The notes beneath the pieces were generated by a model, which was given only the letters and a program-made list of their open reading frames with translations, was not told the DNA's origin and did not search any database. A stretch of DNA of 64,000 bases, from assembly GCA_029339505.1 (NCBI GenBank), contig JAQISU010000123.1, positions 4,386,501 through 4,450,500 of the forward strand, read 5' to 3'. The stretch comes from Unio delphinus. Its lineage: Eukaryota > Mollusca > Bivalvia > Unionida > Unionidae. Below, one piece after another: positions 1 to 64,000 of this stretch; positions within the stretch are counted from its first letter, which is position 1; every line of letters starts with the position of its first letter. The translations under genes were made by a program, and so were the position numbers.

Positions 1-195
1 TTTGTAACTTTGTGTTGATAGTATATAATGGGTTACGAAATGCTCGATATGGTTCAGTTAGACCATCATACGTTTTATTATTACCAAGGTGTCGTGTTTC
101 GCGAGCCATAATAGTTTTTAAATATACTTTTTCTTTGTATAGCGCGACGCCTTCATTGCTTGCGCGGCACGTGCGAGTTATGTATCAATGCGTAC

Positions 196-198
<3 letters not shown>

Positions 199-273
<75 letters not shown>
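199..273. repeat. (TA)n microsatellite
   Basis: About 37 uninterrupted TA dinucleotides. The open frame across it is an artefact of the repeat. Confidence 0.97.
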
Positions 274-275
<2 letters not shown>

Positions 276-779
276 CACAGCCACTAGAGAGAAGCTCTAA
301 ATGTATTTAGCTGTCGGGGCAGGTGCCATTTTCAGATAGTTTGAGCCAAAGAGTTGGGTGAGTTGTATGTTTTTTAATCAACTCTTTTTTCGTTGTTTAG
401 AATTAATATTCTGTTACGTAAAACACGTTCAATGTTTTATATGTGGTTGCGTTATTTTATCGTACTTGTTATTCAATTTATTAAGAGGGTATGACCTATG
501 TAATTTGGTATCGAGATGATACCACTCAAGATTATTAAAAGGGATATGGACATATGTGCATACTCCTGTTGATAATTTTATCTGGTCGCTACTATGACTG
601 ATGTTGAAAGCATACTATGTATGTATTAATGTTTTAGTATATCGTATTTATATTTTAATGGCTTACCATTCCTACGTCACAGGCGTAAGTGAGGAATATT
701 TCAGGCGGGTTATATTAATCCATTCGTAACCGTCATATATTTTTAAAGTAGTTACAATTAAAGCAAACTATTCGGAAAG

Positions 780-970
780 TTGTTTCTTTTCCATATTCAG
801 CTCACTGGGTATGAATAGCCGGATGAGCGTGTGAATATGAGGATGTCTGGTGCACCATTACGATGTTCAACCACCAGATTAGTGCCCATGTGTAGTTACA
901 AGTCTGGAGGGTAGCTTGACCGTGCCGGAAAGCGGTCCGACGAGTCAACACTAGATACACATGTGGTGAT
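780..970 (+). other. Structured single-copy segment, unknown
   Basis: Several short complementary arms lie close together: TCTGGTG with CACCAGA around 848-878, CATGTGTA with TACACATG around 889-964, and GACCG with CGGTC around 919-938. It is GC-richer than its surroundings. It could be part of a repeat or a structured RNA; I recognise no family and see no coding potential. Confidence 0.3.
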
Positions 971-979
971 ATTGACGTA

Positions 980-1110
980 GTGCTTAACAGTAGTTTGACA
1001 ACATGAACTTTATAATAACAGTAGTGTTTGACTATATGAATTTTGTAATGACAGTAGTGTTTTACTACATGAAGATTGTAACAACAGCGTTTGAATACAC
1101 GAATTCCATA
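980..1110. repeat. Imperfect tandem repeat, about 45-bp unit
   Basis: Three diverged units of the form AACAGTAGTGTTTGACTA followed by a variant of ATGAATTTTGTAAT. Noncoding host repeat. Confidence 0.6.
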
Positions 1111-1359
1111 GTATTTGAGTCCATGTTAGACATGGTAGTCAAATCCAATTTAATATTTGTTTTATATACTACATGAGTTTGATGTAGTAGTCAAATCAAA
1201 CGTATTTGTTTTATACTCATGTTATATACCTTTGTGTTTGTTATTGTGTTTCCTACTCATTAGTGTGAGAGCGTAATTCATTTTCATTGTCACTTACATA
1301 CGTGTTTGTTATTTCTTGAAACCCTGCCCAGTCTCAAAGGGTGCCAGCTCAATTACGTT

Positions 1360-1994
1360 ACACTCTGTATGTGCTGATAGTATATAATGGGTTATTTTCT
1401 TCACTTTGTGGATAGAATATAATGGTTTTTATCTTTACCCTATTTGAATAGTGAATATTGGATAATTGTTTCTTCTCACCTCTTTGTGGATAGTGTATAT
1501 TGGATTAGTTTGTCTTCTTCCATCTGTGTCGATATTGGATATAGTTTTTCTTTTATTCCTCTTCACTCAGTCTAGATCGCTTATTTTTGGATTTGTTTAT
1601 TTCTCCTTCCCTCTCTGCGAGTTGTATAATTTTGGATTGTTTTCTCTCCCTTCTATGTCTGGATAGTAGATTTTGTGGTTTATTTTCCCTCTATTCTTTA
1701 TGTAGATAGTATATTTTTCTCATTCATTGTGTGGATAATGAATATTGTGGTTTATGATAGTATATTTGTTTTGTTTTCCATCTCTTATGTGTTTGTGTGG
1801 GTAGTAGATATTGTTTTGTCTGCTTCCCGTGTGTGGATAGTATATTTGTGGCGGTTTTTTGTTCTCCTTCCTTGTGTGGATAGTAGATATTGTGGTTTTT
1901 GACAGTATTTTGTGGATTGTTTTGTCTCCTTCGCGTGTGTGGATAGTATATTTGTGGTTTTTGATAGTATATTTGTGTTCTGTTGTCCCTCACT

Positions 1995-2038
<44 letters not shown>

Positions 2039-2046
2039 TGTGTGTG
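1360..2046. repeat. Degenerate minisatellite ending in (GT)n
   Basis: A TTGTGGATAGTATATTTTG-like unit recurs in many diverged copies with pyrimidine-rich spacers, and related words occur at 10-35. It ends in about 25 GT units (1997-2046). Open frames here (both strands) are repeat-derived and have no independent support. Confidence 0.75.
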
Positions 2047-2499
2047 GATTCAATATATTGAGGTGCATGATATGAATGAAAATAAAAATAATAATTCATA
2101 GTTTTTTTAATAAAAGTCCTTCTTCATGTTCAGATTTTGAGTATCTAACAACAAAAATCATGTAAGAACACCTTTCAATACTTGCATTAAAGCTATAAAA
2201 TAAAAGAATATTGGTTGTACCTTAATATTACAAAATATTCCAAGAACTAGGATTACATTGTTACTTAAATGCAAAAGTAACCGAACAAATAATCGTTGTT
2301 TCAAAGGACAGCATATAACATGGAAAATAATTTGAGTTATTTCCCTTCCGCTATCTGCGGCACAACAATTTAAAACTTCGGCCGTTAATTTAGATGACCG
2401 GATTATAATCCCTATTAAATGGTCAACCTTTATGTCAACTATCCAAGAGACACCAATGTTGATCGCATAATTAAATGTCCAATCAGAAAGGCAACCTAA
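2047..2499. other. Noncoding, no feature seen
   Basis: AT-rich host sequence between the minisatellite and the LINE remnant. I see no gene, RNA or repeat structure. Confidence 0.5.
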
Positions 2500-4800
2500 T
2501 AAGCGAGCATAAATAATTAATTTTATGAACGATTAGAATATCGACGCCTTTTTCCTGACAGAAACATGGCAAAAAACATCTGGCAATGAGCCCAAGTGCG
2601 CGGATCTAACACCCACTGGTTACTCCGTGAAGTCGTTTCTCCGCCGCTCTTGCAGAGGTGGAAGTACTGTCATCGCAAAGAACCCATAAACATGGACACA
2701 TTTTAGACTTTATTGTTCATAGACCGGATGATAATATTATACAGTCCTTCCTGGCATCCCACCAACTTGCATCAGATAACCTCTGCATTATATGACATCT
2801 TGACGTATTAGTCCCTAACCCTCCACCTTTCATTGCTACTAAGGGAAACTTCCGTATAATAAATAGACACAAACTGATACATGACATCCAAGCAAACCTA
2901 ACAACATGCTTTACTCCTACAGCAAACAACTAGATAACTGCCTGCGTTCATTGCTGGACTAACGTGCCCAAGCAGACAGGCGCAGAGTATCAATTCAAAT
3001 GTGTTCTGCCTAGTATAGCAGTGTTATGGACCAGCTTCGCACTGCTAAAAGAGACCACCGCAAAGCTGAGAGGCTTGTCTTTCCACCAGACTCGCTATTC
3101 ATAAGCAAATATATGAAGCCGCTACAAAGAACGGCACATAGTCCATGCAGCGAAATAAGCCCATTACAGTACTAAAAGACTTTCCGGACATGTTTGCAAT
3201 TTGTTTCCATAACAAAGTACAAACCATTAGAAATAGGCCTCGCAAGACAATTTTAGTTATCACCACAGAGTTACGATACAGAATATCAGACGGCAAACGT
3301 CAGCAGCATTTGAACCTGTCTCAATTTATTTCGTACCAATAATCGTCATGAAGAGTGCACCTAAGTCACGTGAACTTCATCCAATTCCAACATCACTGTC
3401 GCTTGAGTGTTTACATCAAAACGTGCCTTCACTAATTGATATTGATACCTTTCTCTCATCTTGGGTATTCCCATCATTTTTCAAAACTGCCATCGTAAAG
3501 CCTCTGCTGAAGAAATAAACACTCGACATAACCTCCTAGTTTATAATATCACATTCATATAATTTTTTTTTAGAAAATAGTTGTTCTATCCCAACTTGTA
3601 TGTCATCTAAATTCAAACAGTCTTTTTAGCCATATACAGTATGCATATATCCCTTGCCACAGTACTGAAACTACCATTTTTAAAGTAGCTAATGACCTTC
3701 TCTCTGCTTTGGATAGCGGAAAGATTACAGTCCTTATACTTCTTTATTTGTCTGTAGCATTGAACACAATGGAGCATGATATATTGATTCACCGTCTCCA
3801 CCATGTACGTTTCTTCAACAGGACAGATATTATCTCTGCAAATACAATACACACCAGCCAACGAGCTATATTATTATGGTGTTCCAAATTGGCCTATTCT
3901 TGAACCTGTTCTCTTCGTTCGATACACTCAGCCACTCTGAAATGTCATAGATTATCATCCAGTGTCTCACCAATTGTAAGCTGATGACACCCAAAAATAC
4001 AAATTTAGCCACCCAACTGAAGTTGTTGCTACCATCAAAAAGTTCCAAGATGTGCATTTCTGATGTGAAATCATGGATGACATGTAACAAGCTGCAGCTG
4101 AATGATGATAACACAGACGCCATTCTGATCACAGCACAAAGACTTTGTCATTCACATCCTTTACCTCAAACAATAAATATCAGTATCACCAACATTAAAT
4201 ACACACAATCAGTACGAAACCTAGTTGTTACTCTCAATGTAATATTATTTTCATATTGCACCAATATGTTATGAACATATGCAAAGCTCCAAATCATTAG
4301 CTGAGATGCATAAACTCCATTCACAAATATCAGTTGACGCCACTAAAACATTTGAGTGTTCATTAGTACTTTCAAGACAGTATTATTGTAACTCAATTCT
4401 GCCTGGTTCATCTCAATATCTACTATAGAAACTTTGAAAGGTCAAAACACAGCTACATCAATCATCTTGAGAGTACCACGATCAGAGCACACCGTACCCC
4501 GTGCTCTGTACCCTACACTGGCTATCTATTCGATCCAGAATCAAACACAAAACTTGTTTTCTGTGCTACGTTTCACTGACGGACTCCAGTCCACCTATCC
4601 GACCTCACCCATGTTTACAAATCAGGAAGATACCTACGTTCCTCTTCTCATAATCGTATACTCATTATTCCCACTATGAAAACAGTCACATGGACAACGT
4701 TTCGTTGCATACTAGGGCCCAGCAACGTGGGACGAATTGCCCACTACACGTAGGTACAAAGTGATCTAATTCAAAAGTGATCTTAAAGGAGACCGGACAT
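2500..4800 (+). mobile_element. Decayed non-LTR retrotransposon (LINE)
   Basis: Fragments in shifting plus-strand frames read as a LINE ORF2. An endonuclease start (FFLTETW, then a DLTPTGYSV-like stretch) lies at about 2545-2690. A linker and reverse-transcriptase start follow at about 3360-3520. The RT core has HSTET, NDLLSALDSGKITVL and an EHDILIHRLHH stretch near 3660-3810, with a later segment CISDVKSWMTCNKLQLNDD near 4050-4110. A C-terminal GPSNV-type tail is near 4710-4790. Stops and frameshifts are frequent and the catalytic Asp box is not readable, so it is dead. The style fits CR1/Rex/jockey-like LINEs common in marine invertebrates; the exact clade is not assigned. Confidence 0.8.
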
Positions 4801-5584
4801 AACAAAATTCCTTTTATGTATGTAATTCTCTACAAATTTTAATTAGATTGTAATATTTATAAATTCAATATCATAGGCGGGTAGTGATTATATTGTGCGG
4901 AATATACCACGATTCCGTAAATTGCCGAGTTTTTCCGAGTTTTGATGAGACAACAGATCACGTGGTCCCGTGACGCAATACTAGCCATTCCTCTAATACA
5001 AACAAAACAGGCAAGCGAAACAGACAGGAGGGGACCAGATTTGGGTTGCACATTGAAAAGTTGAATCTGTTTCCGAGATATCCTCATAGCTATATCTGTT
5101 GAAGTATCTTTTAACAATGTGATTAAGACGCGACAGCAAAAAAGTACAGCAGTAAAGTGTTCATATTTCATATTTTGGAATTTAAAAAAAAAACAATTTT
5201 AAAATAAATACTGATGCATTGTGTACTGTGCAAAAAAAGTGATAACGATTAAGTGATGGTGCCCAATGAAAATTTTTGTGTGGCCAAAAATGCAATAAAT
5301 TCATTTAAAGGCATACAACCGAAGTAAAAACGAATGAAATTATTTTGTTCTTTTTTCAGTTCGTGATTACTTTTTTAGTTGAAAAATTACGATTCAGGCT
5401 GTTACTGAGGCCGATATCAGGCTAGTATCGGTAATTTTGTGATAAAATACGCGATTTTCAATTATTGTCTGCAGACAAAAATTCGCTATTTTCCACGCCT
5501 ATATTCATGTAACCTCTGTGTTGACCTCTCCCGAAGATTGAGAATTTTAGCCATGCGCAAACACGTGTTTACAAAAATAATGGC
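4801..5584. other. Noncoding host sequence
   Basis: AT-rich flank downstream of the LINE. I see no convincing gene, repeat array or RNA gene. Confidence 0.5.
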
Positions 5585-5768
5585 GTGTCCGCAACTAGAT
5601 CGAAACCAACACTTATATTCTCAAAGGAGGAGGGAATTAAAGCTGTTTGGGCAAATTATGTCAGCACATGCATATGTATTGGTGACCAGCATGAACGATG
5701 GAATAAAAAGAAGTCTACTTTGAGCCTGGAAAATAATCCAGAGGTCGCCAAATTCTTGCTGGATACTG
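5585..5768 (+). CDS. Candidate host exon, unknown protein
   Basis: An open frame encoding a stretch with FSKEEGIKAVWANYV and LENNPEVAKFLLD ends at a good donor (G/GTGAGT at 5769). The composition is protein-like and not repetitive. I do not recognise the product and no start codon is certain. It may belong to the same gene as exons at 24.4-25.0 kb, which would place Element A in its intron, but the link is inference. Confidence 0.35.
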
Positions 5769-6316
5769 GTGAGTCTCAATTTTGCAATGAACAGTCAAGT
5801 TTTTATACCGCTGTTTTATTTCTGTAGTGTTAACTCTTTATCAAAACTCTTAAAATAACATAGTTTATATAAACTGGCATTATTCCATTTAGCTTGAAAT
5901 AAAATGCCACAGCCCTGCAACAATATCGCTGAAATCCGCATGTACATGACATACAGCAGCTGTTTTTTGAGGCACCAAAGGGGTATTAATGATCATCTTC
6001 ATTTTCGCACGCAGCCATAAGACTATTTAGAGGCAAGCAGTCACTACTGCTTTTTTTTAAAAATACAAATTATTTATAATGTAAATAGTGATGGCTGTAA
6101 ATAAAAGTAATGCAATACAGTTAAGTATATTTTATGCATGACCAAATTAAATAGCACACTATGTGTGCATAAACGTTAGTGGGGATGTGGCATCATTCCT
6201 TACCCCACGGGAAAATTAAATAACTTTCTTTTGAAAGATAAAACAGTGAATATTATTATTTGTAAAATATATATTTTTTGTGTCTAATGAAATATTTATT
6301 TTCCCTTGCTATATTA

Positions 6317-6470
6317 GTTATGAATTTAATGCCAGTGCAAGGAAAACATCAGAAACAGAGGATTGTCAAAGAAGACATGGCCACAACTTCTACACCTGGG
6401 CCAACAATTCATAGGATACAAATTCCTGCTGTCTCTGATATAACCACATCAGAATCAGATATGACATCTA
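6317..6470 (+). CDS. Candidate host exon, unknown protein
   Basis: A pyrimidine-rich acceptor (TTGCTATATTAG) precedes an open frame encoding LMPVQGKHQKQRIVKEDMATTSTPGPTIHR in part, followed by a donor GTAAGT at about 6471. The Ser/Thr-rich peptide has no motif I recognise. Confidence 0.35.
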
Positions 6471-6757
6471 TGTAAGTATTACTACATTTTATTAAATTTT
6501 ATGTATATTTACTTGTTTACAAATATTTTGGTAGATGCACCTGGAAATGTATCATTCTATACTAGTTTAATATTTTGCAGTTGGAAAAGATTGTACATTT
6601 TGTTAAAATATGATTTGTTTTAGTTAGAATAATATTTTGTTGTAAATTGTTGGCACATGTCATTTTTGTTATTGATATGTTCCTCGTCATGCTGTTTGTA
6701 TTTTAGTTAGTCTCAAGTGAGAATAGTCTTTGACTAAATGAGTCACCCCTTTAAATA

Positions 6758-6785
6758 AATTATTATTATTATTATTATTATTATT
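6758..6785. repeat. (TTA)n microsatellite
   Basis: About nine TTA units in an intron-like interval. Confidence 0.85.
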
Positions 6786-6900
6786 TCTTGAGGCATTATC
6801 ATTCCCGTTATAATAACCAAGATAAATGATAATGCTTTCTTTTGATACAAAACTAAAGATTTCCAAGTTCAACATTAGTATTTACACATTTCAAAATTTT

Positions 6901-7005
6901 ATTTTAAGGGATTCAGTCTTGTCTGAAGTTGAAAAACTTAAGGAGAAGGAAAGTGTTATGATGGAAAAGTCTGAAAGTTTTATCAACCCATTTGAGAAAG
7001 TATAC
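6901..7005 (+). CDS. Candidate host exon, Glu/Lys-rich
   Basis: An acceptor-like TTTTATTTTAAG is followed by an open frame rich in Glu, Lys and Ser (SEVEKLKEKESVMMEKSES) that ends at a stop near 7005, so it could be a terminal exon. Predicted coiled-coil-like composition; product unknown. The interval 7006-7276 up to Element A holds nothing I can identify. Confidence 0.3.
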
Positions 7006-7271
7006 TAACAAAAATAATTGTGATACATACAAAAAAGGAGAATATTCGTGTTATAGTATTGTATTGGTATTTGTGGATGGTATTTGTGTATAAACCAGAA
7101 AATTGCGCCCACAAAAGCTTTCTTTGCAGTGTATGAACATACAAGTTAAAAATGTGTAATTGCAATATATCTTAAATATAGTATTGATGTGTAATTGAAA
7201 AAATGAAGATATACTGGTTATCATTGTAAGAATATGAATACATTGTATTATAAATACAAACCACACTAAGA

Positions 7272-7276
7272 CCATA
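7272..7276. repeat. Target-site duplication, left, Element A
   Basis: CCATA directly abuts the left terminus and is repeated at 23504-23508 after the right terminus. A 5-bp duplication fits integration by a retroviral-type integrase; 6 bp is more often quoted for Polintons. Confidence 0.85.
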
Positions 7277-7599
7277 AGCAGCAGAGAGGGTGAACAGACC
7301 AAGTTTTCAAGCAAAAATAAGGCTTCTACGGAGACCGAAACTATTTCAGACAAACCGAAACTATTTCAGAGTGTGTGAATCAGACCAACTTTTACAGGCG
7401 TCAATTTAGCAAACTGAGGCTTCTCAAAATTGCTGAAATAGGCCTCAATTTAGTAAACTGAGGCTTCCTTGAAAATATTTTAATTAATATTTTCAGTAAA
7501 TTTAGCAAAATTATGAAAAAATTTCAGTAAAAAAAGAGGACGCCATTGTCGTTGGCGTTCACCCCGTTGCTGCTATGAAAATCTTCGATTTTTACTAAC
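7277..7599. repeat. Left terminal inverted repeat, Element A
   Basis: Begins AGCAGCAGAGAGGGTGAAC and matches the reverse complement of 23197-23503 with indels and substitutions, which dates the copy as not recent. Near its inner end (about 7554-7574) an imperfect inverted copy of the terminal motif appears (GTTCACCCC then TTGCTGCT). It also contains a GAAAC-TATTTCAG direct repeat near 7338-7370 and a tri-loop palindrome at 7578-7592. Confidence 0.88.
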
Positions 7600-7642
7600 A
7601 AGTTTTTTACGATAAAAATCATTGTTGAAATTCGAAGAATTT

Positions 7643-9034
7643 TCACGATTTCACAAACAGACTAATTTGCAAAACCTCATCTTGTAGATCAATTAGATTT
7701 CCTGACTGGTCAGTGAGTTTGAAATTAATTCTCGTTAAAGAATTATTATGACATCGCATAAAGACTGGATTAGTTGGGTCTTCAATTATTAACCATCCTG
7801 GAGGAACTGTGGGTGCAAATGAATATAGAATATATCCCTGCTGAGCTTGATTTGATTGCTCAAGATTTATTTGATAGCTGCCTTCGATAACGTCACATAC
7901 TAAATTCAGCGCTATCACCGAGGATATATTCACGTTATTCGGAGCGATGTGTTTACCGCCGCCTTCTGGGTCATTATTATGTTTGAGGATTTTTATTTCC
8001 GGTGATGTTGTTTTTTTCCATGTATCGTGAATTATTTTAAAACCAATATCGATGGCATCACTGAGAAGTTTTTTTAGTTCTGGTACGTTATATCCGGGTA
8101 GTTTGAATGCTGGAATATCTTCGACGCGGATATTGAATTGTGATGCAACTGCAGTTCTCGTTTCAGGTGTGGAGTTTAAAATCTCTTAAATAATTCGTAT
8201 ATTTAATACATCCATGTCATCGATGATTTTATTGTATGTTTCTACTACGCTGATAAATTCATCTCTGGTAAGAGTACCTGATTTAAGAGATATTAATAGC
8301 AGTGATAGATCGTTATTCATTTTTTCAAAATTTTCAATAACTATATTTGTTTCAATTTTAAAATATGAATAAAGTACTTTATCCAGAACCCAATAAGACC
8401 CCTCTGTTGAAAAAGTATCCATCACTGTTACAGCCTTAAAGGGTTCCAACTCATCAAAAATTTTATAACTTTTTATTGGATTATCGTGTTTTATCCTGTC
8501 TGTGACATAATCAGATTTTTTGGGTTCTGGTATATCAACGGTTTCTTTTTGTCGAGGTGGGGGTAGTTCAGGCCATCCTAACACCGATCTTATAGAACTC
8601 TGATAAATATCAACGACATATCCAGGAGATTTGATCTCGATCGCAGATGATAACGTCGGCTCGTGGACGGTTATAGCGATTTTTGATTCTTTTCCAGTGA
8701 TAGATTTTATTCTTCGTTGTAATTCGTTATTGATTTGTTCGATTTGATATGACTCCGTTGGTAACGAGACAACGTTCCAGTCTGGAGTTCCGTCTTCACG
8801 ATTTTTCCACGCGAACACCAAGGAATTATTTGGTTGTTGACCACCAAATGCTACAGATCTGATATTGGGCCAGCTATGATACACTCGTAGTTTTTCTAGC
8901 GCTATCTCTTTCACGGGAACGGGGATCGGGAAATTCACACTGAATTCAGGACGCGTTGAGGTTATTGATATCATGCTTGTTTTCACCGGTGTTGTATTTT
9001 CTACTATTTGTTGAAGTAGTTCTTGTGACGACAT
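7643..9034 (-). pseudogene. Spike/penton-like virion protein, broken (A)
   Basis: Two blocks align to the intact 449-residue protein at 37602-38951: an N-terminal part (8186-9034, ATG at 9034) and a C-terminal part open from about 8165 to 7643, separated by a frameshift/stop near 8180. The C-terminal segment contains QQGYILYSFAP and a closing strand with INFKLTDQSGNLIDL, the type of beta-rich ending seen in minor capsid proteins of these viruses. Role as penton or vertex spike is inferred from that ending and from the position at the end of the late module. The start overlaps the upstream membrane-protein gene by 89 bp. Confidence 0.65.
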
Positions 9035-9500
9035 TATTATTATTATTATCCCGCTCTAATTTCAGCATTGTTGATTTATACAATTGAGCCATCGTTGAGA
9101 ATTCGCTATCTGATCTTGTTGTGTCATCGAGTGACGATGATATCAACGAGGACAATTGCGAGGATGCGGTAGATGCAACGTGAAATTTAATTACATAGTC
9201 GTGTAGTTTACTCTGGCTACACGATGATAGTTTTTTTGTGATCCCTGTTAATATACCCGCGATTGTAGCCACCGCGGAAATAGCGATTGGAACTACGACC
9301 GGAGCAATCATTGTAACCGAAGATAGTATTATTTCAGCAGCAGTGATTACACCAGACACCGAATACACTGTGATATCAACCGCGGTTATTCTTCGTTGGT
9401 ATTTTTTTTTTATTTGATGCTCCTCACAGCGTGAGTTGAGTTTAGTTTGAAATTCTCTGACCTGATCATAGCGATACTGATAAACTGACGGGATTGTCAT
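8946..9500 (-). CDS. Putative virion membrane protein (A)
   Basis: 184 residues. An N-terminal basic, coiled-coil-like segment (about 1-38) is followed by a long hydrophobic, Ala/Val/Ile-rich stretch (about 40-90, two likely membrane spans), then a polar helix with SQLSSLISSSLDD and a low-complexity Asn/Thr tail. Homologous to the protein at 39008-39559. The pattern of N-helix, hydrophobic pair and a D-E-F helix recalls a conserved Polinton protein of cnidarians (recalled, unnamed). An AATTGAAAAC-like motif lies about 21 bp upstream of the ATG. Function unknown; membrane insertion is inferred from hydrophobicity. Confidence 0.7.
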   Translation of the reverse strand: MTIPSVYQYRYDQVREFQTKLNSRCEEHQIKKKYQRRITAVDITVYSVSGVITAAEIILSSVTMIAPVVVPIAISAVATIAGILTGITKKLSSCSQSKLHDYVIKFHVASTASSQLSSLISSSLDDTTRSDSEFSTMAQLYKSTMLKLERDNNNNNVVTRTTSTNSRKYNTGENKHDINNLNAS

Positions 9501-9521
9501 CTTATTTTAGCAGCGTTAGTG

Positions 9522-9530
9522 TTTTCAATT
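9522..9530 (-). promoter_or_regulatory. Candidate late-gene motif AATTGAAAA
   Basis: Read on the minus strand, AATTGAAAACACTA lies about 21 bp before the ATG at 9500; a second copy is at 9549-9557. The same word precedes several late genes in Element B. Confidence 0.45.
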
Positions 9531-9560
9531 AATTTCAAATTGCTAGAGTTTTCAATTTAA

Positions 9561-10579
9561 TTATTTCCTTAAATCCACTACGAATTCTACGTACCACGTT
9601 ACTGAAACCCTGGCTAGATTTCTATCTGTGGTCGTTATCGTGAACTGTTCAGATACATCCTTGTTGATGATCGTTGATATTGTATTATTGACTCCAGATG
9701 AACTATTTGATGATATATTGAATTGAGTCGGTGATGCTATTGTTAATCGATAAATACCCTTGACTGCTGCGGTTACGTGTAAAATGTTGTTTGTGGGGGT
9801 CCACGCAAATGAATCGTGTTGAATCGTGTATACGATATTGTTGGTGCTCTTATGAGGAATTTTTTATTTTTTCAATAACACATATCATCCTCGTTGTATC
9901 ATTCTTCATTGCGTTGTTGAATGTTTTTAGATTATCGATGGCTTTTTTAATATCAGGAAGGGTTATTTCAATTTTATCAAATGGGGTTCCAATAAATTTA
10001 TCAATGATGTTTTTACGAAACATTGAAAACTGTTTCACGTGTTTTTCATATTCGGATTGAACAGTTGCTAGTTCCAACATAGAATCATTTATCGAGGTGA
10101 GTTTTGGTGTGGTCACTGGTGGATTTCCAAAAAATTCTAGCATGGGTTTATCAATTTTGTCAATAAATTTTTTTTTGTGTTGTAGTAAACTGATCAAATA
10201 CAACTATATGATCGTCATACTTATCATTGAGCGATTTCAATGAATTCGCCGTGCTATCGAGTGTTGCTAATTTATCTGTGATCGTTGAAGCAAGTACACC
10301 TGGTTTGAGTTTACCCTGATCGGAAAATAACGCGATAGTATCCTCTGCTGCGTCTCGTCGTTTAACTAAAATATCATCGAGGGAGACATTACTAGTTTTC
10401 AATTTACCCTGACAATCGCCAAATACAACTATTTCACCAGGATCAACATCTACTAGGTTCAACGTTTCGGCTATTTCATCTTCGATTAGTTTCTTAACAT
10501 TTTTGATTTCAACTTCACCAGTATCCGGTTTCTTCAACGTTGATAAAGGTCGTCCCCAAATATCAATCATTGTTATCAT
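9561..10579 (-). pseudogene. Fibre-like protein, broken (A)
   Basis: The N-terminal domain (IDIWGRPLSTL, start at 10570 or 10579) and the C-terminal beta-rich domain (around 9561-9820, with IVYTIQHDSFAW) match the 475-residue protein of Element B. The middle is shorter, with about two IIDKFIGTP-type shaft units. Frames change near 10180, at a run of T residues, and again near 9850, so the gene cannot make one protein. Shaft repeats plus a distinct C-terminal domain suggest a trimeric attachment fibre; this is inference from architecture only. Confidence 0.65.
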
Positions 10580-10598
10580 AGAAATCTTTTCTCTGTTT

Positions 10599-10629
10599 AA
10601 AATCTAAAAGATTTTCAATCTAAAAGATT
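10599..10629. repeat. Two adjacent short palindromes (A)
   Basis: AAAATCT-AAA-AGATTTT at 10599-10615 followed by AATCT-AAA-AGATT at 10617-10629, between the fibre and PX-protease genes. Members of the tri-loop palindrome family. Confidence 0.8.
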
Positions 10630-10632
10630 TCA

Positions 10633-11574
10633 TCAAAGATTTTCAATCCAACGACTGCTAGTATACTCATTCACTACTACATGGGGTGGTTTTGATTGTA
10701 AATTACTTTGCAATTTCATCAAAGATTCTCGTGAAATAGCATCAAGTACGTTTAATACTTCATTGCCATATATGGGTGGGTCAAGCCTTGTTTGTGTTGG
10801 TAACGTGGAATACCAACGGGGTATTTTTAAGCGCGTTGATAAATCAAGGATATAACGGTTAAATTCCTTCGGAGGCGCTAGTCCATATGAGTCAAAATAA
10901 ATGATCTCACGTGGATCAATCGCGTATGCAACCCAGTGGGTTCCAGGTCCATCGCTGTTATCTAGATTAATAATACCCGTTTCAACATTATTTGGTTGTG
11001 CCGGTAACTGATCTTTCATAAAAACACCTCTGAAGTTTTGAATCGCGAGTTTTTTAGCGGCATCAATTAAATCAAAATTGGACATTGGAAGATTTTTCAC
11101 TAGTAAACTGGTCCTAGTCTCAGTCCCTTTCCGTTGTACCATGAATACGGGGTTCCTGGTAGTCTTAGACCCTTTCCTTTTTTTTTTACCAGATCCACGG
11201 ACGGATCCACGAGTTGCTTTCTTTAGTGCCATTCCTGCCGCGGTACCAGCGGCTCCTAACGCTGCCTCTTTAGCTACCGCTGGGGCCGCTGCGGCAATCA
11301 ACCCTGGAATCAACCCTAACAGCGGGAATATACCACCAGTCTTTTCCATGTTTTTAATCGCGCTCGTATAAAGAGTAATCTGAACTCCCTTTTTTTCTTT
11401 AAGCGCTTTATTAAAATGATTAACCTGAGTCTTCGTCAGTGATAGTTTATTCCCCCCGCCATTCATTTGATTAGGTTTCAGCGTTATAGTGGTTTCACAT
11501 TGCTTAGCTGATTTGGATTGTAATTTTTTTAACTGACCAGGTGTCAACGTGACATTGATATTATTATACGACAT
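10633..11574 (-). CDS. PX-like protein fused to adenain-type protease, inactive (A)
   Basis: 313 residues. Part one (1-about 125) has lysine-rich repeats of an LTPGQLKKL type, then a strongly hydrophobic Ala/Gly segment (GGIFPLLGLIPGLIAAAAP) and a basic stretch, as in Polinton PX-like proteins. Part two is an adenovirus-type cysteine protease with GTHWVAYAID (catalytic His) and YFDSYGL (catalytic Asp). The position of the nucleophile reads PPIYGNE, Tyr instead of the Cys present in Elements B and C, so the enzyme should be inactive. The fusion depends on one extra A in a 10-A run (11178-11187); the alternate frame still encodes the LPGTP-type PX C-terminus seen in B and C. The protease may also initiate at the ATG at 11085. 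Confidence 0.8.
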   Translation of the reverse strand: MSYNNINVTLTPGQLKKLQSKSAKQCETTITLKPNQMNGGGNKLSLTKTQVNHFNKALKEKKGVQITLYTSAIKNMEKTGGIFPLLGLIPGLIAAAAPAVAKEAALGAAGTAAGMALKKATRGSVRGSGKKKRKGSKTTRNPVFMVQRKGTETRTSLLVKNLPMSNFDLIDAAKKLAIQNFRGVFMKDQLPAQPNNVETGIINLDNSDGPGTHWVAYAIDPREIIYFDSYGLAPPKEFNRYILDLSTRLKIPRWYSTLPTQTRLDPPIYGNEVLNVLDAISRESLMKLQSNLQSKPPHVVVNEYTSSRWIENL

Positions 11575-11661
11575 TATACAAAACAGATTGATTCTAAATC
11601 GCAGAGAGAGAGAGATGGAAAATCAATTACGAAGTAATCAAATCAATTACGAAGTAATCAA

Positions 11662-13077
11662 TCACAGATTTTCCACTGGTGCATCTACCACTCTCATTCG
11701 TCCACCAACACCTTCGAGTATCATTGATTTATCACTGAGAATGACAGCAACCGCTCTATAATTAGCAATAACACCAGGAAGGGTTACACGAGCTCGGAAA
11801 TGTATATCAACGACGGACTGTCTCATCAAGTCAAGATGTTCCAACGAAAAGTAATAAATCGGATATAGATTTTTAAAATCCAACTGTGATATTTGCAAAC
11901 CAGTATCAACATTTTGATCACGTCCCATATACGACAACATGTTATGATAAACTCGTGCAATATGATTTTCTGTGTAATTTAGTTGTATATCCTCTGATGG
12001 TTCTTGCTGTCCGTTTATTTTCAGTGAAACTTCATTACACCCAATTTGATCAAATATCATATGGGAACGTTCTTGATTATTTAATCGCGCAGTATTCTGT
12101 AGCGCAACAAATATGTGACGTAGAGCTGAAATACCCTGTTTTGATGCTAGATGCCATGTAATTGTACCATCCATATTATAATCCATGGTATCTGTGGACG
12201 TTGACAACCAACTCAACAATCTCTTTTCGCCCCGATCCATAAATGATAGTAACCGTGGTTCTGTTGACAACGACGGTGTCAACAGCGGCATCCACAGTGA
12301 TAGTTTTGATAAAACGACTTTACCAGGGGCAACGCCAGCACCGCGCCAGATTGCATTATCATCAGTACCCCTTCTCATTAGTGCTACCGTATGCTTTACT
12401 CCATATATAACTTTTCTGACGTTTCTACAAAATCCAAATATGTGATCCAACGGAATCGCACATGAAAACCGTCGACGCTGTCCCTGTAACGTTGCTACTC
12501 GTGTTGCAAATCCTAGGTTGTAACCGGGAATATTATTGATGACATCAAATTCAGCAGCTGGTCTTGTATATCCGGCTGGTGCTGGATCAACTGCTGTAGC
12601 TCGTACAGCTTTTACTCTAGAATATTGGACGTGTTCAGCGTTATCAGTAATATCCTTCGCGAACATCATAGACGGACCTGCCGATCTTGTATAGTCATCA
12701 GAATATCTCGCTAACCCGATCACCCCCGTTGCAATATCAACCTCACGTTCAGTAGATTCGATTTCCCTTCCATCAATGAGATATCTAGCACTTTCAAATA
12801 ACGCCATGATGCCATTGTTAACAAAACCAACTCGGATAGTTGGGTTATCATCATATGGTGTATTAGCTAGAACATTTGTTACGAGTTCACCTTCGACTTC
12901 AATAAAGGCTTCACAAGGCAAAAAGTATTTACTGGTATCATGAACTTGAAGTTCAATTCGTGATCTAAGATCAGGTTGTACTGCGTGATAGGCAAAAAAT
13001 TGATAATCGCGTACAAAATCATCCTTGGGTACTGGGGCGTCCATGTCAAATGCACTATCAGGGTTCTGTTTGAACAT
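11662..13077 (-). CDS. Major capsid protein, hexon-like (A)
   Basis: 471 residues, uninterrupted. It resembles a widespread family of Polinton/adintovirus major capsid proteins (recalled), with FGFCRNVRKVIYGVKHTVAL in the middle, a DLKNLYPIYYF-like segment (LDFKNLYPIYYFSLEHLDL) and a closing VILSDKSMIL strand. Expected fold is a double jelly roll forming the pseudo-hexameric capsomer. About 75-80 percent identical by eye to 42154-43578. It follows the second PX-like gene and precedes the PX-protease gene. Although the element is decayed this gene is open, so loss of function may be recent, or the gene is simply lucky. Confidence 0.8.
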   Translation of the reverse strand: MFKQNPDSAFDMDAPVPKDDFVRDYQFFAYHAVQPDLRSRIELQVHDTSKYFLPCEAFIEVEGELVTNVLANTPYDDNPTIRVGFVNNGIMALFESARYLIDGREIESTEREVDIATGVIGLARYSDDYTRSAGPSMMFAKDITDNAEHVQYSRVKAVRATAVDPAPAGYTRPAAEFDVINNIPGYNLGFATRVATLQGQRRRFSCAIPLDHIFGFCRNVRKVIYGVKHTVALMRRGTDDNAIWRGAGVAPGKVVLSKLSLWMPLLTPSLSTEPRLLSFMDRGEKRLLSWLSTSTDTMDYNMDGTITWHLASKQGISALRHIFVALQNTARLNNQERSHMIFDQIGCNEVSLKINGQQEPSEDIQLNYTENHIARVYHNMLSYMGRDQNVDTGLQISQLDFKNLYPIYYFSLEHLDLMRQSVVDIHFRARVTLPGVIANYRAVAVILSDKSMILEGVGGRMRVVDAPVENL

Positions 13078-13099
13078 TTTATATTATATATCCGCTGGT

Positions 13100-13617
13100 C
13101 TAAATTGGAGGTGAAATCGTGAAAATTCTCACCAATTTTAACCGACGTCTTTGACGTTTGTAGAAATTCTTTGAATTTCCAAGACCACTTCCCGCTATCA
13201 TATTTGCTGTTATATTATCCTGGGCGTTCGGAGTCATCAACGATGATGAAATCAACGACTGTAGTTTTTCATCTACTGCGTTATTTATTATTTTACTAAC
13301 ACTTGCAGGCATAACCGCAGTAGATGGCAGTGAAGTCATTTGTGGTTTTGAAAATCCTTAGTTGTTAGTTTATCCTTCGCGGCTGAAAACGCCTTCCCGG
13401 CAAGATCACCAACAGCGCTAATACCCTTATCCCTGATAACATCAATGGCCTTCATTGATAGTTGTTTTGCTAGCGGCGCTACTTTTGGAGCCATTCTTGA
13501 AAATAATCCCATTATAGTATTACCGAGACCATCTCCATAGTATGCTAGGTATTTTGGCAATCGTGAGTTTACCACGTAGACGTTAGTTGGTTTATCATGG
13601 TTGTAGTGTATGATCAT
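13100..13617 (-). pseudogene. Second PX/pVI-like virion protein, frameshifted (A)
   Basis: An N-terminal piece (13336-13617) with GDGLGNTIMGLFSRMAPKV and a C-terminal piece (13100-13339) are in different frames and overlap at ATGA. In Element B the same protein is one 171-residue frame. Amphipathic helices after a Gly-rich turn resemble adenovirus pVI/pX-type internal capsid proteins. The break lies at a spot where B carries extra ATGACGAAGTCAT palindromes and A carries a partial GGATTTTC word. Confidence 0.65.
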
Positions 13618-13647
13618 TCTCTATTTAATTGATATTAATCTAATCGC

Positions 13648-13666
13648 GAAAATTCTACGAATTTTC
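13648..13666. repeat. Tri-loop palindrome, 8-bp stem (A)
   Basis: GAAAATTC-TAC-GAATTTTC between the coiled-coil and second PX genes; a second one, AAAATC-CTC-GATTTT, lies at 13715-13729 over the end of the coiled-coil gene. Confidence 0.85.
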
Positions 13667-13727
13667 ATCTTCGAGTTTAATCGCTATGATAACCGTGATG
13701 AAAATCCAAAGGTGAAAATCCTCGATT

Positions 13728-14811
13728 TTAGTTTACTAACTCTTCAATAAAATCTCAATATGTGCTGATATCCATGATACCACCTTGAAATAGTCGCCTA
13801 CAGATATTAGCAGCTTCATTGATTATTTCTGGTGAGTTATTTCCAGCCCGTTTTCCCCCTACAAGTATTTCATATCGTGCTATATCACCAAGAATATTAC
13901 CAGGACATGAAATTGCAGGCAATTTCGCTGATATCCTTCTCCCAAACGTCTCAACGGGGGGAGATTCCTCATCTTCATACTCTGCATCGTCACCAATTGC
14001 ACCTTGTGTATCTATGTTTGGATTGGGTTGTGATTATTTAGGTGAGTAGGACATTTTCTTCGAAGATTGTTTCCGCCGCTGCAATTTTTGTGGTTTTTGT
14101 TGTTGTTTTAGTTCTTCATATTTATTGTATACGGCACCCACTATTTTCATGTATTCAATGTATGATGTATCTTCTTTTGGTTTAATTTGACTTTTTTTAG
14201 TTTTAATTTTGTAAATCACATCAGCCCAATGTTGTATATTTTTAATATATCCATGTTGCTCTGGTTTCAACATTTTTTTTTCTGTTTTCATAATTCGTAA
14301 CAACAAACACAGGAATTTCTGCTGGATTAGTATTATCAATTGTTGCTATCACCTCCTCGTTAAATCTCTCCCGTAAACCCTCTACTGTTCTTCTTGATTC
14401 AAGTGGTGAAAATTCTTCAGGGAAATCTTTTCGAGATTCATCACTAACATCAATACCACTTTGTCGTTGTATTTCCATCTGAGTTTCCATATCACCTGAA
14501 AGTTTTTGTATAGCCCGTTTTGTTTGTCCAGTTTCGATTGCTATTTTTTCAAGTTCACCAAGAAGAGGTCTCTCTACTCGTTTCCCCACCTCAGGGACAT
14601 CTCCGTATATAGCTCGTTCAGTAGCTGTTTTCACATCTGTAGTTGCAGCAACAATCGGCTTAAAGAGTTGTTCAGAACCCTCTGTAAAATCAGTCTGAAG
14701 TAATTGTCGCTGTTGAAGTTTTTCACGTATACGATCACGAAGGGGTAGTAGTTTATTAATATCGCTCAGTCGCTGTTTTGCGTACCGTGTGGTCAGCGAG
14801 TGTCCTATCAT
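13728..14811 (-). pseudogene. Coiled-coil virion protein, broken (A)
   Basis: The N-terminal 170 residues (14242-14811) match the 350-residue protein of Element B (44199-45251). The rest is in other frames: 14034-14339, then a C-terminal block near 13728-13960 containing GGKRAGNNSPEIINEA and RRLFQGGIMDI. At 13755-13757 an in-frame TGA stands where B has CGA. The frameshift near 14270 is at a run of T residues. Long charged helices suggest a structural or core protein; function unknown. Confidence 0.65.
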
Positions 14812-14860
14812 TATTGAAAGAGTATCACTATTGTTAAATTGCAGACAATTTCAATTTGTG

Positions 14861-14878
14861 GAATTGCTTTTGCAATTC
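14861..14878. repeat. Palindrome GAATTGC-TTTT-GCAATTC (A)
   Basis: 7-bp stem with 4-nt loop in a noncoding gap; related to GAATTGC-AAA-GCAATTC at 15471-15487. Confidence 0.85.
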
Positions 14879-14991
14879 ATCAAAGTAATTTCAAAGCAAT
14901 TCACCGAGTAAAAAAAAAATACTACGTTGAAAATTACTATGAATTTTCCATTTAAAATACCGTGTGAGCTGTCATTGTTGACTAAACTCAC

Positions 14992-15009
14992 ATGAATGGG
15001 CCCATTCAT
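14992..15009. repeat. Perfect 18-bp palindrome (A)
   Basis: ATGAATGGGCCCATTCAT, flanked at distance by CCGTGT (about 14960) and ACACGG (about 15020), so the whole could form a cruciform. It lies where Element B has an extra 92-codon gene. Confidence 0.8.
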
Positions 15010-15049
15010 CGTTACCTGTACACGGAAGTTATATACAACAAGTGGCTCT

Positions 15050-15412
15050 CTAAGGGTAGGACTCAGCTTGCTCGATTAGAGTTTTTATCTGTTTCACCTT
15101 CGAATTTATAAGTTTCCTTTGCTCAAACTCAGCCCCTAATCGCCTCCGAACATCTTCTACGATTGTACATAATGGTACAAACACACTAACATCTTCATGA
15201 TAAACTAAACTCTCACGGATAAGGGTTTGAATGCGCTTGATAAAATAATATTGCTTCGAGAGGACATATTTTCCATTATGCTGTGCAAATTCCATGTCCT
15301 CGAAATCAGTCATTATTTGATCACAATTTAACCCCGAATATAGTTTATATTTTTATCCTGTAATTTACCAAGTTCAACAATAATACATCCGATATTTTCA
15401 GAATTCATATTA
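15050..15412 (-). pseudogene. Small helical protein, frameshifted (A)
   Basis: The open part (15050-15313) matches the last two thirds of the 118-residue protein at 45714-46070 (both have a GKYVL or GRYVL word and a VRRRLG or IRQKLG helix). An ATG at 15412 opens the matching N-terminus in another frame, so one indel near 15340 breaks the gene. Function unknown; highly helical. Confidence 0.55.
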
Positions 15413-15470
15413 TATAAAAATATATTTGTTTAATTGTGAATGGAAACTCTTTGAGTGAAATTGCTTTGGT

Positions 15471-15487
15471 GAATTGCAAAGCAATTC
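15471..15487. repeat. Tri-loop palindrome GAATTGC-AAA-GCAATTC (A)
   Basis: Perfect 7-bp stem and 3-nt loop at the edge of the noncoding interval. Confidence 0.88.
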
Positions 15488-15499
15488 CACAAAATGAAT

Positions 15500-15540
15500 T
15501 CTGGACCCGCTAAGGTGTTGGTCATCTTAGCATGTCCAGA
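15500..15540. other. Conserved hairpin in control interval (A)
   Basis: TCTGGAC and GTCCAGA form an outer 7-bp stem; CTAAGGTG and CATCTTAG form the inner stem (with one G-T pair) at 15510-15530. The inner hairpin recurs at 46230-46253 in Element B although the surroundings differ. Confidence 0.6.
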
Positions 15541-15984
15541 AGCCTAATGCGATTATAGGATGATGATGGTTATATACAATGTATGACGACGGCACATTCA
15601 ACCCCATGATCTAGTGTGGTTGGCGGTTGTATACACATAGGACGGCACATACGGCACATTACAACCCCATGATCTAGTGTGTAGGCGGTTGTATACGACG
15701 GTACAACAATAGATTATATTATGGTATTTACAATGACAATGGTTATATACAAATGCAATGAATGACGACGGCACAACAATAGATTATATTATGGTATTTA
15801 CAATGATAATGATTATATACAGATGCAATGAATGACGACGGCACAACAATAGATTATAACGATTATGGTTATATACAATGACAATAGTATTTACAATGCA
15901 AACGATATATGACAATGGTGACAATGAACAATGACAATGATAATGGTATGTACAATGACAACGGATGACGTGGGCTATTCTACA

Positions 15985-16082
15985 TTCAAGTGCAAAAACA
16001 AACCCCAAAATCCAACCAGGTTTGAATGTCAATAATAACATTCACACCACGTGTGACGGTGTGATTTGTTTTTGCACTTGAA
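15985..16082. repeat. Large inverted repeat, 18-bp arms (A)
   Basis: Perfect 18-bp arms starting TTCAAGTGCAAAAAC at 15985-16002 and the complement at 16065-16082. Inside are TCACACC/GGTGTGA and GAATGT/ACATTC stems, and just outside GGGCT (15972) and AGCCC. Likely to extrude as a cruciform; candidate origin element. Confidence 0.75.
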
Positions 16083-16456
16083 CTTCGGCTAAAGCCCAAA
16101 CATATAACAGACCAGGTTTTATATAACCACTCATTACAACGAAGTTAGATAGAACGATGTGTGCTTGTAATTCCTTGTTGTGTATAATTCTGATTATTGA
16201 CAGAGCCGAATTAATAGTGAGTACTTGTAAAAAACACTAAAAAATATAATATGATTATTTGTAAACGCTATGATGATTTTGTTTACTATGATGGAAGTCC
16301 TGAAAAGATTTCAGAAACGGATAATTGATTATATCCCATTGAGATTCATGATAATTATAACAACCAATCAAAAACTACCAAAACAACAACAGTGTTTCAA
16401 CGATAACTCTGTCATTGGTGATTTGTCGCACGCGTTATACCAGTGAGTTATCTCCG

Positions 16457-16951
16457 TTAATTCACATAAACAAATCGAATTTTTTTACAAAAACGTTTTG
16501 AAAAAGCGGTTCTGGTGATATTCTCTGCAACGCATTGAATAGAAGACGGATAAATATCGAAATATCTACCGGCTTCGGTTATTGACTGAAATACTGTCTC
16601 TGTGTTATTTTCAGTATTAAACGACTTTACAGGTCCAGCATTTTTCGGGTATTTCCCAGTCCCGCCTCGTTTTATGTTTTCACGTTGTGAAATAGCTTGA
16701 AGGTTGTTCAATTTGTTATTCCTGGGATCGGAATCAATGTGATCAATAACAAGACCATCCTTGATCAATCCATTAAACACCTCGAATATGAATCTATGAC
16801 AATAATATTTCTTCTTTCCAGCTCTAAACACCAAATATCCCTGATTATTCAGATTACCAACCGGATTCTTGAGTCTACAGTGTCAAACAACACCATCACG
16901 AGAAGCTTCATAGTTTGCAATAACAGGATGTCGTTGAAATTCTTGGCTCAT
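16457..16951 (-). pseudogene. HNH homing-type endonuclease, nonsense codon 23 (A)
   Basis: Aligns along its length with the 166-residue gene at 47492-47992. The ATG at 16951 is followed in frame by a NUMOD4-like start (NYEASRDGVV), then TGA at 16883-16885 where B has CGA. After the stop come LVIDHIDSDPRNNKLNNLQ (HNH core) and a NUMOD1-like DNA-binding tail with a SITEAGRYFDI segment. The single CGA-to-TGA change is typical of CpG decay. Confidence 0.8.
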
Positions 16952-16968
16952 TTGTATACAATATACTT

Positions 16969-17310
16969 CTATTTGTCTAATTCATTAATTGGCTGAATTA
17001 TAACACTGGGAAATCTTTCTATGTAGTCGTGGGCAGTTTTTATGATTTTGCCGTTGACGTTGCCATTGACAGCGTCAGGATTTTTTATTCTTCGCTTGTC
17101 ATAATAACGCTTCAACTCTCTATAACGCCTACCCCCGCAATTGATACATAACTCCGAATTGCCTCTAACACCTACCCCACAATGGATGCACGGGAGAGAA
17201 CCTTTTGAACCGTTTCTCACGCTTTGCATATGATACCCACAGAATTCATTTCTGCATGATTTGTTACATGGAGTCTTTGATCCAATCATAAGCCATTTAC
17301 AATGATTCAT
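16969..17310 (-). CDS. Cys-rich zinc-binding protein (A)
   Basis: 113 residues, intact. Two Cys clusters: an N-terminal group (C4, C15, C19, C24 and H27, from CKWLMIG...CNKSC...FCGYH) and a pair of CxxC knuckles (LPCIHCG and LCINCGG), followed by a basic helix RRYRELKRYYDKRR. The architecture suggests a nucleic-acid-binding zinc protein. It is about 80 percent identical in the first 75 residues to 48006-48332. It is transcribed away from the polymerase gene across a 44-bp gap, so the two may share a divergent early promoter. Family not recognised by name. Confidence 0.7.
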   Translation of the reverse strand: MNHCKWLMIGSKTPCNKSCRNEFCGYHMQSVRNGSKGSLPCIHCGVGVRGNSELCINCGGRRYRELKRYYDKRRIKNPDAVNGNVNGKIIKTAHDYIERFPSVIIQPINELDK

Positions 17311-18417
17311 TATATAATATACTTTTCTATTTAAATAATTGTTTTAATTATAATAAGAAGGAATTCAAGAGATTATCGAACATTACGCCTTGGAAAAATG
17401 CTAAATTCAATCTCGATAGAGTCTCTGATATACCAAAAAGTCTAATAGATGACAAAACCCTGTTGAGTAAAATCAGCGACTGTTTTAATGAATTTAAGCG
17501 CGATGGAGCATCTCATACGTGGTCGACATTTCGAATTATCAATGATGATGTCAATGTACCTAACATTGATGCTACTATGAACGATACAAGAGCAGCTGAG
17601 ATAATCTCACATTTTGGCGGTAGGAGGTATTTTTTCAGAATAAAATTCATTATCGAAGTCGAAGGTGAATGGGTTATCAGAGATAAATTTTGAACCAATC
17701 CTCAAGGATAAAAAAACAATCACGCTGAGTAGAGATTCCAAACCAGGAATTCTAACTGGAATTGACAAACCATACTACGAGAGATCTTATCCTGTAACAG
17801 CAATCGTTTATGGAATATATCCGTTAAATGATAAACCCGATATTGCAAAACTAGCTCCTATGAAATATTCACCATTGACTTCGTCAAGGCTCAATTGTGT
17901 AGCAACACGGATAATGGAACACTTCACAAATGCATCCCGAGGAAATAAACTAACTGATCTGCGACGTAGGAAAATAACCGAATGGGAACTGACAGTGAAA
18001 CAGCACGGTGCAAAGATTTCTGATATAGCTAAATTAGAAGAATCATTAAAATTCCCAATATCAGTAACGACAATAACCGGAGAAGTATTATACGAACCGA
18101 AATATCAATTGCGAGGAGCTCCAATTGAAATTATTGATCATAACAAACACGCGTGGACACCTACAGTAAATGTATTTCCACGAGAACGAATCGTGAGATA
18201 TATCCCCGGGGAATTTTCCCGGGATGTGTTCCACGAAGAGAGGTTATTCGATGCTATTCATGCGTTGTGTAAAGATGATCATGTGTCAATGTGGCTACTT
18301 CGCAGCGCTGAAGATTCAGAATCAGGATTTGATCAATTTGTAAGACCTAATGGAGAATTATATCGTACTGAAGCGTTACACTCAAAGATGAAAAAAGCCG
18401 CTGTAAAATACTCAAGT

Positions 18418-18437
18418 GAAAATTCTTTAGAATTTTC
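18418..18437. repeat. Palindrome inside polymerase gene, A only
   Basis: GAAAATTCT-TT-AGAATTTTC, adding codons for a SENSLEFS stretch that Element B lacks at the same place. Confidence 0.8.
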
Positions 18438-19009
18438 TAATGAAAAACTACTCACGGATAGTTTTACGATTCCATCAGTGGTAGCTCATTTTGCACGAGA
18501 AAAGAACTCATGGCGTCCAACACAAAGTGATTTTCTCGACGATGTTAAATCAAGCTGTCTTGAATTCGGTCATGGAGGACTGTGGAATACAAAATACCAC
18601 CGCGAGGGTATGATTTCAATTGATATATCCGCGTGTTATCCGGGGTTTTTTCTAGGATATGGAGAATGTGCTAAGTATTTTAAACGATTTGGACACCCCA
18701 CACATGAAATGACTTGTGTTTCTGTTAATGGTCCGTTGCCTGATTTTGATTTAACTGGATTCGCTTGTGTGGTGTCATTTGAATTAGCGTCAGGATTACA
18801 TCCGTGTAGTTATGTTTGGATTGGTAGACATATGTCTGTGAAACACTGGATGCCAATAGTGTTACTACGATATATGATTGATAGTGGTATGCTGATATCA
18901 CTGATTATCAGCGAAGCAATTATATGCTATCGAGCTCAGAAAGAAGTTTGGCTACCACAACCCGATCTAGATGATATAATACGCGAACAACGAAAACAGT
19001 TTTCTGATG

Positions 19010-19026
19010 GAAATTCTTCGAATTTC
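19010..19026. repeat. Tri-loop palindrome in polymerase gene, shared
   Basis: GAAATTC-TTC-GAATTTC in frame; present at the same site in Element B (50299-50315), so it predates the split. Confidence 0.85.
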
Positions 19027-19689
19027 AGTGAACAACAAATCATGGATTGGTCTAGGCAGTTATTTAAAAATGAAAATGGACTAGCAAAAGATTTTGGACG
19101 AAAAATAATTGGTAAATTTACTCAAGGTGGAAGATATGACAATGCAAAATACTCTTCGCGGTTGATCATAGACAGCGCTGAATATGATTTTATCATAGCG
19201 GATTTAACGAAACATGGAAAACTTGTAACTCGTAAAGATGCTTTTCTATCCAATGGTGAGAAATTGGGTACAATTGTTACCTATTGTGATGGATATAGTC
19301 CCCAGTACACACATTTGAGAAGTTCTATGCTCGGTTATTCTACTATTAATCTATTTTCCATGATAAATAGATTTCCTAATACCGCGGTTAGAGTAGCTAC
19401 TGATTCGATGTATATACACGAGAAATACAGATCAGCTGTAGCGGCATTCACATCCCCGGAGGAATCGTGGGGATGTTGGCGATTTAAAAAGGAGACGCTA
19501 TATGAGTATTGTAAATCTGCCGATGTTACCAACGACGATAAATACTTGAAAAGCAATCAGTGTTCAGAATTTTCTAATGCACCACCGATATCAGATCCGA
19601 TTACGCGATATAAAATCGTTTATTTGAATGGTTGTGGAGGATCAGGAAAGACAACACGAGTAATTAATTTATTTCATAGGAAAAGAAAA

Positions 19690-19860
19690 CCAATTGAAAA
19701 ATCCGTTGAAAAACCAATTGAAAAACTTACAGATGATCAAAAACAGATACAAGAAATCATACGACAAATCCTAGGGGAAAATTCTACGGAAACCCCTATA
19801 GAAAATTCTATGGAAACCCCTATGGAAACCCCTATAGAAAATTATATGGAAAAATCTACA
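19690..19860. repeat. In-frame repeat expansion in helicase linker (A)
   Basis: Reiterated GAAACCCCTATAGAAAATTC-like words between helicase motifs I and Ia, coding for repeated IEK and ENSMETP units. B has a short linker of fewer than 15 residues here. Confidence 0.8.
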
Positions 19861-20848
19861 AATTTCACAAATATGATTGTGCTAACACCAGCTCATAAAC
19901 TTGCCAGAGACATAAAACAACGAGATGTAAAAACTTCTGGTACTTATCACAGCTTCTTTCGATGGAAAGGCGATAAGTGGACTCCAGAGCGAATGGGAAA
20001 TATATATATTCCACCGGTGATAATTTGGGATGAAATTTGTACAGTATCATTGAAAACGTTAAAAATATTTCTTGAATGGTTGTCAACAAAAAATACAAAA
20101 ATTATTATGTGCGGTGATCAAGGCCAACCACCACCATTTGTCGGTGAATCTCCTCATGAATGGCTCAAAGAACACGTTGATTATTACGAAGAGATTAATG
20201 ATGACTTTAGAGCTCTAGATGAAGTATTACGTGAGTTTAAACAACTAATCAGATTACAACCGGATAGAATCCAATGTGAAATAGCACGTGAAATAATTTC
20301 AGAAACTCCCATTAATGATTTTTGGGAAGCATGGAGACCAAATGATTTGATAATCGCAAGTAGAAAAATAGTCAGAGACAAACTTCAAATGAAGTTATTT
20401 GAATTGCATAAATGTAAATTTGCAACACTTCCAGTACCGCTCTGTTATAGACCAAAAGATACCCGACGACAAAATATCGACGTTGACATTCCTGGACAAC
20501 AACAAAAGCAGAATTTAGTGTTAAATGATATTGTGCTGGTTGATATCAGTGTCGTTGAAGATGCATTACGCGCTGATAAATCCCCGTGGACGTTAGGTTA
20601 CGCAGCGACAATACACTCTTCACAAGGATTAACTGTCACAGACACAATTGTTTGGATAGTAGATAATCGCATTGAGTGGTCAAATTTAGTTTATCTCGCA
20701 GTATCCAGAGTACGAAGTATAAATCAACTTCGAAGAATTGTTGTTGACGAAGTCAGTGACGATAATGACACTATTATCAGCGCCGACAACATCAAGGATA
20801 TAATCAGAAAAAAACTCTCTGGTTATAAACAACAGGATAAAAAAAAAT

Positions 20849-21034
20849 AGAGAATTTGACATTGATGCTGAATTAATAATTACGCTGAAACAACAACAGA
20901 ATAATCACTGCGCGAGTTGTAATTGTATAATGCGTTGGAGTTGGTCGGATAAAGATCCTCGCCAATTTACCGTAGACAGAAAGAATAGCAGCATTGGTCA
21001 TACCAACGACAACGTTATGTTGACTGCTAGTTAA
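20849..21034 (+). pseudogene. HNH/zinc tail of polymerase-helicase, truncated (A)
   Basis: Immediately after the 9-A run (20839-20847) that ends the helicase frame, the +1 frame encodes a REFDIDAELIITL lead, CASC, FTVDRKN and GHTNDNVMLT, as in B. It stops early: about 54 bp that would encode the last CxxCN pair are deleted near 21024. Confidence 0.65.
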
Positions 21035-21989
21035 GACCACGCGGTGGTAATTGAGTATCCTCGGGAATTACCTGTAGTTGTTGTCGAGTAAATCCTCGCT
21101 GAGGAGCAGTTGAATCTAGTTTATAGATTGCTGGTCTAGAAACGCTAGCGTTTTCACCAGTTGATCGTGTTATACCGGATATTTTATGTACGGTGACACT
21201 CCAAATAGGATCGGTAGCTCTTTTTTTTACCACCCTCAAGCTCTCCTGGTTCGTATAAAAACCTTACAGTGACATTACTACCAAGAATTGGTTCCTTGAA
21301 ATCTTTTTGTGGTTGTACGGGTATATACTTTTTTTAATAGCGTTGTTAGGTTTCATGTTGATTGTTCTAGTAATCTCATTATTGATTGCGGTAACTACAC
21401 CTGGTAATCTCTTAACCCATTCACGGGATCGTCTATGTTGAATAAATTCTTTCGCGTATTGATATCCAAATAACCGCTCTGCAAGAGTCCGATTAAATCG
21501 TTCTACAATTGCCTGATCGCGATGTAGCGCAGTATGCCCTCGTCGTATGGTGACATTATGATGTTTCATCGTTGATAAAACAGCGCCTTGAAATTCCTTG
21601 CCAGGATCAACTTGTAACAGATTTGGCCAGCGTAGTGGACCTCGTCGATAAATCCTTTCAAATGCAGAAGCTACTTCGAGTGATGATTTTGTCTTCAGTG
21701 GTTCTGCTTGTTTGTATCGACTCGCAACATCAACTAACGTCAACGCGTGTTTGTAAAAGTTGTCATGTGGTAAAATTAGTATATCAGCTTGATGAACTTC
21801 ATTAGGTGTTGTAACATCAAAATGCGAGTAGTTAATTCGTTTAGGCGGTGGTAGATAAATTTGCCATATAGCCTGTTTAGATAACCAGTTCGCTGCAGTG
21901 GTTTTTCTCACCGCTTCTGCACTAGCGAGTTTACTGATTGCTGCCTTGCCTCTCCAGTATCCCCTCGGAGAATAATAAATAGATTCCAT
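21027..21989 (-). pseudogene. Retroviral-type integrase, frameshifted (A)
   Basis: The catalytic core is open from the ATG at 21989: VHQADIL (Asp), VDPGKEF (Asp) and IVERFNRT (Glu) in a D-D-about35-E arrangement. Frame breaks occur near 21335 and 21225, both in homopolymers, so the C-terminal domain is detached. The far C-terminus (IYKLDSTAP, RQQLQVIPED) is readable at 21027-21239. An 18-bp insertion with the palindrome AAACGCTAGCGTTT (21140-21153) is present only in A at this site. Confidence 0.82.
21140..21153. repeat. GCTAGC palindrome inserted in integrase (A site)
   Basis: AAACGCTAGCGTTT within an 18-bp block absent from the same position in Element B. Confidence 0.88.
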
Positions 21990-21993
21990 ATTA

Positions 21994-22356
21994 TTAATTA
22001 CCAGCATTTAACATCAATTTGCCTTTCATAGCGGATTTTATCAACAACGAAGCCAATTTTTCTTTGAATGATTTATCGGGAATAGCATTCAACGCATGAA
22101 TTAATTTCACATCCGCGAGATGTCTATGTTGAAGATTACTGCTTTTATAAGCAACATCATGAGCATGACACGCCTTATCAATAGCGTTTATTGGTTCTTC
22201 ACCACGTCGAGGTTGGTTTTGGTCATCGAGTCTGATATCTAATCGTGTTCCAGGTCCACAATAACTATACCCTGGAAGGTGATTTTCTCCTTGATACTTT
22301 GCCCACGGTGTTCCTGGGAGTTTCACTAACTTGGCTGCAATATCACCTCCTCGTTT
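21994..22356 (-). CDS. Phospholipase A2-like virion protein (A)
   Basis: Contains the two hallmarks of secreted/parvoviral-type PLA2: the Ca-binding loop YCGPGTRLD and the catalytic ACHAHDVAY (His-Asp dyad). Such domains let non-enveloped virions breach endosomal membranes; that role is family knowledge. No ATG precedes the domain in this frame: the apparent first codon at 22326 is GTG, and the frame stays open upstream through KKKRGGDIAAKL, matching B. The start is set here at the conserved A-run, where translation may arrive from the zinc-ribbon frame. Confidence 0.72.
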   Translation of the reverse strand, partial: KRGGDIAAKLVKLPGTPWAKYQGENHLPGYSYCGPGTRLDIRLDDQNQPRRGEEPINAIDKACHAHDVAYKSSNLQHRHLADVKLIHALNAIPDKSFKEKLASLLIKSAMKGKLMLNAGN

Positions 22357-22521
22357 TTTTTTAAAGGTTCCTTGGGTTTACCAAGTGAAACAAATCTAAA
22401 TTTCTTTGTACTACATTGTACGCATTTACCAGAAAGCGCTGATCGATTTTTTTTTCGTTGTAATCGTCGTCAAGTCATTTGTGCCAGTACGCGTCTTACA
22501 TTTAACACAATATAGATCCAT
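22330..22521 (-). pseudogene. Zinc-ribbon protein (DUF5679-like), frameshifted (A)
   Basis: ATG at 22521 begins MDLYCVKCKTRT as in B, then a 9-A run near 22450 shifts the frame so that the second CxxC and the KKFRFVS segment are read in another frame. The small zinc ribbon resembles DUF5679, found in large DNA viruses and Polintons (recalled). It is 17 bp from the divergent ATPase start. Confidence 0.65.
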
Positions 22522-22538
22522 AATTTATATATAACAGC
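22522..22538. promoter_or_regulatory. Divergent promoter gap (A)
   Basis: The 17 bp between zinc-ribbon and ATPase starts read AATTTATATATAACAGC, with a TATA-like core. The B equivalent is 53747-53763. Confidence 0.35.
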
Positions 22539-23201
22539 ATGAATGTAATTGATTATTCAGTTACGAGACGACGGGAACCTATTAAACACCATGCAATGTT
22601 ACCCTATTCTACTAGCGCGATTATCATCGGACCATCTGGAAGTGGTAAAACACAATTGCTACTTAATTTGATAACGAGATGGATGATGTGGGATAAGTTG
22701 TATATGATTGCTCCGAGTGTAGATGATCAGCGATGTTATGAAGTGTTAAAGGATTTTAACGAAGCCGCGCTAGAAATTAACGGCGATGATGTTATTGAGT
22801 TTATAACCGATATCGAAGAGGCGCCTAACATTGACTTCATCGTCGGAAGTATTAACAATTTAGTCGTATATGATGATATCATGTTAGATAATCAAAAGAA
22901 TCCTGCTAGAATATTTTCCCGAGGCAGACATAAAAACACAGATGTGATATATGTCACTCAACGTTACACTCAAATCCCGAAGGTCATCAGAGATAACTGC
23001 AATCTATTATGTGTATTTAACGGTGTTGATACACACACGCGAAGCAATATTTGGCAAACTTGGTGCGGTGGCGATATGAATCATAATCAATTAAAAAATT
23101 TCTTTAGCCGCGCTCAGACAATCCCACACGGATTTGTGACGATAAATTTATCAGATCCTCGGACAAGATATCGTGTCAGACTTGATCAAATATTTAGTTA
23201 G
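22539..23201 (+). CDS. DNA-packaging ATPase, FtsK/HerA (A32) type (A)
   Basis: 220 residues. Walker A is GPSGSGKT at residues 31-38, Walker B VVYDD at about 109-113, followed by a polar sensor stretch SRGRHKNTDVIYVTQ. Length and motif order fit the A32-like genome-packaging ATPase of Polintons, adintoviruses and virophages, which pumps DNA into the procapsid. The frame is intact, and the last codons and the stop lie inside the right TIR (from 23197). It is read divergently from the zinc ribbon. About 80 percent identical by eye to the B copy. Confidence 0.9.
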   Translation: MNVIDYSVTRRREPIKHHAMLPYSTSAIIIGPSGSGKTQLLLNLITRWMMWDKLYMIAPSVDDQRCYEVLKDFNEAALEINGDDVIEFITDIEEAPNIDFIVGSINNLVVYDDIMLDNQKNPARIFSRGRHKNTDVIYVTQRYTQIPKVIRDNCNLLCVFNGVDTHTRSNIWQTWCGGDMNHNQLKNFFSRAQTIPHGFVTINLSDPRTRYRVRLDQIFS

Positions 23202-23503
23202 TAAAAATCGAAGATTTTCATACCAGCAACGGGGGTGAACGCCAACGGCAATGGCGTCGCTGCTTTTTAATTTTATTTTTTTTTACTGAAAAATTTAAAT
23301 AAGTATTTTCAAGGAAGCCTCAGTTTGCTAAATTGACACCTATTAAGCAATTTCGAGGAGGCCTCAGTTTGCTAAATTGACGCCTGTAAAAGTTGGTCTG
23401 TTCACCCTCTCTGAAATAGTTTTGGTTTGTCTGAAATAGTTTCGGTCTCCGTAGAAGCCTTATTTTTGCTTGAAACCTTGGTCTGTTCACCCTCTCTGCT
23501 GCT
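23197..23503. repeat. Right terminal inverted repeat, Element A
   Basis: Reverse complement of the left TIR, ending CACCCTCTCTGCTGCT. It contains the palindrome AAAATC-GAA-GATTTT (23204-23218) and an extra internal copy of GTTCACCCTCTCTG near 23401. Confidence 0.88.
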
Positions 23504-23508
23504 CCATA
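23504..23508. repeat. Target-site duplication, right, Element A
   Basis: CCATA, matching 7272-7276. The host sequence continues GTTATGG, so the empty site would read CCATAGTTATGG, an imperfect palindrome. Confidence 0.85.
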
Positions 23509-24429
23509 GTTATGGTTTGTCCGTTTAGTACACTTGGAGAGGGCAAGGGTGGGTTTATTCAAATGCATATGCTTGTGTATGGGGGTGGGAGGTCTGCTGA
23601 TTATGGATGTACACATATACCTCGATAGTAATTTGTTTAATATGTAACCTGCTTGACTGGGTTCAGTTGGTGTTTGAGTTTTAGTGGACAATCGACAAAC
23701 TTTTTAAAGTTACACAGCTTATTTATTTGATGCAGCCAGACATTCAACATTGGTGGACTATCTGTTATATTAAATACATAATATTATTAATCCTTGATCT
23801 TTTCTGTGTGGATTAAATATAGGCTGTTCTACAGAATGGGGAGGGCAATTGCATGTACGCAGATGGGGTGTGTGTAAAAAATAAAGTATGCATGTGTACA
23901 GAGAGGGAGGGGTCAAGCTTTACCCGATTTTTGTGCACATGCCCATTGTTAGAAAATCAGATTTTGTTTCCGTAATTTTTACTTTTTTGTTTGCAGTCTA
24001 ATTCATATCGGTCTGAGCTATAAACAGACAGATAAACATTTGCAGAAGTAGGATAAATTGGGGATTGGAAATAAAAAGTGGCCAGGAGGAAAATGATGGG
24101 TCAGAAGAAGAAAAAACTCCAACTTTTACCCTTATGCAGATGCCGAATGATGTTTCTAGCACACCTAGACATATATCTAAGCAAAAAATTCTTGGAAGCA
24201 GATGTATTTCAATGTATTCAAAATTAGCCCACAAATGCATTCCCTACCCCCATTTAAGGTGACAAGGAAAAAAATTTGTAGGGGTGGAATGAGTTGATTA
24301 TTCTCTGCCTGTATAAAGCTACTGTACACTGGCATTTTCATCAAAACAGATTAATTGGGATTTATAATTTTGAAATAGTTCTTTGCATCTGAATCAATTT
24401 ATTTCTTTAGTCATTTTACTTTGTTTCAG
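23509..24429. other. Host intron-like sequence
   Basis: Non-repetitive AT-rich DNA between Element A and the exon at 24430; no gene or structured feature recognised. Confidence 0.45.
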
Positions 24430-24595
24430 AAGTACAGCAGAACTGTAGAATTTCCAGATGTTTGATTGTATTGTATGCCTCCAAAGAATATTCATATAAG
24501 CCACCAGCTTTCAGAGCTAGGAATCTGTTGGCAACTCTTGATCATAACAATCATATTGACAGAGATGTGATTGTAAACACAGATGGAAAAATAAG
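24430..24595 (+). CDS. Host exon, transposase-derived-like protein
   Basis: Flanked by a polypyrimidine/CAG acceptor and a GT donor, with an open frame encoding LIVLYASKEYSYKPPAFRA and LLATLDHNNHIDRDV. The LDHN-H-DR pattern followed by a YQRSFNKK exon recalls an uncharacterised, transposase-derived animal protein family (recalled). It is host or old-transposon coding DNA. Phase 2 to the next exon is consistent. Confidence 0.5.
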
Positions 24596-24960
24596 GTAAT
24601 AAACTTTATTCTTGTTTGTTAACATAATAATTCATTTTCGTTAAAATATTAATGCTTTACCTGAAAGTTGATAAGCCATCTGTTTGTGGTACAATTTAAT
24701 CTTTTACAGAAGAAATTTTTTTAAATAACTTTCATAAACCAATTTTGGTTAGAATTAGTCTAATGTAATTAGAAAATTCTGTAAATAATCTAAACATTTT
24801 TATGATATATGTGTTAGATACAGGTTTGCTATATTTACATTTTCATCTGTAGCAAAATGATTTGTTACATGTAATTGAATGCAGTTTTTATTTGGACTTT
24901 TGAGAATTAAAAAAAATATAAAATGACATTGTCAGTGAAATGTTTGCATTTTCTTGTCAG

Positions 24961-25032
24961 ATATCAAAGGTCATTCAACAAAAAAGTGAGAGATGGTCTG
25001 CAAACCCAAAGAAAGCTGATACTGAAAATGAG
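24961..25032 (+). CDS. Host exon, continues previous
   Basis: After a TTCTTGTCAG acceptor, 72 bp encode YQRSFNKKVRDGLQTQRKL in frame with the preceding exon and end before GTTAGA. It supports a real spliced gene or a retained intron-containing transposon. Confidence 0.5.
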
Positions 25033-26195
25033 GTTAGATGATAGAGTTGGAATGAACCAGCCAGTTGTTTTGGTCATAAAGGATCATAGGTGAATATCGA
25101 TGTACTTGCTCCAATACCACCACCACCTACAGAAGAGATTGTTACAAAGCAGAAATCTCATTTTAAGTTAAAATGATGTAGGCCTTTTAGTCAGGTAATA
25201 CCTATTGATATAAAATTGTTATGAAGAGGCTATTCTGGTGATTGTATGATAACAAATGATCCCAACCATGGACCCATATAGATTTTGACTAAGTCTTTCT
25301 TGAAGTGTCTACTATGAGCCAAAGTCCAGCATCTGTTTTATTTCCAAGATTCAGTTCATCTTCAGACCACTGTTGATTATGTTCTTAAAGCTTTTAAAAA
25401 AACATGCATTTGAACCACAAGATGTAAGACCTTTTCAAACTTTTCATACCCATTGCATTTATATTTGTCTTATATGTATGTTTAGATTGAAGTAAATGCA
25501 GTGTATTTTGGCCATATGATGTATTTAAAAAAAGAACGGCAGAAACTATTCATTGTAATTCATTTAATCTTATAGGAGTAACAAGATTAAAATCGTGTAA
25601 TTGCAAGTCTGTATTATTGCATAATAAAGTACCTTTTAATAATTTTATTTTCTACATGTTTTGTGTAAAATTGCAGTCAGAAAGATTTCTATGATACTTT
25701 GAAGAAGAAAAAATGTACATTGGAGCAAATGACTTCAATCCATGTATGTATGTATGTATGTATGTATGTATGTATGTATGTATGTATGTATGTATGTATG
25801 TATTTTCATGAAAATGAATTAAATCAGAAAACAGCATTGAGCTTACCAACATTGTTTCGAATTCCACAACATAGTATTGTACCATATTTCTTATTTCATT
25901 ATTAAATATTTAGGCTAAATTTTCTAACACAAAATATTTAGACTTTGTTTTAATTAAATTATATATTTTCCTGAATTTATTTGCCCAATTTTTTAAAGAA
26001 TTCAATGTAATGAAGTGGTTTATCACAGGTGCAGCGATGTCTGCTATTACCGGTTCACATACAATTTCAAATTAATTTTATAAAGACAAAAATGCTGTTA
26101 AGTTCTGGGGTTTTTTTTATAAAAAAGAAATCAATTAAAAATGATCTTTACTGATTATATTTGTTAACAACACATTACTATTTACATACTGGTGT
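25033..26195. other. Host sequence with (TATG)n
   Basis: AT-rich DNA. A (TATG)n array occupies about 25741-25803; open frames over it are repeat artefacts. A short exon-like stretch SERFYDTLKKKKCTLEQM near 25677-25735 is possible but unsupported. Confidence 0.45.
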
Positions 26196-26199
26196 TGAC

Positions 26200-26530
26200 C
26201 GTTCCAGTGGCCTAGTGGTAGGAGCATCCACCTCAGATGCAAGAGGTTGTGGAGGCCTTGATCCCAGGCAAGGTCATACCAAAGACATAAAAATGGTATT
26301 AACAGCTGCCTCATTTGGTGCTCAGCATTAAGAGGTTAGTGTATGGACTGGTCGTCTTACTGTCAGGATAATGTAACTGGGTGGGATGTCATGCCACATG
26401 TCTGCGGCATGATGCCTCAGTGCTAGATATCACTATAAACTGCCACACTGCAAACATCGTAGCAATATGACTGAAAAATTGTTCAAGGTATCTTAAAAAT
26501 CCACATCATACACACTGTTACAATTTTGAA
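26200..26530 (+). mobile_element. tRNA-derived SINE (V-SINE type)
   Basis: The head has an RNA polymerase III box A-like GTGGCCTAGTGG and a decayed box B (CTTGATCCC). The body includes GACTGGGTGGGATGTCATGCC and a CTGCGGCATGATG word, and the 3' end is a GACTGAAAAATTGTTCAAG-like tail. I recall this body from SINEs of bivalves and gastropods; it is my main clue to a molluscan host. It is a decayed single copy, not a functional tRNA. Confidence 0.72.
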
Positions 26531-28665
<2,135 letters not shown>

Positions 28666-28817
28666 TTAAGTCCATAAAATAAACTGCCTATTAGCAGTAT
28701 GCCTTTTCCCCTGGTTGTAATCATTATCTTCTTCTGCTGCCAGGACATCTTGAATATACCTCTGTGCAACAAGGAGCACGACTTCATCTAAAACAACCAG
28801 GTCGAAGTCCTGCAGAA
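28666..28817 (-). CDS. Candidate host exon, minus strand
   Basis: After an acceptor-like TTTCTGCAG (minus strand) an open frame encodes DFDLVVLDEVVLLVAQRY and later QGKRHTANRQFILW, ending at a stop. The final words recall a transposase-derived protein family in marine invertebrates; weak. Confidence 0.35.
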
Positions 28818-29646
28818 ATTTTTTAAAAATTGTCATTAAAAAAAATTCCAAATAAAATAAATCCATTAAATATTATGTGGGAAAATATTAATTTTTGTGT
28901 TATGCAATGAAGCAAACGTGTAAATATACAAACAAATGCGCAAATCACATCGATTATCGGATACGTGAACGTAATGTGTTAATGCAACTGCCCAAGAAGA
29001 TCAACTTTATTCTGAGCCAAAGAAGCGACTTTAGCGAGACCTTTTAATAGCGGTTCTGATTACAATGATACAAATTATCATATTTTTAGCTGGTTTATCT
29101 TACAACGTAACAGAATCACACAAACACGAGAAGTAAACACTTTCAAGAATGGCCCCTTAGGAACCCCTTATTGTCAGGATTTTCCATCATATTGACTTTT
29201 TTGCCTACTTCTTGTAATTTATCATATATAATGAGAAATCTATAAGCAATACATATATTGTGGGTGACTATAAAGAACTAAGGAGAAGGACAGACGAAGA
29301 ATAAGGCAATAATTACATCAAAAGAGAATCACAGGCTTACCTCGACTTTCATTATTTGTTGACGCGCGTCACTTGACACTGCGACTTCGGTGAATATCGG
29401 TAAATTCCGTTTCTGCATAATTAATTAGCAATCCGTACAGAAAATCGTTATAATTTAAATGATTAAACTTACAGATGTACATTTTTTGAAACTGAATTAC
29501 CTGTAATTACTCATTATTTCTACTATACTTTTCATAATATCATGCATTTGCAAGAACAAAAAAGTCGAAAATCTTAGGTTGTATGCCTTTAAAAAGGACG
29601 AGGTTCAATCGTATTATATATAATAACATATTCATTACCAACTCAC

Positions 29647-29696
<50 letters not shown>

Positions 29697-32600
29697 AGGA
29701 ATGATATCTTGTAAAATATACATCCATGAGAGATAATACTGAATTATGAGACTTGATCGGGCATCGGTGTGTAATTTAAGCCTTTATTTTACACACAAAA
29801 AGGACCCCACAAATAAATCTGCAAAGTGTAAATCATAAGTACATGTAATTAATTTAAACATTAAGAAGCTTTCTTCTTATGATTCAATTACAGTGTATTT
29901 TACATGGATGCTACATTTTGCGTATTGACAAATATGATAGTATATACATGTCTCGTTAAAATAAATCATGCACTGTACTGGTCAGTGCTGAAATAAATGT
30001 TTTTTAAGCACAGGCCCTGGGCTGATGACTTAAATAAACTCACTAGCCCTGACTGAAATTCCACAAACCTAAACAGTTAATATGTTAACTCTCAAGCCGG
30101 GAGAAGAAAGAAGAAAAACTCCCAATTTTAGGAGCATTTCCTCCCTATCTCGTAATATCTCCTGATTTTTCGCAGAGAACTCTCGCATATTTCAATATGT
30201 CTGTCAATTTTCATTTCTCAGAAGAAGAAGTAGATATAAATAGATATCAAGTGTGCAATCCACAGATGCCATATTCTATTTTATCACATGTGAATATTGT
30301 AGTGATGAAATAATTAATATCAATCGACAGTTTTTGTCTTCAGTAAATAGATTAAGATTAAACATTATTCGCGTAAATTTCAGATTTTTTAACCACTACA
30401 AATGTGCTGTAGTAAACAAATTTGTCACAAACTAGTTTAAAACCTATGAATGATCACAATGAATGCTGCGTAATTTTCTCTGCACACAAAATCTCCATTT
30501 CAACCAAAGAAACTCGACCAGTTAACACCTGACATTCCTCTACCATATATATATATATATAAAGTTTCATTACCATGATTACATTAAAAGAAGCAGTAAA
30601 ACAAAAATATACGACATAGTATATGTGGCCCCAGGGAACTAATTCAGAATAAATATTTTATTCAGTAAAGTGTTGCATGTCTTAACACTAAACGAAAGTA
30701 AATAAGGTGGGATATAAAATGTGGGAAAACAGTTGCCATATACATGTACGATAACGTTTGACTGAAGATTTGAACTGTTAAAATGACGTGTTTGACATCG
30801 AAGTTACAACAAAATTATCACGTATACTTAATTGTGCTGCATGATAGCATAACTTCTTTGCTTTATTATCCATTTAACTTCAGCAAAACGGAAATGCTCT
30901 TTAATCTTCGGTTTATCTCGGCGTTACTCATAATTCGCAAACATTACCCGGTGAACGTTGTATCATGATAATACTATTTCATGTATTGGCTGCGTGCCAC
31001 GATCATTTAGTTTGTTATTTATGTCGACAAAATACCGAGAGAATTCATGATTTGGAAATTATGTTTTTATTTAGAATTCCCAGATACACTGATTTGTAAC
31101 TTTTGATGATATGGAAAATGACGAGTACATATTATGGAGTATATAATTACATCCACATTTTAGTAAAAGCCTTCGCTCCTCCATTAAGAAACTTCAAAGT
31201 CACTCTATGGGTGACAAACGTCTCTGTACAATGCTGCACCTAGTTAGGACCGACATATTTATCTTCGTAATCAATACTAGCATGGCATGTTCAAACAATT
31301 ATGCAGACCACTTCAGTTAGTATGTTGGACAAGACTGACGTAATATGCCTGTAACAGTTGGAACGGAACGCACAGAGAAATGTAGGTACAAATACATACA
31401 TACATACATACATACATACATACATACATACATACATACATACATACATACATGCATACATACATACATACATACATGCATGCATGCATGCATGCATGCA
31501 TGCATTAAACAATATAGACAGTGTTTGTTTCAAATGAATAAACATTGACCCATATTACATCATCTCAACATAGCAGCCATTGTTTTGCTGAACAACAAGA
31601 ACAGGAATTTAATATACTTTTTGTATGGGAAACACATTCTTGTAAATATCACACCTCTGTGTAATAATTGTATTTTATTCGATGTATAAACACCGTATTC
31701 CGCATGAAATACGCATTTAAATGTATTTTTCATACCTAAACATGACCTTTGAACATCGTCTGGTATGGGAAATTTGAGCAACTTGAAACTAGAAATAAGA
31801 TCCAAGCGCAGGCTTTATCAGACAAGGTACTTACACTGACTGATAAATTTATATTAAAAGTTTTGGGTTCTCATATTAACTAACGCTAGCACGTTTGCGC
31901 CAATCAGTCAACATTACAAAATTATTCTTAAATTTCGTTGTTGAATTTCAATGTCGTTGTTGTCCATGTTGAACGGTGGCTGCCGAGGTATAGCTACGCG
32001 TGATGACTTAGAAACGCATTTTTAGACTGCGCTCTATTATTTACTTCATTATTATATTAAACAATATTACGGGGATAATAACAATTAAGATATTTTCAAA
32101 ACAATGATCCTTGATCTTGTCCACAGTCACTATGGAAGCTATACAACTGAACTGATTTATGATTTTGTAGTTGAACATAATATTTGTATTACATATTCAC
32201 CCAAAACCAGTGAATATATAAGCCAACGTCATTTTCCTATCCTTTTATTTTGATGTTCCCAAAGTTTAATATTTTTATGGATATGGCATTGATCTAAAAT
32301 GAAAGTATAGAAGATTGACCAAACATCTTTGCTTCAGAAACTGATTGTGGTGAACCAGTGTTGTGACGCGACTGTGATTCCATTGTTATATAGTATAATT
32401 GTTATGCATGTTTGGTGATGCTAATTTTTCAAAAGTTAATGTTTTATTACATTCTCCTAATCCCTCCTACAAAACAAGAGAAAGTGATGTTAGACTGTCA
32501 AAAGTTGTTTTTTTTACTTGCCTACTAAATCAATACTTTAATTAGCAATTACTGAAATTATAAATTGCACATTTTGTCTCGAAACAGTGAGAATCATGCC

Positions 32601-32976
32601 GGTGATCAGAATGGAAGGTAAAATATCTGAATTGACTTATGATTTGTTACTTATCAAGGATAATGTTATTATTCCTACCTCCTAACCGGCAAAACAGAAT
32701 AACCAAACAAGTTTGTTCAATCTCTTTATCTAATACTGCATTTTTATTATACTAGCATATTTTCTTTATTTCATTAAATGATAACCTCATAACTTTATAA
32801 GCTTACTGATTATAACAAATGAAGATCATAAATATAATAACATTTACAAATGAAAATCTTTTTTTCAAAGGACATCCTGCTCGAATATTGGTAACACTGC
32901 TATGAAAAATACTATTGCTATTAAGATACTTCTGCGAACAATGTTACTACTGCTACTACTAATACTACTACTACTG

Positions 32977-33025
<49 letters not shown>

Positions 33026-33300
33026 AATACTACTACTACTATTACTACTACTATTACTACTAATAATAATAATTTCATTAATATTAATGCTTAAACAATT
33101 CCATCTATGTTTCAGTGGCAAAAAGCATGGGGTGGGTGGGTGGGTGGTTAACACTAACCATGAAATATGTCAATCATACAATGATCAGCCCAAAACTATT
33201 ATGAAATAACAAATTCGGGGATGTAACACTTCATAATGGATTGCATAAGAAGAAGCAATAATTATGATAATTAATACATAATAAACAGAGTTGTTTCTTT
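28818..33300. other. Host noncoding DNA with microsatellites
   Basis: Contains (CA)n at about 29648-29693, a (CATA)n to (CATG)n array at about 31391-31505 and TTA/TAA/ACT triplet arrays at about 32945-33075. ORFs rich in MYVC, YIHT or poly-Leu are repeat translations. No RNA gene or conserved protein seen. Confidence 0.5.
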
Positions 33301-34440
33301 TTAGATACTGTTCATAAATAAAATTATGGCTCCATCATTGCAAAAACGATTAATATATCTCATTCGCAGGCTCCTTGTTATCGTTGTAGACAACATTTGA
33401 CTGCCATAGTTAATACTTGCAAATATATTAAAGCACCCAACAAATGACACTTTGTTAGATATGAAAAGTTGGTGAAAGATCTAAAATACTTCAATCGATG
33501 CAAAAAAGGCCCACAATCAATATCAAGATATCATAGACATTGTATTGTATTGCAGAGGACCATATAGGCATCAAAATCATTTTGACAATTCCCCAATGTG
33601 TGCCATAACCCTGTCTTTTGCAGAGTGTAGTCTTTGTATAAAGTCAAATAGTAGATGTTTCAAATTCGTTTGGGAAATTTCCTACTTCAGCAATGAATGT
33701 ACAATTTATCACTGCAACAAAAAGGTTTGGAAACCTTTCAAGAACAGATTTCAAATCACTTTTAGAAAATATGCGTGAGCTAAGTAAATCAAAATCAGAT
33801 CTTAACTTTGATGATATTCCTTCGTCCTTATCCGATGATGACTATTTCCACCTTTTATAGTTTGAAAATGAATCAATTCTTGTAACATAATAAGGTTTAA
33901 TCCTGTTTCAAGCGAACAACTTGATGAGAAAGCACACATTGTATTTCAAGATGGATGCATCCAATTTGAAACAGAATTAATTCCCCAGGATATCAGTTGA
34001 TTACATGCGTGACATTAGTATAGGCATTTATCGAGTCAAACATGCTACAAGGTATACAAATGTGCATCTCACAGAGAAGAGGCACTAAGAGGTTATGACA
34101 TGCATAGATTTTCCAGGTCTGCTCCATGTAAAAATCCATTTGTTTTGGATCCAATACAAACCGAAATATTCAATAGACTCAGTCAAAGGATGGCATTGTA
34201 TATGCAAGTTTGGTGCTCGGGTTGTTGGGTGTTGTGCCCATGGATCTAGTTTCCTATCATTTATTGGCTGATAAGGATGGGTAAATGATGGGTTGATAAA
34301 GAAAACATCACAAACTATTTATCTTACGGTTGCATATTCCAGAATATGAATATGACAATGGAAAATCAGATGAGTTGTTTTCTACACTGACCACTGCTTT
34401 CATCAGTGATCATCTGGCTCCATTTATGTTTATATGATAC
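33301..34440 (+). other. Decayed coding-like fragments
   Basis: Short plus-strand peptides appear in shifting frames, for example ELSKSKSDLNFDDIPSSLS near 33780-33840 and HIPEYEYDNGKSDELF near 34328-34380. They look like an old, broken gene or transposon; family not recognised. Confidence 0.3.
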
Positions 34441-35340
34441 ATGATAATTATGAATAATTTGAATCTTCATCCATATCACGTTTCCATTAATGTATCTGTT
34501 TCTCCAATGCAAATGTTAATGTTCATGATGCACAGGCGAAGATAAATATGGAGATCACCAGTGAAGGCATCAGTCTGACCTTTGAACTGGTTACAATGTT
34601 CTAGTCGTTCAAGATGGGATTCAATGTTGCTGACTTCCTTTTCTCAGCAATCCCACTGCGACGTCTGCGGCTTTACGTAGGATGGGCGGTTGTCGTTGGT
34701 TGCTGCTGGGTGTGGGTTGGGGGGAGATGTTCAGTACCGCTATATATAGTATGTTAGACGAAATTAGGCTATATTTTCTATAACATAGGAGCAGTCATTT
34801 TAGTTAACTGGTTGATTAGACCATGCACAATTTCCACAAGTGCAATATCCAAAGAAATATCAGAAACATTACGTGAAAAAAACATACGTTGTATGCCAAA
34901 CATATCTACGTTGTACTTGTAGTATATGCAGACAACTTCACTTTATTGATATCCTTCTCTCAAACGTTTATAAGCCCCCTTTCTGCACTGCTTCCGCTAT
35001 TTTGGCATTCCATTTTTCCGGTTTAAAATACAAGATTAATCTGCAAATTCAAAACTAAATGTAAATTTAACATTTTGTCGAGCATTTCTTTACACAAAAA
35101 TTAATAATTTCTTGCAAGAAGTTAGCGTGTGAAAACAAGGTATTGATTAAAATTTGACCTGCTTTTCGCGTATCTTAGTCATACATTTAGGTCCTCTTCC
35201 TTGATAACACTATCCTATTGTGAAGTTACATTGAACGATTAACTGTCAGCATGTAAAATATTTGTGTAGATTAGATAACTTGATCCTGTGACTTTGAGTT
35301 ATATTCAAACAAATACAGAGTCTCCAGAGAGAGTAAGTAG
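34441..35340. other. Host noncoding sequence
   Basis: No gene or repeat recognised. A palindromic GTCTCC...GGAGAC hairpin at about 35318-35354 sits at the left edge of Element C. Confidence 0.4.
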
Positions 35341-35381
35341 ATCTCTACGGAGACAAATCAAAATTGTTATGGTAAAATCCT

Positions 35382-36798
35382 TTACGATTTCACATATGGA
35401 CTAATTTGTAAAATCTCTCTTCGTAAATCAATCAAATTATTGGACTGGTCAGTGAGTTTAAAATTAAATCTTGTTAATGAATTAGTATGACATCTCATAT
35501 ATACCGGATTTGTTGGTTCCTCAATTATTAGAAATCCTGGAGGAGCTGTTGGTGCAAATGAATATAAAATATATCCCTGCTGGGCTTGATTTGATCTTTC
35601 GAGATTTATTTGATAACTTCCGTCGATGGCATCACACACTAAATTTACTGCAATCACCGAGGATATATTCACATTAGCAGGAGCTACCACCCCCGTCTGG
35701 GTCATTATTATGTTTGAGGATTGTTGTTAGTGGTTGTGTTATTGGTTTCCATGCGGTGAGAATCAGAGAAAAGTTTACCGAGATAAGATCATTAACAGGT
35801 TTTTTTAGTTCATTTGCGTTATACCCGGGAAACTTGAGATTGGGTTAATCAGCTTCTATGTTATTGTATGCAGTTAGGAATTTTTGTTTATCTCCATTCT
35901 TGTCATTAATTATTACTTGAACTATTCGTTTGTTGATATATTCTATGTCGGATACAAGGTGATTTAATATCCTAATATGTTTTATGATCTCGCTGCGTGA
36001 TTTCGCTATATCAATAAGATGCTCTTGGAAACTCTGCCGTAGTCTCTCTAGTTGTGTTTTATGTAATTGATTAATCTCGCTAAAATAATCAATTATATTA
36101 TTTGTAGTAAATGCAATGGTAATAAATGAATCAATTTGTTTTAAAAAAAACAAAATCCCATTGCATGGTATTCCTATTGAGAAATGTAAATCTATCGGTT
36201 AAGTTTGCATTTTTTTATATCAGACAATTCATCTCGATATGATGGTGCAATTTCGTGGCATGATTGTACATCTGTGACAATCAGATTTTTTAGGTTCGGG
36301 TATTTGATAAGATATCCGTGATGGAGTTTCAGGCGATCCCAGTACAGTTCTTGTCGAACTCTGATAGATGTCTACGGCATATCCGGATGAGTTTATCTCA
36401 ATCGCGGATGATAGTGATGGTTCATGAACTGTTATAGCGATTTTTGATTCTTTTCCCGTAATGGATTTTATTCTGCGTTGTAATTCATTATTAATCTGTT
36501 CGATTTGGTAAGACCCAGATGGTAGAGAAACTATATTCCAGTCTGGAGTTCCGTCTGGTTTAATTTTACTCGCAAACACCAGGAAATTATTCGGTTGCTG
36601 ACCACCAAATAGTTGTGATCTAATATTTGGCCAGCTGTGGTATACTCGTAATTTTGCCAGTGCTATCTCTTTAACGGGAATCGCAGTGGGGAAATTCACA
36701 TTGAATTCAGGATTGGTTGAGGTTATTGAGATCATTGTGGTTTTCACCGGGGTGGTATTTTCCACTATTCGTTGAAGTAGTTCTTGCGATGTTGCCAT
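35382..36798 (-). pseudogene. Spike/penton-like protein, broken (C)
   Basis: Three blocks match the B protein: N-terminal (36229-36798, ATG at 36798, with SITSTNPEFNVNFP and LRVYHSWPNIRS), middle (35845-36153) and C-terminal (35382-35705, with QQGYILYSFAPTAPPG and FKLTDQSNNLIDL). Frames differ between blocks. Confidence 0.75.
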
Positions 36799-37268
36799 TA
36801 TATTCGTGTTGTTTTTTCTAATTTTGACATCACGGAATCATAAACACGTACCATCGCGGAAAACTCATTATCTGATATTAATGTGTCATCGAGGGACGAC
36901 GATATCATCGAGAATAATTGCGAGAACGCGTTTGACAGTGTATGAAATTTAATTATGTAGTCTTGTAGGTTAGGCTGGCTACATGATGATATTTTTTTTC
37001 TTATTATTTTGTTATTACTCCTGCAATTGTTGTCGCCGCGGATATACAAATTTTAGAACAGCTATCGGGGCAATCATTCCTACCGAAGATAGTAATATAC
37101 CAGGTCCGGTAATTACACCTGATACCGAGTACACGGTAACATCAACTGCGGTAATTCTTCGTCGATAATGATTTTTACTTGGTACTCCTCAGTGAGTGTT
37201 TTGAGATTAGTTTGAAATTCTCTGACTTGATCATTTAGATACTGCTGCGACGTTGCCATCGATGTCAT
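36798..37268 (-). pseudogene. Membrane protein, broken (C)
   Basis: An N-terminal DQVREFQTN word near 37225 and a C-terminal half at 36798-37049 (SQLFSMISSSLDD) match 39008-39559; the hydrophobic centre is disrupted by frameshifts. The stop overlaps the spike start as TAATG. Confidence 0.65.
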
Positions 37269-37335
37269 TGTTGTTTATTTACAATAACAGATTTCAATTA
37301 AGTTGTTTACCCAAATCCTCTACAAATTCCACATA

Positions 37336-37340
37336 CCATG
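37336..37340. repeat. Target-site duplication, left, Element B
   Basis: CCATG, repeated at 54630-54634. Removing B and one copy restores continuity of the Element C fibre gene. Confidence 0.9.
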
Positions 37341-37569
37341 AGCAGCAGAGAGGGTGAACCTCACAACTTTCCGAGCGTCGATTCGAAAATCTGAGGCTTC
37401 TGCCAAATAGTAAAAAAAATGGCGTCTATTCGATAAAATAAGATTTCCTTATATACGCCAACGTCGTTGTCATCCACCCTCTCTGCTGCTAGTGATTTCA
37501 TCACTAGTGATTTCATCACTGGGTTAACAAAAAATAATAAATGATTTCAACCAAATATTTGATCGAGTC
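37341..37569. repeat. Left terminal inverted repeat, Element B
   Basis: 229 bp, starting AGCAGCAGAGAGGGTGAAC, equal in length to 54401-54629 and with no difference that I can see. An inverted copy of the terminus (CACCCTCTCTGCTGCT) is at 37475-37490, so the outer 150 bp is itself bounded by inverted repeats. Two AGTGAT-TTC-ATCACT palindromes follow at 37491-37520. Its inner end duplicates the last codons of the ATPase gene. Confidence 0.93.
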
Positions 37570-37594
37570 TTTAGGACGAAAATCATTTATGATG

Positions 37595-37611
37595 AAAGTC
37601 CTTAGGACTTT
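37595..37611. repeat. Tri-loop palindrome over spike stop codon (B)
   Basis: AAAGTCC-TTA-GGACTTT; the 3-nt loop at 37602-37604 is the stop codon of the spike-like gene on the minus strand. Confidence 0.85.
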
Positions 37612-38951
37612 ACAAACAAACTAATCGCTAACACCTCTTCTTGTAAATCAATTAAATTATTTGACTGGTCGGTGAGTTTGAAATTAATTCTCGTTAACGA
37701 ATTATTATGGCATCGCATGTAGACAGGATTAATTGGGTTTTCAATTATTAAAAACCCTGGAGGAGCTGTTGGTGCAAATGAATAAAGAATATATCCCTGC
37801 TGAGCTTGATTTGATTGCTCTAGATTAATTTGATAGCTTCCTTCAATTGCATCACATACTAAATTGAGCGCAATCACCGTTGAAATATTCACATTATGAG
37901 GGGCAATATGCCTACCGCCACCATCTGGATCATTATTATACCTGAAGAGGACATCTGAATCTGATTTTTGTAGCGCCTTGATATCGGTTTTAACAATTCT
38001 TGCTAGTTCATCAGCGTTGTATTTGGGAAACTTGAAATTACGCAGATTGTCCTCTGTGATATTATAATCGGTTAAGAATCGTTGTTTATTGTCGCTGTTG
38101 TCATTAATTATTGTTTGAATAATTAGTTCATAGATATATTTCATGTCCGATATAAGCTGATTTATTATTTCAACGTGTTTTTGCGATTTTGTTTTCCGTA
38201 GTTGTTCTAGTTGTGTGTCATATAATTGTTTAATCTCATTAAAATAACCACGGACGTCAGTTAGCGTAAATGAAATAGTAACAGATGAGTCGGTTGTTCT
38301 TTTAATGATAAAATCCCATTGCAATGTGTCTTTGTTGGTAAATATAAATCTATCGGCGATTCTTCCTTTTCTTATATCAGATAAATTATCTCGATAACTG
38401 GGATTGATTTCATGATATGATTGTATGTCCGTGGTTAAGTCGGTGGCGGATTTTTCCGGTGGTTTTTCAGGCCATCCTAACACTGTTCTTAACGAGCTGT
38501 TATATATATCTACAATGTATCCCTCTGTGCTTATTTCGATCGACGACGAGAGCGTCGGTTGATGAAGATTAATAGCTATTTTTGATTCTTTTCCAGTGAT
38601 TGATTTTATTCTACGCTGAATTTCAGCATTGATTTGCTTAATTTGGTACGACCCAGTTGGTAACGAAACTGTTTCCCACTCTGGAGTACCATCGGGTTTA
38701 TTCTTATACGAGAACACCAGTGTGTTATTGGGTTGCTGACCACTAAATGCAACCGATCTGATATTAGGCCAACTGTGATACACTCGTAGTTTTGCTAGCG
38801 CTATCTCCTTCACTGGGACCGGAGAGGGGAAATTCACACTGAATTCTGGATTCGTTGATGTTATTGATATCATACTCGTTTGTACTGGGTTCGTGTTCTC
38901 CACTATTCGTTGAAGTAATTCCATCGGTGTCGTCATCGTTGCTATACTCAT
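37602..38951 (-). CDS. Spike/penton-like virion protein (B)
   Basis: 449 residues, intact. The N-terminal third has a conserved SITSTNPEFSVNFPSPVPVKEI start and a KLRVYHSWPNIRS block. The middle is helical and variable between copies, and the C-terminal 110 residues are beta-rich with QQGYILYSFAPTAPPG, YMRCHNNSLTRINF and LTDQSNNLIDLQEE, ending FVKS. The closing strand resembles those of Polinton minor capsid proteins, and placement at the distal end of the late module fits a vertex protein or spike. A penton-base role is inference. The ATG at 38951 is separated from the upstream membrane gene, unlike the overlap seen in A, because of a local tandem duplication. Confidence 0.65.
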   Translation of the reverse strand: MSIATMTTPMELLQRIVENTNPVQTSMISITSTNPEFSVNFPSPVPVKEIALAKLRVYHSWPNIRSVAFSGQQPNNTLVFSYKNKPDGTPEWETVSLPTGSYQIKQINAEIQRRIKSITGKESKIAINLHQPTLSSSIEISTEGYIVDIYNSSLRTVLGWPEKPPEKSATDLTTDIQSYHEINPSYRDNLSDIRKGRIADRFIFTNKDTLQWDFIIKRTTDSSVTISFTLTDVRGYFNEIKQLYDTQLEQLRKTKSQKHVEIINQLISDMKYIYELIIQTIINDNSDNKQRFLTDYNITEDNLRNFKFPKYNADELARIVKTDIKALQKSDSDVLFRYNNDPDGGGRHIAPHNVNISTVIALNLVCDAIEGSYQINLEQSNQAQQGYILYSFAPTAPPGFLIIENPINPVYMRCHNNSLTRINFKLTDQSNNLIDLQEEVLAISLFVKS

Positions 38952-39230
38952 GATTTATTTCTAATTTTGGTATCGAGGAATCATAAATACTGACCATCAC
39001 TGAGAACTCACAATCTGGTAATGTTGATATTATTGAGATCATTTTTTGTTTTTTTGGGTTCGTGTTTTCTGATTCCATCGGTGTTGTCATTGTTATTATA
39101 TTCATGTTGTCGCTCTAATTTCGATATCGCGGAATCAAAAATACTGACCATCGCTGAGAATTCACTATCTGATATAATCGTATTATCGAGTGACGACGAT
39201 ATCATCAATGATAACTGCGAATATGCGGTT
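38860..39230. repeat. Tandem duplication at a gene junction (B)
   Basis: Two diverged units of roughly 170 bp contain the end of the membrane gene and the start of the spike gene (shared words MVSI-DS, HEY, TDGI, MISI). The extra unit yields a spurious 113-codon frame at 38764-39105. Confidence 0.7.
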
Positions 39231-39559
39231 GATGCAATATGAAATTGAAGTAAGTAATTCTGCAGTTTACTCTGGCTGCATGATGATATCTTTTTTGCTA
39301 TCCCGGTTGATATACCCCCGATTGTAGCCACCGCAGAAATGCAAATTGGAACTACGACCGGGGCAATCATTGTAACCGATGCAAGTATTATTCCGGCGCC
39401 AGCGAGAACGCTTGACACCGAGTACATAGCAACATCAATTGCGGTGATTCTTCGTCGGTATTTTTTCATTTTTTTTTGATACTCCTCAGTGAGGGTTTTG
39501 AGTCTATTTTGAAATTCTCTGACCTGATCATAGCGACATTGCGTCGATGACAAAGTCAT
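39008..39559 (-). CDS. Putative virion membrane protein (B)
   Basis: 183 residues. N-terminal helix with YDQVREFQNRLKTL, hydrophobic pair of segments (about 40-92: VSSVLAGAGIILASV and VVVPICISAVATIGGI), then a polar helix ending SSSLDNTIISDSEFSAM and a charged tail. Homologous to 8946-9500. Function unknown; the hydrophobic core suggests insertion in a virion or host membrane. An AATTGAAAAC motif lies 35 bp upstream (39595-39603). Confidence 0.72.
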   Translation of the reverse strand: MTLSSTQCRYDQVREFQNRLKTLTEEYQKKMKKYRRRITAIDVAMYSVSSVLAGAGIILASVTMIAPVVVPICISAVATIGGISTGIAKKISSCSQSKLQNYLLQFHIASTAYSQLSLMISSSLDNTIISDSEFSAMVSIFDSAISKLERQHEYNNNDNTDGIRKHEPKKTKNDLNNINITRL

Positions 39560-39594
39560 TGTTGTTATTTTAAATCCGCTAGTGTTTTCAATTA

Positions 39595-39603
39595 TTTGTC
39601 ATC
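39595..39603 (-). promoter_or_regulatory. Candidate late-gene motif AATTGAAAA
   Basis: Minus-strand AATTGAAAACACTAGCG before the membrane-protein gene; compare 41074-41082, 43596-43604 and 44185-44193. Confidence 0.45.
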
Positions 39604-39625
39604 GTTAGCGGGAATTGCTAGTACT

Positions 39626-41053
39626 TCAGTCGGAAAAATGAGCTACGAGTTCTAAACACCAGGCTATTTTTGATCTAATGGTGGAGCTATCAACCGCGAC
39701 GACATTAAAGTTTTTTTTGCGACCATCCATAATTAACGTCGCGGTGCCACCAGAGTAGGTTTTACCGTCCGCGATCATATTAAATTGATCGATAGAGATC
39801 CACGTTAGCCTGTAGATACCATCGACCCATGTTGGCTTGTAGTCAGGGCCCACTATGCCGGGGAGACCCAAGATACCGATGGATAATGTAGTATAACCGT
39901 CTCTTATCCAATCCATGGTTCCATGATTAACCGTATACACGATATTTTTAACGCCCGTGTAGTGATGTGGAATCTTTACCTTTTCAGATATTCTTTTCAG
40001 GTTAAAAAGATCGTCGAAAATATCGAGATAATTTACCCTGATTTTGGTAGGATCTATTGTTTTTCCACTCTCCTCCCTGTTAGAGAAGAATAATGAAACC
40101 AGAAGGTCTTCAACTTTAAGCTCTGCTTGGGTTTTAATATGGTTGTCGATGTTAGAAAATTTCGTCGTGATATCTTGGAGGCTACTGCCCTCAAAGAACT
40201 TATTAACAATATCGCTGGTGTGTTTTTGTTTGTCAATAGCGCTTTTAATTTCCGCGAGAGTCATGCCTGTCAACGATGTGGTTTCAGACACAGGTGTTCT
40301 CCCTAAAAATTTATCCACGATGGTATTAAGTGTTGTTTGTCTCACCATAAACATATTAATATCTTTGAGAGTCATTGTAGATGTAGCCGGGACACCAAAG
40401 AAATTATTAGCGATGTAGGCATTGTGAGTGTGCTTGCCGATAAACTCACTGATTTCAGCGAGAGTCATGCCAGCCACAAGCGGGGTTCCAAAGAACCTAC
40501 CAACAATGTCGTTTGTGAGTTTTTGATCTTCGCTTACTTTAAAAATCTCGAGATAATTTGCCTTGATTTCTGAAGCAGTCATCATCCTTCCAGCTTCCTT
40601 GTTAGCGAAGAATGAATTCAACAAGTCTTTAATTTCAGCGAGAGTCATGCCAACCACAAGCGGGGTTCCAAAGAATTTATGTACGACATTTTTGCGAAAA
40701 CTATTATAACCTCGTATAAAATCATTCAGCTCACGTTCGTTGGTAGCAATCGCGTCGGTGATCGTAGACACAAGTGCGCCTGGTTTAAGTTGTCCATCGT
40801 TGGAATACAGTGCAATAGAGTTTTCAGCGGCAGCGCGATGCCGTATCAAAATGTCATTCACGGATATATTACTGCTTTTCAATTTACCCTGGCGATCTTG
40901 AAATACAACTATTTCGTTCGGGTCAACACTTGTTAAATTTAACGTCTCAGCGATTTCATCTTCTATTATTTTTTTTACATCCTCGATAGAACCCGCAGAT
41001 GTTTCCTCGGTGGGTTCCAACATTGACAGAGGTTGTCCCCAAATATCGATCAT
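39626..41053 (-). CDS. Fibre-like attachment protein with shaft repeats (B)
   Basis: 475 residues from the ATG at 41053 (MIDIWGQPL, matching the start in A and C; the longer frame from 41143 overlaps the protease). The N-terminal 110 residues contain EIAETLNL and EIVVFQDRQGKLK. Then come four to six degenerate units of the form VxxFFGTPLVxGMTLAEI separated by helical linkers, and a C-terminal beta-rich domain with NIVYTVNHGTMDW, GIYRLTW and an SSTIRSK segment. Head, repeated shaft and terminal knob resemble trimeric receptor-binding fibres; no sequence relation to adenovirus fibre is claimed. Repeat number differs from A and C. Confidence 0.6.
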   Translation of the reverse strand: MIDIWGQPLSMLEPTEETSAGSIEDVKKIIEDEIAETLNLTSVDPNEIVVFQDRQGKLKSSNISVNDILIRHRAAAENSIALYSNDGQLKPGALVSTITDAIATNERELNDFIRGYNSFRKNVVHKFFGTPLVVGMTLAEIKDLLNSFFANKEAGRMMTASEIKANYLEIFKVSEDQKLTNDIVGRFFGTPLVAGMTLAEISEFIGKHTHNAYIANNFFGVPATSTMTLKDINMFMVRQTTLNTIVDKFLGRTPVSETTSLTGMTLAEIKSAIDKQKHTSDIVNKFFEGSSLQDITTKFSNIDNHIKTQAELKVEDLLVSLFFSNREESGKTIDPTKIRVNYLDIFDDLFNLKRISEKVKIPHHYTGVKNIVYTVNHGTMDWIRDGYTTLSIGILGLPGIVGPDYKPTWVDGIYRLTWISIDQFNMIADGKTYSGGTATLIMDGRKKNFNVVAVDSSTIRSKIAWCLELVAHFSD

Positions 41054-41076
41054 TATTGTTAGCGTAACTTGTGTTT

Positions 41077-41517
41077 TCAATTTATTGATCCTTGTAATTT
41101 CCCACTCGTGTATTCGTTTACAATAATATGAGGTGGTTTCCACGGAGATCCAAAGGATTTTAATGAAATCTCCGCGAGGACATTTAATACTTCACGGCCG
41201 CATATCGGTGGATCATTTAATTGTTGTGTTGGCAGCGTGGAATAAAAAATCGGAAACCCTTTGAGTTTCATCGAGGAATTTATATACCGCATAAACTCGC
41301 TTGGCGGAGCTAACCCATATGAATCGAAATAGACAATCCCACGTGGATCAATCGCGTATGCAACCCAGTGAGTTCCCGATCCGCTGCTGTTATCAAGATT
41401 GATGATACCGGTTTCAACGTTATTTGGTTTTCTCGGTAATTGATCTCTCATAAAAACCCCTCTGAAGTTTTTTATCGCTAGTTTTTTAGCAGCATCAATT
41501 AAATCAAAATTGGACAT
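41077..41517 (-). CDS. Adenain-type cysteine protease (B)
   Basis: From the ATG at 41517 (MSNFDLIDAAKK) the protein is about 146 residues, close to other Polinton proteases. The catalytic triad is visible: His in GTHWVAYAID, Asp in YFDSYGL and the nucleophile in PPICGREVL, with the Gln-containing PTQQ just before it. It should process virion precursor proteins during maturation. The frame is open upstream to 41631, overlapping the PX-like gene in the -1 frame, so expression by its own start or by frameshift are both possible. In A the Cys is Tyr. Confidence 0.85.
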   Translation of the reverse strand: MSNFDLIDAAKKLAIKNFRGVFMRDQLPRKPNNVETGIINLDNSSGSGTHWVAYAIDPRGIVYFDSYGLAPPSEFMRYINSSMKLKGFPIFYSTLPTQQLNDPPICGREVLNVLAEISLKSFGSPWKPPHIIVNEYTSGKLQGSIN

Positions 41518-41567
41518 AGGAACCATAGGTTCCTCAACAATTGGGCCGGAAATCGAAGATTTCTGAA

Positions 41568-42080
41568 TTAATAAACCGTTCCTGGTATTTTTCTTAGACC
41601 CGATCCGTTCACGGATTTGCCGCTGTACCATGAATACGGGGTTCCTGGTAGGTACAACCCCTTTCCCTTTTTTTTATACCCGGATCCACTTGTGGATCTA
41701 CCGCGAGCGGATCCACCAGTTGCCTTTTTCAACGCCATCCCTGCTGCGGTCCCAACGGCTCCCAACGCTGCCGCCTTCGCCACCGCTGGGGCAGCCGCTG
41801 CAATCAATGCTGGTATTGCGGATAACAATGGAAATATACCACCTGATTTTATCATGTTCGCGACTGCAGCTTTCGAAAATTCTATTTGAACTCCTCGCTT
41901 ATTTTTCATTGCATCATTGAAATGTTTTATTTGACGATCCGTTAATGATATTTTATGTGTACCTCCGGACATCTGCGCTGGTTTTAACGTTATTGTTGTT
42001 CCACATTCCTTAGCGGATTTTGATTTTAATTTCTTGACCTGACCATCAGTCAGCTTGACACTAACAACACTATATGGCAT
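41568..42080 (-). CDS. PX-like hydrophobic virion protein (B)
   Basis: About 170 residues from the ATG at 42080 (MPYSVV; an upstream in-frame ATG at 42146 is less likely because it lies in a palindrome). Features: LTDGQVKKLKSK and LTDRQIKHFNDAM lysine repeats, hydrophobic segment GGIFPLLSAIPALIAAAAP (about 80-100), Gly/Arg-rich basic stretch, and C-terminus LPGTPYSWYSGK ending IPGTVY. The LPGTP word is shared with the PLA2-like protein. Such proteins are thought to be processed by the viral protease and to act on membranes or DNA. An 8-A run (41673-41680) within AAAAAAAG is a candidate -1 slip site to the protease. Confidence 0.7.
   Translation of the reverse strand: MPYSVVSVKLTDGQVKKLKSKSAKECGTTITLKPAQMSGGTHKISLTDRQIKHFNDAMKNKRGVQIEFSKAAVANMIKSGGIFPLLSAIPALIAAAAPAVAKAAALGAVGTAAGMALKKATGGSARGRSTSGSGYKKKGKGLYLPGTPYSWYSGKSVNGSGLRKIPGTVY
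41673..41680 (-). promoter_or_regulatory. Candidate -1 frameshift site, PX to protease (B)
   Basis: On the minus strand the zero frame reads AAA AAA AAG, a canonical A_AAA_AAG heptamer, and the protease lies in the -1 frame. In C the same point is A_AAA_AAC; in A an extra A fuses the two genes. Confidence 0.35.
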
Positions 42081-42134
42081 TTTATTGTAAAACACATTTA
42101 TTCTTTCAATTGATCTAATTGGGGAAATCCTATG

Positions 42135-42151
42135 GAAACTTTTCAAGTTTC
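42135..42151. repeat. Tri-loop palindrome GAAACTT-TTC-AAGTTTC (B)
   Basis: Perfect 7-bp stem between the capsid stop and the PX-like start. Confidence 0.88.
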
Positions 42152-42153
42152 AT

Positions 42154-43578
42154 TTACAGATTTTCCACTGGTGCATCAACAAGTCTCATTCGTCCGCCAG
42201 CCCCTTCTAACAACATTGATTTGTCGCTGAGAATAACAGCAACCGCTCTATAATCAACACCACCAGGATCTATACGAGCCCTAAAATGTATATCAACAAC
42301 GGATTGCCTTGTTAAATCAAGATGTTCCAGTGAAAAGTAATAAATTGGATACAAGTTCTTAAAATCGAGCTGAGATATTTGCAAACCAGTATCAACATTT
42401 TGATCACGACCCATATATGACAGCATCCGATGATACACACGTGCTATTTGGTTGTTTCCGTAATTAAGCTGTATATCCTCAGATGGTTCTTGTTGTCCGT
42501 TTATTCTCAGTGAAACCTCACTTACCCCTAACCGATCAAATATCATATGACTGCGTTCTTGGGAACCTAATCGATTCCGATTCTGCAGCGCTATAAATAT
42601 ATGACGTGGAGCTGAAACGCCTTGTTTTGATGCCAGGTGCCATGTTAATGTACCATTAACATTATCCTCTTTAGCATCAGTCGTTGTTGTTAGCCAACTT
42701 AGCAATGATTTACCACCGGTTTCCATGAATGAAAGTAGCCGCTCTTCCGTGGTAATTGATGGAGTCATTACTGGCATCCATAATACTATTTTACTCAAAA
42801 CAACTTTACCATCAGCGGCACCAGTACGCCAAATTGCATCATTGTCATTGCCTTTTCGCACTAATGCGATTGTGTGTTTGGCTCCATAGATGACTTTTCT
42901 TACATTTCTGCAGAATCCAAATATGTGATGGAGTGGAATCGCACATGAAAAATATCGCTGCTGTTCTTGCAATGCTAATTTTCGTGTTGCAAATCCTAAA
43001 TTGAAATTACCATTAACACCTCCGAGAATATCAAACGCAGCTCCTGGTCTAGCTCGACGTTCTGGATTAGTTGCTTCTCGTTGATTATCAGCTGCAGTAT
43101 CTTGTGCTGTTAACACGTTAATGTATTGAAGGTGGTCAGCGTTATCAGAGGTATCCTTTGCAAACATCATAGATGGACCAGCCGATCTTGTATAATCATC
43201 GGAGTATCTTGATAGTCCGATTATTGTTGTTGCAACATCAACCTCGCGGTCTATTGATTCAATTTCTTTTCCATCAATGAGATATCTTGCACTTTCAAAT
43301 AACGCCATTATACCGTTGTTGACGAAACCAACTCGGATATTTGAATCATTTGCATATGGGGTATCAGCTGCATCATTTGTTACAAGTTTTCCTTCTACTT
43401 CAATAAATGCTTCACATGGTAAAAAGTATTTACTGGTATCTTGAACTTGAAGTTCAATTCGCGATCGTAGGTCGGGTTGTATTGCATGATAGGAATAGTA
43501 TTGATAATCGCGGACGGAATCATCCTTGCGCATTGGGGCTTCCATATCTAACGCAGGATCAGCTGTTCGTTTAAACAT
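42154..43578 (-). CDS. Major capsid protein, hexon-like (B)
   Basis: 474 residues, ATG at 43578, intact. Same family as 11662-13077: N-terminal DYQYYSYHAIQPDLRSR, central FGFCRNVRKVIYGAKHTIAL, LDFKNLYPIYYFSLEHLDL and C-terminal VILSDKSMLL. Expected double jelly-roll capsomer of a T-number icosahedral virion. Identification rests on recalled similarity to Polinton capsid proteins, on length, and on position between two PX-like genes. An AATTGAAAACG motif lies 17 bp upstream. Confidence 0.82.
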   Translation of the reverse strand: MFKRTADPALDMEAPMRKDDSVRDYQYYSYHAIQPDLRSRIELQVQDTSKYFLPCEAFIEVEGKLVTNDAADTPYANDSNIRVGFVNNGIMALFESARYLIDGKEIESIDREVDVATTIIGLSRYSDDYTRSAGPSMMFAKDTSDNADHLQYINVLTAQDTAADNQREATNPERRARPGAAFDILGGVNGNFNLGFATRKLALQEQQRYFSCAIPLHHIFGFCRNVRKVIYGAKHTIALVRKGNDNDAIWRTGAADGKVVLSKIVLWMPVMTPSITTEERLLSFMETGGKSLLSWLTTTTDAKEDNVNGTLTWHLASKQGVSAPRHIFIALQNRNRLGSQERSHMIFDRLGVSEVSLRINGQQEPSEDIQLNYGNNQIARVYHRMLSYMGRDQNVDTGLQISQLDFKNLYPIYYFSLEHLDLTRQSVVDIHFRARIDPGGVDYRAVAVILSDKSMLLEGAGGRMRLVDAPVENL

Positions 43579-43589
43579 TTATAACATTA

Positions 43590-43630
43590 CTAGCGTTTTC
43601 AATTGTGAAACTCGAAGAGTTTAACGCTAG
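43590..43630. repeat. Nested palindrome upstream of capsid gene (B)
   Basis: Outer arms CTAGCGTT (43590-43597) and AACGCTAG (43623-43630) enclose AAACTC-GAA-GAGTTT (43608-43622) and the AATTGAAAA motif (43596-43604). Confidence 0.82.
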
Positions 43631-43648
43631 CATTTTAATTGTTTATAA

Positions 43649-44164
43649 TCATCGTCGTTGAAAATTCCTCGAATTTCTTTTTTGTTTCAAACCACTTCCT
43701 GCTATCGCGTTCATGATAGCGCTATCTGTTACCGGTGGTGACGAAGTCAATTGCGCTAGTTTTTCTTCCACTGCGTTATTTATTGCTTTGCTGATTTTTG
43801 CAGGCATCACTGTAGTTGATGGCAGCACTAATGACGAAGTCATTCCTGGTTTCACCACTGACGAAGTCATCGATGACGAAGTCATTCGTGGTTTCTTTCG
43901 CACCAATGATGCTATTTTATCTTTCGCGGCAGAAAATGCCTTTCCTGCAAGATTTCCAACGAAATTGATTCCCTTATCACGGATAGCATCAATGGCTTTC
44001 ATTGATAATTGTTTAGCTAACGGCGCCACCTTGGGAGCCATTCTTGTAAATAACCCCGCAATGGTATTGCCGAAACCATCTCCGTACCACGCGCGATAAA
44101 CAGGCAATCGTGAGTTCACCACGTAGACACTTACGGGTTTATCATGGTAATAGTGTATAATCAT
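43649..44164 (-). CDS. Second PX/pVI-like virion protein (B)
   Basis: 171 residues. N-terminal short beta segment, then GDGFGNTIAGLFTRMAPKV and KQLSMKAIDAIRDKG amphipathic helices, a Ser/Thr-rich middle (MTSSSMTSSVVKPGMTSS) and a basic C-terminus RNSRNFQRR. The middle is made of three ATGACGAAGTCAT-type palindromes (43830-43885) absent from A. Similar small basic proteins in Polintons are likened to adenovirus pVI or pX (inner capsid, membrane-active). The late motif lies 20 bp upstream. Confidence 0.68.
   Translation of the reverse strand: MIIHYYHDKPVSVYVVNSRLPVYRAWYGDGFGNTIAGLFTRMAPKVAPLAKQLSMKAIDAIRDKGINFVGNLAGKAFSAAKDKIASLVRKKPRMTSSSMTSSVVKPGMTSSLVLPSTTVMPAKISKAINNAVEEKLAQLTSSPPVTDSAIMNAIAGSGLKQKRNSRNFQRR
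43830..43885. repeat. Three tri-loop palindromes inserted in frame (B)
   Basis: AATGAC-GAA-GTCATT (43830-43844), TGAC-GAA-GTCA (43859-43869) and ATGAC-GAA-GTCAT (43873-43885) in the second PX gene, missing from the A copy. Confidence 0.85.
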
Positions 44165-44198
44165 CTTGTTATAAAACTAGTAGTTTTTCAATTAGTGA

Positions 44199-45251
44199 TC
44201 AATCGCTTACATCCATAAGATTTTCATCGTTGTGATTTTCAACTAATTCAGCAATAAGTTCTCGATATACATTAATGTCCATGATACCACCAGCAAATAA
44301 TCGTCTACAGATATCAGCGGCCTCGTTAATTATCTCGACGGAGTTATTTCCGGCTCGTTTCCCTCCGATGAGAACCTCTAACCGTGATATATCACTGAGA
44401 ATGTTACCAGGACATGTCACGGTAGAGTCAAATACATCCTTTGGATTTTTAATCGAATATCCCTTTCCGCTTGTTTCCTCAGTTGTACCAGTTGCGCCCT
44501 GACTATCATCAAGTAATTGCCTTTGTCGGCCTCGACTTTGTTTTTCTCGTTCTTGTTGTTTTTGTATACCATAACTATCAACTCCTACTTTAAAAGATAT
44601 ATACTCAATTTTATCCTTTTTCAAATTACCAATAATCCCCTTATTCGTTTTATACAACCAATTAACCCATTCATCTCGGCTTATTCTACTGTTTTTATAC
44701 TCGTCTTTTAAAAAATCCTTTCTAGAATCAAAGCTTTGGGCGGCGAAATCACCAAAAGTCGTATAATCTTTGAGTTTTATTAATTCAGGTTTTTTTATTT
44801 TTGTTATAGCTTCTTCGGTGAGTTTGTCTATAAAGGAAACACCTCTTGGGGTGACGACATCAACAGGTTGTGGTTCAGGTGTGGAATCATCAATATCAGC
44901 TAATCGTTCATACTCACGCTGAGTTTTTATATCACTGGATAACTGTTGTATCCCTGCGCGTGTTTGTCCGGTCTCTGCTGCTATCTTTTCAAGCACACCA
45001 AGAACAGGCACTTCTCGTCGCTTGCCTTCCTCAGGAATATCTCCGTATATTGCTCGTTCAGTTGCTGTTTTCACATCGCTGGTCGCCTTAGTTACCGGGG
45101 CGAACAGTTGTTCACTTGACACAGAAAAGTCAGTCTGCGCTTGTTGTCGTTGTTGAAGTTTCTCGCGAACTCTGTCTCGAACCGGTATAAACTTTTTAAT
45201 TGCTGCTAGCCGCTCTCGGGCTAATCTAGTTGTAAGCGATTCACCAACCAT
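44199..45251 (-). CDS. Coiled-coil virion protein (B)
   Basis: 350 residues, intact. Residues 1-120 are charged helix (RDRVREKLQQRQQAQTDF, then ATERAIYGDIPEEGKR). The middle (about 150-240) has a partly conserved basic region, and the C-terminus has PGNILSDISRLEVLIGGKRAGNN and a RRLFAGGIMD-NVY helix. The last block recurs in A. Probably a structural or core-associated protein; no enzymatic motif. It is the first gene of the main late run, next to the 92-codon plus-strand gene. Confidence 0.65.
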   Translation of the reverse strand: MVGESLTTRLARERLAAIKKFIPVRDRVREKLQQRQQAQTDFSVSSEQLFAPVTKATSDVKTATERAIYGDIPEEGKRREVPVLGVLEKIAAETGQTRAGIQQLSSDIKTQREYERLADIDDSTPEPQPVDVVTPRGVSFIDKLTEEAITKIKKPELIKLKDYTTFGDFAAQSFDSRKDFLKDEYKNSRISRDEWVNWLYKTNKGIIGNLKKDKIEYISFKVGVDSYGIQKQQEREKQSRGRQRQLLDDSQGATGTTEETSGKGYSIKNPKDVFDSTVTCPGNILSDISRLEVLIGGKRAGNNSVEIINEAADICRRLFAGGIMDINVYRELIAELVENHNDENLMDVSD

Positions 45252-45317
45252 ATATTGTTTGTGAACTAAATTTTCAAATGTGAAATCCGGAGGGTTTCCA
45301 TCATAATTAAAAGCTTA

Positions 45318-45330
45318 GTTATTAAATAAC
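45318..45330. repeat. Palindrome GTTAT-TAA-ATAAC (B)
   Basis: Tri-loop palindrome in a short duplicated TTAGTTATTAAATAA unit just before the 92-codon gene. Confidence 0.75.
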
Positions 45331-45344
45331 TTAGTTATTAAATA

Positions 45345-45623
45345 ATGTACCATCAAGCTAACGTATTCATCTTCGACAGGGTTAAACTGTACGACGCTAT
45401 TCGCGAGTGTTTCAGAAATAACATCGCTGGGGATTTCAGAATTGTAATATCTGAGAATGGCGATGAACGATTTGTGTTAACGACGCGGCAACAAGAACAA
45501 TTACGTGAAAATGGAGGCGTCGCGGTGATTACTTGCTACTACGACCAGATCATCCATTATGCACATAACTGCATGAGCAAGTCCAAACTGATGAGTATCC
45601 TTTCAGGAGAAAATCCTATGTAA
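45345..45623 (+). CDS. Orphan 92-residue protein, Element B only
   Basis: ATG start, plus strand, opposite to the flanking late genes. The protein has a beta/alpha look (NVFIFDRVKLYDAIRECF, DFRIVISENGDERFVLT, GGVAVITCYYDQIIHYAH). It does not look like a shadow: no long gene overlaps it. Element A has noncoding DNA with an 18-bp palindrome here, so B gained it or A lost it. Family not recognised. Confidence 0.55.
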   Translation: MYHQANVFIFDRVKLYDAIRECFRNNIAGDFRIVISENGDERFVLTTRQQEQLRENGGVAVITCYYDQIIHYAHNCMSKSKLMSILSGENPM

Positions 45624-45713
45624 CAAGTGTTACAAAAAACGCTAAAAAAAAATAAATAAATTATTTAAATTATTTACGAAAGCCTATATTATTTTTTAGT
45701 AACACTCACGTGG

Positions 45714-46070
45714 TTAAGATACGGGTCGCTCCTCGTTTAACATTTTTCTAAGATCACGAACTTTAGAACCAATTTCAGCTCGTTTTTGATATTCTTGGCC
45801 AAGCTTTTGACGTATTGCTTCAACGGTGCTAAATAGCGTTATAAATAAATTAATGTCGTTACCGTACAAACAACCATTAATGGATTTTTGAATTCCTTTC
45901 ACGAGCCTGTACATCCTAGGTAAAACATAACGACCCTTACTAGACAGATATTCAATATCTTCATATTCCGAGGTAATCTTGTCAACGTCGAGACTTTCAG
46001 ATAATAATACCCCTTTATTATTTAAATTTGAGATTTCAGCAATTATAGCATTTACATCATTGATATCCAT
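45714..46070 (-). CDS. Small helical protein (B)
   Basis: 118 residues, ATG at 46070. Mostly helix: INDVNAIIAEISNLN, then SSKGRYVLPRMYRLVKGIQ, VEAIRQKLGQEYQKR and VRDLRKMLNEE. Homologous to the broken gene at 15050-15412. No motif or family recognised; conservation in both elements shows it is a real gene. Confidence 0.65.
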   Translation of the reverse strand: MDINDVNAIIAEISNLNNKGVLLSESLDVDKITSEYEDIEYLSSKGRYVLPRMYRLVKGIQKSINGCLYGNDINLFITLFSTVEAIRQKLGQEYQKRAEIGSKVRDLRKMLNEERPVS

Positions 46071-46229
46071 TTTTTTATATAAATAAATTTATTTATAAAT
46101 ATAGTATACTGTATCTCTAATTAATAAAAATAAAACATATATGACAACACATCTTTGGAACTCCTTGGGTGCCTTCGCATCCAAGTAAGCCCAAGGGGGA
46201 CCCGAAACATACATCTCCGGAAGGGAGGC

Positions 46230-46253
46230 CTAAGGTGGCAAACGCCATCTTAG
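46230..46253. other. Conserved hairpin in control interval (B)
   Basis: CTAAGGTGGC-AAAC-GCCATCTTAG, a 10-bp stem with one G-T pair. The same outer words form a hairpin at 15510-15530 in A. Confidence 0.6.
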
Positions 46254-46425
46254 ACCGCCCAGAAGATATGCTTGAGGTATAACGTCACAACATGGACGGC
46301 ACAATGCCATATATTTCCACTCGAGTGTTGTGGCAAATTTTAGGCATAACATGTACTTAATTAACTTAATTAAGGATGGATTATAATTCAATGGAACGAT
46401 GATGGTATGATGTGGGCGTGGTAAA

Positions 46426-46536
46426 CCAAACCAACATGGCAACCCATGAAATCTCATTCATGGTTGCATGAGTTGGAAAAAAACACCAACCCACGCTACC
46501 GAGAATGCGATAGCATGGGTTGCCATGTTGGTTTGG
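46426..46536. repeat. Large inverted repeat, 23-bp arms (B)
   Basis: Perfect 23-bp arms at 46426-46448 and 46514-46536 (start CCAAACCAACATGGC). Between them CCATGA/TCATGG and GTTGG/CCAAC make smaller stems. Candidate cruciform or origin. Confidence 0.82.
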
Positions 46537-47491
46537 CTGAGGGGGACCGCCCCACCCCCCCCAATTAATAGAAAAAAACATCTTCCGTTCCGCCATCAAA
46601 TAATGTATCTGCTATGGGGACCGAACACGTAGTAGTTGATAGCTATGTTTACAAGACAAACACGATACCATTACACCACGGACTAGTCATACAGAATAGA
46701 GATTTTTTAATATATATATATATATATCTGATATACTTTACAATAAGAGATTTTTAAAATAGACAATTTTACTGTATCCATCGTATTTAGGAATATAAAA
46801 TACTAAGTACACAAAAAAAAAATTAATTTAACTGTTTGTAAATATCAATCACGCATGCCTGCGTCAGTGAAATACCGATCATACAGGGTGGGAAACAGAA
46901 GTGTGTACTGAAGGTCACATGAATACCGATCAATATAGAGGAGAGGGAAGACATGTATACTTAACAATAAGAGATTTTTAAAATAGACAATTTTATGCTG
47001 CAACAATGAGAAATATTTTAAACAAAATAATACAGTTGTTTAATAAAACAGCGTTTTATATACTCTGTTATAATTCTCTAGATAAAATACATTCACATAC
47101 AAGGAATTTTAACCACGCCCACATACTTCAATGAATAGGAAACACTCGCGTTCCGGCTGAGCGAACATAGGTAATGCGTGGATTATAAAGAACGTCTGTA
47201 CTGAAAAGAACGAGTTAGCTGTCTGCTTTACTGCTAGTCCACCCACCCCACACATGAGATATGTAGATAAATAAAACTAATAATGCAGTTTTAGCCCACA
47301 AGTGACAATAAAAAGTTTTATTCTCTATCGAAAACTCATGCATTATATCTCCATTACAGTCACGTGGGCGCGCCTAGTCAAGTACAGGTAATATAGCAGG
47401 CGACAAATTCCTTTGACGTCATAATACAAGGGAACTTAGTAGGTAGAGTGTGAATTGTAGTGCGGATTTATCCATAAAGGATTTATCTCCC

Positions 47492-47992
47492 TTAAATAGT
47501 TTCAGTGTATACGAACTTTATTTTATGACCATTTTTTTTAGACAGAGATGTTTTAATGATTTTTTCAGCAACAAATCGAATTGAAGTACTACAAATATCG
47601 AAATATTTTCCAGCCGCATTTATCGACTGAAAGCTTCTCTCTTCATTATTTTCTAAATCAAACGATTTCACACCCTTGGGATGTTTTGCGTGCTTACCAG
47701 CGTTGCTTTTTAAAAGGTTATCGCGCTGCGAGACGGCTTGAAGATTCCCAAGACAATTATCAGTCTTCACGCCATTTATGTGATCAATCACAAGACCGTC
47801 TTCGATTAATCCGTAAAATGCTTCATAGATGGCTCTGTGACAGAGATACTTCTTCCTCCCAGCTGAAAACATCAAATAGCCCATATTATTCAGATACCCA
47901 ACAGGTTCTTTGAGTCTGCGGTGCCTGACAACACCATCACTAGAGGCTTCGTAATTAGCAAGCACTGGGTGAGGTCTGAAATCTTGGCTCAT
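47492..47992 (-). CDS. HNH homing-type endonuclease (NUMOD4-HNH-NUMOD1) (B)
   Basis: 166 residues. Order: NUMOD4-like start (NYEASSDGVVRHRR, about 13-26), a YLMFSAGRKKYLCHRAIYEAF block, HNH core LVIDHINGVKTDNCLGNLQ (about 72-90) and a NUMOD1-like helix-turn-helix (FQSINAAGKYFDICSTSI). This architecture cuts DNA in phage and intron homing endonucleases. It lies in the early module next to the Cys-rich gene. It could serve replication, recombination or its own spread. The A copy has a nonsense codon. Confidence 0.85.
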   Translation of the reverse strand: MSQDFRPHPVLANYEASSDGVVRHRRLKEPVGYLNNMGYLMFSAGRKKYLCHRAIYEAFYGLIEDGLVIDHINGVKTDNCLGNLQAVSQRDNLLKSNAGKHAKHPKGVKSFDLENNEERSFQSINAAGKYFDICSTSIRFVAEKIIKTSLSKKNGHKIKFVYTETI

Positions 47993-48005
47993 TTGTATAA
48001 TAATA

Positions 48006-48332
48006 CTACTTGTCTAATTTATTATCTGCTTTAATTATAAATCTCTGGATATAATCTTGAGGGATTTTTATTACTTTGTCCTTGATTTTATCAAGGATGA
48101 CGGAGTCAATGATTCGTTTGTCATAGTAGCGTTTTAGTTCCCTGTATCGTTTACCCCCACAAGCAAGGCATAATTGCGATTTTCCTCTAACACCCACCCC
48201 ACATTGGAGGCATGGGAGAGGGCCTTTTGAACCGTTTCTCACGCTTTGCATATGATACCCACAGAATTCACTTCTGCATGATTTGTTACACGGGGTTGTA
48301 GATCCAATCATTAGCCACTTGCAGTGATTCAT
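48006..48332 (-). CDS. Cys-rich zinc-binding protein (B)
   Basis: 108 residues, ATG at 48332. Zinc-ligand pattern C-CNKSC-FCGYH, then LPCLQCG and LCLACGG knuckles, then a basic helix. Thirteen bp separate its stop from the HNH start, so they are probably co-transcribed. The two Cys regions are nearly identical to A, the C-terminal tail is not, which suggests that the zinc modules are the functional part. Likely nucleic-acid binding; family unknown to me. Confidence 0.7.
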   Translation of the reverse strand: MNHCKWLMIGSTTPCNKSCRSEFCGYHMQSVRNGSKGPLPCLQCGVGVRGKSQLCLACGGKRYRELKRYYDKRIIDSVILDKIKDKVIKIPQDYIQRFIIKADNKLDK

Positions 48333-48374
48333 TATACTATATTTTTCTATTTAAATACTTGTTTTAATTATAAC
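48333..48374. promoter_or_regulatory. Divergent early promoter gap (B)
   Basis: 42 bp of almost pure A/T between the Cys-rich gene and the polymerase start, nearly identical to the A counterpart (17311-17354), including TATATT and TATTTAAATA words. Confidence 0.4.
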
Positions 48375-48614
48375 ATGGAGGAGTTCAAGAGATTATCGAA
48401 AATTAAGCCCTGGAAAAATACTAAATTCAATCTTGATAGGGAGTTCCAAAGATTATCGAAAATCAAACCTTGGAAAAATACTAAATTCAATCTTGATAGG
48501 GAGTTCCAAAGATTATCGAAAATCAAACCTTGGAAAAATACTAAATTCAATCTTGATAGGGAGTTCCAAAGATTATCGAAAATTAAGCCTTGGAGAAATA
48601 CTAAATTCAATCTC
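48375..48614. repeat. 60-bp tandem repeat, four units, polymerase N-terminus (B)
   Basis: Units begin near 48375, 48434, 48494 and 48554; the middle units are identical or nearly so. A has one unit and C is not present here. In frame, adding 20 residues per unit. Confidence 0.93.
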
Positions 48615-51600
48615 GATAGAGTCTCTGATACACCAAAACGTTTAATCGGTGATAGAACTATACTCGGTAAAATCAGGGAGTGTTTTAATGAATTCTACCG
48701 AGACGGTGCAGCATACTGTTGGTCGACATTTCGAATTATTGATGAAGATGTCAATGTACCCATCATCGATGCTACTATGAACGATAAAAGAGCAGCTGAG
48801 ATAATTTCACATCTTGGTGAGAAATCCAAAGGATTTCAAGCAAAGCAATTTCCATCCAAAGGGGAAATTCAAAGATGGAAATCCAAAGGTGGAAATCCAA
48901 AGGATTTCAAGCAAAGCAATTCCAATCAGAAGTATTTTTTCAGAATAAAATTCATTATCGAAGTCGAAGGCAAATGGATTATTAAGGATAAATTTGAACC
49001 AATCCTCAAGGATAAAAAAACTGTCATGGTAAGTAGAGATTCCAAACCAGGAATTCTAACTGGAATTGACAAACCATACTACGAGAGATCTTATCCCGTA
49101 ACAGCAATCGTTTATGGGATATATCCGTTAAATGATAAACCCGATATCGCAAAACTAGCTCCTATGAAATATTCACCATTGACTTCGTCAAGGCTCAATT
49201 GTGTAGCAACACGGGTAATGGAACACTTCACAAATGCATCCCGAGGAAATAAACTAACTGATCTGCGACGTAGGAAAATAACCGAATGGGAACTGACAGT
49301 GAAACAGCACGGTGCAAAGATTTCTGATATAGCTAAATTAGAAACATCATTAAGATTTCCAATAACCGTTATGACGATAACCGGAGAAGTATTACACGAA
49401 CCGAAATATAAATTACAAGGAGCGCCAATACAAATTATTGATCATAACGAACACGCGTGGACACCTGCAGTAACAATATTTCCACGAGATAGAACCGTGA
49501 GATATATCCCCCCGGAATTTTCCGGGGATGTTTTCTATGAAGAGAAATTATTTGATGCTATTCATGCGTTGTGTAAAGATGATCCTGTGTCAGTGTGGTT
49601 ACTTAGTAGTGCTGGTTCCGAATCAGGATTTGATCAATTTGTAAGACCAAATGGTGAATTATATCGCGTTGAAGAATTAGATAACAGAATGAGAAAAATC
49701 GCTAATGATTTTTCACCAGAGAGTTTCCATGAAAAACTACTCACGGATAGTTTTACTATTTCTTCAGTGGTAGCTCACTTCGCAAGAGAAAAAAACTCCT
49801 GGCGTCCAACACGAAGTGATTTTCTCGAGGACGTTAAATTGAGTTGCATCGAATTTGGTCATGGAGGACTGTGGAATACAAAATACCATCGTGACGGTAT
49901 GATTTCAATTGATATATCCGCGTGTTATCCTGGAAGTTTTCTCGGGTATGGAGAATGTAGTAACTATTTTAAACGATTTGGACACCCCACGCATGAAATG
50001 ACTCGTGTTGCGATTAATGGACCATTACCTGATTTTGATTTAACCGGATTCGCTCGTGTGATATCATTTGAACTCGCTACAGGGTTACATCCGTGTAGTT
50101 ATGTTTGGCTCGGTAGACACCTATCTGAAAAGGCCTGGATGCCAATAGTGTTACTACGATATATGATTGATTGTGGCATGCTGATATCGTTGATTGTTTC
50201 CGAAGCTATTATATGCTATCGAGCTCAGAAAGAAGTTTGGCTACCACAACCCGATCTAGATCGTATAATCAGCGAACTACGAAAACAGTGTCCAGATGGA
50301 AATTCTTCGAATTTCAGTGAAGAAGAAATCATAAATTGGTCTAAGAAGTTATTTGAAAGTAAAAAAGAACAAGCAAAGGATTTTGGACGAAAAATAATCG
50401 GTAAATTTACCCAGGGTGGAAGATACGACAATGCAAAATTTTCCTCGCGGTTGATCATAGACGTCGCTGAATACGATTTTCTTGTAACGGATTTAACGAA
50501 ACAGGGAAAACTTGTATCCCGTAAGGATGCTTTTCTATCCAATGGTGAGAAATTGGGTACGGTTGTTACCTACTGTGATGGATATAATTCCCAGTACACA
50601 CATTTGAGAAGTTCAATGCTAACCTATGCTTCTATCAATTTATTTTCGATGATAAATAGATTTCCTAATACCGCGGTTAGAGTAGCCACTGATTCGATGT
50701 ATATACACAATAAGTACAAATCAGCTGTAGCGGCATTCACAGATCCGGAGGAATCGTGGGGGCGTTGGCGATTTAAAAAGGAGATGCTACATGAGTATTG
50801 TGAATCCGCAGACGTTGCCATGGATGAAAAGTACTTAAAATGTGATGAGATTCAATCAGAATTTTCTAATGCACCACCGGTATCTGATCCAATATGTAGA
50901 TACAAGACAGTTTATTTAAACGGTTGTGGTGGGTCAGGAAAGACAACTCGTGCAATTGAATTATATCGTGGTGGTGGAAATACTTGTATTTCTACTAACA
51001 TGATTGTGTTAACACCGACTCACAGACTCGCCAGAGACATGATACAGCGAGGGGTAAATGCCTGTACTTATCATAGTTTTTTTCGATGGAAAGGTGACAA
51101 ATGGACTCCTGAGCGTATGGGTGATAAATTCATTCCTGAAATCATAATTTGGGATGAAATATGCACAGTGTCATTAGATGTATTAAAAACATTTCTTGAG
51201 TGGTTGTTAAACAAAAACACAAAAGTCGTCATGTGCGGTGATCACGGCCAACCACCACCATTTGTCGGTGGATCTCCACATGAATGGCTAAAGGGTTCTG
51301 TAGACTATTATGAAGAAATTAATACCGACCATAGATCACTTGATGAACAATTACGCGAGTTCAAAGCACTGCTTAGATTACAACCGGATAAAATCCAATG
51401 CGAAATAGCGCGTGAAATAATTTCAGAAACTCCTATGAATGATTTCTGGGAAACGTGGAGACCAAATGATTTGATAGTAGCAAGTAGAAAAATAGTCAGA
51501 GACACACTTCAGATGAAGTTATTTGAATTGCATAAAGAAAAATTTGCAACGCTTCCAGTACCGTTGTGTTATAGGCCTTCGGATACACGAAAGCAGAATA

Positions 51601-52019
51601 TAGAAGTTGATATTCCAAGCCTGACAAAGTCAGGAAGTGAAAAGCAGATTCTCGTGTTAAATGATATTGTGCTGGTTGATATCAATGTCGTTGAAGATGC
51701 ATTGCGTGCTAATAAATCCCCATGGACGCTAGGATACGCAGCAACAATACACTCTTCACAGGGATTGACTATATCGGATACAATTGTTTGGATGGTAGAT
51801 AATCGCATCGAATGGTCGAATTTAGTCTATCTCGCAGTATCCAGAGTACGAAGAATAAATCAGCTTCGAAGAATTGTCGTCATGACAGAGTCAGGTGGCA
51901 ATGATGAAATCATTGGTGATGATAATGACACAATAATAAGTGATATTGATGTTAGCATCATTAATAAAAAACTCTCCGGTTACAAACAACAGGACAAAAA
52001 AAAAACAACGAGAATTTGA
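48375..52019 (+). CDS. Family-B DNA polymerase fused to SF1 helicase (B)
   Basis: 1,214 residues from the ATG at 48375 (the frame opens at 48324, but that would overlap the divergent gene, and A conserves the later site). Residues 1-80 are four copies of a 20-residue unit (RLSKIKPWKNTKFNLDRE). Polymerase motif A is SIDISACYPG (Asp about 513), motif B is around GRKIIGKFTQGG (Lys about 673) and motif C is VATDSMY (Asp about 773). The helicase follows: GCGGSGKT (about 850-857), IIWDEIC (Asp-Glu about 927-928), MCGDHGQPPP (about 955), HSSQGL (about 1126) and VSRVR (about 1155). I recall similar fusions in Polinton-like elements of several animals and a glomeromycete fungus. It would replicate and unwind the linear genome. 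No exonuclease motif is seen. The frame ends right after a 10-A run, before an HNH tail. Confidence 0.9.
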   Translation: MEEFKRLSKIKPWKNTKFNLDREFQRLSKIKPWKNTKFNLDREFQRLSKIKPWKNTKFNLDREFQRLSKIKPWRNTKFNLDRVSDTPKRLIGDRTILGKIRECFNEFYRDGAAYCWSTFRIIDEDVNVPIIDATMNDKRAAEIISHLGEKSKGFQAKQFPSKGEIQRWKSKGGNPKDFKQSNSNQKYFFRIKFIIEVEGKWIIKDKFEPILKDKKTVMVSRDSKPGILTGIDKPYYERSYPVTAIVYGIYPLNDKPDIAKLAPMKYSPLTSSRLNCVATRVMEHFTNASRGNKLTDLRRRKITEWELTVKQHGAKISDIAKLETSLRFPITVMTITGEVLHEPKYKLQGAPIQIIDHNEHAWTPAVTIFPRDRTVRYIPPEFSGDVFYEEKLFDAIHALCKDDPVSVWLLSSAGSESGFDQFVRPNGELYRVEELDNRMRKIANDFSPESFHEKLLTDSFTISSVVAHFAREKNSWRPTRSDFLEDVKLSCIEFGHGGLWNTKYHRDGMISIDISACYPGSFLGYGECSNYFKRFGHPTHEMTRVAINGPLPDFDLTGFARVISFELATGLHPCSYVWLGRHLSEKAWMPIVLLRYMIDCGMLISLIVSEAIICYRAQKEVWLPQPDLDRIISELRKQCPDGNSSNFSEEEIINWSKKLFESKKEQAKDFGRKIIGKFTQGGRYDNAKFSSRLIIDVAEYDFLVTDLTKQGKLVSRKDAFLSNGEKLGTVVTYCDGYNSQYTHLRSSMLTYASINLFSMINRFPNTAVRVATDSMYIHNKYKSAVAAFTDPEESWGRWRFKKEMLHEYCESADVAMDEKYLKCDEIQSEFSNAPPVSDPICRYKTVYLNGCGGSGKTTRAIELYRGGGNTCISTNMIVLTPTHRLARDMIQRGVNACTYHSFFRWKGDKWTPERMGDKFIPEIIIWDEICTVSLDVLKTFLEWLLNKNTKVVMCGDHGQPPPFVGGSPHEWLKGSVDYYEEINTDHRSLDEQLREFKALLRLQPDKIQCEIAREIISETPMNDFWETWRPNDLIVASRKIVRDTLQMKLFELHKEKFATLPVPLCYRPSDTRKQNIEVDIPSLTKSGSEKQILVLNDIVLVDINVVEDALRANKSPWTLGYAATIHSSQGLTISDTIVWMVDNRIEWSNLVYLAVSRVRRINQLRRIVVMTESGGNDEIIGDDNDTIISDIDVSIINKKLSGYKQQDKKKTTRI
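48821..48908. repeat. Palindrome-rich insertion in polymerase, B only
   Basis: Two GAAATCC-AAA-GGATTTC palindromes (48821-48837 and 48892-48908) with related AAGCAAAGCAATTTCC words between, all in frame. A lacks about 30 codons here. Confidence 0.88.
50299..50315. repeat. Tri-loop palindrome in polymerase, shared with A
   Basis: GAAATTC-TTC-GAATTTC at the same codon as 19010-19026. Confidence 0.85.
51620..51634. repeat. Tri-loop palindrome CCTGAC-AAA-GTCAGG (B)
   Basis: In frame in the helicase domain and absent from A. Another, CAATGAT-GAA-ATCATTG, is at 51899-51915, also B only. Confidence 0.88.
51996..52005 (+). promoter_or_regulatory. A-run with downstream HNH frame at +1 (B)
   Basis: Ten A residues. 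The helicase frame stops 12 bp later, while the conserved zinc tail is one base ahead. A has nine A residues with the same frame offset. Candidate ribosomal or transcriptional slippage site. Confidence 0.35.
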
Positions 52020-52248
52020 TATTGATGCTAAATTAATAATCACTTTGAAGAAACAACAGAATAATCACTGCGCGAGTTGCAATTGTATAATGCGTTGGCA
52101 GTATTCGGATAAGGATCCTCGCCAATTCACCGTAGACAGAAAAAATAACAATCTCGGTCATGTCAGAAATAATGTGATGTTGACTTGTCTTGAGTGCAAT
52201 AGACGCCGGGGTGAAAGCACAATGCCTCTGGCATCGGGTGCTAATTAA
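52006..52248 (+). CDS. HNH/zinc tail of polymerase-helicase, other frame (B)
   Basis: About 80 residues: REFDIDAKLIITLKKQ lead, CASC, DPRQFTVDRKN, LGHVRNNVMLTCLECNRRRG. The CxxC - DR - GH - N - CxxCN pattern is a zinc-bound HNH nuclease (endonuclease VII-like). There is no ATG between the A-run and the domain. As I recall, relatives carry this tail in the same frame as the helicase, so it is probably translated as an extension. It overlaps the convergent integrase end by 8 bp. Confidence 0.65.
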   Translation, partial: QREFDIDAKLIITLKKQQNNHCASCNCIMRWQYSDKDPRQFTVDRKNNNLGHVRNNVMLTCLECNRRRGESTMPLASGAN

Positions 52249-53203
52249 GACCATGCGGTGGCAATTGAGTATCCTCGGGAATCACTTGCAGTTGTTGTCG
52301 AGTAAATCCTCGCTGAGGAGCAGTTGAATCCAGTTTATAGATTGCTGGTCTACCAGTTGATCGTGTTATACTAGATATCTTATGCGTAGTGACGCTCCAA
52401 ATAGGATCAGTAGCCCTTTTTCTACCCCCTTCAAGCTCTCCTGGTTCGTATAAGTACCTAACAGTGACATTACTACCAAGAATTGGTTGGGAAACGCTAG
52501 CGTTTCTAGGGAAATCTTTTTGTGGTTGTACGGGTATTGACTTCTTTTTAATCGCGTTGATAGGTTTCATGTTGATTGTTCTAGTAATCTCGTTATTCAG
52601 TGCAGTAATCACAGCTGGTAACCTTTTGACCCATTCACGGGATCGCTTTTCTTGAATGAATTCTTTTGCGTATTGATATCCAAATAACCGCTCAGCAATC
52701 GTCCGATTAAATCGTTCGACAATGGCCTGATCGCGATGTAGCGCAGTATGCCCTCGTCGTATGGTGACATTATGATTTTTCATTGTAGATAGAACCGCAC
52801 CCTGAAATTCCTTGCCAGGATCAACCTGCAATAGATTCGGCCAGTGCAGAGGACCTCGTCGATAAATCCTTTCAAATGCAGAAGCAACTTCAGTGGCTGA
52901 TTTTGTTTTTAACGGTTCTGCTTCTTTGTATCGACTTGCAATATCAACTACGGTTAACGCGTATTTGTAACCACGATCATGTGGCAGAAATAATATATCA
53001 GCCTGATGAACTTCATTAGGAGCGGTCACATCAAAATGCGAGAATTGAATTTGTTTAGGTGGTGGTAGATAAATTTGCCATAGTGCCTGTTTGGATAACC
53101 AATCCGCCGCTGTAGTTTTTTTCACTTTTGCAGCGCTAGCGAGTTTATGGACTGCTGATTTACCCCTCCAGTATCCTCTTGGGGAATAATAAATTGATTC
53201 CAT
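52241..53203 (-). CDS. Retroviral-type DDE integrase (B)
   Basis: 320 residues from the ATG at 53203 (MESIYYSP); the frame extends to a GTG at 53221. Catalytic residues: D69 in HQADIL, D127 in LLQVDPGKEF and E163 in AIVERFNRT, with 35 residues between the last two. The C-terminal part (PAIYKLDSTAPQRGF) is a DNA-binding-like beta region. It joins the linear genome ends to host DNA, giving the 5-bp duplications seen. The start follows the PLA2 stop by 4 bp. The C-terminal third carries a perfect GAAACGCTAGCGTTTC palindrome (52491-52506) that A lacks at this site. Confidence 0.9.
   Translation of the reverse strand: MESIYYSPRGYWRGKSAVHKLASAAKVKKTTAADWLSKQALWQIYLPPPKQIQFSHFDVTAPNEVHQADILFLPHDRGYKYALTVVDIASRYKEAEPLKTKSATEVASAFERIYRRGPLHWPNLLQVDPGKEFQGAVLSTMKNHNVTIRRGHTALHRDQAIVERFNRTIAERLFGYQYAKEFIQEKRSREWVKRLPAVITALNNEITRTINMKPINAIKKKSIPVQPQKDFPRNASVSQPILGSNVTVRYLYEPGELEGGRKRATDPIWSVTTHKISSITRSTGRPAIYKLDSTAPQRGFTRQQLQVIPEDTQLPPHGLN
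52491..52506. repeat. GCTAGC palindrome inserted in integrase (B site)
   Basis: Perfect 16-bp palindrome GAAACGCTAGCGTTTC within an in-frame insertion. A has nothing at this site but has the same word about 170 codon-bases away at 21140-21153. Confidence 0.9.
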
Positions 53204-53207
53204 ATTA

Positions 53208-53576
53208 TTAATTACCAGCACCCATCATCAATTTGCCTTTCATAGCTGATTTTACCAACCACGAAGCCAACTTTTCTTTAAAAGATTTATCAGGAATAGC
53301 ATTTAACGCATGAATTAATTTCACATCCGCGAGATGCCTGTTTTGCAGATTGCTGCTTTTATAAGCAACATCATGAAGGTGACAGGCCTTATCAATGGCG
53401 TTTATTGGTTCTTCACCGGGTCGGGGTTGATTTTGATCATCAAGTCTGATATCTAATCGTCTTCCGGGACCACAGTAGCTATATCCTGGAAGGTGCTTTT
53501 CTCCGGGGTACTTTGCCCATGGGGTTCCAGGGAGCTTTGTCAATTTGGCTGCGATATCACCTCCTCGTTTTTTTTT
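53208..53576 (-). CDS. Phospholipase A2-like virion protein (B)
   Basis: About 120 residues counted from the A-run. KKKRGGDIAAKL, LPGTPWAKYPGE, Ca loop YCGPGRRLD, a helix with the catalytic ACHLHDVAY dyad, and a basic C-terminus. The family role is lipid hydrolysis during membrane penetration. The first listed codon at 53543 is TTG; no ATG occurs in frame before the Ca loop, yet the upstream residues are conserved with A in this frame. The zinc-ribbon frame runs over the A-run, making a -1 frameshift the simplest source. The 4-bp overlap with the zinc-ribbon stop is at 53540-53543. Confidence 0.78.
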   Translation of the reverse strand, partial: KKKRGGDIAAKLTKLPGTPWAKYPGEKHLPGYSYCGPGRRLDIRLDDQNQPRPGEEPINAIDKACHLHDVAYKSSNLQNRHLADVKLIHALNAIPDKSFKEKLASWLVKSAMKGKLMMGAGN

Positions 53577-53746
53577 AAAACATCTCCGGATTGTAAAATC
53601 TTTGATTTTGTAGAAATAAATCTAAACTTTTTTATACCACATGTTGCACATCTACCAGTTAGTGCTGATCTGTTATTTTTAGTTGTAACCGTCGTCACAT
53701 CATTTGTGCTAGTACGCGTTTTACACTTCACACAATATAGATCCAT
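53540..53746 (-). CDS. Zinc-ribbon protein, DUF5679-like (B)
   Basis: 68 residues, ATG at 53746. CxxC pairs at LYCVKCK and GRCATCG with KKFRFISTK after them, matching the small DUF5679-type ribbon of large DNA viruses and Polintons (recalled). After residue 45 the sequence becomes low-complexity and passes over TTTTAAAAAAAAAC. The C-terminal 20 residues are conserved in nucleotides with A but may be only the frameshift window. It is divergent from the ATPase, 17 bp away. Confidence 0.75.
   Translation of the reverse strand: MDLYCVKCKTRTSTNDVTTVTTKNNRSALTGRCATCGIKKFRFISTKSKILQSGDVLKKNEEVISQPN
53568..53576 (-). promoter_or_regulatory. Candidate -1 frameshift heptamer, zinc ribbon to PLA2 (B)
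   Basis: In the zinc-ribbon frame the minus strand reads TTA AAA AAA AAC GAG, which contains a canonical A_AAA_AAC heptamer; the -1 frame enters the PLA2 protein. Same nine-A run in A (22354-22362). Confidence 0.45.
53595..53609. repeat. Tri-loop palindrome AAAATC-TTT-GATTTT (B)
   Basis: Within the zinc-ribbon gene, just upstream of the slip site; A has unrelated sequence here. Confidence 0.82.
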
Positions 53747-53763
53747 AATTTATGTATAGAGAT

Positions 53764-54423
53764 ATGAATATAATTGATTTTTCAGCGACTAAAATAAGAG
53801 AACCAGTTAAGCATCATGCAGCGCTACCAAACTCTATCCGTGCAATTATAATCGGGCCATCTGGATCCGGTAAAACGCAATTGTTGCTCAATTTAATAAT
53901 GAGATGGATGAAGTGGGATAAGTTGTATTTAATTGCCCCTAGCGTAGATGATCAACGATGCTATGAAGTGTTAAAGGATTTTAACGAGAATGCATCAGAA
54001 ATTAAAGGTGAGAATACCATTGATTTTATAACTGATATTGACGAGGCGCCATCCGTGGATGACCTTGATGGGAGCATTAACAATTTAGTCGTATACGACG
54101 ATGTGATGTTAGACAATCAAAAAAACCCAGCTAGAATATTTTCCCGGGGGCGTCACAAAAACACTGATGTGATATATGTCACTCAACGCTACACTCAGAT
54201 TCCAAAAGTGATCAGAGATAACTGTAATATTCTTGCTGTGTTTAACGGCGTTGATACACATACGCTACGAAATATTTGGCAGACATGGTGTTCCGATATG
54301 GACTTCAATCAATTTAAAAATTTCTTTAGTCATGCTCAGTCAACCCCGCATGGATTCGCAACAATAAATCTACATGATCCTCGGACTCGATATCGTATCG
54401 GACTCGATCAAATATTTGGTTGA
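53764..54423 (+). CDS. DNA-packaging ATPase, FtsK/HerA (A32) type (B)
   Basis: 219 residues from the ATG at 53764 (MNIIDFSATK, matching A; an in-frame ATG at 53752 is four codons upstream). Walker A GPSGSGKT at 31-38, Walker B VVYDD at about 109-113, polar stretch SRGRHKNTDVIYVTQ. Motor for genome packaging. Its last eight codons fall in the right TIR, so the other TIR carries an antisense copy of them next to the spike gene. Confidence 0.92.
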   Translation: MNIIDFSATKIREPVKHHAALPNSIRAIIIGPSGSGKTQLLLNLIMRWMKWDKLYLIAPSVDDQRCYEVLKDFNENASEIKGENTIDFITDIDEAPSVDDLDGSINNLVVYDDVMLDNQKNPARIFSRGRHKNTDVIYVTQRYTQIPKVIRDNCNILAVFNGVDTHTLRNIWQTWCSDMDFNQFKNFFSHAQSTPHGFATINLHDPRTRYRIGLDQIFG

Positions 54424-54629
54424 AATCATTTATTATTTTTTGTTAACCCAGTGATGAAATCACTAGTGATGAAATCACTAGCAGCAGAGAGGGTGGATGA
54501 CAACGACGTTGGCGTATATAAGGAAATCTTATTTTATCGAATAGACGCCATTTTTTTTACTATTTGGCAGAAGCCTCAGATTTTCGAATCGACGCTCGGA
54601 AAGTTGTGAGGTTCACCCTCTCTGCTGCT
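54401..54629. repeat. Right terminal inverted repeat, Element B
   Basis: 229 bp, apparently a perfect inverted copy of 37341-37569. Contains two AGTGAT-GAA-ATCACT palindromes (54450-54479). Confidence 0.93.
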
Positions 54630-54634
54630 CCATG
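54630..54634. repeat. Target-site duplication, right, Element B
   Basis: CCATG, followed by TTATTGATACCCTAGCC, the continuation of the Element C fibre gene. Confidence 0.9.
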
Positions 54635-55570
54635 TTATTGATACCCTAGCCAAATTATTATCAGTGGTTGTTATTGTGAATCGCTCAGTTGTTCCTCTGT
54701 CGATGATCGTTGATATCATATTGATGACCCCGGTTGAACTCGTCAATGAAATATAAAATTGAGTCGGTGACACCATTGTTAATCGATAAATACCCTTGAC
54801 GGTTTCGGTGATATTTTAATATGTTAGTCTGTGGTGTCCACGCAAATGATCCGTGTTGAATCGTATATACCGAGTTTACATTTTTCTCATGAGGAATTTT
54901 GATTTTATCTAATCGTGATATCATCGCAGGAAAATCATCTTTGATGGCCTCATGAGTCTTTTTGATATCGTCGATGGATTTTCTAATATCTGAAACTTTT
55001 ATGTTGAGTTTATCTAATGAGACCCCCCCCCCCCCCCAAAGAATATCTCAATGAGATTTTTCATGAAAATTTGAAAATTTCTCAATATGATCTTCATACC
55101 TAGATTGGAGTGCTGATAATTCTGTGATAGCGTTTTTTACGTCTGACATTTTCAATGTGAGCAGAATACGCGGAACCCCAAAGACATTATTGATCGGTTT
55201 TTCGATATCATCAATTATACTCTGTTGTAATTGTTCAAATTTTGTTACTTGGTCATCCAGTTTTTGTTGGGATTCCACAATAGTTGCAATGAGGACGCCC
55301 GGTTTGAGTTTACTCTGATCGGAGAATAACGTGATAGTATTTTCCGTTGCATCGCGTCGTCTTGTCTAAATATCATCAAGGGAAACATTACTCGTTTTCA
55401 ATCTTCCCTGACGATCTTGAAATACGACTATTTTATTTGGATCCACACTTGCGAGGTTTAGCATCTCGGATATTTCATCTTCGATTATTTTTTATTACAT
55501 CCTTTGTTGCAGATATTTCCGTGGTGGGTTTTTTCAGACTAGAGAGAGATCTTCCCCAAATATCAATCAT
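54635..55570 (-). pseudogene. Fibre-like protein, broken and interrupted by B (C)
   Basis: Start IDIWG near 55570. N-terminal domain, an FGVPRI-type shaft unit (55048-55278) and the C-terminal beta domain (about 54635-54925) are in several frames; a run of 15 C residues (55023-55037) lies in the shaft. The last codons are on the other side of Element B (about 37290-37335). Confidence 0.72.
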
Positions 55571-55589
55571 TATATTCTAAGATCTCTCT

Positions 55590-55987
55590 AAAAAGCGATT
55601 ACTCGTATATTCATGTACGGTTTTATGGGGTGGTTTAGTTGATGACGAAATAGCGTCGAGGACATTTAATACTTCTATGGCGCATATTGGTGGGTCGGTC
55701 ATTTTCTGTGTTGGTAGCGTGGAATACCAACGAGGGGTGTTTAATTGATGTATATAACGTATTAATTCTTTAAGCGGCGCTAACCCATATGAATCGAAAT
55801 AAACAATTACACGCGGATCAATCGCGTATGCAACCCAGTCAGCCAGGTTCAGTGCTGTTATCGAGATTAATGATACCGGTTTAATTGTTGTTTGGTTGTT
55901 GTGGTAATTGATCTCTCATAAAAACGCCTCTAAAGTTTTGTATCGCTAGCGTTTTTAGCAGCATCGAGTAAATCAAAATTTCACATC
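55590..55987 (-). pseudogene. Adenain-type protease, broken (C)
   Basis: The start region reads ATG then TGA (codon 2, TCC in A and B). His, Asp and a Cys (in DPPICAIEVL) are still readable in pieces, but frames change, for example near 55850. Confidence 0.65.
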
Positions 55988-55994
55988 GGAGTTA

Positions 55995-56458
55995 TTAAAT
56001 TGTCCCTGGTATTCTCAAGCTGTTTCCGTTGTACCATGAATGCGGAGTTCCTGGTAGTCTTATACCCTTTCCGTTTTTTAATATGCTCGTCCGGTCGCCT
56101 TCTTTAGTGCCATCCCTGCCGCTGTACCAACGGCTCCTAACGCAGCATTTCTTGGCCACTGCTGGGATTGCTGCTGTAATTAGCTCTGGTAGCGCAGCGA
56201 GAAGTGGAAGTATTCCGCCGGATTGTATCAAGTCTTTGATCGCGGATGCAGAGAGTGTGACCTGAGCACCATTTTTATCCTTGAAATCATCATTGAAATG
56301 TTTAATCTGACGAGCTGTCAATGACAGTTTATTCTGACCACCAGACATCTGATTTTGTTTTAGCGATATCGTATTTTCACATTTATTTTAGCTGATTACA
56401 ATTGCAATTTTTTAATCTGACCAGGAGTCAGAGTGACATTAACATGACTATATGACAT
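55995..56458 (-). pseudogene. PX-like protein, broken (C)
   Basis: The start near 56458 is separated by a stop near 56385 from the open part (55995-56348), which has LTARQIKHFNDDF, the hydrophobic GGILPLLAALPELITAA and ends LPGTPHSWYNG with IPGTI. The slip-like point here reads TTA AAA AAC. Confidence 0.65.
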
Positions 56459-56508
56459 TTTATTTAATAACAGCTTGATCTAATTGTCTACATATTTTTG
56501 GGAAAGAT

Positions 56509-57925
56509 TTACAAGTTTTCTACTGGTGCATCAACTACTCTCATCCGTCTACCAACACCATCTAGTAGCATTAATTTATCACTGAGTATGACAACATCTG
56601 CTCTGTAATTAGGAATAGGTGGATCTGGAGCAACCGGAAGAGTTACATGAGCTCGGAAATGTATGTCAACGACGGATTGTATGGTTAAGTCAAGATGTTC
56701 CAACGAAAAGTAATAAATCTGATATAGTTTTCTAAAATCTAACTGATATTTGCAGACCAGTATCTACATTATCACGCCCTATCAATGGCAACAGGGGATG
56801 ATACGTGTGTGCTATTTGGCTTTGTCCGTAATTAAGTAGTATATTCTCGGATGGTTCTTGTTGGCCGTTTATCCTCAGCGAGACTTCAGAAACACCGAGT
56901 TGTGATCAAATATCATATGACTCCGTTCCTGAAAACCCACTCGTGTCTTATCCTGTAATGCAACAAATATATGCCTTGACGCTGAAACTCCCTGTTTTGA
57001 TGCCATGTAAATATACCATTAACAGTAGATTCAATAGTATCCGTGGTCATTGTTAGCCATGATAGCAATGATTTACCACCTGTATCCATAAATGATAGTA
57101 ATTTTTCCTCTGCGGTGATTGATGAAGTCATTACTGGCATCCACAACGAGAGTTTTGTTATATTTACTTTACAAGCAGCAACACCAATATCACGCCAGAT
57201 TGCATCATTATCGTCGCCTTTTCGCACAAGTACTACTGTATGTTTCGCGCGAAGATAAATTTTCTAACATTTCTACAAAATCCGAAAATATGAGATAGTG
57301 GAATCGCGCATGAAAATAATCTACGCGGTCCTTGCAACATTGATACGCATGTTGCAAACCCTAAGTTGTAATCAGGATTAGTATCTATGACATCAAAATC
57401 ACCACCTGGTCTCACATATCCGGCTGGTGCTGGATCAACTGCAGTATCTCGTGTTGCTCTTACCCTTTTATACTGAATGTGTTCAGCGTGATCAATAATA
57501 TCCTTCGCAAACATCATAGATGGACCTGCCGATCTTGTATAATCATCAGAATATCTTGCTAAGCCCACTATTATTGTGGCAACATCAATATCATGCTCTA
57601 TAGATTTGATCTCTCTGTTATCAATCATATATCTAGCACTCTTAAATAGCGCCATGATACCATTATTGACAGAACCAACTCCGACATTTGCGGCAAATGG
57701 TGGATTATTATCAGCGGGATTAATTGTTACAAGCTCTCCTTCTACTTCGATAAATGCTTCAACGGGTAGAAAGTATTTGATGGTATCCTGGACCTGAAGT
57801 TCGATTCTTGATCGACTATTTGGTTGTGTTGCATTATAGAAATAATATTGATAATCACGTACAGAATCATCCTTGCGCATTTGGGCATCCATATCAAATG
57901 CTGTATCAGGTGACGATTTAAACAT
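56509..57925 (-). pseudogene. Major capsid protein, broken (C)
   Basis: N-terminal 230 residues are open (57233-57925). Later parts are at 56913-57227 and 56509-56703 in other frames, with losses near 57235, 57000 and 56750. Clearly the same family as the A and B capsid proteins. Confidence 0.82.
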
Positions 57926-57959
57926 TTTATTATATATTTCTTAATCTAAATCGCGATCT

Positions 57960-58008
57960 TTATGACTTTGTCAAGCCACTTCCCGCTATGTTATTTGCAG
58001 TAATATTT
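57960..58008 (-). pseudogene. Second PX-like protein, terminal fragment (C)
   Basis: Only the C-terminal NITAN-IAGSGL region remains before the junction with Element D. Confidence 0.6.
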
Positions 58009-58173
58009 GATGACATAAGCTTGATTCTCTTGAGGTTTGCGATGAGGTAGTTCATCCTTAGCACACACGACAGGATTCCAACTAGCAGTGTACGAACTAC
58101 GGTTCAAAAGATAGTAAAGATCCCTGGTATCCATTTTTTGTCTTGTAGCCTTGTTTTTGTTTCCTTTCTTCAC
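58009..58173 (-). pseudogene. Adenain-type protease, N-terminal fragment (D)
   Basis: The frame begins with a basic lead, then DTRDLYYLLNRSSY and KDELPHRKPQENQAYVI, the usual start of Polinton proteases. The catalytic part is missing: at 58008/58009 the sequence becomes Element C. Confidence 0.7.
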
Positions 58174-58424
58174 AGGTGATGATAAGTCATCAATTCAATC
58201 CAGACTTTTTGTTTGAAACGGTCTGTCAAGTAACTGTTCGTTTGCTTCGTCTCCTTACTTTTGGCCAAGAGAGCTTCGATGCTATCAATTTCTTGAGCAA
58301 ACAATGGAGGAGAGGAATGATCACGTAAGCCTTTATACCACTGAAGTAACACGTCTTCTTCTGAGATGAGACTCCAAGCTTCGTTCAGATAATCGTCTAA
58401 TGTTTCTTCTTGACTCATCATCAT
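58170..58424 (-). CDS. Small acidic protein (D)
   Basis: 84 residues, ATG at 58424 (or 58418). Acidic, helical: LDDYLNEAWSLISEEDVLLQW, then IDSIEALLAKSKE. Its stop overlaps the protease-frame start as ATGA. Position before the protease is conserved in my memory of such elements, but I cannot name it. Confidence 0.5.
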   Translation of the reverse strand: MMMSQEETLDDYLNEAWSLISEEDVLLQWYKGLRDHSSPPLFAQEIDSIEALLAKSKETKQTNSYLTDRFKQKVWIELMTYHHL

Positions 58425-58460
58425 ACATTTATCGTGTTGAATTTGACTGGGATGATCGAT

Positions 58461-58667
58461 TTAACATCCATAACAATCTTTTTTAATCATGTCTCTCATT
58501 GTATCCTCCAAGTGTTGTGCAAAACAAGCAACTAACTGTTGTTCCTGTTCTGGCCATCTGGATTGCATGATCACTACTTCTTCTTTTTGGTCTTGGGGAT
58601 CTGCTTTTTCTGTAACCTCTCATTCCATGGATTCTCCACTATTCAAAAAAGGACAAGGGTCTTCCAT
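58461..58667 (-). pseudogene. Small protein with in-frame TGA (D)
   Basis: ATG at 58667 opens MEDPCPFLNSGES; TGA at 58620-58622 interrupts, then the frame continues through SRWPEQEQQLVACF to TAA at 58461. Unknown function. Confidence 0.4.
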
Positions 58668-58672
58668 AATGT

Positions 58673-60008
58673 CTAATAGTTATGAATGACTTCTCTCAAA
58701 CTGTTGGTTTCTATGGTATTATCGAATTCAGTATACAGAATGATATTCACCGTTTCGGGAAGAGGTCCTGCAAACTGAAGTTCCACACGCAGTTGCCCAG
58801 ATTTTATAAGGTGGAAATGTCCCTCATCACTGCCTTTGTCTGGAGTGAAATCAAAAGCACACAAAGTGTAACCTCTTGCATAGTCGTCGTAGGAAATGCC
58901 GTGACTGGTGTTGGTTCCTAACTGTCCTGTGGTTTCGTACAGTGACAAGTGACAAGTACGACCTCAAGTAATTCTTCTGTTCGCCAAAGTCGGGTTCGAA
59001 GGGTCTGGTACGTAAAGTTTTGCCATCGCAACTGACTTCGATTTTGGATACTCTGCAGTGCTTAAACTGGAAAGGATTTTCATCGTGGGCACCATTGAGG
59101 GCAGCATTGCTGACGATACCAATGAATAAACGTTTGGGTAACTGTCCTTGGAACAGATGATCTTCGATCTTAGATCGGAGTCCAGCGGCAATGGTGAAAG
59201 TTTTGACTTCCACGCGTCTTATCGGATACTTGGCTGTCGTTCTGCTCAAAGTGTGACTGATATCATTTCCCACTTTAGGTAACACTTCCACGCGACGCAC
59301 GTATAACCTGGCTTCTTGGATAATGGTTTTGTATTCGTTGGCATGAGCCATCAAATGGAAAGCAGTACTACTACGATACAAGCGAATATCTACTCCGTTC
59401 AGCAAATACTTCTCTTGAAACCACATGTCCAAATGCAAACGATCGAACAGTTCTAAACTACGTCCTTGCAAAATTTTCTTTAGACGGTCGTTAAAACCTA
59501 CATTGTGAGGATCGGCAGGACCCTCACCCTCAGCTGCTATGGGCAAGGCTGCGTCGTTAAACTTATCTGCTGTGTCAGGTTTCCATACCACGCAAGCATC
59601 TAGATGAGTGTTCTTGGCTTCCTTTCCGTACGTCAAGAGATTTTCGAGGTACGCTCGGTAAGGGTAAGTATCCATGCTACTGCTGATCAGTTTTTTATTC
59701 ATGTACAAATCCACATCGCTGAACAAGGAATGCATGAAATTGTTGACAGGAGCTACTATGTCATTGGCTCCTGGAATGGTGTTGTCCGTTTTGGTTACTT
59801 TCACTTTCAAGTACAAGTAACTGTTGTTGAGATCGATGTAATCTTCGGGTTGTCCTTTGATTTCAAACTCGATGGGAGCTGAATCCGTCAAAGAGGAGAC
59901 GGGATGAAATTCGACCCATTGGGCTTCTTTCATGGTCATCATCGTGGGTGGCATGGCAAAGAGATCCAGTTCCGACTTGGAACAGGCACAAGATTCTTGG
60001 TGCATCAT
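58673..60008 (-). pseudogene. Major capsid protein, F54H12.2-like hexon, frameshifted (D)
   Basis: The ATG at 60008 opens about 355 capsid residues (WVEFHPVSSLTDSAPIEFEI, LYLKVKVTK, HSLFSDVDLYMN), a family often annotated as F54H12.2-like in animal genomes. The conserved C-terminus (DYARGYTLCAFDFTPD ... LYTEFDNTIE) is in the next frame at 58673-58948. The break is a 7-bp tandem duplication, GTGACAA twice, at 58942-58955. The hexon fold is family knowledge. Confidence 0.85.
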
Positions 60009-60037
60009 TGTTTCTTCTCAGTCTCTATGTTTTACTT

Positions 60038-60470
60038 TTAATAATCAAAAATGTCTAAGTCTAGAGCGGTTCTTTTTCTCTTTGTCTTTCGAACTTTAGA
60101 GATATGGAGACTTTTGGAAGGGTGTCTTCGTCGACGCTTTCTACCTTGTCCTTGCTGTGTCCTCAGGGAAGCAGGAATGTCAGACTCGGTACCGTTCAGA
60201 GCATTTATAGGACTTTCTCTTCGACCCAAAATCTCTTTATCCGTTTGAAGCAAGACTTTTTTGCCTCGTCTCTTTAGGGTTTTGTTTGTCAATGAGAAAA
60301 TTTTGAAGAAAATCTTTGCCGTGAGTCAATGCGGCATCTTTTAAGGCGTGCAATCCTCGTGTCACCATCGGTTTTAAAACAGGGACCACGGAACGAAAGG
60401 CTGATTTAAACATATCTCCTAAACCATGTCCTCGTTGTCGAGTGACTCCTTGGTACACGGGATACATCAC
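60038..60470 (-). pseudogene. PX-like basic virion protein, frameshifted (D)
   Basis: The N-terminal half (from about 60467) has GHGLGDMFKSAFRSVVPVLKP, and the C-terminal half (60038-60292) is very basic (GRKRRRRHPSK, RKTKRKR). They lie in two frames meeting near 60290. Amphipathic helix plus basic tail fits a DNA-associated minor capsid protein. Confidence 0.65.
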
Positions 60471-60474
60471 TTTT

Positions 60475-60765
60475 TCAGTTGTTCGAGAATCGTTTTTGAA
60501 AATGGAGTTTCACTGTGACTTTCCCTTTGGTAAATGGAATATTTTGACCTAGTTCTCCTTTTATAGTAATGTTGACACTGTCGCAATACGACTTACTGAC
60601 AGGTAAATAATGAGGATGCACAAATTCTCGATGAATGTGATAGGTATTTCCACCTTCCTCGTCAGAGGTAGTGGTATCCACTTTGAAAGGAATGACATAC
60701 AGTAACGATACAGAGGTGAGTCCTACCACGTTGTACTCCACCACATCGGAGTACACAAACAGACA
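60475..60765 (-). pseudogene. Penton/minor capsid protein, C-terminal remnant (D)
   Basis: Contains VYSDVVEYNVVGL, HPHYLPVSKSYCDSVNITIK and KGKVTVKLHFQKR, the usual C-terminus of Polinton minor capsid (penton) proteins. Its N-terminal part is gone: the sequence runs directly into the integrase end. Confidence 0.65.
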
Positions 60766-61784
60766 CGACGTTTTCCTACTTTACGGGTTCTTCGTTCGAG
60801 AATGCTTTCAATGTCGTACACGTCGTCTTCTTTTTTGGTGACATGTTGTAACTCAGGCAAGTAAAACGTTCCTTTTAATACTTCTCCGTTCATGTCTTCC
60901 AATTTATAGACGGTAGGATGACGATCACGCACTCGTCTAGTAACACGAAACAATTCGGTGGTCCATTTGGGTAAGTAACCTTTGTCGAAAGTGCGTTTGG
61001 TTTTGCCAATGCGTACCCATTCTCCCGGGGTTAACACTCTTTCACCTTTCTTGGGGACAGCCATCGTCCGGGACGTACCAAACAGACGCTCAAAAGCAGT
61101 TACTTCGTTGTCAGGTGTCACATCTTGTGGGGAACGTCCAATGCTTCTATGGTAAGATTGATTGTAGGCTTGGACTAAGTGCGGTAAGACGTCGATGTAC
61201 TTGAGAGTGTGTTGATGCGTAAAATATTTCCACATGCGTTCTTTCAAGGTACGTTGAAAACGTTCCACAATACTGGCTTTTGTTTCAGGATTTTCGGTGG
61301 TGAAAAAATGAATGTCACGTTTCTTTAATTCTCGTTGGAAAGCTTGGTTCAGAAATTCGGTGCCTTTGTCGGTTTGCCATCGAAGAGGGTGACGACCGCT
61401 TTGTTTCATCGCCAGTTGCAAAGCTCGAACTAACTCTCCGCTCGATTTGGATGTCAATGGTACGACCCAGGCAAATTTAGAAAAGATGTCGATGACACAA
61501 AACAAATATTTGTAGCCACAATTGTAAGTGGCTAAATGAGAGACATCGGCTACATCGGCTTGCCATTGATGATCGATGCATTCCACTTGAGTGCGACTTC
61601 TGTGAAATTTTCGTCGAATGGGTTTGTGTAAAGTGTACGTCGCTTGTTCTTGTAACCATCGGTGTACTGCAGGTAAACGGAGCTTTTCCATGCGAGTTTT
61701 TGCAGCACGATACAATTTCTGAATGCCTCCGTAAACTGCAGGGTAAGCTGGATCGTAGTAAATGCTGGCTAATACTTTCTCCAT
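60723..61784 (-). CDS. Retroviral-type DDE integrase (D)
   Basis: 353 residues, ATG at 61784. Catalytic D77 (WQADVADV), D139 (RWQTDKGTEF) and E174 (ASIVERFQRTL). A C-terminal SH3-like part (GEWVRIGKTKRTF, VYKLEDMNGE) is followed by IESILERRTRK, normally the start of a chromodomain-like tail. That tail is replaced by 14 unrelated residues where penton DNA is read out of frame, so the C-terminus is truncated by deletion. Core residues are intact. Confidence 0.85.
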   Translation of the reverse strand: MEKVLASIYYDPAYPAVYGGIQKLYRAAKTRMEKLRLPAVHRWLQEQATYTLHKPIRRKFHRSRTQVECIDHQWQADVADVSHLATYNCGYKYLFCVIDIFSKFAWVVPLTSKSSGELVRALQLAMKQSGRHPLRWQTDKGTEFLNQAFQRELKKRDIHFFTTENPETKASIVERFQRTLKERMWKYFTHQHTLKYIDVLPHLVQAYNQSYHRSIGRSPQDVTPDNEVTAFERLFGTSRTMAVPKKGERVLTPGEWVRIGKTKRTFDKGYLPKWTTELFRVTRRVRDRHPTVYKLEDMNGEVLKGTFYLPELQHVTKKEDDVYDIESILERRTRKVGKRRVCLCTPMWWSTTW

Positions 61785-61824
61785 GGTTTTGTTAATAAGG
61801 TACCCACTCTTCGATGATATTGCT

Positions 61825-62484
61825 TTAGGTGGGACGAAATGGGGGTTGTTTGGAAACGATGTTACGTGTCCGATGTGCCACAGGAGTTGACGTCGAGGGT
61901 ACTGGTGGTGGTGGTGGTGGTAGTGGAGGTAATGGGATAGCTTTGGTCCTCTTTTCTTTTCTCACTTCTGGTTTCCTTTCTTTCTTTTTCACATCTGTCG
62001 AAGGAGGAGTAGCCATCATCTTTTTAACCCACGTTTTGAGTTCTTCTCGTGGGGGAGTTGGGGAAGGGGTCAACAAGGAAGTGGCAATCTTACTCGGAAT
62101 GGGAGTGGTAGTGGGTGTATGAAAGATATCATGGGGTTCTTCTTCCTTGGGTAATGGTGGGGTGACGTCTGTTTTGACCACTGAAGATGGTGAGGGCGAC
62201 AGACTATTCATTAGAGCCTTAAAATCGGACAAGGTGGGTAGAGCTGTTTGTTCCGCAGCTTTCCGATGAAAGAGTTGCAGTCGTTTCAAGAGTTGACCGT
62301 ACTTTTGCGATTTTTCGGTTTCGGATAAATCGTGGCGATAGATCAAGGATGGTAATTCGTGTTGTAATTGGGACATCTCGGCCAAATTAGGATTGGGTGG
62401 TAACTGTGGGGTTCGTTGTTCTTGCCACTGATGGTATTCCATCCATCGTTTGAAAGGAACCAAAGTCAGTTTTCGTCCTTCCAT
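61825..62484 (-). CDS. Proline-rich helical protein (D)
   Basis: 219 residues. N-terminal helices (FKRWMEYHQWQEQ, PDLSE-type HDLSETEKSQKYGQLL), then a Pro/Thr/Lys-rich linker with a polyproline run before a basic C-terminus. A protein of this plan precedes the integrase in other animal Polintons (recalled); probably virion-associated. Intact frame; function unknown. Confidence 0.6.
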   Translation of the reverse strand: MEGRKLTLVPFKRWMEYHQWQEQRTPQLPPNPNLAEMSQLQHELPSLIYRHDLSETEKSQKYGQLLKRLQLFHRKAAEQTALPTLSDFKALMNSLSPSPSSVVKTDVTPPLPKEEEPHDIFHTPTTTPIPSKIATSLLTPSPTPPREELKTWVKKMMATPPSTDVKKKERKPEVRKEKRTKAIPLPPLPPPPPPVPSTSTPVAHRTRNIVSKQPPFRPT

Positions 62485-62538
62485 GAGCTTCCAAAGGTTA
62501 TGTCTGAGATTGTTGTGCTCTATAGGGCCCTTTTATCT

Positions 62539-62965
62539 TCAGGAAGGATCATTCATATTTCTACCCATTCCTTGGGGAAACCCTTGGGACATCCCTTGTG
62601 TCATCCCTTGTATCAAACCTGGTATTAAGCTTGTCAACATAGGAGCAAGAATGGGTAAAAATCCTCCGCGTTGCACCAACATATTTTCTTTCTTGGACCA
62701 TTTGACGAAGAACGTGTCGATGTTTGGCAAAGCATTTTTTCTGGTGTGGAGACAAAGGTATCGTGCTTTTCAAGACATTCAAACAACATTCGCACACGGT
62801 ATCGATGACATCTATGGAGGTCGTTTTAATGATTTGTTTTTGCATGGGTGGAGAGGCTTTGGACAGGACGGACAACATGTCTCCGTGTTTAGCTAAACGA
62901 GGAGGTAGTCCTTTTCTTTTCTTTCCTTTGTGGGGTGAATAACAATGTTTTCTGCGAGGTGACAT
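62539..62965 (-). pseudogene. Small CECC-type Polinton protein, frameshifted (D)
   Basis: ATG at 62965: a basic start, LPPRLAKHGDMLSVL, VIDTVCECCLNVLK. The C-terminal hydrophobic RGGFLPILAPMLTSL segment is in another frame (62539-62730); one indel near 62700. A widespread Polinton late protein, role unproven. Confidence 0.65.
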
Positions 62966-63070
62966 CTTTGCTTGTTCGTTCCAGAAATACACTGTCGTCA
63001 AAGACTTGATACACACCCTCTTTTATCTTCTTTTTCTGTTGGTTTCTCCAAAAGGTAATGGCGTGCTTCG

Positions 63071-63334
63071 TTAATCACGAAAATCATCGCCAAAAGTACC
63101 AGTTCGGTTCTGAGCTGCTTTGTCTAGTTTGTGCATACCTTTAAAAAGACCAGTAAATATACCTCCCCTTTGGTGACTTCTCTTTTTCTTTGGATGATGA
63201 CTGTGTCTTTTGAGGGGATGACGTCGTTGTTTGGTTTTTGAGCGTTTGGTAGGATGACGAAATTGTCTTTTTCCTTTTCCTTTTTGGACGGTAGAACGTC
63301 GAGGGTTGTGGTGTGCACGTTTTTGAGGAGGCAT
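63071..63334 (-). CDS. Small Lys/Arg/His-rich core-like protein (D)
   Basis: 87 residues, ATG at 63334. The first 55 are extremely basic; then RGGIFTGLFKGMHKLD. Resembles a DNA-condensing core or PX-type protein. Confidence 0.6.
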   Translation of the reverse strand: MPPQKRAHHNPRRSTVQKGKGKRQFRHPTKRSKTKQRRHPLKRHSHHPKKKRSHQRGGIFTGLFKGMHKLDKAAQNRTGTFGDDFRD

Positions 63335-63395
63335 TCTTGAGTGTTCAGCAGTAGCACAGAAAATACTGATTCACGTCGTGGTCTTCAAGTCAATT

Positions 63396-63998
63396 TTATA
63401 CTGGAATGCGTCGCCACTGATTATCTTTCCGTCGTATCAACTTCATAGCAGGTAACACACGTCGTGAAGGAGTTTGTAATGGACTCAATCGGGACAGTTC
63501 TTGTTTGGACAAATCAAGTAAACTCCTTAACATACCAGATCTTTCTTGGACTTTGACTTTGGGGGCAGGTCCTTTGTGAGCAGCTGCTACTGACGCCAAT
63601 GTGGACGAGGGTGTCACCGGTGGAGGAGACGTTTTGGGAGACGCAGATTTCCAATGTTTCATTAAAATAGGAAGAACGTGTGTCAAATTGGATTTGGCTG
63701 GCATCACCAACAACGGTGAAGTGGAAGCACCTGAGGCTACTGGAAACGCGGTCCCTGCCAAACGTCCTTGTAGATCTTCTCTTACAGGTCGTGGTTGACG
63801 AAGGTAAGGTTGTGTCCTGGCCGAAGTGCCTCTTTTGCGGGTGACAGTTTTTTTCTGTGGACTTTTCTTTTTCTGTGCTTTGGTCTTGGCACCCTTGTTC
63901 TTTTTCTTAGGAGTTCGTTTGGTTTTTTTTTTCTTGGGGTAAACTTTGGAAGCATTGGGATCCCATTTTAAAAGGGAACGAATGATGACACCTCCTAG
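63396..63998 (-). CDS. Basic virion core-like protein, partial at window edge (D)
   Basis: The frame is open from the edge: GGVIIRSLLKWDPNASKVYP, a long Lys-rich stretch, then a Ser/Pro/Ala-rich middle and MKLIRRKDNQWRR at the end. It looks like a DNA-binding core protein. The start codon lies outside the window. Confidence 0.55.
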   Translation of the reverse strand, partial: LGGVIIRSLLKWDPNASKVYPKKKKTKRTPKKKNKGAKTKAQKKKSPQKKTVTRKRGTSARTQPYLRQPRPVREDLQGRLAGTAFPVASGASTSPLLVMPAKSNLTHVLPILMKHWKSASPKTSPPPVTPSSTLASVAAAHKGPAPKVKVQERSGMLRSLLDLSKQELSRLSPLQTPSRRVLPAMKLIRRKDNQWRRIPV

Positions 63999-64000
63999 AG

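What the first reader, a model, noticed from the sequence alone, without database searches (positions are those of the whole stretch)
7277..54629. A family of tiny palindromes with 3-nt loops spread through Elements A and B
At least 25 sites share one design: a perfect stem of 5-9 bp around a loop, nearly always three bases (TTC/GAA, AAA/TTT, TAC, TTA, CTC). Stem sequences differ: GAAAATTC-TAC-GAATTTTC at 13648, GAATTGC-AAA-GCAATTC at 15471, GAAATCC-AAA-GGATTTC at 48821 and 48892, GAAACTT-TTC-AAGTTTC at 42135, CCTGAC-AAA-GTCAGG at 51620, CAATGAT-GAA-ATCATTG at 51899, AGTGAT-TTC-ATCACT in the TIR. They sit in gene gaps and, in frame, inside genes. Many are in one element only. This looks like a mobile or continually regenerated hairpin, comparable in style to palindromic elements of Rickettsia or to fungal mitochondrial hairpin elements, or to templated mutation by the viral polymerase.
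Basis: partly seen in the sequence, partly recalled or inferred. Interest (0 to 1): 0.85.

Follow-up and report, generated by a model that had tools for sequence, protein, structure and literature searches.

The report
Tiny inserted hairpins in integrated viruses
Virus-like elements integrated in this genome carry many 15-20-base DNA hairpins with three-base loops that differ from copy to copy and, inside genes, nearly always keep the reading frame, which points to an unusual and active process that inserts small palindromes during the elements' own life.

Summary
Elements A and B (integrated Polinton-like viruses) hold 38 perfect stems of 6 bp or more around a non-pairing 3-nt loop, against 8.5 in shuffles; random host pieces show no preference for 3-nt loops. 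The stems are not all different: the degenerate word AAAWYC-NNN-GRWTTT occurs 12 times in A+B and not in 69 kb of host.

Stretches of up to 25 further copies from the same genome show the hairpins as insertion polymorphisms. At one site 15 of 26 rows are empty, 7 filled, 3 filled with the loop inverted, and 1 holds another hairpin. A Pol site differs in 15-nt steps. At eight sites labelled coding, 162 of 170 alleles share a frame class. Twelve of 32 exact 15-nt words recur at unrelated sites.

Best reading: hairpins made by fold-back or microhomology template switching during element replication, then filtered by selection. The polymorphism is shown; polarity, donor and enzyme are inferred. 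A signal function at gene ends, or a dedicated mobility enzyme, is not excluded.

The parts
7277..23503 (.). Element A, an integrated Polinton-like virus (carrier)
   Evidence: TIR 7277-7599 / 23197-23503, 88%; capsid DJR, helicase, A32 ATPase, and an rve integrase below the curated cut-off
37333..54638 (.). Element B, an integrated Polinton-like virus (carrier), nested in an older related copy (35367-37332 and 54639-57940)
   Evidence: TIR 37333-37569 / 54401-54638, 99.2%; capsid DJR, rve, A32, HNH, helicase
7578..7592 (.). AAAATC-TTC-GATTTT in the left TIR of A (mirror copy 23204-23218 just after the ATPase stop)
7628..7642 (.). AAATTC-GAA-GAATTT beside a stop at 7643
10599..10615 (.). Site S10: AAAATCT-AAA-AGATTTT downstream of the stop at 10633; other hairpins in other copies, loop ACA/TGT inverted between copies
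11626..11658 (.). Site S7: ATTAC-GAA-GTAAT twice after the capsid stop of A; different hairpin words in other copies
13163..13179 (.). Site S2: GAAATTC-TTT-GAATTTC, missing (18 nt) in 6 of 23 rows
13234..13246 (.). Site S3: TCATC-AAC-GATGA; allele lengths 12-48 nt, all divisible by 3
13648..13666 (.). Site S5: GAAAATTC-TAC-GAATTTTC; empty 15, TAC 7, GTA 3, other hairpin 1 of 26 rows
13715..13729 (.). Site S6: AAAATC-CTC-GATTTT; other stems and loops in other copies
15471..15487 (.). GAATTGC-AAA-GCAATTC
19010..19026 (.). Pol site P3 in A: GAAATTC-TTC-GAATTTC
37489..37520 (.). CTAGTGAT-TTC-ATCACTAG and AGTGAT-TTC-ATCACT in the TIR of B (mirror 54450-54481)
41518..41534 (.). Site S8: AGGAACC-ATA-GGTTCCT in the N-terminal codons of the protease-like gene
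41549..41563 (.). Site S8: GAAATC-GAA-GATTTC, next to the first and just after the stop of the gene 41568-42146
41603..41616 (.). ATCCGT-TC-ACGGAT (2-nt loop), codes the peptide IRERI at a site of variable length in relatives
42135..42151 (.). GAAACTT-TTC-AAGTTTC just after the capsid stop of B; 12 nt missing in the older copy
43608..43622 (.). AAACTC-GAA-GAGTTT downstream of the stop at 43649
43830..43844 (.). AATGAC-GAA-GTCATT inside a gene; loop and right arm present in A, left arm within a 9-nt gap of A
48821..48908 (.). Pol site P1: GAAATCC-AAA-GGATTTC twice (48821-48837, 48892-48908) in an in-frame segment absent from four related proteins
50299..50315 (.). Pol site P3 in B: GAAATTC-TTC-GAATTTC; copies differ in 15-nt steps
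50977..50992 (.). Pol site P4: GAAATAC-TT-GTATTTC; empty in 12 of 20 rows
51620..51634 (.). Pol site P5: CCTGAC-AAA-GTCAGG; empty in 18 of 21 rows
51899..51915 (.). Pol site P6: CAATGAT-GAA-ATCATTG in a segment of variable length
53595..53609 (.). AAAATC-TTT-GATTTT in a gene gap; 11-nt gap in A

Best explanation
These are micro-insertions of self-complementary DNA made repeatedly while the elements replicate as viruses. Shown: between copies in one genome, 15-20-nt perfect hairpins with a 3-nt (sometimes 2-nt) loop are present, absent, replaced by other hairpins, stacked in series or loop-inverted at the same sites, and in genes the frame is nearly always kept. Inferred: at a short outer arm (often GAAA or ATTTC) the nascent strand leaves its template, copies a short core from another hairpin or from nearby, folds back over a 3-nt loop, and uses its own arm as template for the second arm; then it returns to the main template. 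Because one arm templates the other, stems stay perfect while their sequence drifts, and the new outer arm re-creates the target for a further insertion. Selection during the infectious phase removes frame-breaking insertions, leaving gene ends, gaps and loose protein segments. The enzyme (element Pol or a host repair polymerase) is not identified.
For: Loop-3 excess with stem 6 or more, 38 against 8.5, absent in host pieces. Closing pair 5'C.G3' in 21 of 38 and G.C in 1; loops GAA/TTC 14 and AAA/TTT 10 of 38, as expected if single-stranded DNA hairpins matter. 8 of 22 alignable loop-3 stems overlap a gap of 6 nt or more in a homolog, against 6 of 108 stems with loops 6-21; 10 of 52 insertions carry a stem of 6 or more with loop 2-4, random mean 2.07, maximum 5 of 60. 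Site alleles in copies: S5, S2, S4, S7, S8, S10, P1, P3, P4, P5. Series of two insertions at the same AT|TTC junction at P3. One arm already present in the homolog at 43830 and 42135. Loop inversion with the same stem at S5, S10 and P1. A 23-nt insertion with no flank mismatch and GAAA at both ends in L023. 162 of 170 alleles in one frame class at eight sites labelled coding. Same arms with up to six loops.
Against: Exact 15-nt words recur at unrelated sites (12 of 32), which purely local template switching does not predict; a donor hairpin has to be assumed. The core between the outer arms has no visible local template. Polarity of the alleles was not established with an outgroup at most sites. 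Recombination between copies can mimic repeated gain (tree counts). In Pol copies taken whole, loop 3 is not in excess (24 distinct at 6 or more, against 29 for loop 8 and 26 for loop 12). The older copy CD shows no excess, even allowing mismatches. In PMC8794818 (passages) template-switch hairpins in rRNA genes favour 4-nt loops and 3-nt loops are depleted. In PMC11292364 (passages) the B-family polymerases Pol delta and RB69 gp43 did not extend single strands by fold-back, which speaks against a B-family viral Pol as the agent.
Confidence: 0.5

Rival explanations
1. Functional sites: the hairpins are signals, for example RNA 3'-end or termination hairpins, or palindromic sites for a dimeric DNA-binding protein. 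Selection keeps the pairing while compensatory change alters the sequence.
For: In B, hairpins (29 with loop ends allowed to pair) are densest within 60 nt after stop codons: 8 in 960 nt, against 7 in 2351 nt of other noncoding and 14 in 13995 nt of coding DNA. The site after the capsid stop carries a hairpin in A and B with different sequences. Stems at one site differ with both arms changed together (S6, P3). The word has a fixed 3-nt spacer.
Against: Many hairpins lie inside genes as in-frame insertions and most Pol rows lack them at P4 and P5; S5 is empty in 15 of 26 rows. Sense-strand loop bias is not clear: 23 to 21 at stem 5 or more, 19 to 9 at 6 or more; one-mismatch stems G-T 30, A-C 19, inconclusive.
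Confidence: 0.23
2. A true mobile micro-element moved by a dedicated enzyme, for example an HNH or homing-type endonuclease of the element, that inserts at GAAA/TTTC.
For: 12 of 32 words at two or more unrelated sites. A 23-nt insertion with GAAA at both ends in L023. B encodes an HNH_3/NUMOD1 protein at 47492-47992.
Against: Insertion lengths vary (9 to 24 nt in the range examined) and ends are not constant; stems differ in sequence and length; no enzyme is linked to the sites.
Confidence: 0.2
3. Chance or composition: AT-rich sequence and codon structure make short palindromes.
For: Some weaker stems shared by A and B in aligned codons, such as 8932/38831, fit this.
Against: Excess over dinucleotide shuffles, over synonymous shuffles in the genes of B (15 against 5.4, maximum 12 of 60) and over host, and insertion polymorphism.
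Confidence: 0.02

Closest known systems
Short template-switch mutations that create or mend perfect hairpins (PMC8794818, passages read)
   Same: Perfect stems made by copying one arm from the other; insertions; loop inversion is a named outcome.
   Different: There, rRNA genes with 4-nt loops favoured and 3-nt loops depleted; here 3-nt loops, a shared word family, and spread to unrelated sites.
Fold-back (stem-loop) synthesis by DNA polymerase theta (PMC11292364, passages read)
   Same: Synthesis started by two terminal base pairs of a strand folded on itself gives inverted-repeat insertions.
   Different: A biochemical study of human polymerases; no family of hairpins, no virus.
Rickettsia palindromic elements (PMC10969869, passages read)
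   Same: Palindromic insertions, often in frame, in unrelated protein genes.
   Different: About 150 bp with a conserved peptide; here 15-20 nt, degenerate, with 3-nt loops.
Coding palindromes in nematomorph mitochondrial genes (PMC6649704, passages read)
   Same: Perfect inverted repeats inside genes, gained and lost, template switching suggested.
   Different: Up to 284 bp, in mitochondria; here micro-hairpins in integrated viruses.
Mimivirus hairpin polyadenylation signals (PMC4402537, passages read)
   Same: Palindromes not conserved in sequence at transcript ends of DNA viruses.
   Different: Here many are inside genes and sites are often empty; transcript ends were not tested.

Membership tests
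Polinton/Maverick-like integrated viruses (the carriers) | Terminal inverted repeats | tested here: met
   88% in A, 99.2% in B
Polinton/Maverick-like integrated viruses (the carriers) | rve integrase, A32-like ATPase, double jelly-roll capsid | tested here: met
   the rve match of A is below the curated cut-off, that of B above
Polinton/Maverick-like integrated viruses (the carriers) | Protein-primed family B DNA polymerase | tested here: inconclusive
   Pfam finds only helicase-type domains; polymerase-like motifs are recalled, and the structure model was unusable
Rickettsia palindromic elements | About 150 bp family sequence with a conserved peptide | tested here: not met
   Units of 15-20 nt
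Rickettsia palindromic elements | In-frame insertion in unrelated genes | tested here: met
Template-switch hairpins | New arm is the reverse complement of an adjacent older arm | tested here: inconclusive
   Seen at 43830 and 42135; the core is unexplained at P3 and S5
Template-switch hairpins | Loop inversion with unchanged stem | tested here: met
   S5, S10, P1
Mobile palindrome with its own enzyme | Constant ends and target-site duplication | tested here: inconclusive
   One 23-nt insertion has GAAA at both ends; other junctions vary
Mimivirus-type 3'-end hairpin rule | Hairpin after the stop codon of genes | tested here: inconclusive
   Denser there (8 of 29 in B), but most are elsewhere
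Mimivirus-type 3'-end hairpin rule | Cleavage and polyadenylation at the hairpin | not testable with these tools
   No transcript data

The most novel reading that the evidence does not exclude
A self-copying class of genetic element at the lower size limit: 15-20-nt hairpin words that spread within and between virus genomes by one-arm templating. One arm is copied and the other is rebuilt by fold-back over a 3-nt DNA loop, so pairing is restored at every move while the stem sequence drifts. Each insertion re-creates its own target, so hairpins can stack in 15-nt, frame-keeping steps and become a source of new protein segments.
Probability: 0.33. Interest if true: 0.93.

Novelty: new variant of a known kind. 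Interest (0 to 1): 0.82.

Why it matters
It offers a natural system in which presence, absence, replacement and inversion of tiny hairpins can be read directly from dozens of copies in one genome. If fold-back copying is right, template switching in this virus lineage is frequent enough to generate in-frame protein variation, and the question of how very short palindromes arise and spread becomes directly testable.

Tried and rejected
Relatives with DNA outside this genome: viral-contig scans with Pol, capsid, a Pol alignment and an integrase alignment confirmed none. Genome contigs gave one 5.1-kb contig (L001) with 6 loop-3 stems of 5 or more and 1 of 6 or more, no clear excess. For the Pol, integrase and protease-like relatives only proteins were available.

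Structure of the Pol protein of A: mean pLDDT 33.5, discarded; whether an exonuclease domain exists stays open. No fold search was made.

A pattern count over the whole host genome could not be made because the service stayed busy.

Strand and wobble tests for an RNA-level role were inconclusive. The older copy CD shows no near-hairpin excess, so I do not claim that it once had them. Chance and codon structure are rejected for the class.

Rows and drops: site tables use only rows whose alignment covers both anchors, so the row numbers differ (17 to 26 for the sites counted). A, and B where aligned, count as rows. L013 and L014, identical at most sites, were both kept in S1-S6. One Pol copy (L054) found no match and was left out of the Pol alignment. 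S8 holds three rows (L033, L039, L044) and S10 four (L031, L033, L039, L044) that look misaligned; without the three S8 rows the frame count is 160 of 167. S8b and S9 and P2 were extracted but not counted. Which sites are coding was set by hand from the gene map of B; S2, S5 and S6, left out as uncertain, also fall mostly in one length class (22/23, 25/26, 17/18). The 19 of 38 clean insertions that contain a triloop stem have no random control and are partly variants of one another (S2, S3), so I do not rely on that share.


Full report
What the carriers are. Element A (7277-23503) and element B (37333-54638) have terminal inverted repeats (88% and 99.2% identical), and B sits inside an older related copy, CD (35367-37332 plus 54639-57940). 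Both encode a double jelly-roll capsid protein, an rve integrase (in A below the curated cut-off), an A32-like ATPase and a long protein with a helicase domain. I call that protein Pol because its motifs recall family B polymerases; Pfam does not confirm a polymerase and a structure model failed. The stretch 57941-64000 holds an rve integrase of another element and no loop-3 stem of 6 or more. The name protease-like for 41077-41631 is recalled; Pfam gave no match.

The excess is real and specific. By loop length, loop 3 stands out in A and B: 38 maximal perfect stems of 6 bp or more against a shuffle mean of 8.5, and 16 of 7 or more against 2.0. Exceptions that I do not explain are loop 8 in A (12/4.2) and loops 1, 2 and 14 in B (14/6.4, 12/4.0, 12/4.2). 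In ten 5-kb host pieces loop 3 is not preferred (0.36 per kb against 0.35 for loops 5-21), while A+B have 1.10 against 0.35. The host flank 1-7276 has a small excess (5/2.2). Within B's genes, loop-3 stems of 6 or more number 15 against a mean of 5.4 (maximum 12 of 60) when synonymous codons are shuffled within genes.

A chemistry and a vocabulary. Among the 38, the closing pair is 5'C.G3' in 21 (17% in short stems) and G.C in 1; the loop is GAA/TTC in 14 (6.8% in short stems) and AAA/TTT in 10. From general knowledge, C-GNA-G is an unusually stable DNA triloop. All six typical hairpins folded with DNA parameters close over a 3-nt loop. The word AAAWYC-NNN-GRWTTT occurs 12 times in A+B and 0 or 1 times at each other spacer from 0 to 11. 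In 141 kb of further copies it occurs 88 times at spacer 3, with 30 at spacer 4, 28 at 5 and 15 at 6; in 69 kb of host it is absent at spacer 3. The arm has AAA within its first five bases in 17 of 38.

First sign of insertion. In alignments of A, B and CD, 8 of the 22 alignable loop-3 stems (of 38) overlap a gap of at least 6 nt in a homolog, against 6 of 108 stems with loops 6-21 and 5.4% of random 17-nt windows. The other way round, of 52 insertions of 6-45 nt, 10 contain or create a stem of 6 or more with loop 2-4 (random mean 2.07, maximum 5 of 60 draws); for loops 7-9, 10-12 and 15-17 the counts are 1, 1 and 3 against 1.80, 1.73 and 1.32. At 43830, A already has the loop and right arm and lacks 9 nt that include most of the left arm; at 42135, CD has the outer left arm and lacks 12 nt. 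In B's Pol gene, five of eight stems with loops 2-3 lie mainly in columns gapped in at least half of the related proteins, although such columns hold 89 of 1154 residues; of seven distinct stems with loops 6-11, one does (my tally).

Copies in the same genome. A search of the own genome (2.5 Gb) with 121 bp of A saw 1024 candidates and scored 40 places. I read stretches of 25 of them in the late region and of 20 each in the other two regions. Pairwise identity is 86-100% in the late stretch (median 91%, 325 pairs) and 81-98% in Pol (median 89%, 210 pairs). Site S5 (13648): 15 of 26 rows are empty (CTAATCGTGAAACTCTTCG), 7 carry GAAAATTC-TAC-GAATTTTC, 3 the same stem with the inverted loop GTA, and 1 carries AAATCC-TAT-GGATTT as a 23-nt insertion without flank mismatch and with GAAA at both ends. 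Site S2: 18 nt with the hairpin are missing in 6 of 23 rows, and one row has a collapsed GAAATTTC. Site S7, after the capsid stop, has 21 different alleles in 21 rows, with different hairpin words. In Pol, P3 has lengths 52, 61, 76, 91 and 106 (2, 10, 5, 2 and 1 of 20 rows): CCAGAT|TTCAGCG against CCAGAT GGAAATTCTTCGAAT TTCAGCG, and in other copies a second unit GGAAAATCGGAGATT at the same AT|TTC junction. P4 is empty in 12 of 20 rows and elsewhere holds three different palindromes besides A's long repeat insert; P5 is empty in 18 of 21 and holds three different hairpins in the other 3, two with the same stem.

The process works on living genes. At the eight sites that I labelled coding, 162 of 170 alleles fall in one length class modulo 3 (S3 25/25, S4 24/26, S8 19/20, P1 16/17, P3 20/20, P4 20/20, P5 20/21, P6 18/21), while S1, S7 and S10 are mixed (15/4/3, 8/10/3, 6/6/5). 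Without three S8 rows that look misaligned the count is 160 of 167. So the insertions were filtered while the genes were in use. On a Pol tree without these sites, P3 needs at least 8 changes among 20 rows, P4 7, P1 5 and P5 3; recombination between copies can inflate such counts, and they do not tell gain from loss.

Local origin or spread? Both, as I read it. Loop inversion with unchanged stems (S5, S10, P1; also two pairs at S1 in different flanks) and one-arm-present cases fit template switching. But 12 of 32 exact 15-nt words occur at two or more unrelated sites, for example AAATTC-GAA-GAATTT at S1, S4, S7 and P3, and the same six-base arm occurs with up to six loops. I therefore favour copying from an existing hairpin through a short outer-arm match (GAAA or ATTTC), with the second arm rebuilt by fold-back. 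These last steps are inference. PMC8794818 (passages) reports template-switch hairpins in rRNA genes with 4-nt loops enriched and 3-nt loops depleted. PMC11292364 (passages) shows stem-loop extension from two base pairs by Pol theta, but not by the B-family enzymes tested there.

What speaks against it. In B, hairpins are densest just after stop codons (8 in 960 nt, against 7 in 2351 nt of other noncoding and 14 in 13995 nt of coding DNA), which a signal function would also give. In Pol copies taken whole, loop 3 is not in excess (24 distinct, against 29 for loop 8 and 26 for loop 12), unlike the late (36 against 3-13) and capsid/protease (22 against 2-9) stretches. CD shows no excess. The source of the core is unknown and the enzyme untested.

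Novelty. Searches on template-switch hairpins, virophage and polinton hairpins, GNA loops, short inverted repeats and palindromic elements listed no paper whose title or abstract start describes such micro-hairpins in Polinton-like elements. The lists were capped, the library lacks most subscription papers, and I did not read the polinton papers listed.

Noticed in passing
window 7277-23503; Pol copies L050-L069: Excess of stems with 8-nt loops in A (12/4.2 at 6 or more, 7/0.8 at 7 or more) and many distinct ones in Pol copies. Not explained.
   Followed up: no
window 51940-52248 and 47492-47992: An HNH_3/NUMOD1 protein, and a short frame after Pol that is the tail of Pol in relatives P0001 and P0003, with a weak HNH match in P0003.
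   Followed up: partly
window 19686-19853: A insert of about 60 residues made of 12-nt tandem repeats in Pol of A, at the site where B and other copies carry palindromes.
   Followed up: partly
window 13600-13720; L003, L004: Two further places on the same contig, about 85 kb and 174 kb away, are identical over this stretch: likely recent segmental duplication.
   Followed up: no
window 41580-41631; alignment A3: The N-terminus of the protease-like protein varies in length among relatives and some carry palindromic peptides such as IRSRI; whether their DNA is a hairpin could not be seen.
   Followed up: partly
window 1-7276: Small loop-3 excess in the left host flank (5/2.2 at 6 or more) without the word family.
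   Followed up: no
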